The position numbers were made by a program, and so were the translations under genes. Source: a virus. From it: a stretch of 36,210 bases of DNA. Position 1 is the stretch's first letter; each line of letters begins with the position of its first letter. The DNA is taken from IMG/VR virus record IMGVR_UViG_3300030019_000550, positions 1-36,210 of that record; one strand, written 5' to 3'. The notes under the pieces were generated by a model. It saw only the letters and a program-made list of their open reading frames with translations, did not search any database and was not told where the DNA came from. This document shows positions 1 through 36,210 of the stretch, in pieces.

Positions 1-148
1 CACTTTTTGCACCTTTTTTATTCCAACTATATCTAGTCTTCCAACTCTTTACTGTATTAATAGATACATTATATTTGTCTGCTATCTCCTGGTACTTCAT
101 ACCTTTCATATAATCTACTTCTGCTAGTTCATTCTTTTCTTTATCCAT
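1..148 (-). CDS. terS: Terminase small subunit, N-terminal part (runs off left edge)
   Basis: The minus-strand frame opens at an ATG at 146-148 and stays open to the window edge, giving 49 residues. The visible part is the helix-turn-helix found at the start of PBSX/XtmA-type terminase small subunits: an acidic lead, then [21 protein letters not shown] and KTRYSW, followed by a basic stretch. Such proteins recognise the packaging site and hand DNA to the large subunit. An ATG four bases upstream is closed after three codons, so 148 is the start; GGAGGTGGTGTG lies before it. It follows the late regulator and a terminator, as expected for the first late gene. The catalytic partner and structural genes would lie beyond the left edge. 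Confidence 0.75.
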
Positions 149-186
149 CCATTAACACACCACCTCCGGAATTAAATAAACAGTTT

Positions 187-387
187 CTATCTAGACTTGT
201 CACTATTTCTAAAACCTATTTCTATACCATAATACTTATCTGTATCTTTTAAGTTTTGACTTCCACAATATGTACACGCAAGGTACTTACCTTCTTTGAT
301 AGCTTCTTCAACTTCTTTTGTTATGAGAATTGTCTCTCTATTGCAACGCTTGCATATCTTTGTTGTGTAAGTATCTTGTGTCTGCAT
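187..387 (-). CDS. Small zinc-ribbon protein (66 aa)
   Basis: Two Cys pairs, CKRC near residue 12 and CTYC near residue 39, spaced as in a small zinc ribbon, are the only recognisable features. The gene has a good ribosome site (AAAGGAGAAGC before the ATG) and lies directly upstream of the terminase small subunit, so it is probably the first gene of the late transcript. It could bind DNA or RNA near the packaging site. The function is unknown. Confidence 0.7.
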   Translation of the reverse strand: MQTQDTYTTKICKRCNRETILITKEVEEAIKEGKYLACTYCGSQNLKDTDKYYGIEIGFRNSDKSR

Positions 388-510
388 ACTGCTTCTCCTT
401 TCGTTTGTTTAATCAGCAGATTTCTTTTATACTTCTTCTTGCTAGAAGCGGAAAGTTAACACTCTTACCCTTTGTAGTTTAGATTATCTGCTGATTTGTT
501 TTAGGACAAT
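388..510 (-). promoter_or_regulatory. Late-operon leader/promoter region with an 11-bp inverted repeat
   Basis: Between the terminator at 511-537 and the zinc-ribbon gene lies a perfect inverted repeat, AATCAGCAGAT at 411-421 and ATCTGCTGATT at 486-496. A smaller hairpin (CTTCT/AGAAG) sits between the arms. A possible -10 (TATAAA on the minus strand) lies close to the gene without a recognisable -35, as expected of an activator-dependent late promoter. The arms could instead be a packaging-site element, since terS follows. The site assignment is an inference; the repeat itself is plain in the sequence. Confidence 0.45.
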
Positions 511-537
511 AAAAAGGCACCCAAATTAATGAGTACC
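511..537 (-). terminator. Rho-independent terminator after the late regulator
   Basis: On the minus strand GGTACTC pairs with GGGTGCC (7 bp including two G-T pairs) around an 8-base loop and is followed by TTTTT. It ends the transcript of the ArpU-like gene and separates it from the terminase transcript. Confidence 0.75.
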
Positions 538-607
538 TTTTGTTATCTTCTACATCTACTATTATATCATGTTTTGTGTGCAATATTATGCATCTTTAAT
601 GCATCTT

Positions 608-1105
608 TTATGCAACTAGTATTAATAGTAATTGTTGTTTTCTCCTATTTACTTGTGATTGATTAAGATGTATCTTCTCCCCTACTTTAACTTCCTTATA
701 GTCATTTTTATATAATAGCTCTAATAAGGTTTTTTGTTCTTGTGTAAATTCTCTAAGTTTCCATCCGATGTAATTACACTCTATTTCTAAGTTATCCATT
801 TGTTCAAGGATATCTTCTCTTTCTAACCGTCTATTATCTAATCTTTTTAGTTGTACGTCTGTTACTCTCATTGCTTCTCTCTCTGCGCATCCTACGCCAT
901 CAGAAGATGTTTGTACTCTTGCCTCAAACCCCGGAGATGCTAATGAGCATTCTATATGTATATTACAATTCTTTAAGTCACTCTCTATTGATGCTATTTG
1001 CTTGTCTAGTATCTTAAGTTTTGATTCTAAATATTCTTGTGTTGATTCTTTTGCATAATACTTTTTTAGTTGATCCTCTACCTCTTCAAATAAATACTTT
1101 TCCAT
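608..1105 (-). CDS. ArpU/RinA-like late transcription regulator
   Basis: A protein of 165 aa. Residues 1-60 are a charged coiled coil, and the C-terminus (EFTQEQKTLLELLYKN, KVGEKIHLNQSQVNRRKQQL) is a sigma-70 region-4-like helix-turn-helix. This is the layout of the ArpU/RinA family, which switches on late phage genes. Its position directly upstream of the terminase block is the family's usual place. I chose the ATG at 1103-1105 because GGAGG lies six bases before it; the ATG at 1111 would overlap that ribosome site. It appears to have its own repressor-type promoter at 1331-1359 and a leader with a terminator hairpin, so expression is likely delayed. The likely target is the inverted repeat at 411-496 (inference). 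Confidence 0.7.
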   Translation of the reverse strand: MEKYLFEEVEDQLKKYYAKESTQEYLESKLKILDKQIASIESDLKNCNIHIECSLASPGFEARVQTSSDGVGCAEREAMRVTDVQLKRLDNRRLEREDILEQMDNLEIECNYIGWKLREFTQEQKTLLELLYKNDYKEVKVGEKIHLNQSQVNRRKQQLLLILVA

Positions 1106-1122
1106 TAGCATCCTCCTTATTA

Positions 1123-1161
1123 TTAAAAAATGCACCATCATTAGTTATAATGTGATGCATT
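1123..1161 (-). terminator. Terminator/attenuator hairpin directly ahead of the late regulator
   Basis: On the minus strand AATGCATCA (1153-1161) pairs with TGGTGCATT (1129-1137), followed at once by a run of T. The ribosome site of the ArpU-like gene begins only a few bases later and no promoter fits between. Transcripts reaching the regulator must therefore pass this hairpin, which suggests attenuation or antitermination. Confidence 0.6.
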
Positions 1162-1252
1162 TTATGTCTTTTTATATCTTTATATCATTAACCAGTTAAA
1201 CATTTAATATTGTGCCTAACAATTTATTTTACTGGCTTATGTCTTTTTAAAA

Positions 1253-1284
1253 TATATACACACAACTTATGCTATGTGTATATA
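1253..1284. repeat. 10-bp inverted repeat in the late-regulator leader
   Basis: TATATACACA (1253-1262) and TGTGTATATA (1275-1284) are perfect inverted copies around a 12-base loop. The element lies in the long leader between the promoter at 1331-1359 and the ArpU-like gene. It could be a protein-binding site or an RNA hairpin; no T run follows it closely enough to call it a terminator. Confidence 0.5.
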
Positions 1285-1330
1285 TAAAGGGGTGAAGTTA
1301 CAGGGGATTTATTATTTATGACCTATCTTT

Positions 1331-1380
1331 ATTATAATATATTTTGCATACGAAAGCAAGGTATTTTGTGTGCAAAATAT
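1331..1380 (-). promoter_or_regulatory. Promoter with operator copy 1, driving the late regulator
   Basis: On the minus strand TTGCTT (1354-1359) stands 17 bp before TATAAT (1331-1336). The -35 box is part of the repeated 13-mer CCTTGCTTTCGTA (1349-1361). A perfect 10-bp inverted repeat, ATATTTTGCA (1339-1348) and TGCAAAATAT (1371-1380), flanks the operator. It is likely repressed in the lysogen by the same protein that controls the copies at 7450, 13706, 18535 and 23983. Confidence 0.7.
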
Positions 1381-1381
1381 A

Positions 1382-1570
1382 TTATTTTTCTCCTAAATGA
1401 TCTAACCATTCTATATATTTATTTAGTTCTTCTTTATCCATATTATCTAAGTCGGATTGTTCTATTCCAAAATCATTCTCATACTCTCTTATTATTTCTC
1501 TCCATGTTTTGGTATTATCTGTTTTTACTGTATCGCATACGCTTTTATCTAACCATTCTTTTTCTATCAT
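1382..1570 (-). CDS. Hypothetical acidic protein (62 aa)
   Basis: Not recognised. A highly charged protein without membrane segments or cysteine clusters. The ribosome site AGAGGTG precedes the ATG. It is the last gene of the long early operon that starts at the promoter near 7432. I rate it real because of the ribosome site and tight spacing to the upstream 31-aa gene. Confidence 0.6.
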   Translation of the reverse strand: MIEKEWLDKSVCDTVKTDNTKTWREIIREYENDFGIEQSDLDNMDKEELNKYIEWLDHLGEK

Positions 1571-1585
1571 CCCTTACACCTCTTT

Positions 1586-1681
1586 CTATTTTTCCAATAA
1601 TGCTTTTAGTAATCTTGTCTGTTCTTCTAGCAATCTTTGTATATTTTTTAATATTTGTTCTGAATTATTTGCTGATGACAT
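1586..1681 (-). CDS. Very small helical protein (31 aa)
   Basis: The ATG at 1679-1681 is preceded by AGAGGTG. The peptide is mostly one amphipathic helix with leucine spacing (ILKNIQRLLEEQTRLLKALL). It may be a regulator or partner-binding peptide. Its neighbours are four bases (upstream YopX gene) and sixteen bases (62-aa gene) away, which supports translation. The function is unknown. Confidence 0.5.
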   Translation of the reverse strand: MSSANNSEQILKNIQRLLEEQTRLLKALLEK

Positions 1682-1684
1682 ATT

Positions 1685-2155
1685 TTACACCTCTTTCTTA
1701 ATCATATCTGCATTTTGGAATATATTACCAACTATTTCTAATTCTTCTATCCTGTCTAATCCTAGTTGTGTTTCTTGCCAGTACCCTCTGATATTATAGT
1801 TATATTCTAAATACATATTGTTGCTTTTATCTTTCTTTTTTACTACATAAAACTCTTTTTTATGATCTTTGCTTTTCTCATATCCATATGTTGGTCTTGG
1901 CTCCTTTAATATATCCCCTAAATAGCTTTCTTTTTTATTTATGTCTTTTACTCCTGTTGAGGGTGAAACTGTTTTACTATCTACTTTATGCCAGTCCTCC
2001 GCTCCATATCCATCATCGTTATCAATATACGTGCAATTATCCTCTATAGGGATTATTACATCTCTATAGTCTTCGTCTGCATCTTCCATATGAATTAAAT
2101 TCCCATATACCCACTTTTTACTGTATAACCCTAATCCTCTGAATTTATATTCCAT
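1685..2155 (-). CDS. YopX family phage protein
   Basis: About 156 aa. The N-terminus EYKFRGLGLYSKKWVYGN matches the YopX-type opening, where phage proteins read as a short request/description of a protein feature set. The C-terminus EELEIVGNIFQNADMI matches the family's conserved VIGNIYEN-like end. The biochemical role of YopX proteins is unknown; they are common in early regions of Firmicute phages. GGAGG lies 8 bases before the ATG at 2153-2155, whereas the ATG at 2168-2170 overlaps that site, so I use the inner start. A second, shorter YopX member lies at 19110-19535. Confidence 0.7.
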   Translation of the reverse strand: MEYKFRGLGLYSKKWVYGNLIHMEDADEDYRDVIIPIEDNCTYIDNDDGYGAEDWHKVDSKTVSPSTGVKDINKKESYLGDILKEPRPTYGYEKSKDHKKEFYVVKKKDKSNNMYLEYNYNIRGYWQETQLGLDRIEELEIVGNIFQNADMIKKEV

Positions 2156-2170
2156 CCCTTTACCCTCCAT

Positions 2171-3046
2171 CTATAATAATTCTGTTAGTCTAATAATTAT
2201 ATCTTTTAAACTTTCTACTTTTTCTTTTAGCTTCTCTTGTTGTCCTGCTTCCATATGTCTAAAGTTAGATAATAGCTTTGTTGCTGTTTCTGCTTCTTTT
2301 TGTGCTTCTATCCAATTATAATAGTATTCGTTGGTTGATTTGCCTAGTCTTTCTATCTGTTCGTTCTGTGATTCTATTATCTTATTTAATTTTTCTACCG
2401 TCTCAATATCTTTGATTATTACTGAATCTTTAATCTTTAAAACTGATTCTAAATGCTTTATTGTACTATTTTTTAATTCTATTCCTTTATTTAATCTTTC
2501 ATTTTCTGATTTAAGTTTGTTATATTCTTCTTCATAGTTTATTGGTTCTTTTAATCTTTCTTTACATCCACAATTTTCTGTTACTGATGATATATTGCAT
2601 TTATTTTCTTTATTGTGGTTGCATTTTTTATTGTAGCACTTAAGTTCTTTATCCTGTGCATGTTCTAGTTGTTCTTTTTCTTTTGGTACTGGTTTGAATC
2701 TGCTTTTATGTGCTAAATACTTCGTTTTAGTATCATCTATTATAAAATACCCTCTGTTATTTTCTTCTAATATCTCATATTTTTTATTTAGAGTGAGAAA
2801 TTTTTCTTGGCTTTCATTATCTATACATTCCACAATTAGAATATCTTCTTTTACTTCTTCAAATAGACAACAAGTTTCTACCGATTCATTTCTACTATCA
2901 TCTACTACTAAATACATCCCAAAAGAGTTATTAGGTTTCATTTTACTTTCTTCTTTCCATTTTTTAATAGCTTCATATTCTTTTTTAAATGTTAAATTTG
3001 TACACTCTTTATTTATACATCTTACCTTTATTGTTTTGTCTTCCAT
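2171..3046 (-). CDS. Coiled-coil protein with Cys clusters (291 aa)
   Basis: Not recognised. Residues 1-20 hold a CINKEC pair; residues 125-165 hold a dense cluster (CYNKKC, CNI, CGC) that could bind one or two metal ions; residues 170-291 are a long coiled coil. The start ATG overlaps the stop of the upstream 54-aa gene by one base (TAATG), so the two are translationally coupled. The layout suggests a zinc-bearing scaffold or regulator, but no function can be given. Confidence 0.6.
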   Translation of the reverse strand: MEDKTIKVRCINKECTNLTFKKEYEAIKKWKEESKMKPNNSFGMYLVVDDSRNESVETCCLFEEVKEDILIVECIDNESQEKFLTLNKKYEILEENNRGYFIIDDTKTKYLAHKSRFKPVPKEKEQLEHAQDKELKCYNKKCNHNKENKCNISSVTENCGCKERLKEPINYEEEYNKLKSENERLNKGIELKNSTIKHLESVLKIKDSVIIKDIETVEKLNKIIESQNEQIERLGKSTNEYYYNWIEAQKEAETATKLLSNFRHMEAGQQEKLKEKVESLKDIIIRLTELL

Positions 3047-3210
3047 TATTTATTCACCCCCTTCAACATATCTTCTCTATCCTGTAATTCCTTTAGGTGT
3101 TTTGCATTAACTATTATCTCATGCCCTATATCACATTCTTTTACTCGAAATCTATGTTGCAGATAATTACATGAATAAAACTTATTACATTTTTCACCTT
3201 TGCACTCCAT
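3046..3210 (-). CDS. Small Cys-rich protein (54 aa)
   Basis: Four cysteines in the first half (CKGEKC, C at about 14, C at about 26) suggest a small metal-binding fold. The gene is linked by one-base TAATG overlaps to both neighbours: its stop overlaps the 291-aa gene's start, and its start overlaps the stop of the 105-aa gene. Such coupling strongly suggests it is translated. The function is unknown. Confidence 0.6.
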   Translation of the reverse strand: MECKGEKCNKFYSCNYLQHRFRVKECDIGHEIIVNAKHLKELQDREDMLKGVNK

Positions 3211-3527
3211 TATAATTCATCTCCTTTGATTTCATAAAAAGCAACTCTGTTAACTCCTTCTGCAAATCTTATCTTTTTAAATTCGTCATGGTTTGTAGTT
3301 ATAGCTAAGTATTTAAATTTATCCATTTGTGATTGGCTTACTTCAAATAGTTCATTCGCCACTTTCATATCAACCAATATGCTAAAATCCGCCCCACATT
3401 CTATAAAATAATCTAGCATCTTATAGGCTTGAAGTAATTTGTCTTTTCGATCTAGTTTTTCTTTTTTATCAATCTTATTCTGTGGGAACTGAATAACTTT
3501 CATAAGTTGCATTTGTTCTGATTTCAA
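3210..3527 (-). CDS. Hypothetical protein (105 aa), TTG start
   Basis: Not recognised. A mixed alpha/beta protein without cysteine clusters apart from one Cys near residue 44. The start is TTG at 3525-3527, preceded by GGAGG at seven bases; the ATG at M6 has no such site. It sits 2 bases after the dCTP deaminase-like gene and is coupled to the next gene by a TAATG overlap. Confidence 0.65.
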   Translation of the reverse strand: MKSEQMQLMKVIQFPQNKIDKKEKLDRKDKLLQAYKMLDYFIECGADFSILVDMKVANELFEVSQSQMDKFKYLAITTNHDEFKKIRFAEGVNRVAFYEIKGDEL

Positions 3528-3529
3528 GG

Positions 3530-4168
3530 TTATTCCTCCAATTCATTATATGTTTTACAATTTTCAGCTTCATGTTCTCCTTGAAAGTATTTGCTACGAT
3601 ATAAACAACAACCACTTTTATTAATGCATTTCTTACATTCTTTCTTGTTATTTTCAAAATCTTTATACATTAGACTTGGTTGTACACCTTTATTATCTTG
3701 ATATTTACCACTCTTATAAGCTTCGTATTCGCCCTGTATTGAGTGATAATATATTTGACATATTTCTGTATCTGCATATATTCTTATTGGTTGTACACAC
3801 TGTAATTCTAATGTCCAATATCCTTTAAATCCTACATCACCAAAACCAGCTGTTACATGAATATATAAACCTAATCTTCCTATTGAGCTTCTACCTTCTA
3901 ACATTGGTACATAATTGTTTGTTTCTGTATATTCTACCGTTCTTGCTAAATAAAGCACTCCAGGTTGTAAAACCATTCCTTCCAGTGGAATAATAAACTT
4001 TTTATACTTATTTTCTTTCTTCATATCTAGGATATCTTCATCATATATCAATATTTCATTATGCAATCTTAAATTATAACTGTTTGGATTCAGTTGCTTA
4101 TGGTTATAAGGATTTATAAATATATCTTTATTTAATATTTTTTCTATTTCTTTTCCGCTTAATATCAT
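3530..4168 (-). CDS. dcd: dCTP deaminase / dUTPase-family protein with Cys-rich tail
   Basis: A protein of 212 aa. Residues 1-170 match dCTP deaminases: NPNSYNLRL near 28, GRSSIGRLGL at 92-101, HVTAGFGDVGF from 104, and WTLEL where E121 corresponds to the catalytic glutamate, then YQDNKGVQPSLMYKD. These enzymes convert dCTP to dUTP (some go on to dUMP), feeding thymidylate synthesis. Residues 176-212 form an extra tail with Cys178, 181, 187, 188 and 204 that ordinary dCTP deaminases lack; it could bind metal or a partner. The start overlaps the upstream gene's stop by four bases. Whether it is mono- or bifunctional cannot be decided here. Confidence 0.85.
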   Translation of the reverse strand: MILSGKEIEKILNKDIFINPYNHKQLNPNSYNLRLHNEILIYDEDILDMKKENKYKKFIIPLEGMVLQPGVLYLARTVEYTETNNYVPMLEGRSSIGRLGLYIHVTAGFGDVGFKGYWTLELQCVQPIRIYADTEICQIYYHSIQGEYEAYKSGKYQDNKGVQPSLMYKDFENNKKECKKCINKSGCCLYRSKYFQGEHEAENCKTYNELEE

Positions 4169-4659
4169 TTATTTTGCTCTCCTATTTCGATTTTATTTTC
4201 TAAGTGTATTTCTCTATATATTTCAGAAGTAAATACCCAATCTCCAATATCTTTAAACTCAAAATCTGCATCACCACTAGTATAAAAATATTTTTCTTTG
4301 TTTAACTCTATTCTATATACTGTGCTTTCAAAGAATCTATAATCTTCATCTATACAATACGCTGTATCTCCAAGTTGAAACTCTTGTTTTTCTTTGTCAG
4401 AAATCACTTCTATATCTTTTAATCCTAAGACACACCAACCCTTTTTAAGTCCACAATCTTCACCCTCATAGATATAAGTTACCTCTTTTGTTATTTCTTG
4501 TCCTGTATATGCTCCTAGGTTATATTCTATTACCGCTGTGTCTACTTTTAATGGCGAATATTCTTTTAATAAAAGTGTATCTCCAACTTTATAATCGCGA
4601 TCTTTTTTTCTTACTACTTCTTTAAAGTATTGTGGTAGTATCTTTAATTTATGTTGCAT
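4165..4659 (-). CDS. DUF3850 (ASCH-like) protein lacking its signature motif
   Basis: A protein of 164 aa. The N-terminus HKLKILPQYFKEVV followed by KKDRDYKVGDTLLLKEY and YTGQEITKEVTYI is typical of DUF3850, a member of the RNA-binding ASCH-like superfamily. Family members carry GKKTFEIRKN between these parts; here about nine residues are missing, so the G-x-K-x-x-E-x-R motif is absent. Residues 95-164 form a second unknown domain with two YF/WVF-rich beta segments. It is probably part of the early operon and may be non-functional in its original role. The start overlaps the upstream 53-aa gene by one base. Confidence 0.7.
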   Translation of the reverse strand: MQHKLKILPQYFKEVVRKKDRDYKVGDTLLLKEYSPLKVDTAVIEYNLGAYTGQEITKEVTYIYEGEDCGLKKGWCVLGLKDIEVISDKEKQEFQLGDTAYCIDEDYRFFESTVYRIELNKEKYFYTSGDADFEFKDIGDWVFTSEIYREIHLENKIEIGEQNK

Positions 4660-4820
4660 TATTTAACCCTCCATTTGTTTGTAAATTTAATATATTTCTT
4701 AAGTTTTATTACTATTAATCTATGTGTTATTTTACATACAAACTCAATTGTGCACTTTGTTTTTACATTGTATTTAGTCCCTGTAGTCATATCTGTTAAA
4801 TTTGTTATTTCTGTATGCAT
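4659..4820 (-). CDS. Small basic protein (53 aa)
   Basis: Preceded by TTAGGAGGGTAA, a strong ribosome site. It is basic, with two Cys and a KITHRLIVIK stretch that recurs as KITPRLIVIK at the end of the 38-aa gene at 23593-23709; the coding DNA of those stretches differs at only about three of 30 positions. The stop overlaps the DUF3850 start (TAATG). Function unknown. Confidence 0.55.
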   Translation of the reverse strand: MHTEITNLTDMTTGTKYNVKTKCTIEFVCKITHRLIVIKLKKYIKFTNKWRVK

Positions 4821-4828
4821 TTACCCTC

Positions 4829-4954
4829 CTAATAAACTACTTTTAGTCTTAATTGCTTTTTCTTAGCTGCCCATTTACAAGCTGACCATGGAAGTTTTGT
4901 TTTATTTCTAATTTTCTTTGCTTCTTTACTTAGTTTGTTTTGATATTTTGTCAT
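4829..4954 (-). CDS. Small Lys-rich protein (41 aa)
   Basis: A strongly basic peptide with a tryptophan pair (LPWSACKWAAKKK) that could bind nucleic acid. GAAGGAGAT lies about ten bases upstream of the ATG at 4952-4954, and the stop overlaps the ribosome site of the next gene. No family is recognised. Confidence 0.5.
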   Translation of the reverse strand: MTKYQNKLSKEAKKIRNKTKLPWSACKWAAKKKQLRLKVVY

Positions 4955-5010
4955 AATGTTTTTATCTCCTTCGTTATTTTTTAGTATTGTGAATTTTATA
5001 CTTTAACTAA

Positions 5011-5223
5011 TTAATTTTTCCATAGCAAATAAGTACCATCTGCTTGTAAATTTCCGTTTTCCCCTATTACAATAAGTTCCTTATCAAACTTTACTGCCAC
5101 TAAGTCTTTATATTTGCCTATTCCTGTTTCTTTAACAGTTCCTAAATCTCCAATTTTTAAGTTAGTATCATAATCGCCAATACGGTCAAATATAATATAT
5201 TTAACTTTATCATCAATATTCAT
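5011..5223 (-). CDS. Small beta-barrel-like protein (70 aa)
   Basis: The pattern DKVKYI, KIGDLGTVKETG, DLVAVKFD, TYLLW suggests a small KOW/SH3-like barrel of a type seen in many phages (G-T-V turn between strands). GGGTGAAGC precedes the ATG. No function is assigned. Confidence 0.55.
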   Translation of the reverse strand: MNIDDKVKYIIFDRIGDYDTNLKIGDLGTVKETGIGKYKDLVAVKFDKELIVIGENGNLQADGTYLLWKN

Positions 5224-5252
5224 ATTGCTTCACCCTTTCTACACATTACATA

Positions 5253-6272
5253 CTACAAATTAAATACTTGCTTTATTTCTTTAACATTTCCATTTATATT
5301 AAATCTTGACCTTTTAATCTTTTCTAAATCTTTATTGAGTTCTTCTATTTCTTCTTTTATCCTGTCCTCTTTAGCTTGCAATTCGCTTTCTGTTGTTTTT
5401 CTTTCTTCTTCTAACTCTATTATATCTCTATATGTTTTCCCCTCTGTGCTGACTCCCTCTGATGTTTTAACATATATACCATATTCACCCTGTATTTTTA
5501 TAGTTTGTTCTAATATTTTTAGTTTTGATGGTGCTTTAAATTCAAATGCACTTATTTTTACTTCATCAGCTAATCCAGATGCACTAATTAAATTATTTGG
5601 TGTGATTGGTTTCATTACTTCATTTGCTAATATCTTTCCTACGTTAGATTCTTTTTGGTTTTTTTCTATTTCTTTTGGTGTTACTACATATGGAAGTTCT
5701 GTTGTGAGTTCTTTTAGTGCTTCTAAATCTTCTTTTCTTACTGGTACTGGTTCTTTAGTTTCTCCCAGCACCTCTTTTATTTCCTGTTCTGCTATAGCTT
5801 TTTTAGGTGCATGTTTATTTACTATCCCCATTTTGCTTTTAACTTGTAGCCACATAACGTCTAATTCTGCAAATGGTAGTTTATATTCTTTTTCTAGTAT
5901 CTTAATTGATTCTACTTTGTCTTTATTAGCTTTAATAAGTGATCTCATTTTTGATTTTATTGAGCTTTCTTGTGCTTTTATCATTTCTATTACATCCCCT
6001 CTATGTTCTTCTAATTTGTTCTTATAGTCTTCTATATACGTACTTGTTTCAGCTATTATTTTTTCTATATCTAATAGTTCTAAATCTGTATTATTTGCTA
6101 TTGATGAAATATAACAACTATCTAATATAATGTTTGTAATCCTATCATTTTCGATTACTTTCTTTTCAACTTCATATTGAATAAAATTCTTTTTTGTTGG
6201 AGATAAACTTTTATACCACGTATTTAAATTGTTTGTAGTTCTTTCCAGTTCCCTTCTTTGGTTTCTATCCAT
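5253..6272 (-). CDS. Large coiled-coil hypothetical protein (339 aa)
   Basis: Not recognised. An N-terminal basic helix (DRNQRRELERTTNN), long helical segments between 60 and 160, a Pro/Glu-rich middle (residues 165-215), and a second coiled coil at 285-330 (ELEEERKTTESELQAKEDR). AGGAGGGGTGAA precedes the ATG. Composition suggests a cytoplasmic scaffold. It is the largest unrecognised early gene in this operon. Confidence 0.65.
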   Translation of the reverse strand: MDRNQRRELERTTNNLNTWYKSLSPTKKNFIQYEVEKKVIENDRITNIILDSCYISSIANNTDLELLDIEKIIAETSTYIEDYKNKLEEHRGDVIEMIKAQESSIKSKMRSLIKANKDKVESIKILEKEYKLPFAELDVMWLQVKSKMGIVNKHAPKKAIAEQEIKEVLGETKEPVPVRKEDLEALKELTTELPYVVTPKEIEKNQKESNVGKILANEVMKPITPNNLISASGLADEVKISAFEFKAPSKLKILEQTIKIQGEYGIYVKTSEGVSTEGKTYRDIIELEEERKTTESELQAKEDRIKEEIEELNKDLEKIKRSRFNINGNVKEIKQVFNL

Positions 6273-6282
6273 TTCACCCCTC

Positions 6283-6459
6283 CTAATGTTTCCTTGTAGA
6301 CCTATTGATTGATTCTACATATATTCCATTTGTATCGTTATATTCTGCTTTGGCTTCTTTTATTGTTGACGCAAGCTCTTTAAATGCTGCGTATTTCATA
6401 CATGAATCGTGGCATATTGGTTTTCTTTGCTTGCATCCTAGGCAAGGTGAGTTATTCAT
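6283..6459 (-). CDS. Small Cys-rich protein (58 aa)
   Basis: The N-terminus NNSPCLGCKQRKPICHDSCMKY gives a C-x2-C...C-H-x2-C arrangement typical of a small metal-binding knuckle that recurs in clostridial phages. The downstream part is helical. I chose the ATG at 6457-6459 rather than the GTG at 6468, since AGAGTG is then at a normal distance. It overlaps the end of the upstream gene by eight bases. The function is unknown. Confidence 0.6.
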   Translation of the reverse strand: MNNSPCLGCKQRKPICHDSCMKYAAFKELASTIKEAKAEYNDTNGIYVESINRSTRKH

Positions 6460-6886
6460 TAGATTCACTCTTTGCTATTTCTATTGCTACTTTCCAATAG
6501 GCTTGAAGCAAATTATTCCCTAATGAAAAATATTCATCGTTATCTAATCTTTTCATCTCATTTATTAACCATATTTCAAAGTTATATCCACCATTGCAGA
6601 TATCATGAGTAATATCAATAATTCCATTTTTCTTATCCTCAATAAACTGCCTTAATTGTCCTTCACTAAGTAGTGGAAGTCTTTCACCTTCTTTAATTCC
6701 TTTCCATCTAGAACTACTGATAACAGTATTTTCGCTCAAGCAACATTGAACTTCTCTGCAATCTTGGATATCTTTATCACTTGCCCATGCAAATAAATCT
6801 CCTATATTTGGTTTCCACCACTCAATAAATACCTTTTGAACTTCTACAGGTTGCTTTAAAAATTCTTCTGCTTTTATAAATTCCAT
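6452..6886 (-). CDS. Conserved phage hypothetical protein (144 aa)
   Basis: It resembles clostridial phage proteins that contain a block like RLPLLSEGQLRQFIED followed by a helical end with conserved Trp (FEIWLINEMK, LLQAYWKVAIEIAK). No catalytic motif is visible. It is preceded by AAAGGGGGATAAG and starts just after the AbrB-like gene. The name reflects recall of a pattern rather than a known function. Confidence 0.65.
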   Translation of the reverse strand: MEFIKAEEFLKQPVEVQKVFIEWWKPNIGDLFAWASDKDIQDCREVQCCLSENTVISSSRWKGIKEGERLPLLSEGQLRQFIEDKKNGIIDITHDICNGGYNFEIWLINEMKRLDNDEYFSLGNNLLQAYWKVAIEIAKSESNE

Positions 6887-6887
6887 T

Positions 6888-7043
6888 TTACTTATCCCCC
6901 TTTTCTATTTTAGTTATTATTATTGATTTTCCTTTTAATCTAACATCTATTAAGTTACCTTCTTTTATATCTAGTTCTTCTATTGCTCCTTTAGGTAGCG
7001 CAGCGTATATTGAACCTCCGACTTTTCTTGCTTTTCTTTTCAT
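6888..7043 (-). CDS. AbrB/MazE-like DNA-binding protein (51 aa)
   Basis: The whole protein is a SpoVT/AbrB swapped-hairpin domain: RKVGGSIYAALPKGAIEELDI then KEGNLIDVRLKGKSIIITK. Such proteins dimerise and bind DNA as transition-state or antitoxin regulators. No toxin lies next to it. A 51-aa relative heads the operon at 18476. Its ATG follows directly after the stop of the frameshifted gene upstream. Confidence 0.75.
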   Translation of the reverse strand: MKRKARKVGGSIYAALPKGAIEELDIKEGNLIDVRLKGKSIIITKIEKGDK

Positions 7044-7384
7044 TTAAACACCTACTTTGCAATTAATTTTTATTTCTTCCTCTGTAAATGGAAGAGTGTT
7101 TTTTAATACATCTAAATAATTAGCTTCTATTTTTATCAATCTATCATTATCCTTATAATCAAATTTGATGTACTTCCATCTTTCATATAAAGGCTTAATG
7201 CTCTACCTGCGAAAGCATTTCCAAACCTTTCTTTTTTTAAATACCAGCTTAATATAACTTTTCCGTTTTCTTCATAGCTCCCAACATAATCAGAACCTAT
7301 TTTCTCGAAAGTTTTAGTTGGTATTTCATCAAATAAAGCTGCATAATGTCCATAACTATTTTTTATTAATTTTATAATTTTCAT
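7044..7384 (-). pseudogene. Conserved phage protein split by a one-base frameshift
   Basis: Reading from the ATG at 7382-7384, the first frame gives a typical family start (IIKLIKNSYGHYAALF, VGSYEENGKVI, NAFAGRALSLYMKDGST) and would end at 7136 in an unconvincing tail. If one base is added near 7170, the protein continues as IKFDYKDNDRLIKIEANYLD and VLKNTLPFTEEEIKIN to a stop at 7044, directly before the AbrB gene, about 113 aa from that start. The second half codes well and closes the gap between genes. It could be a true mutation, a sequencing error, or less likely a programmed shift. The ATG at 7402 overlaps its own ribosome site and is rejected. Confidence 0.6.
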
Positions 7385-7431
7385 CTTAAATTCCCCTCTC
7401 ATTTATTACACTTTTATATAACCTTTCTTCT

Positions 7432-7467
7432 ATTATATTCTTATTTGACTACGAAAGCAAGGCATTT
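7432..7467 (-). promoter_or_regulatory. Early promoter with operator copy 2
   Basis: On the minus strand TTGCTT (7455-7460) stands exactly 17 bp before TATAAT (7432-7437). The -35 box lies within CCTTGCTTTCGTA (7450-7462). A terminator lies just upstream, so this promoter starts the operon running from 7384 to 1382. Confidence 0.75.
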
Positions 7468-7496
7468 ATAATAATATTTGTTATATTTTGTGTAAA

Positions 7497-7524
7497 TTAA
7501 AAGGAAGGTGTTTAGTCCTCCCTT
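7497..7524 (-). terminator. Rho-independent terminator of the ssb/MCP operon
   Basis: On the minus strand AAGGGAGG pairs with CCTTCCTT (8 bp, one G-T pair) around an 8-base loop and is followed by TTAATTT. It lies between the 71-aa gene and the next operator-promoter. Confidence 0.65.
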
Positions 7525-7538
7525 TGTTGCGTGGTATT

Positions 7539-7754
7539 TTAGTATTTAATATAATCTTCCTCTGATCCATGTCCACAGCAAGCAGCTGTTGCATCTTCAA
7601 TATGTCCTAAACAAGCATCAAATCCTTCTTTAGTTGGATATTTACGACACTTTTTGCATGGCTTTGAATCATCAAATACGGTATTATCTTCTAAATAGAA
7701 CCATTTATTATTTTTAAAATATATTTCATTCCCTCTTGCAAATGATGTTGTCAT
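7539..7754 (-). CDS. Cys/His-rich conserved protein (71 aa)
   Basis: Residues 32-61 carry CKKC, then C..GHIEDATAACCGHG, a conserved arrangement of clostridial phage and prophage proteins of unknown role, presumably a zinc-binding fold. AAAGGTGAGA precedes the ATG. It is the last gene before the terminator at 7497-7524. Confidence 0.7.
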   Translation of the reverse strand: MTTSFARGNEIYFKNNKWFYLEDNTVFDDSKPCKKCRKYPTKEGFDACLGHIEDATAACCGHGSEEDYIKY

Positions 7755-7794
7755 ATTATCTCACCTTTCTGTACCATATAATAGTATTGAGTAA

Positions 7795-8034
7795 CTATTC
7801 TTTATAGTAAAACCAATAGTCTCCCGTTTCACCATGCCATAATTCACCTTTATAATTTTTATAAAATATAATTTCTCTACCTTCACTCCAATGCTCTATA
7901 TGGTCGAATGTGTCCACATAATCAACACTTAAACTACAACCGTTAAATATTTTATCTCCCTTTTGTAATTTGATAAAATCAGTAATTAAGGTTAATGTTT
8001 TAATAAATTCTTCTACTGATATACTAACTTTCAT
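7795..8034 (-). CDS. Hypothetical protein (79 aa)
   Basis: Not recognised. An acidic protein with a helical N-terminus and an aromatic C-terminus (ELWHGETGDYWFYY). GGGGGAA precedes the ATG, and it lies within the co-directional operon between the HTH-like gene and the Cys/His-rich gene. Confidence 0.55.
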   Translation of the reverse strand: MKVSISVEEFIKTLTLITDFIKLQKGDKIFNGCSLSVDYVDTFDHIEHWSEGREIIFYKNYKGELWHGETGDYWFYYKE

Positions 8035-8080
8035 AATTATTCCCCCTTAAATTTACTAAGTATAATTTATATATTTCACA

Positions 8081-8512
8081 TTATCCAAATAACTTACTAT
8101 CATCAATTTTAAATTTAGTTCTTATTCTTCCTTTGTAATATTTGTTCCATTCCTCTATATCCACTTTCACTTCTTTTATCTCTATTGGATTCATTTCTTG
8201 ATATTGCATCTTATAATTTGCATATGTTATTGGGTTTATATCTAGTTTATCTGCATATGTCTCATTATCACCATTATAAACTGCTCCTGGATTCTTTTTA
8301 AAAAAGTCAAATGTTAATTCTCTTTTACTTTTTGCTTTTGGTTTGTTTTTTATATTATCAAGATTTGCTTTTGAATTGCGATGGGAATAATATAATAATG
8401 CAGTTGATTTTTTATAATTAAATATCTCCATCATATCGCTTACAACTATTCTTTTGGATTTATTTTTATTTTCTTCAAGGAACTTAACTACTTTAATTGG
8501 CATTTCCCTCAT
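8081..8512 (-). CDS. Putative DNA-binding protein (143 aa)
   Basis: Basic with two regions that resemble helix-turn-helix: residues 22-50 (IVVSDMMEIFNYKKSTALLYY) and 75-110 (NETYADKLDINPITYANYKM). These look like recognition helices of phage small terminase or regulator type, but no family is clear. GAGAGGTG precedes the ATG. It follows ssb in the operon. Confidence 0.55.
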   Translation of the reverse strand: MREMPIKVVKFLEENKNKSKRIVVSDMMEIFNYKKSTALLYYSHRNSKANLDNIKNKPKAKSKRELTFDFFKKNPGAVYNGDNETYADKLDINPITYANYKMQYQEMNPIEIKEVKVDIEEWNKYYKGRIRTKFKIDDSKLFG

Positions 8513-8550
8513 TATTATTCACCTCTCTTATAAAAATTCTTACGTTCATA

Positions 8551-8991
8551 CTAGAAAGGCATATCACCGTCGTTCACTGGTGTAATATCTTCCTCAAAAT
8601 TTCCACCACCAAAAGTATCATCTTGTGGTTGATTGCTATATGTTCCTGGATTGCCTTGACTATTTCCTTTACTTCCCAGAAATTCAACTCCACCAAATTG
8701 ATCTGCTACAACTTCTGTGACATATCTCTTAGTTCCATCTTTGGCATCATATGACCTTGTTTGGATTCTACCACTTATTGCTACTTGTCCACCTTTAGTC
8801 ATATAATTAGCAGTGCTTTCAGCTTGCTTACCCCATACTACTACAGGAACAAAATCTGCTTCCTTTTGACCAGTTTTTGTATTATATTTATCAATTGCTA
8901 ATGTTAATGTTGTTACACTTGCCCCGCTTCCTGGAGTAAATTTTAGTTCTGGATCCTTAGTTAATCTTCCTATAAGTACTACTTTATTCAT
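8551..8991 (-). CDS. ssb: Single-stranded DNA-binding protein
   Basis: A protein of 146 aa. The OB fold begins [19 protein letters not shown] and continues through KEADFVPVVVWGKQAEST and GRIQTRSYDAKDG. A Gly/Asn/Gln-rich linker leads to the classic acidic tip ending GDMPF, which docks replication and repair proteins. It coats ssDNA during phage replication and RecT-mediated recombination. It overlaps the upstream zinc-ribbon gene by eight bases. RecT and the replisome organizer of this phage end in similar tips. Confidence 0.95.
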   Translation of the reverse strand: MNKVVLIGRLTKDPELKFTPGSGASVTTLTLAIDKYNTKTGQKEADFVPVVVWGKQAESTANYMTKGGQVAISGRIQTRSYDAKDGTKRYVTEVVADQFGGVEFLGSKGNSQGNPGTYSNQPQDDTFGGGNFEEDITPVNDGDMPF

Positions 8992-9232
8992 TATCTGTTG
9001 CCTCTTCTTTCTCTATTTCTTCAATTTCATCTTCATCAAATACAAAATGTTCTGTTTTTTCTATTGTTATCTTGCTACAATATTGAAATTCACTTTTACA
9101 ATCGCACCTTGCAATAAATTCTGTAAAACTTTCGCCTTTGTGCTGTACTTGTTTATAGTCTTTTATTTGGTAATTGCTTTCTTCACATACTGGACAATAA
9201 CATTTATTATCTATAATTTTAGCTTTTAGCAT
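8984..9232 (-). CDS. Zinc-ribbon protein (82 aa)
   Basis: CYCPVC near residue 12 and [10 protein letters not shown] near residue 43 form a likely zinc ribbon, followed by a very acidic tail ([17 protein letters not shown]). It is translated ahead of and overlapping ssb, which suggests a replication- or transcription-related partner. The acidic tail could mimic DNA or bind a polymerase. The function is unknown. Confidence 0.65.
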
Positions 9233-9248
9233 TATTCTTCTCCCCTTA

Positions 9249-10112
9249 TTATTTAAATAATTTTGTTATTTCGCTTGTTTTCCCAGAAATTTCATTGTTA
9301 GAAGCTGCTAATTCTTCGCTTGTTGCTGCTAGTTCTTCTGTAGCTGCTGCAACGCCTTCAACTTTTGCATCTATTATTGTTATATTCTCTATTCTTACTA
9401 CATTACTTTCTTTTAATTTAATAGCCATTTCGTTACTTTCTTTTGTATCTTGTGCCATTACTTTTACTTGTTTTTTAATATCTTCTATCATATTTCTGAT
9501 TTCTACACTTGAAAGCCTTGTTTGTTCTGCAAGTTTTCTTACTTCTGTCGCTACTACTGCAAAACCTTTTCCACTTTCTCCGGCTCTTGCTGCTTCTATT
9601 GCTGCATTTAATGATAATAAATTTGTTTGAGAAGCTATATTATTGATTGCTTCTGTAATTTTATTCATGTTATCCATTTTATTATCAAGATCATTTGTAT
9701 TTATATCTATGTTATTAATCTTATTGCTGAATACGTCCATAACTCCACTATTAGTTACTGCACTTTCTCTAGCACCATTTACCCTATAGCTTATATCTTG
9801 CATTGTAGAAGCTATCTCTTGTATTGTAGCGCTTGTTTGTTCTGTAGCACTTGCATTGTTGGAAATGGCTTGATTTATATACTCAATTTCTTCTGATAGC
9901 AGTCTTTCTTTTTCTTCTACTTCTGCTTTTATTAATTGTGCTTGGCTATCTTTTTCAATAATTTCATTTTGTAGCATTTTAATTTTTGAGTTTAAATCTA
10001 CAATCTCTAATATTCTTTTAGTTTCTTGTTTTGATAGTATTTGTTCCATTTCTCTTCTTACTAGTTCCTCTGCAATTTTGATACCTTTTTCGTTTCTAAA
10101 CATTTTTAACAT
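9249..10112 (-). CDS. Soluble methyl-accepting chemotaxis signalling protein
   Basis: A protein of 287 aa. Residues 80-287 form a chemoreceptor signalling domain: helical adaptation regions with [12 protein letters not shown]-type segments, and a near-perfect hairpin tip at 159-198 including [17 protein letters not shown] and [18 protein letters not shown], which in chemoreceptors contacts CheA and CheW. Residues 1-80 are a charged coiled coil without a sensor domain. There is no membrane segment, so it is cytoplasmic. AAAAGGGGTG precedes the ATG, and it is embedded between the RecU-like gene and the zinc-ribbon/ssb pair in the same operon. Its role in a phage is unknown; it could rewire host chemotaxis. 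Confidence 0.85.
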
Positions 10113-10160
10113 ATTAATGCACCCCTTTTTATTTATTTTAGGTTGTATATTATGCCTAGC

Positions 10161-10643
10161 TTAGATGTTTTGTCTAAAGAACTTGTCCAAATCATAATTG
10201 AATCTTACTTTTTTCTTATGTCCTATAACTTCAATACCATTTTCCCGACACCAGTCAAAAGGTATACTTTTTCTTTCTGTTGTTTCTATATATATTTTTA
10301 CTTTTTTTGCTTCTACCGCAAAAGTTTGCTCTAAGTCTCTAAAGTTGAATATAAAATATGGTCTTATCATCTTATGATCTATCTTTGCCATTTCTTCAAT
10401 CTGATTATTGCTTATGCATGTAAAGGAAATACTTTTACCTAGATGTGATTTTAATTCAAGTAAGAATAAGTAATTATCTGTCATTACTTCACAATCACAT
10501 ATGTTCTTAGCTTGGAACCTTACATTTTCGTTCTTAGTTCCATTAAAATTTCCTGTTCCATCTTTGAATCTGTAGTAGAAATATTCACTAGGTACTGACT
10601 TCTTTATATCTTCCTCGAATCTTTTCCCTTCGTTCTGCGCCAT
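10161..10643 (-). CDS. RecU-like Holliday junction resolvase
   Basis: A protein of 160 aa. It opens with a basic helix (GKRFEEDIKKS) and contains the nuclease core CDCEVMTDNYLFLLELKSH, in which the Asp and E-x-K match the metal site of RecU/PD-(D/E)XK enzymes, followed by ISNNQIEEM and PYFIFNF. RecU enzymes cut four-way junctions; phage members process replication and recombination intermediates before packaging. It starts seven bases after the NdpA-like gene. Distinction from other PD-(D/E)XK phage nucleases rests on the motif order only. Confidence 0.7.
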   Translation of the reverse strand: MAQNEGKRFEEDIKKSVPSEYFYYRFKDGTGNFNGTKNENVRFQAKNICDCEVMTDNYLFLLELKSHLGKSISFTCISNNQIEEMAKIDHKMIRPYFIFNFRDLEQTFAVEAKKVKIYIETTERKSIPFDWCRENGIEVIGHKKKVRFNYDLDKFFRQNI

Positions 10644-10650
10644 ACTTCAC

Positions 10651-11688
10651 CTACTTTTCTATATAATTTATTACATTTTTAATTACAAAATTTACAGTCC
10701 CATCACCATTTATAACTATTTCAAATTTACTAGAATCATTATAAGCATTATCATTAATGTATAAATCTATTTGTTTATCAATATTTAATCTCACTCTTTT
10801 AAAATTCTTTTCAACCCAAGTTTTATCTACTGCAATATCTTCATTTAACCCCTGGTGCTTTATATAATTCGTGAAATCTTCTTCTATTTGTGGGTTTTCT
10901 GAAAATAATTCTGCTGCAACTTCATCTATATTAATAATATCTTCTTCTTTTAATTTATTTTTAATTGTTCTTCTAGTTATTTCTTGCATTACTGCATCAT
11001 CTGTTATGTTTTTTCTTATCCAGTTTTCAGATGCTTTCATAAAAGTTTTTGTCATATCTCTTTCATTTGTTATAATAGTTGCATCTAAGAATGTATTTAA
11101 TAAGTAATTTGCCCCATATTCATCCTCTTTGGAAGCTTTTTGCTTATCTAGTATCATTAAATTATAAGTTTCATCTTCTCTTATAGGTTTTAGAAATGCA
11201 GCTTTTTGTATTCTTTGTCCACTTCCAGGTAATCCTGCTAACTGTGGAATTATATCTACACCTATTTTTGAATCTATAAATTGAATCTCATGTGTAAAAT
11301 TCTTTATATAATCCATTTTTAATATTGCAATCATTGGTCCTTGGTCTGTAATAATTGAAACTATAATTAAATCAGCACTTGGAATATTGCAATTGCCTTT
11401 CATTATTGAAAATAATTGTCTTGCTAGTTCCTTGGATACATCTATTAGATCGCTTTCAGTTCCATTTAAATAATGTTGTACTGATTCTTTAATAATGCTA
11501 GTCCCTTTATTGAACTTTGCATATTTCAAATCTTCATCTTTTAAACATTTTTCTAAATGTCTATGAATAAATTTATATACATCTTCATTTAATTCTAAGC
11601 TATATTCATTTAAAACCGGTGCTTCTCCATTGCTATCTAGTATGTGGATTACCGCTTCGTTTATATTGATATCATTTATATATTCCAT
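10651..11688 (-). CDS. Nucleoid-associated protein (NdpA/YejK family)
   Basis: A protein of 345 aa, the full family length. The opening, INEAVIHILDSNGEAPVLNEYSLEL, and later SADLIIVSIITDQGPMIAILKMDY, FIDSKIGVDIIPQLAGLPG and AAFLKPI match the 37-kDa nucleoid-associated protein family. The bacterial members bind DNA on the nucleoid, but their exact job is poorly known. On a phage-plasmid it might compact DNA or counter host silencing. AGGGGGAATTAAAAC precedes the start. Confidence 0.75.
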   Translation of the reverse strand: MEYINDININEAVIHILDSNGEAPVLNEYSLELNEDVYKFIHRHLEKCLKDEDLKYAKFNKGTSIIKESVQHYLNGTESDLIDVSKELARQLFSIMKGNCNIPSADLIIVSIITDQGPMIAILKMDYIKNFTHEIQFIDSKIGVDIIPQLAGLPGSGQRIQKAAFLKPIREDETYNLMILDKQKASKEDEYGANYLLNTFLDATIITNERDMTKTFMKASENWIRKNITDDAVMQEITRRTIKNKLKEEDIINIDEVAAELFSENPQIEEDFTNYIKHQGLNEDIAVDKTWVEKNFKRVRLNIDKQIDLYINDNAYNDSSKFEIVINGDGTVNFVIKNVINYIEK

Positions 11689-11702
11689 TGTTTTAATTCC
11701 CC

Positions 11703-11864
11703 CTATATTTCTTTTAATTCGCTAATTTTAAACTCTTTTATTTTTATATCATAAGTCCCTAATTGTATACAAAATACTGTTTCCGAATAATTATCTATAC
11801 GCAATATTTGATACGTATTTTCATCTTTAGTGGTTTTTACTGGTTTTCCTGTATATATAATCAT
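11703..11864 (-). CDS. Hypothetical protein (53 aa)
   Basis: A short, beta-rich protein (MIIYTGKPV, YQILRID, VFCIQLGTYDIKIKEF). GAGGTGG precedes the ATG at 11862-11864 at a good distance. It lies directly upstream of the NdpA-like gene in the operon. No family is recognised. Confidence 0.6.
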   Translation of the reverse strand: MIIYTGKPVKTTKDENTYQILRIDNYSETVFCIQLGTYDIKIKEFKISELKEI

Positions 11865-11874
11865 TTAAACCACC

Positions 11875-12012
11875 TCACTTCCTCTTTAAAGCCTTCCGTT
11901 TCGCTACCCTCTTGTTATACTTAATATGTTTTTGTGCTATCTCTGTTAGCCTCTCCATAGCTGTAATGGTTGCTGATTCTATTATTTCTGTTGTTCCCCT
12001 CCTGTAATACAA
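11875..12012 (-). CDS. Very basic small protein (45 aa), TTG start
   Basis: The frame opens at TTG (12010-12012), preceded by GAGGTGG at five bases. The C-terminal half is rich in Lys/Arg (KYNKRVAKRKALKRK), suggesting nucleic-acid binding. No family is recognised. It sits between the sigma-like gene and the 53-aa gene without gaps, which supports its reality. Confidence 0.5.
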   Translation of the reverse strand: MYYRRGTTEIIESATITAMERLTEIAQKHIKYNKRVAKRKALKRK

Positions 12013-12032
12013 AGTAACCACCTCTCATTATT

Positions 12033-12338
12033 TTATTTATTCTCTAATATACTTGTCCCATAGAGTCTTTCAGCAAAGCTTTTTAGCGCTTTGTTTTTCC
12101 TCTTGTATATAGTCTTTACTGTCACTCCAAATAGTTTTGTAAGGTCTTTTGGCTTTTCTCCATCAATACATATTCTTTGAATTATTTCTTTGTCTTCAGA
12201 CTCCATTGCTCCTAGAACTTTTTGAATTGTATACACTTCAATCTTATTTTTGCTTAATATTTGTGGTAGTATTTCCAAACAATTTACTGTCTCTTTAAAA
12301 TTGTTTAGTTGCTGCTCTGCTGTTTTTATGTAGTTCAT
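12033..12338 (-). CDS. Sigma-70 region-4-like regulator (101 aa)
   Basis: Residues 40-95 (MESEDKEIIQRICIDGEKPKDL, LFGVTVKTIYKRKNKALKSFAERL) form a sigma-4/LuxR-like helix-turn-helix with the YKRKNKAL recognition helix typical of phage activators such as Xpf or ArpU relatives. The N-terminus is helical. AAGGAGGTC precedes the ATG. It may be an early-to-middle activator; a second, larger relative is the late regulator at 608-1105. Confidence 0.65.
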   Translation of the reverse strand: MNYIKTAEQQLNNFKETVNCLEILPQILSKNKIEVYTIQKVLGAMESEDKEIIQRICIDGEKPKDLTKLFGVTVKTIYKRKNKALKSFAERLYGTSILENK

Positions 12339-12349
12339 ATATGACCTCC

Positions 12350-12697
12350 TTAACTATTTTTTAGTTCTGTTCGTTCCCATGTCAGAAAACTTCGTAATGT
12401 TTCTATCTCGATTCTTGTATTTCTCATAGCTTCAATACAAACTGTATATGAGTTTTCACTTAAATCTCTTTCTAATCTTAATTGGCTTATTAAATCATTC
12501 CCTTTTGCTAAATCTTGAATTATTGATACTGGATGTTTGTCTAGTCTTAGTCTTAATAATTCTTGTCTTAATGATATTTTATATTTGCGTTCTGCATCAC
12601 TTTTTTTAACTCCTAATGATTTTAATTGTATATTGCCTTGTTCTAACGCTTGAATTGCTTGCTCTAGCTTTTGCATTATTTGAATTGGATTGCTCAT
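12350..12697 (-). CDS. Helical hypothetical protein (115 aa)
   Basis: An all-helical protein starting SNPIQIMQKLEQAIQALEQGN, with a KYKISLRQELLRLRLDK block and a C-terminal helix. It resembles small early phage proteins of unknown role. GGTGGAG precedes the ATG at 12695-12697, which I prefer to the longer start at 12730 because that would overlap the upstream HNH gene by 22 bases. Confidence 0.65.
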   Translation of the reverse strand: MSNPIQIMQKLEQAIQALEQGNIQLKSLGVKKSDAERKYKISLRQELLRLRLDKHPVSIIQDLAKGNDLISQLRLERDLSENSYTVCIEAMRNTRIEIETLRSFLTWERTELKNS

Positions 12698-12708
12698 TTC
12701 TCCACCTC

Positions 12709-13302
12709 TTATAATTTTATATTTGACCATTTATACCCTTTGTGTTTTATTCTTTTGCCTTTGCAGCACCTTGAAATACCATCAACTCTAAAACCTTCTT
12801 TTTGTGCCAAAGTCATAGAATCCCATTCTCTTACAAATTCCCATTTTAGCGAATATTGATACACCTTTATAGAATTTTTAACTGCTGCTTTCCTAATGCA
12901 CTCCTTCATTTTTTCTGTAAAAACTCCTGTCCTTGTCTTTACATATCTTTCAATTTTAGTACCATAATTATTATTATATTTACTTGTACACCATTCTAAA
13001 TTATTAGCTTTTGGGTTTGACCTATTTTCATCTTTATGGTTTACCATAGGATAATTATTAGGATTTGAAATAAATGCTATTGCTACAAGCCTATGAGATT
13101 GGTATCTTTTAGTCTTGCAATTTTTACTTAATCCTACTGTTAAATATCCATATTTACTTAAAAATTGTTTTAATATTTTTTCTTTAACTGTTCTAATCGC
13201 ATATTTGCTTCTTACTTTTCTTTCTAAACTTTTAAAACTCCCTAAATTGCTAACTTGGTATAATCCTTCATATCCTTCTATAGATTTCCAAATCTCTTTC
13301 AT
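12709..13302 (-). CDS. NUMOD4-HNH homing endonuclease
   Basis: A protein of 197 aa with the classic three-part layout. Residues 1-25 are NUMOD4 (IWKSIEGYEGLYQVSNLG); residues 68-112 are HNH with HRLVAIAFI, NHKDENRSNPKANNLEWCT, in which H89 and the Asn pair near 100-101 are catalytic candidates; residues 146-195 are NUMOD1-like (VYQYSLKWEFVREWDS, ISRCCKGKRIKHKGYKW). Freestanding enzymes of this type spread between phages by cutting alleles that lack them. Its 5' end overlaps the upstream HNH gene by 35 bases, so it probably inserted there. Confidence 0.9.
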   Translation of the reverse strand: MKEIWKSIEGYEGLYQVSNLGSFKSLERKVRSKYAIRTVKEKILKQFLSKYGYLTVGLSKNCKTKRYQSHRLVAIAFISNPNNYPMVNHKDENRSNPKANNLEWCTSKYNNNYGTKIERYVKTRTGVFTEKMKECIRKAAVKNSIKVYQYSLKWEFVREWDSMTLAQKEGFRVDGISRCCKGKRIKHKGYKWSNIKL

Positions 13303-13687
13303 TTAATTCCTCGCTTTCGTATGCTAGTTTACCGCCAAGTGTAGCTATTATAAAATCTTGTCTAGCAAATAGACCTTTATTCTGTTTCATAGTCTTACAT
13401 AAGCTATTAGCACTATTCTCGTTAATTCCTAATATAGTTTTTACTTCTTGCCTTGTATAATATTGCTTGTCTAATATAATTTCTAAGGTATTCTGCATCT
13501 GCATTTTTAATTTATTATCTAAATTATGTCCGTTTCTTCCGTGGACTCCATACTCTGACCTATGGTGGGTTGGACAAAGATATACTTTATTAAGCTCACA
13601 ATTAACTAAGAATTTAGCTTGTGACCTTTTTATAATGTGGTGTTCTTCAATGTTATTCATTGAACCGCAAACCTTGCAACACTTCAT
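13268..13687 (-). CDS. HNH-type nuclease with HTH tail (139 aa)
   Basis: Residues 1-57 form a compact HNH domain: CKVCGSMNNIEEHHIIKR (Cys4, Cys7, His16-His17) followed by LCPTHHRSEYGVHGRNGHN. Residues 75-110 resemble a helix-turn-helix (YYTRQEVKTILGINENSANSL). This combination recurs in phage early regions and may nick or cut DNA at a phage-determined site. AAGAGGTGAG precedes the ATG. The inverted operator pair lies immediately upstream. Confidence 0.7.
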   Translation of the reverse strand: MKCCKVCGSMNNIEEHHIIKRSQAKFLVNCELNKVYLCPTHHRSEYGVHGRNGHNLDNKLKMQMQNTLEIILDKQYYTRQEVKTILGINENSANSLCKTMKQNKGLFARQDFIIATLGGKLAYESEELNERDLEIYRRI

Positions 13688-13705
13688 TTTCTCACCTCTT
13701 TTGCC

Positions 13706-13786
13706 TACGAAAGCAAGGCGGTTTGGATAACACCTTGCTTTCGTATCCCTTGAGTTAATATTATCACTTATCTAGTTATAATACAA
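13706..13786 (-). promoter_or_regulatory. Promoter followed by inverted operator pair (copy 3)
   Basis: On the minus strand TTGTAT (13781-13786) stands 17 bp before TAATAT (13758-13763). Just downstream are two copies of the 13-mer in opposite orientation, 13733-13745 and 13706-13718, separated by 14 bases. Unlike the other sites the operators lie at and after the start site. As RNA the two copies could also form a 13-bp hairpin ahead of the HNH gene. The plus-oriented copy has TTGCTT 18 bp from TATTAT, so a weak divergent promoter is possible. Confidence 0.6.
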
Positions 13787-13850
13787 GGGTTTTTATAAAT
13801 ATTTTAACCTTATTTTGTATTACATGAATACAATGATAAACCACATATAT

Positions 13851-14084
13851 TTAATCAGCCTTTAACGCCTTTTTCTTTTCTGCTATTATTCTTTTTCTTT
13901 CAATAGTCTTAAGCCTGTTTTTCTCATTTCTGATTTTTTTATTTTCTTCATCTGTCCATTTTTTATTAATACATACTTTACACTTGTTTCCAAATCCGCA
14001 CGCATAGCTAGGATTCTTTGGAAAAAACTCCTCTGTCATTACCTTTTCTGTTCCACATTCTGTACAAGTTTTCATAATTTCCAT
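13851..14084 (-). CDS. Small zinc-finger protein (77 aa)
   Basis: MKTCTECGTEKVMTEEFF, then a second pair CKVC near residue 37, followed by a very basic helix (ENKKIRNEKNRLKTIERKR). The CxxCG..K..EFFPKN pattern is shared by the small zinc fingers often found next to HNH enzymes in phages. GGAGAGAG precedes the ATG. It probably binds DNA. Confidence 0.65.
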   Translation of the reverse strand: MEIMKTCTECGTEKVMTEEFFPKNPSYACGFGNKCKVCINKKWTDEENKKIRNEKNRLKTIERKRIIAEKKKALKAD

Positions 14085-14159
14085 TTTTTAACTCTCTCCT
14101 TTAATATTAAAATAAACGCAGATTTTATTTTAACACTAAATATCAAGAATTTAAACGTT

Positions 14160-14270
14160 TTATTTTCTACTTAATTCTCCTTGCTTTTGTAGAACTTGTA
14201 GAAAGGTGAGTCCTTTCAGTTCTTCTGCAATTTGTGTAGCTTTTTTATTTAACTTTGTTTTAACATTCAT
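14160..14270 (-). CDS. Very small basic protein (36 aa)
   Basis: The ATG at 14268-14270 follows the stop of the 45-aa gene by one base and has AAAGGAGATAAAT upstream. It starts NVKTKLNKKATQIAEELKGL and is basic and helical. Function unknown. About 75 bases without a recognisable gene follow before the zinc-finger gene. Confidence 0.45.
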   Translation of the reverse strand: MNVKTKLNKKATQIAEELKGLTFLQVLQKQGELSRK

Positions 14271-14271
14271 T

Positions 14272-14409
14272 TTATTTATCTCCTTTATTGCTAAAATCTA
14301 TCGAAGCTTGTTTCATTGCTGCTATTATTGCTAAATTGCTTATAGGTGTTTTATTCTCTTGGCATATTTCTGCTGCTCTTTTGGCTGCTAGTAGTGATTT
14401 AATATCCAT
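14272..14409 (-). CDS. Very small helical protein (45 aa)
   Basis: A short Ala-rich helical protein (LLAAKRAAEICQEN, ISNLAIIAAMKQ). GGGGGATAA precedes the ATG, which overlaps the upstream stop by one base (TAATG). It resembles small early phage proteins; the function is unknown. Confidence 0.5.
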   Translation of the reverse strand: MDIKSLLAAKRAAEICQENKTPISNLAIIAAMKQASIDFSNKGDK

Positions 14410-14570
14410 TATTTATCCCCCTTTAAAATTCTTAAAATTACAGTTAATTCACAAATAGTTAAGGTCTTATATAATATCTTATTATTTTTACTATCAAACA
14501 ATCTTATTTCTACATTGCTACTTTCATTTTCAATTTCTTGTATTGCTTGGTTTAAATCTTCATTGTTCAT
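14409..14570 (-). CDS. Small hypothetical protein (53 aa)
   Basis: The ATG at 14568-14570 is preceded by AGGGGATAG. The sequence is acidic at the start (NNEDLNQAIQEIENES) and beta-rich after residue 20. It is coupled to the next gene by a TAATG overlap. No family is recognised. Confidence 0.55.
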   Translation of the reverse strand: MNNEDLNQAIQEIENESSNVEIRLFDSKNNKILYKTLTICELTVILRILKGDK

Positions 14571-14595
14571 TTTTACTATCCCCTCTACTTTTAAT

Positions 14596-14850
14596 TTATT
14601 CTGTAACCTTGTATACTTCTATTGCTGAACTTAACCTTTCTAAATATCTTTCATAGTTAAAATAATGGTTATTATTTAATTTGCATATTATTTCCTGTTG
14701 ATTTTCTTTATTTTCCGATATGTTATAAAACATTATATTTTTAGATTTATCGTGATGCTTTACAAAATAATCGTCCCACTTAACTAATATTGCATCACCT
14801 TTTTTGAGTTGTTCAAATTGTTCTTTTTTATTTAATAATTCAAATTTCAC
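14596..14850 (-). CDS. Hypothetical protein (84 aa)
   Basis: Not recognised. It has a KKGDAILVKWDDYF element typical of small barrel proteins and a C-terminal helix. It follows the 136-aa gene by 11 bases in the same direction, with AGGAGCGG before the ATG. Confidence 0.55.
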   Translation of the reverse strand: MKFELLNKKEQFEQLKKGDAILVKWDDYFVKHHDKSKNIMFYNISENKENQQEIICKLNNNHYFNYERYLERLSSAIEVYKVTE

Positions 14851-14861
14851 TTTAACCGCTC

Positions 14862-15272
14862 CTATTCTGTAAACTCTTTTATTAAATTCCCATCATTATC
14901 GAAATACTTCATCTTCCACCAAGGATGGCAATTATCACCCCACCAGTTACCATCTAAGCAAATTAATAAATTCATCCCATAGTAACCTACTATAGTGCCT
15001 TTCTTTCCGTTCATTTCTACTCTCATTCCTAAATATGCGAACTCTATTCCTCGTGATTTCTTCATTCGTTCAAATTCTTCTATATGAGGTGTAAATAAGT
15101 CCTCAATTTTAAACTTATGAACTAAATGACATTCAACTTGCTTTACAAAATCCCCAAATTCGCATGAATCGTCAATTTCATGGTGCTTAAAAAATTGATA
15201 TTTTGCTTTGCCTGGTGTTGCTGCAATTTCTGTTTCTGTATTATCCCATAATGTTATTGCATATGTGTTCAT
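14862..15272 (-). CDS. Conserved phage hypothetical protein (136 aa)
   Basis: It starts NTYAITLWDNTETEIAATPGKAKYQFF, a phrase found in clostridial phage proteins that describe an early cytosolic product, and ends with a Trp-rich barrel (GTIVGYYGMNLLICLDG, NCHPWWKMKYFD). No catalytic motif stands out. GGAGGGG precedes the ATG. Confidence 0.6.
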   Translation of the reverse strand: MNTYAITLWDNTETEIAATPGKAKYQFFKHHEIDDSCEFGDFVKQVECHLVHKFKIEDLFTPHIEEFERMKKSRGIEFAYLGMRVEMNGKKGTIVGYYGMNLLICLDGNWWGDNCHPWWKMKYFDNDGNLIKEFTE

Positions 15273-15284
15273 TATTAACCCCTC

Positions 15285-15743
15285 CTAATTATCTCCATCC
15301 ATTCTTATAGGCAATATTAATCCTAAAAATATTTCTTTCCCTTTTTCTTCTTTAAAACATGATACTGCTTTAAGACTGCTTATTATTTTAAATTTTGTTG
15401 TATCGTCAAATAATTTGTAATACTCACTAGATATATAAGCATGAGTTTTTTCATTCTCAATTCTTATATGGAATATCCCTGTGTTATTTTTATCGGGTAC
15501 ATAATATTTTATTTTTCCCTCTTTGTATTCAATATCTTCAGCCTCTTCTAAAACAGAATCTAATGCTTGTTTTTTATTTTGAAATAAATTGATATTAAGT
15601 TCTATTTTATCTTTTGGTACTGCTCTTAAAAAATATCCATTGCAAATATAATAGTTATCATTATCGTAAGTATAAAAAAGTCTTTTATTTTCCCACTTAT
15701 TCCTAATCATTCTCAAAAAGTATGTTGTTATTTTCTTATTCAT
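15285..15743 (-). CDS. Hypothetical protein (152 aa)
   Basis: Not recognised. It is a mixed alpha/beta protein without cysteine clusters, sitting between the helicase loader and the 136-aa gene. I use the ATG at 15741-15743, which has GGAGGGG at a normal distance; the frame opens at 15758 but that start would overlap the ribosome site. The position hints at a replication accessory role, but nothing in the sequence proves it. Confidence 0.6.
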   Translation of the reverse strand: MNKKITTYFLRMIRNKWENKRLFYTYDNDNYYICNGYFLRAVPKDKIELNINLFQNKKQALDSVLEEAEDIEYKEGKIKYYVPDKNNTGIFHIRIENEKTHAYISSEYYKLFDDTTKFKIISSLKAVSCFKEEKGKEIFLGLILPIRMDGDN

Positions 15744-15757
15744 TTTTAACCCCTCCA

Positions 15758-16540
15758 CTATCTCAATCTATAATTATTCTTTGAATCTCCATCTATCTCG
15801 ACTAGGTAATCCTTACACACCTCATACAATCGACTTCCTATAGCTTCATCAAAATTCAAAAGCCTGTCTATATTAAATTCTGTTGAAATAATCATTGGTA
15901 AATGGTTCAAAACTCTGTAATTTACCAGTTCAAATATTATATTAATATCTGATTCATTTATTTTACCTTTGAATAAATCATCAATTAAGAGAATTTCGCA
16001 CGTTTGATATTTGCTTAATGTTTTCCTGTAATATTCTTCGTCAATCATATTTTGCTTTATCTTAGTTACTATATCCCTATAAGGCATGTAAATAGTTCTT
16101 ATATTCTGCTTTAAGAAGTTATTTGCTAATGCTAAGGCTATATGAGTTTTACCGCTGCCTGGATTACCACACAACATTATTGAATTTATTCTGCTGCTTC
16201 TTATTTCTTTAAACTCTTGATAGTATAAAATTCCTTTGGCTCTCATTTCTTTTGATTTAGCATTCCATTCTTCAAAGTTTGTAAAAGACTTACCTAAATC
16301 GTCCGAATTAATCCCACTATTCTTCCATAATCTTTTTACTTTTTCGTTTTCTACACATTTGCAAGGTGTCATAGTTGGCTGCTTGTCCTCATGTTTTGTA
16401 ATTATAAATTCAGTATCTTTGCATATAGGACATTTATACTGGCATATCTCCTTGGCTCGGATTGTATTTACTTGGATCGAATTCTTCTCTTTTGATGTTG
16501 AACTTCTTATTTGTTGTAGCAGGCTTGTTAAACTGTCCAT
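15758..16540 (-). CDS. dnaC: DnaC/IstB-type helicase loader
   Basis: A protein of 260 aa. Residues 37-62 hold CPIC and CKC, the N-terminal zinc motif of DnaC/DnaI loaders; Walker A is GNPGSGKTH at 125-133, Walker B ILLIDD at 183-188; a sensor/Arg-finger-like EAIGSRLYE follows near 235. It would load the host replicative helicase at the phage origin opened by the replisome organizer. Its ATG lies inside that gene, giving a 107-base overlap in different frames; GGAGG stands 11 bases upstream of the ATG. Confidence 0.85.
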   Translation of the reverse strand: MDSLTSLLQQIRSSTSKEKNSIQVNTIRAKEICQYKCPICKDTEFIITKHEDKQPTMTPCKCVENEKVKRLWKNSGINSDDLGKSFTNFEEWNAKSKEMRAKGILYYQEFKEIRSSRINSIMLCGNPGSGKTHIALALANNFLKQNIRTIYMPYRDIVTKIKQNMIDEEYYRKTLSKYQTCEILLIDDLFKGKINESDINIIFELVNYRVLNHLPMIISTEFNIDRLLNFDEAIGSRLYEVCKDYLVEIDGDSKNNYRLR

Positions 16541-17252
16541 TATTGTTGTTCCCTCCTTTATCTTTACACCAAGTATTTAATGTCCTGTAGTGATCTTTGT
16601 ATTTATTACCCTTGCCATTAACTATATAATTATCAAGTGCTAGTATTTGACTATGAAGTAAGATTTGATTGTATTTAGCTAATAGCTTGTTGTATTGTTC
16701 TTCTGTTATCTGTACTTTTTCTATTACATCATCTATAAATGTTAAATCTAAATAAGTTATTTTTTCTTTTTTGGGTTTATTCTCTTTTTCTATATCTAAC
16801 TCTATATCTTTCTCTTCTCTTCTCTTCTCTGTGTAACAATTAGTAACTGACGGTAACAACTCGGTAACAATGTTACCATCTAGTCCTTTTTCTTTGCTCC
16901 TTTTTTTCCTCATTAACTCTGCTTTATCTGTTTCTTTACCAATTGATAATGGCACTTCATTTAATAATATTTCATCATCCGAAATAGCTTGTACTAACCC
17001 ATATTTTTTAAGAAACATCAATACAAATGTTATATTATCTGTGTCTTCATCAAGTTCAAGTGCTAACTCTTCTGCAAAAGTATCTTCTATCCCATCAAAA
17101 TATAATTTTCCTTCATCCTTTAGACTTAACAATTGAAGTTTTAAATATATAACTGTGTATGTATCTCCTCCGGCTATTTTTCTAAGTTTCTTTATTTCTT
17201 TACCTTTAAAAAAGTCTTTGTCTAATTTAAGCCAATAATAAACTTTTGCCAT
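16434..17252 (-). CDS. Phage replisome organizer
   Basis: A protein of 272 aa. The N-terminus YYWLKLDKDFFKGKEIKKLR and DTYTVIYLKLQLLSLKDEGKL is the Phage_rep_org_N winged-helix domain; residues 165-235 are a DnaD-like helical region (DLTFIDDVIEKVQITEEQY, TLNTWCKDKG). It would bind the repeats inside its own gene near 16831-16877 and recruit the helicase loader encoded next. The C-terminus ends in GDMPV, similar to the SSB tip. The last 107 bases overlap the loader gene. Confidence 0.85.
   Translation of the reverse strand: MAKVYYWLKLDKDFFKGKEIKKLRKIAGGDTYTVIYLKLQLLSLKDEGKLYFDGIEDTFAEELALELDEDTDNITFVLMFLKKYGLVQAISDDEILLNEVPLSIGKETDKAELMRKKRSKEKGLDGNIVTELLPSVTNCYTEKRREEKDIELDIEKENKPKKEKITYLDLTFIDDVIEKVQITEEQYNKLLAKYNQILLHSQILALDNYIVNGKGNKYKDHYRTLNTWCKDKGGNNNNGQFNKPATTNKKFNIKREEFDPSKYNPSQGDMPV
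16831..16877. repeat. Candidate lytic origin repeats inside the organizer gene
   Basis: On the plus strand GTGTAACAA (16831), TAGTAACTG (16841), CGGTAACAA (16851), CGGTAACAA (16862) and an inverted copy (CAATGTTACC, 16868-16877) follow each other at about one helical turn. A pyrimidine run, 16808-16830, borders them. Iterons within the initiator gene are a common phage origin layout. The assignment is an inference. Confidence 0.5.
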
Positions 17253-17274
17253 TTAATCAACCTCTCTCAAATTA

Positions 17275-17877
17275 TTAATACAACTTAGTTTGTTGGAATT
17301 GTTTGCTTGATATCAATGCAGCTGATGTATTGATTAGTTCCATTATTCTTGGACCATCTTCTACCGCTGTTGATTCCCACTTATCAACACCTAACATTGC
17401 AAATACAAAAGTTTGAATAGCTATAAATTCATCATCTGTAAATGCTAATTGCTTGATTAACTTGTTATACTGTAATTTTTTACTATGGCTTGGTTTAAAT
17501 TGTCTCTTTGCTTCTTCTAATGAGATTTTAAAATCTTCTAGTTTATTTAATAAATTTTGAGTTTTAGATGTTTCTAATTGTTTTTCACATTGAATAAAAT
17601 ACTTTCTAGCTTCTTTTCCTTTTTGATTTTTCTCTATCATAGATAATTCTTTTGCCATATTTAAAGTTAATTCAAATTCGATTTTAGGTCTTCCACCTTT
17701 TTCAGATTTTTCGGTAAAACTCCTAAAATCAACGTCTTTGGCAAAATCATAATCAATTATCTTTCTTTGAATCCAATCTGTAAATTGCTCTTTTGATCCT
17801 AAGAACTCATGTAATTCTCTTCCACTTACTGTTCTTTCTCCACCTTCGCTAGTTTTTAATGTTATTAATTCATTCAT
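17275..17877 (-). CDS. AntA-type antirepressor
   Basis: A protein of 200 aa. Residues 1-100 are an AntA/AntB domain: RTVSGRELHEFLGSKEQFTDWIQRKI, DFAKDVDFRSF, and RPKIEFELTLNMAKELSMIEK with RKYFIQCEK. The remaining half is helical with no known family. AntA proteins counter the phage repressor and so promote induction. It lies second to third in the operon after the repressor-type promoter at 18516, consistent with a lysis/lysogeny role. Confidence 0.85.
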   Translation of the reverse strand: MNELITLKTSEGGERTVSGRELHEFLGSKEQFTDWIQRKIIDYDFAKDVDFRSFTEKSEKGGRPKIEFELTLNMAKELSMIEKNQKGKEARKYFIQCEKQLETSKTQNLLNKLEDFKISLEEAKRQFKPSHSKKLQYNKLIKQLAFTDDEFIAIQTFVFAMLGVDKWESTAVEDGPRIMELINTSAALISSKQFQQTKLY

Positions 17878-17919
17878 ACCATTGACCTCCTCATATTAAT
17901 TCTCATATTTGAAAACGTT

Positions 17920-18321
17920 TTAAATATAAATATTCTCTAATAATATTTTGTAGCTGGAATACTTCCTATATTCTTTATCTAAGAACTTTTCTATTTCTTT
18001 TTTTAATTTTGCGTATACTTTTTTATCTTCCTTTTGAGTCGAATATATACAAGCTTGAATGCTATCAATAGAACCCTTATAATTCCACTTTCTTTCCCAT
18101 GCCATAGCTTTATTAATTGTGGTACTTAATTTATCTTTATCATTTGAAGTTTGTAATATTTCAATTCCATAATAACTATCTGTGATAGCAATAACGTGCC
18201 CTCTTTTATCGTGTTCCTCTATAGCTACAATTTTATGTTCTGTTTTTTCTTTTTTAACTTTTCCATCTTGAAATATTTCTAAAGAATATTCATATACTGG
18301 TTGTCCTATTTTATATTCCAT
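17920..18321 (-). CDS. Hypothetical protein (133 aa)
   Basis: Residues 1-60 resemble a small barrel (IGQPVYEYSLEI, EHKIVAIEEHDKRGHVIAIT), followed by a helical C-terminal half. The start overlaps the stop of the AbrB-like gene by one base. It belongs to the operon that also encodes AntA. No function assigned. Confidence 0.55.
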   Translation of the reverse strand: MEYKIGQPVYEYSLEIFQDGKVKKEKTEHKIVAIEEHDKRGHVIAITDSYYGIEILQTSNDKDKLSTTINKAMAWERKWNYKGSIDSIQACIYSTQKEDKKVYAKLKKEIEKFLDKEYRKYSSYKILLENIYI

Positions 18322-18476
18322 TATTTTGATTCCTCCTTAATTTTAATTAGTTCTACGTGCCCATTAACACTAATGTTGAAATGTACCCTATCCCCTTTTT
18401 CTAGCTTCATTAGGTTTATAACATTTGGTGGTATAGATGCCATTAAACTTCCCTTTTGAAATTGTATTTTACCCAT
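18321..18476 (-). CDS. AbrB/MazE-like DNA-binding protein (51 aa)
   Basis: A complete AbrB-type swapped hairpin: KIQFQKGSLMASIPPNVINL, then MKLEKGDRVHFNISVNGHVELI. Such dimers bind DNA as regulators. It is the first gene after the operator-promoter at 18516-18552, and the same length as the relative at 6888-7043, which sits near the start of the other early operon. The ATG at 18474-18476 has GGAGTTGAG before it. Confidence 0.75.
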   Translation of the reverse strand: MGKIQFQKGSLMASIPPNVINLMKLEKGDRVHFNISVNGHVELIKIKEESK

Positions 18477-18515
18477 GTTCTCAACTCCTTTCGGCTTCCG
18501 TTTGGTTCTAATATC

Positions 18516-18552
18516 AGTATATTACTTTTTACCCACGAAAGCAAGGTATTTT
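18516..18552 (-). promoter_or_regulatory. Early promoter with operator copy 4
   Basis: On the minus strand TTGCTT (18539-18544) stands 17 bp before TATACT (18516-18521), within CCTTGCTTTCGTG (18534-18546). It lies between the terminator at 18590-18624 and the AbrB-like gene, so it starts the operon with AntA and the replication genes. Confidence 0.75.
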
Positions 18553-18589
18553 GCATAAATAAAAAATATATTTTTGTGATAAATTGTAT

Positions 18590-18624
18590 AAAAATAAGAG
18601 TGAGATTTATTATGTCTCACTCTT
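18590..18624 (-). terminator. Rho-independent terminator of the recT operon
   Basis: AAGAGTGAGA and TCTCACTCTT form a perfect 10-bp stem with a 9-base loop; the minus strand then reads ATTTTT. It follows the 108-aa gene. Confidence 0.85.
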
Positions 18625-18640
18625 GATGATTTTAAATTAT

Positions 18641-18967
18641 TTAAGCAAATCCTATGCCTTTTTCATATAGTACCCAGTTATTATTGCCTTGCCTTTGATA
18701 GTGTCTTTCACTAAGTGGAGCAACTAAATGTATTCTCCAATCGTTATTAGGTTCTTTTTCTGCTAATAGTTCAGCATCTTGTGCCGTCCAATCCTTTTCT
18801 TCATAATCATTAGATTCTACATGTATCTCTTTATCATTCTTAGTTACCGCTGCATATCCAAATCCTACTGCAATTATTTGATCCATTGGTAATATATCAT
18901 GTTGATAGCCACAATTTAAGCATCCTCCATGGCCATCTTCAATTGGTGGCATAATTTTATAATTCAT
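18641..18967 (-). CDS. Conserved clostridial phage protein (108 aa)
   Basis: The N-terminus MPPIEDGHGGCLNCGYQHD holds a CxxC, and the middle has IIAVGFGYAAVTKNDKEIH and ESNDYEEKDWTAQDAELLAEKEPNNDWRIHL, a pattern I recall from clostridial phages without known role. It is the last gene before the terminator. It overlaps the upstream 41-aa gene by 11 bases. Confidence 0.65.
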   Translation of the reverse strand: MNYKIMPPIEDGHGGCLNCGYQHDILPMDQIIAVGFGYAAVTKNDKEIHVESNDYEEKDWTAQDAELLAEKEPNNDWRIHLVAPLSERHYQRQGNNNWVLYEKGIGFA

Positions 18968-19082
18968 TTAATAAACCCTCCTCCTCTAAATATTTATCCC
19001 TAATAACCTTTTGTAACCTTTTATACGCTTCTAGGTTGTTTTCGTCTAAAGCTTTTTGAGCTTCAAGTATTAATTCTGCCAT
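18957..19082 (-). CDS. Very small acidic helical protein (41 aa)
   Basis: The ATG at 19080-19082 follows AAGGAGGTA at a good distance, one of the strongest ribosome sites here. The peptide is one amphipathic helix (ILEAQKALDENNLEAYKRLQ) with an acidic end. Function unknown. Confidence 0.55.
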   Translation of the reverse strand: MAELILEAQKALDENNLEAYKRLQKVIRDKYLEEEGLLNEL

Positions 19083-19109
19083 TTGTTTTATACCTCCTTA
19101 AAATTGATG

Positions 19110-19535
19110 CTAGGATTGTTCTACTAAATATTCATTTTCGTATGTGTTCCCTATAACTTCTATTTCGCTAATATAATTTTCTTCACAATCTTTTTCCCAG
19201 TATAATTGCGATAGTGGATAAACATCGTCATTCCAACAATTTTCAAATTCTTTATACATATCTATTTTGTCGCTACATCTAACTAGCATAAAACTTCCTA
19301 TTTCATATTTAATGTAATATTGATTTTTGTTAAATAGTACGATATCTGTTTCATAAATTTTTTTACTATTCTTATCTATTAATCCTGTATATTGCATTAC
19401 TTCATAACTTGCTAATTCTAAAATTTTATGAAATGGAATAATTTCGTCGGGATCTTCATAAATTACACTTTCAACGTTATAATGCATTGTATTTCCGTAA
19501 TTGTCCCACACTCTAAATTCTGTTTCTCTACTCAA
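19110..19535 (-). CDS. YopX family phage protein
   Basis: A protein of 141 aa. The opening FRVWDNYGNTMHYNVESV, the central YTGLIDKNSKKIYETDIVLF and the end EIEVIGNTYENEYLV are textbook YopX landmarks. The role is unknown. It overlaps the MBL-fold gene by eight bases and thus belongs to the recT operon. It is distinct from the longer YopX relative at 1685-2155. Confidence 0.85.
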   Translation of the reverse strand: MSRETEFRVWDNYGNTMHYNVESVIYEDPDEIIPFHKILELASYEVMQYTGLIDKNSKKIYETDIVLFNKNQYYIKYEIGSFMLVRCSDKIDMYKEFENCWNDDVYPLSQLYWEKDCEENYISEIEVIGNTYENEYLVEQS

Positions 19536-20229
19536 TTGTTAATCCTCCCTCTCCGATATATGTTTTAATTCCTGTTAGTTCTTCTATTTCTCGCCTATAC
19601 CTTGGTGGATCACCATTATCCCCACTGATATGAATAAGCGTTATATCTTTTGTTTCTGTTAAATCCCAACAACTTAAAGTTTCCTTTAAGGTTTCTAGGG
19701 ACATGTGGGTTGCTATAGTTCTTTTAGCTTTCCATACAGGCATTAAAGGTATGAAATCTTCACTGTAGTTGCATTCTATTAAAATATGATCGCAATTATT
19801 AAATCTATTTTTTACATAGTAACTATCGGTAATAAATAAAATTTTTCCTAATTCTTTATGATATATGATATATCCAAAAGGCTGACTTACATCATGTTGA
19901 GTATCAAAAGGTATTATCGTAAAATCTTCAATATTAAAGCTTTTGTTGTGCTCTACTACTTTATATCTATAGTTATCTATCAAGCTTATTTCTTCACCAG
20001 TTCCCTTTGAACCATAAATATCTATACCACATTTAATTATATCCTTTGCACTTTTGGAATGATCTTTATGCTCATGGGTTAGTAAACAACCTATAACCTT
20101 GCTCAAATCATAATCCAAGGCTTCTTTTATCTTTTTTATGTGTATTCCACATTCCAGTAATAATGTGCCTGTAGAAGTTTCAAGGGAATAAAAATTCCCC
20201 GAACTTCCTGTTGCATGTATCTTTATCAT
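19528..20229 (-). CDS. MBL-fold metallohydrolase
   Basis: A protein of 233 aa. LTHEHKDHS at 50-58 is the zinc-binding HxHxDH motif; FITDSYYV and IATHMSLETL provide the later metal ligands. It resembles the YycJ/VicX type, which may act on nucleic acids. Its ATG overlaps the recT stop by one base, and it is a common partner of phage recT genes, so it may supply a nuclease to the pathway (inference). Confidence 0.8.
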   Translation of the reverse strand: MIKIHATGSSGNFYSLETSTGTLLLECGIHIKKIKEALDYDLSKVIGCLLTHEHKDHSKSAKDIIKCGIDIYGSKGTGEEISLIDNYRYKVVEHNKSFNIEDFTIIPFDTQHDVSQPFGYIIYHKELGKILFITDSYYVKNRFNNCDHILIECNYSEDFIPLMPVWKAKRTIATHMSLETLKETLSCWDLTETKDITLIHISGDNGDPPRYRREIEELTGIKTYIGEGGLTIE

Positions 20230-21113
20230 TAAAATGGTTGATCTCCATCATCAATTAAACTTTGTTGTTTCTCTTGGTGTTCTACCTTCTCAACTTGATC
20301 TACTGGAATAATGTCTATAACTTCACCTTGATTTGCTTCTTGTTTAATTTCTTCTTGTACCTCGTGATTTGTTGATTCTATAATGTCTTTTTCATCATAT
20401 TCGTTAGTTCTTGACATGGTTTCTATTAACAGATCACTATCATCACTAGTGCATATAAAATTCTTACACGCTCTATTGATTACACTTTTTTTAGCCATTT
20501 CATCTGCAAAATTTGTATGTGCTTTACTTTGTCCTTTTGCTGCTCCTTGACTCCATGAGTTTCTAATTTGATTAATATTCATAACTTCAACATAATTCAA
20601 ACCATCTTCCATAACTACAATTGCATAAGCACCCTTTATTTTAGTTATATCTATATTTTCAAAACTTTGTTCATGCTTTGTAATTACTTTTAACCCTGTC
20701 TTTAAGTCTAATTCATAAGCAAATACATCATTTTCATAGATCACATTTGCAAATACATTCTTAACACCTTTTAATCTCTTAGTAGCTGATATATTCCCTA
20801 GATAAGATTTCATTAATTGAAGTTTTCCTCCAAATGGTATGAAATAACATTGCTTTTTTGCAGGTGAAAGTCCTTGTATTGTCATATCTAATAAGGCATT
20901 AATTATACTTGGTTGGCTGCAACTTACTAATGCAGCCTTACCATTTTTATCTATTGTTTCACTCAATATCAAGAAAGCACTTTTTAAAGCATTTGCATAG
21001 CTATATTGAGGGGGCATTGTTATATCCCCCGCTCCTTCTAATTCTTTTATTCTAGTTAAAACCTTGTCTGTTACATTCTTTTCTTGCACTGATAATTGTT
21101 TGTTATCTTCCAT
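20229..21113 (-). CDS. recT: RecT single-strand annealing protein
   Basis: A protein of 294 aa. PPQYSYANALKSAFLILSE, CSQPSIINALLDMTIQGLSP and KKQCYFIPFGGKLQLMKSYLG followed by SWSQGAAKGQSKAHTNFADEMA are RecT landmarks. It anneals complementary strands during recombination-dependent replication and repair. The C-terminus ends in DDGDQPF, resembling the SSB acidic tip. It overlaps neighbours by one base on each side. Confidence 0.95.
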   Translation of the reverse strand: MEDNKQLSVQEKNVTDKVLTRIKELEGAGDITMPPQYSYANALKSAFLILSETIDKNGKAALVSCSQPSIINALLDMTIQGLSPAKKQCYFIPFGGKLQLMKSYLGNISATKRLKGVKNVFANVIYENDVFAYELDLKTGLKVITKHEQSFENIDITKIKGAYAIVVMEDGLNYVEVMNINQIRNSWSQGAAKGQSKAHTNFADEMAKKSVINRACKNFICTSDDSDLLIETMSRTNEYDEKDIIESTNHEVQEEIKQEANQGEVIDIIPVDQVEKVEHQEKQQSLIDDGDQPF

Positions 21114-23110
21114 TATTTTATTACCTCAACTTTCAAATTTTTATTTTCATGTATTTTTAAACTTTTATCTTCGCTTACTTTTAATAAAATTAATTGGCTT
21201 TCTGTACTTTTAATTTTGTTTACACTTTCAGCATTATCTATAAATACTGGTGCATTTACCTTGTAGTGTTCGCATAATGTATTTAGTATAGATATCCCTG
21301 CGTTCATCTTAGAAGCGGTGTTTGCATCTGTAAAAGGCACACCGTTTATGGTAGCAATGCAAGTCTCTGAAATACCCCCATTAATTTGTTCTGAAAATAA
21401 TTTAAAACTTACTTCACCTTTAAATTTTTGATTAATAGTTGATTCTAATAATTCTACTTTAGTTTTTATAAACTCCTCTCCTAAGAATTGTTGTTTTTCA
21501 AGTTCTGCTATTTGGATATTTAGGTCTTTTTCTTCTTTGCTAAGTTGTTCAATTCTAACTTTTATATCTACATTTGTTTGTTGCTTGCCTAAAAGCTTAT
21601 CTGCGTTGCTCAATTGGTCTTGTAGTTCTTTCTTTTGAGTTATTAAACTACTATTATCATTTGATTTAAAATCGTTAATTTGAGCCTGTGTGCTTTCAAT
21701 TTGCGATTGAAGTTCTTTTTCACCTTCTATAACTGGTTCTACACAATCTATTTTTTGTTTTTGGTATTCTAATTCGGATAATTTAGTTTCTAACTCTGTT
21801 TTTTGAGTTGCCAAAACTTCTATATCACCGTTCCAATTAGTCAAGTCAACTTCACTATCTCTTATTTTTTCTTCATTTTTTTCAATATCATCTGCTAACG
21901 GCTTTCCTTTTGAACATATATAATTTAAAGTTTTCTTTTTGGCTACATTGAACTTGCTTTCTGCATCTGTTTTTATTTCTTCTATCTTTTCAATGTCATA
22001 TTCTCTGCCACATGCAGGGCAACTAACTAATGAATCGTCAAAATTGAATGGTATATCATTTTCTTTATGATAATCATTTAACAATTGTTGTTTCCTGTTT
22101 TTAGTATTTTCAACATCTAATTTTAATGAGCTAATGTATTTTTCAGTATTTTTAATACTTGATTGTGTGCTTGTAGTTTTAAACTCGAATTTTTGTATTT
22201 CTGATTTAATATTATTAATTTTTTCTTGTACTTCGTTTAGTGGCTTGTTAGCGTTTTTAAGTGCATCATTTCTTAATACGCTTAATTTGTCCTTTAGTCT
22301 AAATAGTTCTTCTTGTAGAACCAATTTCCCCTCGTTAGCCTTGCTTGAATCTGCTATTTGTTCATCAATTACGTTTATATCGTTCTGAAAAGCAACTTTT
22401 TGCTTTTCTAACTCTGTAAAATCCTCTGTACATATAAAAGAATTATTTTCATCTATTCTTGCAGGAATATCTTTAACTTTGTCTTTAAGTTTTTTAATTT
22501 TAAATTTAACCTTTTCATTAAAATCTTCTATATTTTTACCTTCCAACATAGCTAGTAATGGTTTTAGTTTTGAGTTGTAGTTTATAACGCTTTCCTCATC
22601 TAAATCTCCTATTATGTCAAGTAGTATCTGTCTTTGTTCTTTCCAGCGCATATTGGGAAAATATAAAGGATTAGTTAATAGCTTAAACATATTATCTTGT
22701 AATATTTCATCAATATTTTGCTTATAGTCCTTTTCTTTTAATGGAACATCATCTATCTCGTATATGGTAGGGCAACCATTTAATTTTCTTTCTTCTGCTC
22801 CTTTTTCTTTTTGCCATTTCTCTTTTAAAGTTCTTTTGAAAGTTTTTCTAACTCCATCAATTTCAAGTACACCAATAACACTATGCTCTAAGTGGTGAAT
22901 AATGTTATTATTTTCATCCAGTGTTTGAATATTGAAGTTTTTTGCATCTGTACTATCCTTACCAAAAAGCAACCAACAAAACGAATCAAATATACTGCTC
23001 TTTCCTGTTCCGTTATCTCCACTTATTTGTGTATTATCTCCAAAATTTATTAATTGTTCCTTAATTCCTTTGAAGTTTTTTAATTCTAAGCTTATTAATT
23101 TAATTTTCAT
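21113..23110 (-). CDS. SMC/Rad50-like ATPase with zinc hook
   Basis: A protein of 665 aa. Residues 1-45 carry LELKNFKGIK and Walker A GDNGTGKSS at 31-39. A long coiled coil follows, broken by CPAC at 364-367 in the middle, which matches a Rad50-type zinc hook. A second coiled coil leads to a Walker B-like PVFIDNAES near 621. The usual LSGGE signature is replaced by KMNAGIS. It stands upstream of recT, as in many clostridial phages, and may load or regulate DNA ends for annealing. GGGGAATG precedes the ATG. Confidence 0.85.
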   Translation of the reverse strand: MKIKLISLELKNFKGIKEQLINFGDNTQISGDNGTGKSSIFDSFCWLLFGKDSTDAKNFNIQTLDENNNIIHHLEHSVIGVLEIDGVRKTFKRTLKEKWQKEKGAEERKLNGCPTIYEIDDVPLKEKDYKQNIDEILQDNMFKLLTNPLYFPNMRWKEQRQILLDIIGDLDEESVINYNSKLKPLLAMLEGKNIEDFNEKVKFKIKKLKDKVKDIPARIDENNSFICTEDFTELEKQKVAFQNDINVIDEQIADSSKANEGKLVLQEELFRLKDKLSVLRNDALKNANKPLNEVQEKINNIKSEIQKFEFKTTSTQSSIKNTEKYISSLKLDVENTKNRKQQLLNDYHKENDIPFNFDDSLVSCPACGREYDIEKIEEIKTDAESKFNVAKKKTLNYICSKGKPLADDIEKNEEKIRDSEVDLTNWNGDIEVLATQKTELETKLSELEYQKQKIDCVEPVIEGEKELQSQIESTQAQINDFKSNDNSSLITQKKELQDQLSNADKLLGKQQTNVDIKVRIEQLSKEEKDLNIQIAELEKQQFLGEEFIKTKVELLESTINQKFKGEVSFKLFSEQINGGISETCIATINGVPFTDANTASKMNAGISILNTLCEHYKVNAPVFIDNAESVNKIKSTESQLILLKVSEDKSLKIHENKNLKVEVIK

Positions 23111-23196
23111 TTTTACATTCCCCCATGTTATAATATTTTTGAATATATTTTTAAGTTGCTAAGATTTACTTTGGTCGGTTTTCTTAGCTTCTTTTT

Positions 23197-23367
23197 TTAT
23201 CTTAGATATGTTATTGCAAGTTCTGTATTTTCTAAATATTCTTTTAGATCATCTTCTAACTTTTCAAATTTATCTACTAGAGAAGGGTTTTTAACTAATA
23301 TTTCTTCAACTTCTCCTTTTAAATCTGCTAAATCTTGTTTTAATGCTCCTATTTTATCAGTTAACAT
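23197..23367 (-). CDS. Small helical protein (56 aa)
   Basis: The ATG at 23365-23367 follows AGGAGTG. The protein is acidic and helical (LKQDLADLKGEVEEIL, FEKLEDDLKEYLENTELAI). After its stop another frame carries a basic tail (KKEAKKTDQSKS) that would fit as a C-terminus if one base were changed, so a small frameshift is possible. Confidence 0.55.
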   Translation of the reverse strand: MLTDKIGALKQDLADLKGEVEEILVKNPSLVDKFEKLEDDLKEYLENTELAITYLR

Positions 23368-23380
23368 TTCAATCACTCCT

Positions 23381-23578
23381 TTACTCGCTTAAATCATATA
23401 AATTAGATGTAGTTTCAGAATTTATTAAATTTCCTTCTTTATCAAAAGTAAATCTATGTCTGTGTAGCCATATATATTTTTCTGTACGCTCTAAATTTTC
23501 ACCGCATGCCCATTTTACGGTAGGTTTGCTGCTCTTTGCTTTTAAAAACATATTAATCATCATTTCAAAATCATTCAT
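23381..23578 (-). CDS. Hypothetical protein (65 aa)
   Basis: Not recognised. It starts NDFEMMINMFLKAKSSKPTV and has an aromatic/basic centre (YIWLHRHRFTF). I chose the ATG at 23576-23578, with AAGGAGTG upstream. It lies between two other small genes of the same operon. Confidence 0.55.
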   Translation of the reverse strand: MNDFEMMINMFLKAKSSKPTVKWACGENLERTEKYIWLHRHRFTFDKEGNLINSETTSNLYDLSE

Positions 23579-23592
23579 TTTAATCACTCCTT

Positions 23593-23709
23593 TTATTTTA
23601 TTACTATAAGTCTAGGTGTTATTTTTCTTTCAAATCCATCTTTACTTATCCATAAGATGCAATCTAAATATGTTATTCTTTGTTCAAATTCTTTACCTCC
23701 AATTTTCAT
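23593..23709 (-). CDS. Very small protein (38 aa)
   Basis: The ATG at 23707-23709 follows AAGGAGATG at about nine bases. It ends in KITPRLIVIK, near-identical in protein and DNA to a stretch in the 53-aa gene at 4659-4820, so the two are related. Function unknown. Confidence 0.5.
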   Translation of the reverse strand: MKIGGKEFEQRITYLDCILWISKDGFERKITPRLIVIK

Positions 23710-23723
23710 TGTTCTTCATCTCC

Positions 23724-23903
23724 TTAAGCTATTTTGTCTATTGTAGTTTCTAAAATTTCTGCTATTTGTTTTAATCTTTCAGTTGATGGTTTTCTTGTAC
23801 CAGTTTCCCAGGACTTATAAGTATAAAAACTTATATTAAGTTTTACTGCCATAAGTTCCAATGAAAAACCTTTTTTTTCTCTTGCTTGCTTCATCAATTC
23901 CAT
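23724..23903 (-). CDS. XRE regulator, Cro-like (59 aa)
   Basis: A complete helix-turn-helix of the XRE type: MKQAREKKGFSLELMAVKLN, ISFYTYKSWETGTRKP, STERLKQIAEILE. It is the first gene of the early minus-strand transcript, opposite the plus-strand XRE gene, the position of Cro. GGGAGGGAGA precedes the ATG and overlaps the degenerate operator copy at 23914-23928, so repression of translation or transcription there is possible. Confidence 0.75.
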   Translation of the reverse strand: MELMKQAREKKGFSLELMAVKLNISFYTYKSWETGTRKPSTERLKQIAEILETTIDKIA

Positions 23904-23913
23904 ATTTCTCCCT

Positions 23914-23928
23914 CCCCGCTTTCGTAGG
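23914..23928 (+). promoter_or_regulatory. Degenerate operator copy in the cro-like leader
   Basis: CCCCGCTTTCGTAGG matches 13 of 15 bases of the operator sequence seen at 13704-13718 read on the minus strand. It lies inverted relative to the copy at 23983-23994 and overlaps the ribosome site of the Cro-like gene. It may allow cooperative binding or looping. Confidence 0.4.
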
Positions 23929-23971
23929 CAGTAATGTTATGTAGGTGTAATACGTTTTGTGTGATACATTT

Positions 23972-24000
23972 AATATACACCCCCGAAAGCAAGGTGTCAA
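23972..24000 (-). promoter_or_regulatory. Main early promoter with operator copy 5
   Basis: On the minus strand TTGACA (23995-24000) stands 17 bp before TATATT (23972-23977), a strong sigma-A promoter. The operator CCTTGCTTTCGG (23983-23994) fills the spacer. It drives the Cro-like gene and the recombination operon. Confidence 0.75.
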
Positions 24001-24048
24001 TAACTTATTGAAAATAAATAAAAATATAATATTTATATAACTTTTATG

Positions 24049-24077
24049 TTGACAAGTACCCTAAAAACTGGTTATTA
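24049..24077 (+). promoter_or_regulatory. Divergent promoter of the plus-strand XRE gene
   Basis: TTGACA (24049-24054) stands 17 bp before TTATTA (24072-24077), with the XRE start 21 bases downstream. It is back to back with the early promoter at 23972-24000, the layout of a lysogeny switch. Confidence 0.65.
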
Positions 24078-24097
24078 TTATTTTTGGGTGAAGTTAA

Positions 24098-24292
24098 ATG
24101 TTAAGATTGAAAGAATGTAGAAAAAGTATGGGATTAGATAGAATACAACTAGCTGATATGATTGGCGTTAGTGTTAAAACATTGGCAGCGTATGAGCAAG
24201 GTGTACATGAACCTAAAATTGAAACGATGATTACTTTAAGTAAAATACTAAATAAATCAATAGATTATTTAGTTGGAAATGATAGAGAATAA
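24098..24292 (+). CDS. XRE regulator, candidate lysogeny repressor (64 aa)
   Basis: A complete XRE helix-turn-helix: LKECRKSMGLDRIQLADMIG, VSVKTLAAYEQGVHEPKIET, and a C-terminal ILNKSIDYLVGNDRE. It is divergent from the Cro-like gene across the switch promoters, so it is the best candidate for the protein that binds the repeated CCTTGCTTTCGTA element. It lacks a dimerisation or cleavage domain, which is unusual for a CI-type repressor. GGGTGAAG precedes the ATG. Confidence 0.75.
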   Translation: MLRLKECRKSMGLDRIQLADMIGVSVKTLAAYEQGVHEPKIETMITLSKILNKSIDYLVGNDRE

Positions 24293-24325
24293 TAAAAAAG
24301 CGTAAATCTTTTATACGTAAAATAA

Positions 24326-24361
24326 AAATAGTATCTTTAATTAATTTTAAAGGTACTATTT
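24326..24361. terminator. Bidirectional terminator between convergent genes
   Basis: AAATAGTATCTTTAA and TTAAAGGTACTATTT form a 15-bp stem (one G-T pair) with a six-base loop. A run of T follows on the plus strand and A-rich DNA precedes it. It separates the plus-strand XRE gene from the minus-strand gene at 24370-24630. Confidence 0.85.
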
Positions 24362-24369
24362 TTTATGTC

Positions 24370-24630
24370 TTAAGATACTTTATTGATTCCGTTTATTAGT
24401 TTAAGAGCTGTCATAAATCCTTCTCTGAAATACATATCTGAATAAGCTAACATAATAAGATCATTTGCATTCTCTAGTTCATCACCTAGTAACTTATCAC
24501 TTTTATTTACTTTATCCATTACCGTTGCAATAGCTCTATCTGCATCGGTAACCCCTTGATTAGTTTGTCTGCTTGTATCCTCTGAAAATTTAATTAATTC
24601 ATTTCGAATAGTACCCTCTAATATATCCAC
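24370..24630 (-). CDS. Hypothetical protein (86 aa), GTG start
   Basis: An all-helical protein (DILEGTIRNELIKFSED, ADRAIATVMDKVNKSD, LGDELENANDLIMLAYSDM). I use the GTG at 24628-24630 because GAAGGGG lies right before it; the ATG at 24648 has no ribosome site. It is isolated between two plus-strand regulators. Function unknown. Confidence 0.55.
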   Translation of the reverse strand: MDILEGTIRNELIKFSEDTSRQTNQGVTDADRAIATVMDKVNKSDKLLGDELENANDLIMLAYSDMYFREGFMTALKLINGINKVS

Positions 24631-24766
24631 AAAAACCCCTTCTTTCATCTATTTAATTTATTATATACCATGAGAACGTATGTTTGCAATATTAAATATA
24701 TATTGGAAATATTTATGCATTGCAAGCTCTATAAGTTTTGTTTAAACTTATTATACAACAAAAAGT

Positions 24767-24783
24767 GTTGAGTTTAACTCAAC
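24767..24783. promoter_or_regulatory. 17-bp perfect palindrome ahead of the second XRE gene
   Basis: GTTGAGTT-T-AACTCAAC is a perfect dyad 40 bases before the XRE start, downstream of a TTATAC-like -10 at about 24750. It is the likely autoregulatory operator of the XRE protein encoded at 24824. Confidence 0.55.
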
Positions 24784-24823
24784 TTTCCGACCAATTTAGA
24801 CAACACTAAATGAGGTGAAACTT

Positions 24824-25045
24824 ATGATAAAACATTTAAGAGAAAAAAAGGGTCTAACTCAATCGCAATTAGCAAAAAGAATAGGATTAAGCACGAGTCA
24901 TGTTAATAGAATGGAAAGAAAAGTAATAGGCTACAGGGCATCTTATAGCACAATAAAACTTTTAGCAAAAGAATTGGGTATTTGTCCAATAAAAGTTTTT
25001 GTATTTTTTTCAGATATTGATTGTAATTTATTTAAATATAAGTAA
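24824..25045 (+). CDS. XRE regulator 2 (73 aa)
   Basis: An XRE helix-turn-helix: IKHLREKKGLTQSQLAKRIG, LSTSHVNRMERKVIGYRASY, STIKLLAKELGICPIKVF. The ATG at 24824-24826 is preceded by GAGGTGAAA; the GTG at 24815 overlaps that site. It is next to the plasmid initiator gene, in the opposite direction, and may control replication or copy number rather than the lytic switch. Downstream of its stop is an in-frame remnant of the same C-terminal sequence. Confidence 0.7.
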   Translation: MIKHLREKKGLTQSQLAKRIGLSTSHVNRMERKVIGYRASYSTIKLLAKELGICPIKVFVFFSDIDCNLFKYK

Positions 25046-25099
25046 TGGTTATATGAAGAGTTAGGCGTAGAACCTATTGAAGTATTTTTATTTTTTTAA
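25046..25099 (+). pseudogene. In-frame remnant of an XRE C-terminus
   Basis: Directly after the TAA of the XRE gene, in the same frame, the DNA reads WLYEELGVEPIEVFLFF then stop. This parallels LLAKELGICPIKVFVFF of the intact gene. It is the 3' end of a second XRE-type gene, left after duplication or recombination, or a readthrough extension. Confidence 0.55.
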
Positions 25100-25121
25100 T
25101 AACAGTGTGAAAAGAATGAAT

Positions 25122-25150
25122 AAAAGGTGTAGATCAAATCTACACCTTTT
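25122..25150. terminator. Bidirectional terminator between XRE 2 and rep
   Basis: AAAAGGTGTAGAT and ATCTACACCTTTT form a perfect 13-bp stem with a 3-base loop, flanked by T runs. The arm contains AGGTGTAGAT, which resembles half of the origin iterons. Confidence 0.85.
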
Positions 25151-25152
25151 TA

Positions 25153-25896
25153 CTACAACGCTATTCCTATATTCTCTCTTATTATAGATGAAACTGTTTT
25201 TCTTTTACCTTTTGGGAATACAAAATGTATATGAGTTATCTTTTTATTCTTGACCTGGGTTTTCATTTCTATTTGATATCCTAATTTATTATGTATTGAT
25301 TGAATTGATTTTCTTAAAGCTCTAGTAAACTCTTTAGTTTGATCACCTTGAAAGGAAAAGAATTTTTCACAGCCATCAGTAGTAAACATTCTTTTACCTT
25401 GCTCAACGAATTGCCAATAAGCTAAATATAAACCTATTTCATATTTACCACTTAATTGTTTAAGCTCTTCAAGATCAATTATTGTATAATTGCTATTTCT
25501 TAACAATATTACAAACTCAAAATAGTTTTCATCAAATGTTATTAAAAACTTTTCTTCTTGAATATAAAAGTCTATTCTTTTTATTAAATTTATAGTGCTA
25601 TTTATATTACCTTCGTTGATTTGGATAGGAATGTTTATACCTTTTACTACTTCTTCCCATGAATCCTTTGTATACTTTCCTTTGCCTCCATACTCCTTGT
25701 AGAAGCTTAATGGTATCTCAACCTCTAATACTTCGCCTTTAAAGTTGTCAACCTCTTGTTCGCCATAAATAGCATAGTATTTAGTAGTTGCTTTGTTTAA
25801 AGTAGCCAGGAATATTCTTAGTTGTTGCTCTTTATAGTTCATTAACATATTAGTTAATATTTCATTTGCTAACTGTGTTTTTCTTTCTTCTTGCAT
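25153..25896 (-). CDS. rep: Rep_3-family plasmid replication initiator
   Basis: A protein of 247 aa. The N-terminal half (LLMNYKEQQLRIFLATLNK type helices, VLEVEIPLSFYKEYGG) and the C-terminal half (LKQLSGKYEIGLYLAYWQF, EFTRALRKSIQSIHNKLGY, KKITHIHFVFPKG) form the two winged helices of Rep_3/RepB initiators. It would bind the iterons at 26091-26382 as a monomer and its own promoter as a dimer. GAGGTG precedes the ATG. It gives the element plasmid maintenance in the lysogen. Confidence 0.85.
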   Translation of the reverse strand: MQEERKTQLANEILTNMLMNYKEQQLRIFLATLNKATTKYYAIYGEQEVDNFKGEVLEVEIPLSFYKEYGGKGKYTKDSWEEVVKGINIPIQINEGNINSTINLIKRIDFYIQEEKFLITFDENYFEFVILLRNSNYTIIDLEELKQLSGKYEIGLYLAYWQFVEQGKRMFTTDGCEKFFSFQGDQTKEFTRALRKSIQSIHNKLGYQIEMKTQVKNKKITHIHFVFPKGKRKTVSSIIRENIGIAL

Positions 25897-25916
25897 ATTT
25901 TTATCACCTCTTGCAT

Positions 25917-25967
25917 ATTATAGCATTTTATAGGTGTATTAATCAATAATTAATAACACTTATAAAA
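25917..25967 (-). promoter_or_regulatory. rep promoter inside inverted half-iterons
   Basis: On the minus strand TTGATT (25941-25946) stands 18 bp before TATAAT (25917-25922), the latter with a TGC extended -10. A dyad, TTATAGGTGTATTAAT (25928-25943) against ATTAATAACACTTATAA (25949-25965), covers the -35 and carries the iteron core AGGTGT. This is the arrangement of Rep_3 plasmids whose Rep dimer represses its own gene. Confidence 0.65.
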
Positions 25968-26090
25968 AAGAGTAGAAACTAAAAATTTTTAGTTTATTTC
26001 CCTTTTTATTTCAGAAGTTTTTTTAAAGATTTTTTTAAGGGTTATTTTAGCAATCTTGAATGTGCTGATATATCTTGCTTAAGATTATAC

Positions 26091-26382
26091 ATAGGTGTAG
26101 ATATTTAAACCTTAAGTGTATAGATTTAAATATCAAGTGTAGTAATTTAAACTATAGGTGTAGTGATTTAAAAAATAGGTGTAGTGATTTAAACTAGATT
26201 ATAAAAATAGCTATTTTAGTGACTTTAAGCCTCTGAATAAGCCAATAATTTAATAGATAAAATATGTGATAGATGTAGTAATTTAAACACGCTATTTTAG
26301 CACTAAATATTAGTACCTTAAAGCTAATAGACAAGCCAATATTAAAATCAAATATAATAATTATAGGTGTAATGATTTAAAC
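26091..26382 (+). repeat. Iteron array, candidate plasmid origin
   Basis: Seven copies of a 20-bp element with consensus ATAGGTGTAGTRATTTAAAC begin at about 26091, 26112, 26133, 26154, 26175, 26269 and 26363. The first five are spaced about 21 bp, two helical turns. Between the last ones GCTATTTTAG (26210, 26291) and AAGCCAATA (26239, 26333) repeat as a larger unit; a variant of the first motif is at 26041. The whole gene-free stretch 25897-26429 is very AT-rich. It would be the vegetative origin used by the Rep protein. Confidence 0.85.
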
Positions 26383-26395
26383 TATAAAAACAAAT

Positions 26396-26425
26396 AAAAA
26401 AGAACCTAAAATTAATTAGGTTCTT
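26396..26425 (-). terminator. Rho-independent terminator before the iterons
   Basis: AAGAACCTAA and TTAGGTTCTT form a perfect 10-bp stem; the minus strand continues with TTTTTATTT. It protects the origin from transcription out of the membrane-protein gene. Confidence 0.85.
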
Positions 26426-26429
26426 AGAA

Positions 26430-26726
26430 TTATTCAATTATATCATGTAATGAATTTCTTACAAGTTGGTCTATAGAATTATATTCTTCCCTCTTAAGGA
26501 CTTGTCCAATTTTCCATTTTTCTTCTCTGTTAATTTTAAATTCTATTGGATAAAGTTCAAGTTCTTCAATGTCTTCATAATTTAAAAAGTCCTCTAGTTC
26601 ATTTAGTTTATTTTTAGCTTTATCTTTAGCGTAGATATCACTTAATATCCATATAGCTATTAAAGGAAGTCCTACAATCCAAAAGCCAGCGTTTAACCCT
26701 AAGAATGTCCAACTAAATAGATTCAT
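26430..26726 (-). CDS. Membrane-anchored small protein (98 aa)
   Basis: Residues 5-30 form a hydrophobic membrane helix or hairpin (FLGLNAGFWIVGLPLIAIWIL), followed by an acidic helix and a C-terminal helix (YNSIDQLVRNSLHDIIE). Its ATG overlaps the stop of the RHH gene (ATGA), so they work together, perhaps in plasmid stability, incompatibility or mobilisation. No family is recognised. Confidence 0.6.
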   Translation of the reverse strand: MNLFSWTFLGLNAGFWIVGLPLIAIWILSDIYAKDKAKNKLNELEDFLNYEDIEELELYPIEFKINREEKWKIGQVLKREEYNSIDQLVRNSLHDIIE

Positions 26727-26989
26727 TGTACCATACCCTTTATTAATTGATTATACTTATAAAGGCATAAACATCTTAAGAAACTACTTGTATCCATTCC
26801 GTTAGTTTTTGCTAGTTCTTTTATGATTAACTTTTCTGATTTAGTAACATGAATTACAACTCTTTGCACCCTCAAATCTTCTTCTTTTTTTCTTGCGTTG
26901 TTACTTATAATTGCTGCAACTTTCTTACTATTAGCATTGTTATTTACCTTTACTTTAACCCCATTCTTTACATAATATTGTTCAATCAT
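26723..26989 (-). CDS. Ribbon-helix-helix protein, MobC-like (88 aa)
   Basis: The centre QRVVIHVTKSEKLIIKELAKTNGMDTSSFLRCLCL is the strand-helix-helix of RHH proteins, similar to MobC or CopG regulators of plasmids. The N-terminus is basic. A 14-bp palindrome lies upstream at 27050-27063. It may repress its own operon or assist mobilisation; no relaxase is visible in the window. Confidence 0.65.
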   Translation of the reverse strand: MIEQYYVKNGVKVKVNNNANSKKVAAIISNNARKKEEDLRVQRVVIHVTKSEKLIIKELAKTNGMDTSSFLRCLCLYKYNQLIKGMVQ

Positions 26990-27049
26990 ACCTCTCCCCT
27001 ACTCTCTTACAAAATTTATAACTATACTGTTTTAAATACTTTAATGGAT

Positions 27050-27063
27050 AATAGTATACTATT
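27050..27063. promoter_or_regulatory. 14-bp palindrome upstream of the RHH gene
   Basis: AATAGTATACTATT is a perfect dyad; a related half, AACTATACTG, follows at 27020-27029, near a TATAGT-like -10 on the minus strand. It is a plausible operator for the RHH protein. Confidence 0.5.
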
Positions 27064-27118
27064 AGGGAACTCTTAGAAATAGAACTGTATAATATTTAAT
27101 AATCATAGGTAAAGTGAA

Positions 27119-27325
27119 TTATTCGGTTTTTGCGTATTCATAATTTGTATTTTTTCGTGGTTTCTGAACTTCTTCCTTGATTAGAGATCCAGCACTATTC
27201 ATATCTTTTCTAATCAATCCTTTTACATAGTAGCTGAAACTCTTATCATAGCCATTAGACTTCATGTATTTAATTATATCCTGTTCATCTTCCTTGAAGC
27301 TTACAGGCTTTACTTTATCGCTCAA
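27119..27325 (-). CDS. parR: ParR-like centromere-binding protein (68 aa)
   Basis: The N-terminus KPVSFKEDEQDIIKYMKSNG and SFSYYVKGLIRKDM form a ribbon-helix-helix domain, and the basic, flexible C-terminus could bind the actin-like filament. The TTG start at 27323-27325 follows GGAGG at eight bases, three bases after the actin-like gene's stop. Size and position fit ParR adaptors. Confidence 0.7.
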   Translation of the reverse strand: MSDKVKPVSFKEDEQDIIKYMKSNGYDKSFSYYVKGLIRKDMNSAGSLIKEEVQKPRKNTNYEYAKTE

Positions 27326-27328
27326 TGT

Positions 27329-28258
27329 TTATTCCTCCTCGAAAAAAGATAATCCCAATTCATAAAAATTACGTGCATTTGCCTTTATAGGTTCGGGTTG
27401 TAATATTATATTTTGTGTTTTATTATCTGTATTAAGTCTACTTTCTAATTGATTGTATAGTAGTTCTCCACCACCACCAGTAATAGAAATAGGATATATT
27501 TTTAGATTGTAGTTTAATTGTAATTTACTTATTAGCTTTTCTGTAAAATCATTATATTCGTCAAGTGCAAAATCAATATCTTTTGAACCTTCTTCATATA
27601 GATATCCTCTATTTAATATTCTTTCAGCATCTTCTATGTTTATATCCAAACCCTTGTTGATCAATTTATTTGCAAAGCTATCATATAACTTAATAGTTCC
27701 CTTAGGAATTGAAATAGGGTTGATTATCTTTCTTTTGCCTCTTTCATTAACCACTAACGCAACATCTGTAGTCCCACCACCAATATCAATTACTATCCCT
27801 TGGAAATCGTCAGATAAGGTTGCTACACCCTCTGGAGCTATAAATAAATCATCTATTATGAGTGTTTTTTCTTCATCATTAATTCTTACTATTTTTTCAT
27901 TATTATTCATTATTAAATTAGTTAGTTGGCTAGCATCTGTTTGTATTTGTCCTAATGGTAATCCTACTGATATGCAATTATGTGTTGTGTTGGTGCTTAG
28001 TGCGAGTAACCCAAATAGAAAATTAAGATAATTGGGTTTATCTGCTTTCCTAAACTCTGTATCATAATTTCCATCACCTAAATAATAAGTTTTACCATCA
28101 ATAGTAAATTTATTTGCCTTTGTTAATGGTTCATTATTTGTTATCTTTGCATCAATTATTAACCCCTTATGATTGATAAGAGTTGCATTTCCTACATCTA
28201 ATCCATGAATAGAAACTTTCTTACTTAAATTTGTATTGTTTTGCGCAATTTTAGTCAT
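27329..28258 (-). CDS. parM: ParM-like actin homologue for plasmid segregation
   Basis: A protein of 309 aa. Phosphate-1 motif GLDVGNATL at 19-27, phosphate-2 motif VIDIGGGTTDVAL at 156-168, and adenosine motif SITGGGGELL at 258-267 define the actin/Hsp70 ATPase fold. Together with the small RHH protein it forms a type II partition system that pushes plasmid copies apart. It is a plasmid trait embedded in a phage gene order. GGGGATTG precedes the ATG. Confidence 0.85.
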   Translation of the reverse strand: MTKIAQNNTNLSKKVSIHGLDVGNATLINHKGLIIDAKITNNEPLTKANKFTIDGKTYYLGDGNYDTEFRKADKPNYLNFLFGLLALSTNTTHNCISVGLPLGQIQTDASQLTNLIMNNNEKIVRINDEEKTLIIDDLFIAPEGVATLSDDFQGIVIDIGGGTTDVALVVNERGKRKIINPISIPKGTIKLYDSFANKLINKGLDINIEDAERILNRGYLYEEGSKDIDFALDEYNDFTEKLISKLQLNYNLKIYPISITGGGGELLYNQLESRLNTDNKTQNIILQPEPIKANARNFYELGLSFFEEE

Positions 28259-28293
28259 TTTTAATCAATCCCCTTTGCTCTTTATATCAAATT

Positions 28294-28352
28294 ATATTCA
28301 ATTGTTTATATAAACATGCCTATTTTTATGCAAAAATATATAAAATTGAATA
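28294..28352. promoter_or_regulatory. Candidate parC/promoter region of the par operon
   Basis: A perfect palindrome GTTTATATAAAC (28304-28315) lies just upstream of a TATAAT (minus strand), and TATTCAATT (28294-28302) with AATTGAATA (28344-28352) forms an outer inverted repeat. ParR proteins bind such repeats both as centromere and to control the promoter. No clear direct-repeat array is present, so the call is tentative. Confidence 0.45.
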
Positions 28353-28390
28353 CTTTCTAATAGTATCAATGTTAAACAAAAAAGTAAATA

Positions 28391-28422
28391 AAAAAATATC
28401 CCATAAATTAATTATAAGATAT
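28391..28422 (-). terminator. Terminator upstream of the par operon
   Basis: On the minus strand ATATCTTATAA (28412-28422) pairs with TTTATGGGATAT (28396-28407), 11 pairs including G-T, followed by TTTTTTTA. It ends the transcript of the 100-aa gene. Confidence 0.65.
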
Positions 28423-28439
28423 CTTTTAATGTTATAAAT

Positions 28440-28742
28440 TTATAGCGTATCTCTCATAAAATCTACTGGTAACTTTTTAAATTCTGTATTATGCCAATGA
28501 ACTTCTTTTCCTCCAATAGTTTCAATGACATATTCGCCTAAACTTTCATTGTTGCTCTTTAATATTCCTATGCAATCATCAATATTTCTTTTAACTGTTA
28601 ATCTTTCAGAACAAATGCACCAGTCACCTATTAGTGGTCTTTCTAATCTTTTTTCTATTGGTAATTTAAAGAATAAAGATACTATTAAATCGTTGTAGAT
28701 ATCATGCACTTTATTAATTTCATCTTGACTATAAATTATCAT
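28440..28742 (-). CDS. Hypothetical protein (100 aa)
   Basis: Not recognised. A C-x-C pair (WCICSERL) in the middle and an otherwise mixed fold. It overlaps the upstream HTH gene by 14 bases and has GAGGTGGATA before the ATG. It lies between the methyltransferase remnant and the par operon. Confidence 0.55.
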   Translation of the reverse strand: MIIYSQDEINKVHDIYNDLIVSLFFKLPIEKRLERPLIGDWCICSERLTVKRNIDDCIGILKSNNESLGEYVIETIGGKEVHWHNTEFKKLPVDFMRDTL

Positions 28743-28953
28743 TATCCACCTCTTTAACTATTTTATTTTTGCCTTGAACTAATTTTGTAACCGCTCCAGG
28801 GGTCAACATTATTCCTTGGCCGATTCCGGTTTTCCGATATTCTTCATTTTCTTTTAACTTTTTAAGTCTACTATGAAGAGTTTGTAATGGTATGTCATAG
28901 TCTTTAGATACATTACTTAGAAAATATATATCCATTAGTGTTAGTTGTTCCAC
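28729..28953 (-). CDS. Small helix-turn-helix protein (74 aa)
   Basis: Residues 5-55 (TLMDIYFLSNVSKDYDIPLQ, TLHSRLKKLKENEEYR) resemble a DNA-binding winged or simple helix-turn-helix that reads a target then a GAVTKL segment. The start is GTG (28951-28953) after GGAGGATTAA. Likely a local regulator. The family is not certain. Confidence 0.55.
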   Translation of the reverse strand: MEQLTLMDIYFLSNVSKDYDIPLQTLHSRLKKLKENEEYRKTGIGQGIMLTPGAVTKLVQGKNKIVKEVDNDNL

Positions 28954-28973
28954 TTTGATTAATCCTCCTTAAA

Positions 28974-29171
28974 TTATATTTTCCAAAGTTCATCCGTAAA
29001 TTCGTCAGCAGCTTCAAAATCATCAAACTCTTTATATTGATATTCTTCATTTTTATAAATATCGAATTTTAACTTTCTCTCAAAAGTTTTCTTAGATTCG
29101 AAATCTATAATTAAACTATTAGGAATCCATACAACTATAAATGGTTTTGTTACTGTTGTTGTTTTTAACAT
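28974..29171 (-). CDS. Hypothetical protein (65 aa)
   Basis: A beta-rich start (LKTTTVTKPFIVVWIPNSLI) and an acidic helical end. I use the ATG at 29169-29171, with GAGGTG upstream; the GTG at 29180 overlaps that site. Function unknown. Confidence 0.55.
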   Translation of the reverse strand: MLKTTTVTKPFIVVWIPNSLIIDFESKKTFERKLKFDIYKNEEYQYKEFDDFEAADEFTDELWKI

Positions 29172-29248
29172 AACTTTCACCTCTTAATTAATATTGTAGG
29201 AGGGTTTTAGGCCTCCTATTATTCGTGATTTCTTAGTATTGTGTAGTA

Positions 29249-29697
29249 TCACTCTTCACATATATCAACTATGTGTTCACATAATTCTTTCGGTATAATA
29301 CTTCTTTCTTTACTTCCTTTAAGACCTTGAGTTCCTGTTCTACTTCCTCTTGGGGCAGATACATGACAAGGTGCTCCATTCTTACATATTGGCTTAAATT
29401 TAGGATTAGGATGATTAGTCCATAAATCTGTTGGCTTCATTCTAGTATCACCATACTGGCAATAAGTAACTGTATATCTAGGTAAGTCTTTCATGAAATC
29501 CATTTTTCTCATGCCCCCCTAGGATTCTCTATAAAAAAGTACCTAGGATTTAATTCTCTGATAAGGTTTAGTACATTTTGATTTACCTGATCACAGAATT
29601 TTGCATATTCACTTTTAGGAGATAAATTACCGTTTATATCTTTTTGCCTGTGATGCGAAATAGCTGCTATTGAATAACTTGTACAATCCGGACTTGC
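29249..29697 (-). pseudogene. Broken C5 cytosine DNA methyltransferase
   Basis: Joining two frames recreates the C-terminal two thirds of a phage cytosine methyltransferase. The upper frame gives ASPDCTSYSIAAISHHRQ (the PC-type catalytic loop), SEYAKFCDQV and ELNPRYFFIENPRG; after a one-base shift in a six-base G tract (29514-29519, plus-strand C) the lower frame gives MRKMDFMKDLPRYTVTYCQY, MKPTDLWTNHP, APRGSRTGTQG and a normal end. The N-terminus with the SAM-binding motif is missing: a stop lies directly before the ASPDC segment. It cannot be active as it stands. The 87-residue lower frame alone starts at 29512. Confidence 0.8.
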
Positions 29698-29812
29698 TCA
29701 TATTAACAACCCCTTTAAATTTATTTGTTCTTGTCTATGTATTAATAATATCATAAGCGCTTACGGAATACAATACCTTTTTATAAAAGAATTAAATATA
29801 TTTTTAGACAAC

Positions 29813-29841
29813 AAAAAAAGCATGAGATTTTACTCTCATGC
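29813..29841 (-). terminator. Rho-independent terminator of the secreted protein gene
   Basis: GCATGAGA and TCTCATGC form a perfect 8-bp stem with a six-base loop, followed on the minus strand by seven T. Confidence 0.9.
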
Positions 29842-29856
29842 CCTCAAATACAATCT

Positions 29857-30546
29857 TTAAAGTGTTGCTATAACGTTCCCTGTGCTTCTGTCTACTATAT
29901 ACCATCCAGTTGTAGTTACATGGTCTCCCATATCATCCATGCCTTGAACTGTGTATATATTAATATCTTGTGAAATGACTTCTATTTTGCTTGGATTATA
30001 CTTTTTATTATCTGTAATATATTTCTTAACATTTTCAATTGCTTGTTCTTTTGTTATTGGCTTTTTGATTGAATATTCTGTACTGCCAGAACCTAAAAGA
30101 GAAACTTCTCCATCTTGTGCTAAATTATATACTTTTCCATCTGTAGGATCATAATAATATTCACCCATTTGAATTCCATAATTATCATCTGTTGTGAATT
30201 TGTATAAAAATCTATCACTTAAGCCTACTGTGTAAAGTCTTGCACCTTGTTTAACTTGCATTATGCCTTTATAAACTAAATTTCCACTTTTAACAAATGG
30301 TTTAACAATATCATATACCATTTTTACTTCATTCGGCATTATAGTTGTAGCTTTAGTGCTATCCCAAATACCATTTTGAATTAAGTAATACCATGTTCCT
30401 TTATCTTGTATCCAACCAGTTTTAACTGAACCATTTTCTAAGTAGCTCCAATTACTACCGCTTTGTTTCCATTCTCCTGCATAAACTGGTTGAGTAATTC
30501 CAACTAATAATATTAGAACAACCCAAAAACTCATAAACTTTTTCAT
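29857..30546 (-). CDS. Secreted cell-wall-binding protein, probable cargo gene
   Basis: A protein of 229 aa. Residues 1-23 are a signal peptide (MKKFMSFWVVLILLVGITQP, cleavage after VYA). Residues 24-62 contain choline-binding-type repeats (WKQSGSNWSYLENGSVKTGW, GTWYYLIQNG). The C-terminus (ITKEQAIENVKKYI, GWYIVDRSTGNVIA) resembles a PepSY-like domain. It has its own strong promoter and terminator and so is expressed independently of phage genes, typical of a lysogenic-conversion gene. It shares the repeat type with the endolysin next door. Confidence 0.8.
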   Translation of the reverse strand: MKKFMSFWVVLILLVGITQPVYAGEWKQSGSNWSYLENGSVKTGWIQDKGTWYYLIQNGIWDSTKATTIMPNEVKMVYDIVKPFVKSGNLVYKGIMQVKQGARLYTVGLSDRFLYKFTTDDNYGIQMGEYYYDPTDGKVYNLAQDGEVSLLGSGSTEYSIKKPITKEQAIENVKKYITDNKKYNPSKIEVISQDINIYTVQGMDDMGDHVTTTGWYIVDRSTGNVIATL

Positions 30547-30573
30547 AATATGACCCCCTTTAAATATATCTTT

Positions 30574-30601
30574 ATTATATAATATTAGGATATTTTGTCA
30601 A
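30574..30601 (-). promoter_or_regulatory. Strong sigma-A promoter of the secreted protein gene
   Basis: On the minus strand TTGACA (30596-30601) stands 16 bp before TATAAT (30574-30579). Both boxes are perfect consensus. No copy of the phage operator is present, so it should be active in the lysogen. Confidence 0.8.
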
Positions 30602-30631
30602 TTGAATTAATAATTTCTATTTTAGGGTAAA

Positions 30632-30673
30632 AAAATAAAGGGTAGTAAATAAGATTTCTCCTATCTACTACCC
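30632..30673 (-). terminator. Terminator after the endolysin
   Basis: GGGTAGTA (30640-30647) and TACTACCC (30666-30673) form an 8-bp stem with a larger loop; the minus strand continues with TTTATTTTTTT. It ends the late lysis transcript. Confidence 0.75.
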
Positions 30674-30680
30674 TATTATT

Positions 30681-31379
30681 TTAAATATTACCTGTGTAAT
30701 CTCCATTAAGAAACATTGCAGCCTCTTTTGTCCTTCTTCTGTATAGTCCTTCTATTCTTTGGCCTCCGCCATTTGACCATGCTCTGAAATTAGATGTAAT
30801 AGTATCTGTATCTCTTATGCCTGCAACTACATTCTTATATAGTGTAGAACCTAATAAACCACCAGTGCCACAATTATATGCAAAGCTTACTAGTGCATCA
30901 AATTCATTTTGATTTAATGTCATACCCTTAGAATCTAAATCAGCTTTTATTACTGGAGCATACTTATTGTTTATCCAATCTTTCAACATAGATGTTGCTT
31001 GTTCTTCTGTAACCTCTAAAATGCCTTGTATCTCTTCTCCTGTCATTCCATATCCTAACGTTAACACTCCAACTTCATCATAATAAGGTGTTGCAAAATA
31101 CCCTTCCCATGACTTTATAAAATCAATACATTCATTTGAAACAAGACTTTCATTTAAAGAACCATCTAAATTAAAAGTATAAGTTTTCTCTTCAATTGTA
31201 AGTGTGCAATTATTAATCATAACACCCTTGCCATTAAGATAGTACCATTTTTCTTTATCCTTGATCCATCCTGTAGCCATAACACCATTGGGATTTAAGA
31301 AGTACCATAATCCTTCTACTTGTTTCCATCCTGTTAGTAGACTATTAGTTTCATCAACTAAACACCATTTCCAATCCAT
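30681..31379 (-). CDS. GH24 endolysin with N-terminal cell-wall repeats
   Basis: A protein of 232 aa. Residues 1-75 carry two to three aromatic cell-wall-binding repeats (GWKQVEGLWYFLNPNGVMAT, GWIKDKEKWYYLNGKGVM). Residues 80-225 are a T4-lysozyme-type (GH24) domain: SWEGYFATPYYDEVGVLTLG with E92, D101 and T107 at the spacing of T4 E11, D20 and T26. It cleaves peptidoglycan glycan strands after holin action. It has no signal peptide. The binding repeats are at the N-terminus, whereas most such lysins carry them at the C-terminus. Confidence 0.9.
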   Translation of the reverse strand: MDWKWCLVDETNSLLTGWKQVEGLWYFLNPNGVMATGWIKDKEKWYYLNGKGVMINNCTLTIEEKTYTFNLDGSLNESLVSNECIDFIKSWEGYFATPYYDEVGVLTLGYGMTGEEIQGILEVTEEQATSMLKDWINNKYAPVIKADLDSKGMTLNQNEFDALVSFAYNCGTGGLLGSTLYKNVVAGIRDTDTITSNFRAWSNGGGQRIEGLYRRRTKEAAMFLNGDYTGNI

Positions 31380-31395
31380 ATTATCACAACCTTTC

Positions 31396-31785
31396 TTATT
31401 CTACTGGAACGTCTACAACAATTTTTGATGAAGCATTTAAGTTTTCTATTGGTGTAGATTGACTATTTTCAGTAACAGTATTATTTATTGCAGTGGTTGA
31501 AGCTTCTGCTTTAACTTCCTCTTTAGTTTCTGTTGCTTTGATAGCTTGTACTGTTGAATCTTGAATAACCTTATCACTTATACCGCTTGTGCTTGTGTCA
31601 ACGACTATACCCAACATTGCAAGTATTAAAAATATAGTGTTTGTGATATCTACATAATTAGTAGGAATAAATTTACTTATATCTAGTCCGCATTGTTGTG
31701 ATAATAAAACTATTGCACCAATCATCGCTAGCCAAAATGACTTATTTTTCAATCTTGCTTTCATATTCAAACTTAAAGTTAACAT
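31396..31785 (-). CDS. phi-LC3-type holin with long C-tail
   Basis: A protein of 129 aa. MKARLKNKSFWLAMIGAIVL then TNTIFLILAMLGIVVDTSTS match the phi-LC3 holin family with two membrane helices. Residues 70-129 are an extra Thr/Glu/Ser-rich cytoplasmic tail. It would form the membrane lesion that frees the endolysin. AGGTGGAA precedes the ATG. Confidence 0.85.
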   Translation of the reverse strand: MLTLSLNMKARLKNKSFWLAMIGAIVLLSQQCGLDISKFIPTNYVDITNTIFLILAMLGIVVDTSTSGISDKVIQDSTVQAIKATETKEEVKAEASTTAINNTVTENSQSTPIENLNASSKIVVDVPVE

Positions 31786-31806
31786 TTTTACATTCCACCT
31801 TTTAAA

Positions 31807-32163
31807 TTATTTTTTTATCATCCAAATTAATAAAGCTCCTGCGCCAGTGACTAATGCTGTTACTATTGCAGATACTGTTGCTATTTTTAAAGTTTTATTA
31901 AATTCTTTTGGTTCCTCATTCATACTTTGTATTGTATTTGTAAGTTTTTCCATATTAGTAGTTAAATCAACCATGGCTTTATTATGGTTTTCTATATCTT
32001 TTGAAACCTTAACAAGATTTAAATTCACCTCTTGTATGTTAAGTTTGCTCAACTCTGTCTGAGTTTTTAACTCTGAAATTTCTTTTTCTTTGTTTTTATC
32101 CGATTGTTTTAAAAGGTCAATTTCTCCCTGCATTTTTAAAATCAGTTCTCTAGTATCATCCAT
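31807..32163 (-). CDS. XhlA-like small membrane protein (118 aa)
   Basis: A long coiled coil (residues 5-85) followed by one C-terminal membrane helix (ATVSAIVTALVTGAGALLIWM), the layout of the XhlA/hemolysin family that assists holins. I use the ATG at 32161-32163, six bases from GAGGTG. It overlaps the upstream gene by eight bases. Confidence 0.7.
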   Translation of the reverse strand: MDDTRELILKMQGEIDLLKQSDKNKEKEISELKTQTELSKLNIQEVNLNLVKVSKDIENHNKAMVDLTTNMEKLTNTIQSMNEEPKEFNKTLKIATVSAIVTALVTGAGALLIWMIKK

Positions 32164-32404
32164 CATTTCCACCTCTATTTATGTTAGTATTCACATTCGT
32201 ATTCATATTTTTGATAGCACTTGTTTTTGTATTGGTATCAAAATTTATCTTCAAAGTAATTATATATATCAAAAATAATAGGATCGCTGCTATTACTAGC
32301 ATGATCCTAAATGTTTTTTGAAATTCTTTTGTGTTTTTAATTGCAACTTCAATCAAATCGTTGTTTATTTTTTCTAGCTTTTCTATATATTCACTTTCAA
32401 GCAT
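32156..32404 (-). CDS. Single-pass membrane protein (82 aa)
   Basis: Residues 30-52 are a membrane helix (IMLVIAAILLFLIYIITL). The tail is rich in Asn/Thr (NMNTNVNTNINRGGN). The ATG at 32402-32404 follows GTGGTG. It belongs to the lysis cassette and could be a second holin or spanin-like accessory; no family is recognised. Confidence 0.6.
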   Translation of the reverse strand: MLESEYIEKLEKINNDLIEVAIKNTKEFQKTFRIMLVIAAILLFLIYIITLKINFDTNTKTSAIKNMNTNVNTNINRGGNDG

Positions 32405-32436
32405 TTTAATCACCACATTTTCTATGTTATTGATTC

Positions 32437-32493
32437 TTAGTTATCTCCATCTTCTTTGCCTTTTTTACCTTTTTTGCCCTTCTTATCAGCCAT
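32437..32493 (-). CDS. 18-residue Lys/Gly-rich peptide
   Basis: A start ATG at 32491-32493 with a perfect GGAGG ribosome site encodes a peptide of three basic Gly-Lys-Lys repeats (ADKKGKKGKKGKEDGDN) and stops at 32437. It is highly basic and sits inside the lysis cassette. It could act on the membrane or bind nucleic acid; unknown. Confidence 0.5.
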   Translation of the reverse strand: MADKKGKKGKKGKEDGDN

Positions 32494-32506
32494 TTATATC
32501 GCCTCC

Positions 32507-32686
32507 TTAATTTTCGTTTTTATTTTCATTTTTATTTTCGTTGCTATTAATTACATTATAATCTGACCAAAAATAACCATGTATAAATGTAATATGAGCT
32601 ATGCACCAAAGTCCATTAGTTAAAAATAACAATATTATTAAAGATATAATTAGTATTTCTTTAAAGTATTCTCTTAAGTTTTTCAA
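32507..32686 (-). CDS. Small membrane protein (59 aa), TTG start
   Basis: The TTG at 32684-32686 follows AGGTGA. Residues 10-35 form one hydrophobic helix (EILIISLIILLFLTNGLWCI). The C-terminus repeats NENK, encoded by a 12-bp tandem DNA repeat (32511-32542). Likely a lysis accessory. Confidence 0.55.
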   Translation of the reverse strand: MKNLREYFKEILIISLIILLFLTNGLWCIAHITFIHGYFWSDYNVINSNENKNENKNEN

Positions 32687-32729
32687 TTATATAGTCACCT
32701 GCTTTATTAGATTATTTGCAAAAAAAAGC

Positions 32730-32766
32730 ATAAAAAAAGAACTACTTTATATTAAATATAGTTCTT
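32730..32766 (-). terminator. Rho-independent terminator between tail and lysis genes
   Basis: On the minus strand AAGAACTA (32759-32766) pairs with TAGTTCTT (32737-32744), 8 bp, followed by TTTTT. It overlaps the end of the 92-aa gene. Lysis genes beyond it need readthrough or another promoter. Confidence 0.75.
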
Positions 32767-33043
32767 ATACTTGTTTTACAAGTTTTTGTTGTTCTTGTAC
32801 TAATTTATTGGATTCTTCAACTTTCTGTAAATATAATTCACCTACTTCTATTGGTGTCTTATCAACTTCTATTCCGTACGATTTTCTGATGATTTCTACA
32901 TCCTGTATAGATGTAACATTATTAGATTGATCTATAAATAATATTATAATTTTTGAGTTTTTCATAAATGGAAGACTATTAAAATACTCATCTGCATCTA
33001 CTCCATTTATGGGATCTGTTTTGTTCCATTCTTTAATTATCAT
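32765..33043 (-). CDS. Hypothetical tail-associated protein (92 aa)
   Basis: It follows the tail fibre by 15 bases and has no recognised domain. The start MIIKEWNKTDPINGVDADEY and the helical C-terminus (EESNKLVQEQQKLVKQV) resemble small proteins after tail fibre genes, perhaps a chaperone. AAAGGAGG precedes the ATG. Confidence 0.55.
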   Translation of the reverse strand: MIIKEWNKTDPINGVDADEYFNSLPFMKNSKIIILFIDQSNNVTSIQDVEIIRKSYGIEVDKTPIEVGELYLQKVEESNKLVQEQQKLVKQV

Positions 33044-33058
33044 ATTTTATGTCCTCCT

Positions 33059-34954
33059 TTAAATTATTTTGCCTATTGATAAATATGAACCGTTTAAAGG
33101 GTAACCGGCTTGAACTTCTGCATATGTTGAAACCCTATATATTTTCCCTTTGTAAGCAAATACTGAACCAGGATTTGTCTCTGTTGATAATGCTGGTATT
33201 TGTAATTTAACTATTGTGTTTGTTGATATGTTATATCTATACATGTGTGCACTGGGAAGCATTATATAATCAGAAGTATTATAATAATACCCAAGACTAT
33301 AATCTACTGATTGGAGTAGTGAAACTGTGCTTGTTGGTATATTGTATATATAAATATGAGTACCATAAACATATCCACCACCAGTTATAGTAATACTTGT
33401 AGCTACTATATAAATATTATTATTTAAATAGAATGCTTGTGCGGTTGGATCATTAACACCCAATCCTATGCCTTTTGTATTTAATACTTTTGTAGTGACA
33501 TTATATTCGCAATAAGTACCATGTAACATATTAATCATATAAATTGTTTCATTATTACCGACCATTGTATAATATCCGAGGTCAATGCCAGGTATACTAC
33601 TAAGTTCTATACTAAAGCTATTGCTTGCTATATTAAATTTATATAATTTAGAATCAGCATTGATAGCCAATATATACAAATTGCCTTGATATACATAATA
33701 ATAATTTTGTGATGCTACACCAAATGGATTAGTTGTAATAGCATTTGTTTTCAATTCTTTAGTTACTGTATTGTAACTTTGAAATTGGAATTTTGCTAAG
33801 TATGTCAAGACACCATCTACATATGGACCATCAACTGTTGTAAGTGTTACTAAATATATAAGATCACCCTCGCCACCAACTATTTTCGCTCCCAACTGAA
33901 CAGATGTTCCTAAATCATATACATGCGTAAACAACATTCTATCAGAACCATACATATCATCTAGTTGCTTATCATCAATATACTCTTGCGGACTATTTAT
34001 AGTACCACCACTATAATATCCTGGTGCTATAGCTATAGGATCTTTTGTTGAAGTTATAGTAAGAGTTCCATTATCAGACATAGTCCCTATACCAGGGCCT
34101 AAATCGGAAGTATATGTTTTATTAATTAGTACTTGAGAAGATAATACATTTCCACCACCTCCTTTACCCGATAATATAAAAGTTCCCGAAGTAGCTTCAT
34201 AACGTAAATTTACAATTAAATTTTGTCTTACATTAGTTACTGGATTGCCAAAATAATCTACTATACTTTTTGCAGCTAAAGTATTAACTTTTAATGTAAT
34301 TGCTCTTGTACTTGGTGCATTGAATTTAATAGCTAAAGGATATCCATCTATTAAAGTGGTTATATTAGATACTGTCACAGAATAAACATTATCTACATTT
34401 GTAGTCGTATAGAGTTTGAAAATATTATCTATACTTTTATTTATTTCTTTTTGATTTCCGCCTTTTATATATAAAAAAGTTGTATTTGTGTTCATAACTC
34501 CATAGTCATAAGTAAGATTTGATAATGTTACTGTTACATTTGCTGCGTTCCCTATAGCTGCATTAATTTGATAATTCCAGCTATAAGGTCCACTACTTGC
34601 TGGAGCCATATAATCCCCATAATTGCCAGCCGAACCATAAGCGTAGAGTATTTCACCTTCATCGGGATCAGTTGCAAATACTCCTATTTCGCATACGTAA
34701 GTCGCAACTGTAATATCCGAATTATTCATCATAGCGCTGATTGTTGCAGTTTTTAATTCTGTATTAGGAGTAATAGATTGAATCCCTACATCAAATTTAG
34801 GTGTGATTAAAGCTGTAAGTGATGCAGGGTTTTGAGTTCCTATGTCTCCAGAACCAACCATGAGTTTAGTAAAATGTAATTGTGTCCCTGCTTGTGCTTT
34901 TGCATATAACGCTTGGCCTTTATTTGTAATGGACATATTATTAAAAATAGCCAT
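33059..34954 (-). CDS. Tail fibre / collar-fibre protein
   Basis: A protein of 631 aa. The N-terminus NMSITNKGQALYAKAQAGTQ and FTKLMVGSGDI is the phage tail-collar fibre domain, which attaches to the baseplate. A glycine spacer near residue 265 leads to a C-terminal half of repeating beta segments (YYYVYQGNLYILAINAD, TIYMINMLHGTYCEYN, NNIYIVATSITITGG, HMYRYNISTNTIV) that look like propeller or Kelch-like blades and would bind the host surface. GAAAGGAG precedes the ATG at 34952-34954; the longer start at 35002 lies in the terminator hairpin. Confidence 0.85.
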   Translation of the reverse strand: MAIFNNMSITNKGQALYAKAQAGTQLHFTKLMVGSGDIGTQNPASLTALITPKFDVGIQSITPNTELKTATISAMMNNSDITVATYVCEIGVFATDPDEGEILYAYGSAGNYGDYMAPASSGPYSWNYQINAAIGNAANVTVTLSNLTYDYGVMNTNTTFLYIKGGNQKEINKSIDNIFKLYTTTNVDNVYSVTVSNITTLIDGYPLAIKFNAPSTRAITLKVNTLAAKSIVDYFGNPVTNVRQNLIVNLRYEATSGTFILSGKGGGGNVLSSQVLINKTYTSDLGPGIGTMSDNGTLTITSTKDPIAIAPGYYSGGTINSPQEYIDDKQLDDMYGSDRMLFTHVYDLGTSVQLGAKIVGGEGDLIYLVTLTTVDGPYVDGVLTYLAKFQFQSYNTVTKELKTNAITTNPFGVASQNYYYVYQGNLYILAINADSKLYKFNIASNSFSIELSSIPGIDLGYYTMVGNNETIYMINMLHGTYCEYNVTTKVLNTKGIGLGVNDPTAQAFYLNNNIYIVATSITITGGGYVYGTHIYIYNIPTSTVSLLQSVDYSLGYYYNTSDYIMLPSAHMYRYNISTNTIVKLQIPALSTETNPGSVFAYKGKIYRVSTYAEVQAGYPLNGSYLSIGKII

Positions 34955-34985
34955 ATTATTTCTCCTTTCATTAAAAAAGAACAAT

Positions 34986-35009
34986 AAAAAAAGACTATTC
35001 AAAGTCCTT
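34986..35009 (-). terminator. Terminator hairpin just before the tail fibre gene
   Basis: On the minus strand AAGGACT (35003-35009) pairs with AGTCTTT (34990-34996), followed by TTTTATT. It stands between the 64-aa gene and the tail fibre and may limit fibre expression. Confidence 0.6.
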
Positions 35010-35036
35010 AGATATTGCCCTTAATTTAGGTTCTTA

Positions 35037-35231
35037 TTATGCTGTTGGTTCAGTGCTAACTACTGGTTCTTTTTGTGCATCTAAAAGAGCACTTAATTCA
35101 TTATAGTTTTCTAATGTAATTCTGTTCTTAGATAAAAATACATCTAATTTGGCTTGCATAGTTTCTGGAGTGTCTCCATTATCCTTATAGCTTTGGCTTG
35201 TGATGATACTTTTTAATAAATTGTACAACAT
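35037..35231 (-). CDS. Small tail-region protein (64 aa)
   Basis: A small acidic helical protein (LYNLLKSIITSQSYKDNGD, LDVFLSKNRITLENYNELSA). It resembles XkdX-type small tail proteins in size and position. GAAGGGATT precedes the ATG at 35229-35231. No function is assigned. Confidence 0.6.
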   Translation of the reverse strand: MLYNLLKSIITSQSYKDNGDTPETMQAKLDVFLSKNRITLENYNELSALLDAQKEPVVSTEPTA

Positions 35232-35266
35232 TATCAATCCCTTCTTTCTAATTTATTTTTATATTT

Positions 35267-35614
35267 TTACAGACTTGCCATATCGATTTGAAATTGCAAG
35301 TCTACTGTAAAACATTGTAATTCCTCTTTTTCCAGCTGTAGATTATTTATTTGTTCTTTGTGTTTATTCATCTGTTCTTGATACCAATAGTCACTACCTT
35401 TTAAATAAAAGTTTCTACAATCATCAAGTTTTGTGATATCTATAACATCATCTTTTTTCAAATTAATAGTGTCTGATTGTAAAATTATATAGTTTGAACC
35501 ACCACCAAACTTTGACTTTGAATCTCCTAATATTTCTCCTTCACTTACAAAAACTATATTGTCTATTTTATTTTCAATCATGAAAGAATATTTATCATAT
35601 ATATAAGCAATCAT
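35267..35614 (-). CDS. Hypothetical tail-region protein (115 aa)
   Basis: A beta-rich first part (YIYDKYSFMIENKIDNIVFV, GGGSNYIILQSD) followed by a C-terminal coiled coil (YQEQMNKHKEQINNLQLEKE). Such small proteins occur between baseplate and fibre genes. AAAGGAGGTA precedes the ATG. Confidence 0.6.
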   Translation of the reverse strand: MIAYIYDKYSFMIENKIDNIVFVSEGEILGDSKSKFGGGSNYIILQSDTINLKKDDVIDITKLDDCRNFYLKGSDYWYQEQMNKHKEQINNLQLEKEELQCFTVDLQFQIDMASL

Positions 35615-35646
35615 TTGTTCAGTACCTCCTTTATATTTTTAATTTA

Positions 35647-36210
35647 TTAAACTGTCCCAAGTAATACATTAACACTTGCAATTTTTGCAGTTGAAGTATT
35701 ATTTTTAACCCCTAGCGTTGTTGGATTAATCACTTTAACTCCAAACATAGTAGATTCACCATATCCTCCAAAACTAGCTAATTCAGTATGAGAAGTTTCA
35801 ATATAATTTAAGGTTATCTTCCCAACTGAAGGGGTGACTGTTAAATCTGTAGAATTCAGGTCAAATGCAAAATCTAATGTCACAGGGATTATTCCTAAAC
35901 TTGCTAAATCACTAGTCAATGTAGTAATACTCAAATTAGTAAAATAAGTAGATATTTCTGACCACTGATTACTACTTGTCCAAGCAATTGTTAAATCACT
36001 AGTATATTTATGTATCCCAGTTCCATCTTTATATAGCCAATTTACACTGTTATCTACACTAAATAGTACTTTAACACTTGTATTAGTTGGTATAATTACG
36101 GTTGATGATATAGATGTTATTGAACTTGTTGTTGTTAGACTGTAATCTGATGTTCCTGTTGTTTTTAGGTATTCTGGGGTTATCGGGTAATTAGGACTAT
36201 ATAATTGTAT
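35647..36210 (-). CDS. Tail/baseplate protein, C-terminal part (runs off right edge)
   Basis: The minus-strand frame is open for 188 codons from the right edge to a stop at 35647. It is rich in Ser/Thr and beta strands (TPEYLKTTGTSDYSLTTTSS, VKVLFSVDNSVNWLYKDGTG, SGGYGE-like turns near the end), typical of phage tail or fibre proteins with carbohydrate-binding-like sheets. A TTG inside the frame at 35932-35934 could be read as a start but has no ribosome site, so I treat the gene as continuing beyond the window. Confidence 0.65.
   Translation of the reverse strand: MQLYSPNYPITPEYLKTTGTSDYSLTTTSSITSISSTVIIPTNTSVKVLFSVDNSVNWLYKDGTGIHKYTSDLTIAWTSSNQWSEISTYFTNLSITTLTSDLASLGIIPVTLDFAFDLNSTDLTVTPSVGKITLNYIETSHTELASFGGYGESTMFGVKVINPTTLGVKNNTSTAKIASVNVLLGTV

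Follow-up and report, generated by a model that had tools for sequence, protein, structure and literature searches.

A 13-bp word dispersed among the early promoters of a clostridial phage-plasmid as a probable operator of its lysogeny repressor

Recurrence of the word and its promoter context

What is the role of a 13-bp word that recurs between genes across 22 kb of a clostridial phage-plasmid, and which protein would read it? In the window, by which we mean the whole 36,210-nt stretch analyzed here (IMG/VR record IMGVR_UViG_3300030019_000550), the word CCTTGCTTTCGTA has four exact copies, three on the minus strand (copy 1 at 1349..1361, copy 2 at 7450..7462 and copy 3 at 13706..13718) and one on the plus strand (copy 4 at 13733..13745). 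Two minus-strand variants, copies 5 and 6, accompany them. A preliminary description had listed all of these sites, and all exist; copy 5 (18534..18546) matches at 12 of 13 bases, and the last, copy 6, matches at 11 of 13 and spans 23982..23994 rather than 23983..23994. That description had also placed the sites between genes and judged the element not to be an obvious palindrome, and both observations hold: the six core sites are all intergenic in a window that is only ~15% intergenic, and the core of the word, CCTTGCTTTCG within the wider consensus RCCTTGCTTTCGTAGGYAAA, is asymmetric, with inverted symmetry at its ends only (RCC...GGY). This recurrence is not a product of chance. Seven matches with no more than one mismatch to the 13-mer are present in the window against 0.03 expected, and ten with no more than two against 1.0; in 300 simulated windows (order-4 Markov) no 13-mer with at least three G+C reached four copies. 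The region from 24.1 to 36 kb, which is devoted to plasmid maintenance and lysis (iterons, a Rep3 replication gene, a ParM-like gene and lysis genes), contains no copy above the random level.

Two further copies can be added to the earlier list. One, a weaker match at 23914..23926 (plus strand, 11/13, two mismatches), lies 10 bp upstream of the ATG of the XRE gene 23724-23903, and the other, at 13309..13321 (plus strand, 12/13), lies inside the end of gene 13268-13687 and 7 bp upstream of the ATG of an HNH gene (12709-13302). Set against the random maximum with a weight matrix, 13309 scores slightly above it and 23914 falls within the top tail, and both are probably, though not certainly, genuine; matches at 14179 and 31753 were read as chance after the same comparison. 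Five copies are oriented in the sense of transcription, while that at 13733 is inverted and those at 23914 and 13309 probably are too.

At copies 1, 2 and 5 the TTGCTT of the word lies exactly 17 bp from a TATAAT or TATACT box, as first described, and a TATAAT-like hexamer at exactly this distance from three of six sites has p ~4e-4. Copy 1 provides a -35 at 1354-1359 with a -10 TATAAT at 1331-1336, in a promoter that faces a putative late regulator (608..1141, minus strand; phrog_36, with a sigma-region-4-like C-terminus). Copy 2 (-35 at 7455-7460, TATAAT at 7432-7437) heads the 7402-1382 operon, and copy 5 (-35 at 18539-18544, TATACT at 18516-18521) heads an operon of AbrB-like, AntA-domain antirepressor (17275..17877, minus strand) and replication genes. 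In these three promoters the -35 agrees with the consensus at only 3/6 positions, and the conserved word reaches well past it. Copy 6 is placed differently, occupying the first 13 bases of the spacer of the leftward switch promoter, TTGACA-17-TATATT (23972-24000), which matches the consensus at 11/12 positions; this arrangement, too, had been noted before. Copies 3 and 4 form an inverted pair with 14 bp between them, copy 3 being the downstream arm in the leader of the 13687 operon and copy 4 lying just downstream of a weak promoter predicted from the sequence upstream of the pair (13758..13786, minus strand; TTGTAT-17-TAATAT with a TG extension). The pair does not supply a -35 and is positioned downstream of the -10.

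Hairpins at 18.6 and 7.5 kb divide the transcription units and agree with the earlier report of terminators ahead of two sites. The first, a terminator hairpin at 18595..18625 (minus strand; -12.7 kcal/mol, followed by TATTTTTAT), lies between the first and second early operons and ahead of copy 5; the second, a 9-bp hairpin at approximately 7498..7523 (minus strand), lies upstream of copy 2, with -11.1 kcal/mol and a weak U-run. As RNA, the 13.7-kb pair also folds into a hairpin (-26 kcal/mol), because its copies are inverted, and a reading of the word as an RNA element was discarded, given that transcription begins downstream of three copies. Position, spacing, statistics and absence from the maintenance region together support well the earlier proposal of a regulatory site common to the early operons and the late regulator. 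Its extension to all early operons agrees with what is recognized here, five units in all, though intergenic gaps free of the element could hold further promoters.

A candidate repressor at the switch

We infer that the word is probably a dispersed asymmetric operator of the lysogeny repressor of this phage-plasmid, serving five early and late-regulator units. In the lysogen, the repressor would occupy the leftward switch promoter through the element in its -35/-10 spacer, would hold the replication/antirepressor operon, the 7.4-kb operon and the late-regulator promoter through the element that serves as their -35, and would sit on the 13.7-kb operon with the inverted pair covering the transcription start. 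So bound, it would exclude RNA polymerase from all five units simultaneously, leaving outside its control the element-free regions of its own gene, Rep, ParM and lysis. Were the repressor lost or titrated, perhaps by way of the AntA antirepressor of the second operon, all units would be released together.

By position, the best candidate for this repressor is the 64-aa XRE protein encoded at 24098..24292 (plus strand), to which we give about an even chance of being the binder. It has one HTH_3 domain, and its nearest solved structures are the ICEBs1 XRE regulator (7t8i) and the P22 C2 N-terminal domain. Its gene diverges from that of a 59-aa XRE protein (23724..23903, minus strand; one HTH_3 domain), which leads the leftward early operon from a Cro-like position and possibly shares binding of the word. 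The promoter of the 24098 gene (24049..24078, plus strand; TTGACA-18-TATTAT) is free of the element, which sits in the leftward promoter of the shared region, a layout of the lambda/P22 type in which it would be the operator of the XRE protein itself. The more ambitious form of this proposal, in which a 64-aa single-domain XRE protein recognizes an asymmetric 13-bp site and represses five units over 22 kb, the late regulator included, as an independent invention of the P1/L5 logic, is put forward tentatively. The usual sites of single-domain XRE repressors, P22 C2 among them, are dyads, which would count against such a protein as reader of an asymmetric element. A possible competing XRE operator in the switch and a record that is probably a fragment also weigh against the preferred reading.

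Alternative binders and functions

The alternative that survives best, which we regard as unlikely, agrees with the repressor reading on the operator and differs on its binder, assigning the word to a protein from a missing part of the genome or to an unannotated DNA-binding protein, and assigning to the XRE pair the GTGTRATAC sequence. This direct repeat (GTGTAATAC / GTGTGATAC, 23945..23967, plus strand) is confined to the switch within the window and could be the XRE operator, but the 9-bp repeat is weak by itself, with 2 found against 0.43 expected in the window. Known asymmetric dispersed operators have larger repressors (183 aa with two DNA-binding domains in the L5 type, 283 aa in P1 C1). 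The record runs off its end among tail genes, and neither a terminase nor a capsid gene was recognized in the window; it is probably an incomplete fragment, seemingly lacking structural genes, and another repressor might be located in the missing part. Against a missing binder, the element lies in the promoter adjoining an XRE gene, the classical site for that protein's own operator.

It is improbable that the word is instead an activator or sigma-appropriation box that turns on delayed-early operons and the late regulator. Such sites are known at promoters with a poor -35, as in the T4 MotA box and the CII sites, and the TTGCTT promoters with their extended conserved word resemble them; the window also has genes for sigma-region-4-like proteins at 12033-12338 and 608-1141. 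The remaining sites do not suit an activator, however: the near-consensus switch promoter, with the element in its spacer, would need none, and the 13.7-kb pair, lying downstream of the -10, is placed for a block. No model of a MotA- or CII-family activator was a leading match among the proteins scanned.

A role as dispersed partition or recombination sites, with regulation secondary, is very improbable. Phage-plasmid N15 has dispersed centromere repeats, and the present phage-plasmid genome encodes an actin-like (ParM-like) partition ATPase with no clear iteron array found adjoining it; yet the repeats of actin-type systems are normally clustered beside the partition genes, and the copies here occur only at transcription starts and at exact spacing to -10 boxes. 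Least credible is a host global regulator's site captured by the phage, as dispersed regulatory words may be, given that none of 207 Clostridiaceae genomes has the promoter-context pattern and that, to our knowledge, the word is unlike known clostridial or Bacillus sites (LexA, CcpA, Spo0A, CtsR).

A search of related elements for the 13-mer, suggested in the preliminary description, found it in none of the relatives recovered. Near-identical DNA was not found in phage and plasmid collections, viral contigs searched via XRE and Rep yielded zero relatives, and the promoter-context pattern gave three unrelated single matches in IMG/VR, which we read as chance. The Rep relatives present in genomes are distant ones without a repeat of this kind. 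No comparable dispersed intergenic word was found in relatives of ParM or of the early module with its RecT and AAA ATPase, where the closest relative is 64% identical in its ATPase and 76% identical in its RecT. An apparent analogue in one genome, AAGGCACATGAAAGAA, was rejected as a genome-wide host repeat (~360 copies allowing two mismatches). For the protein encoded at 8081-8512, structure prediction gave no usable model (pLDDT 33).

Comparison with known dispersed operators

Only a few phages are known to us to have dispersed asymmetric operators, namely P1, the cluster A mycobacteriophages and SPbeta. Another case in a clostridial phage-plasmid, to all appearance unrelated to these, would point to a preference of phage-plasmids for genome-wide repression. 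The word offers a directly testable immunity determinant, and if a 64-aa XRE protein does read an asymmetric 13-mer, this compact problem in DNA recognition merits a structure. The XRE repressors P22 C2 and that of ICEBs1 are relatives of the 24098 protein by sequence. The dyad operators of P22 C2 lie grouped at its own switch, and we know of no dispersed asymmetric word for either repressor; unlike the dyad-symmetric operators of lambda and P22, the 13-mer combines inverted flanks with an asymmetric core.

The P1 C1 repressor acts at 22 asymmetric operators of 17 bp scattered over the genome, governs both lytic replication and the late activator, and is subject to antirepressors (PMC8546580). 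P1 is likewise a phage-plasmid with one asymmetric word (ATTGCTCTAATAAATTT, TTGCT included) at promoters genome-wide, and its annotated operators occupy the positions seen here: Oref and Oc1d in spacers, Ossb and Oc4 over the -35, OrepL over the -10, and Oc1ab as an inverted pair. The P1-type combination of asymmetric dispersed operators at promoters, in spacers and as inverted pairs is thus found here. In contrast to P1, the element shares only TTGCT with the C1 word, fewer sites are seen, the repressor proposed is an XRE protein of 64 aa, and partition is ParM-like and replication of the Rep3 type. No significant blastp or phmmer match to C1 was found among the 68 window proteins of this possibly incomplete record, and the C1 consensus has three 14/17 matches only (715, 19115 and 33624), none of them at an element site.

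Mycobacteriophages L5 and TipsytheTRex carry 13-bp asymmetric operators or stoperators, scattered between genes in many copies of which some are at promoters, and the L5 repressor, of 183 aa, is monomeric and contains two DNA-binding domains (PMC9283540). Our word is likewise 13 bp, asymmetric, dispersed and intergenic, but whereas L5 sites keep one orientation at promoters and in short intergenic spaces inside operons, those here mark operon starts in both orientations. Within the incomplete record, no repressor of the L5 type (~180 aa, an HTH and a second DNA-binding domain) was found, the two candidates, of 64 aa and 59 aa, each having a single HTH_3 domain. In Bacillus prophage SPbeta, the SPBRE element stands at ~10 dispersed promoters and is bound by the master lysogeny repressor MrpR (PMC10516654). 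This is again a short dispersed promoter element in a phage of Firmicutes, although MrpR has a tyrosine-recombinase fold and its 15-bp motif is likened here by description and not base by base; no repressor of this type was recognized among the ~50 window proteins scanned with Pfam, in a record that is likely incomplete. Judged from sequence, the present system appears to work like those of P1 C1, L5 and SPbeta yet to belong to none of them. Standing at the head of each early gene block that could be identified, the 13-letter word most likely serves a single dormancy protein as the switch site for keeping all these blocks off together, as in P1, with a protein that is probably unrelated and much smaller.

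Copies of the word and their placement at promoters

A 13-bp word, CCTTGCTTTCGTA, occurs exactly at 1349-, 7450-, 13706- and 13733+ and as variants at 18534- (one mismatch) and 23982- (two mismatches); the dispersed element with an inverted mate reported in the preliminary description is present at six sites and recurs beyond chance counts. Alignment of the six copies gives an invariant part, CCTTGCTTTCG, and a wider preference, RCCTTGCTTTCGTAGGYAAA; the word is asymmetric, in agreement with its earlier description as not an obvious palindrome. A weight matrix derived from these copies scores them at 30-37 bits, values inflated by their use as the training set, with the random-sequence maximum between 7 and 18.9 and the next-best sites at 13309+ (19.1), 23914+ (15.4) and 31753+ (12.6). 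Independently of the matrix, seven matches with at most one mismatch were observed versus 0.03 expected, and ten with at most two versus 1.0, while no 13-mer with at least three G+C attained four copies in 300 simulated windows. The word set is real, non-chance and well placed.

In copies 1349, 7450 and 18534, as previously noted, a spacer of exactly 17 bp separates TTGCTT from its downstream box (TATAAT, TATAAT and TATACT, respectively), and the chance of three of six copies showing this fixed spacing is about 4e-4. At the switch, between the divergent XRE genes 23724-23903 (-, 59 aa) and 24098-24292 (+, 64 aa), the sequence confirms that the word lies within the spacer of the promoter driving the leftward operon, TTGACA-CCTTGCTTTCGGGGGTG-TATATT (11/12 consensus). 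The two exact copies at 13.7 kb form an inverted pair separated by 14 bp, in what we read as a position directly downstream of a promoter, TTGTAT-17-TAATAT.

Copy 1349 is enclosed by a 22-bp inverted repeat (1334-1385, 91% complementary) directly after a stop codon, so that promoter, element and hairpin overlap. The adjoining ~185-nt leader (1142-1330) of the putative late regulator has a strong fold (-31.6 kcal/mol), a long AU-rich hairpin and then a U-run (minus strand), and is perhaps a second control point.

Units headed by the word and its proposed function

Five units are headed by the word: the putative late regulator (608-1141, -, phrog_36; copy 1349-), an operon at 7.4 kb (7450-), an operon at 13.7 kb whose genes include RecU-like and SSB-like ones (13706-/13733+), an operon of AbrB-like, AntA (antirepressor domain) and replication genes (18534-), and the XRE 23724/ATPase/RecT operon (23982-). 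Hairpins at 18.6 and 7.5 kb divide these units and match the terminators earlier placed ahead of two sites. A mismatch and matrix scan of the window gave no credible copy at the XRE 24098 promoter or the Rep, ParM and lysis regions. The word is also absent from several further early-region gaps of at least 100 bp; thus the assertion that it coordinates all early operons fits the five units and cannot be extended to every early promoter.

Because the copies sit over the -35, in the spacer or over the transcription start, we favor a blocking protein, which would occupy these positions and so prevent transcription. Were the word instead an activator site, its place in the spacer of the near-consensus switch promoter and the inverted pair downstream of the 13.7-kb promoter would both be contrary to expectation. 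The set therefore likely represents dispersed operators acting by repression. Control by the word would be lysogeny control, favored because the word is missing from regions whose expression a plasmid prophage requires.

Among solved structures, the ICEBs1 XRE regulator and the P22 C2 N-terminal domain come closest to XRE 24098, which is proposed as repressor from its map position. Counted against it are the asymmetry of the word and a separate GTGTAATAC/GTGTGATAC repeat in the switch (23941-23967). Weighing placement against these points, we consider the repressor-operator role probable and the case for XRE 24098 as its binder evenly balanced. Within the same switch interval, TAGGTGTAAT is identical to a 10-base part of the replication iteron at 26363, a hint of possible action by Rep or an XRE at the switch.

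Genome setting and relatives

The 36,210-base record (29% G+C, the entire IMG/VR entry) combines a Rep3 initiator and a ParM-like ATPase with a leftward early region encoding RecT, an SMC-like ATPase, a replisome-organiser and a helicase-loader. The Rep3 gene is preceded by the plasmid origin, a set of six or more iterons with a 21-bp period (ATAGGTGTAGTGATTTAAAC; 26087-26386), and the earlier label of phage-plasmid fits. The record is probably incomplete, since no terminase or capsid gene was recognised in it and tail genes extend to its edge. Its early operons also encode a 287-aa protein (9249-10112) that is mostly MCPsignal, a chemotaxis-receptor signalling domain (E 3e-34) unusual in phage. 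An NA37 homologue (37-kDa nucleoid-associated protein; 10651-11688) is common to viral contigs L087-L093 (57-67% identity). A 143-aa protein (8081-8512) resembles, by eye, two helix-turn-helix segments; it matched no PHROG or Pfam family, and single-sequence structure prediction gave no usable model.

No close DNA relatives were found in phage or plasmid collections. The motif search that had been suggested as a check recovered the word in no relative, and in promoter context it was absent from 207 Clostridiaceae genomes; the few IMG/VR matches in such context were each unrelated and single. L086, the nearest early-module relative (ATPase 64%, RecT 76%), and the remaining relatives examined lack both the word and any comparable dispersed intergenic repeat. 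The word thus appears to track the immunity type of this phage, not its early module, as expected of an operator.

Other repeats were seen in the genomes compared. AAGGCACATGAAAGAA is a genome-wide small repeat of one Clostridiaceae genome, G067 (e.g., C101:35897-35957), with about 360 occurrences at up to two mismatches, more than 50 exact; the reversed control gave 4. Some of the copies are arranged as inverted pairs about 45 bp apart. Viral contig L007 carries about four dispersed AAGTGTAGAATCGACAA copies roughly 1 kb apart (9514-12980), possibly another dispersed regulatory word.

Comparison with dispersed-operator phages

Further dispersed-operator cases are L5 (PMC9283540) and SPbeta (PMC10516654). 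No C1 homologue was found among 68 proteins of this phage, no L5-sized repressor was recognised, and neither was a tyrosine-recombinase-type one among about 50 proteins scanned with Pfam, so membership in the P1 C1 and L5 types fails on the repressor and in the SPbeta type is doubtful. Closest in logic is P1 C1, with dispersed asymmetric operators at the promoters of a phage-plasmid. P1 has 22 such 17-bp operators, with lytic replication and a late activator under control (PMC8546580), and its annotated operators include spacer sites, sites covering a -35 or a -10 box, and an inverted pair. By this analogy, the present phage, though not classed as a P1 C1 system, would work like one.
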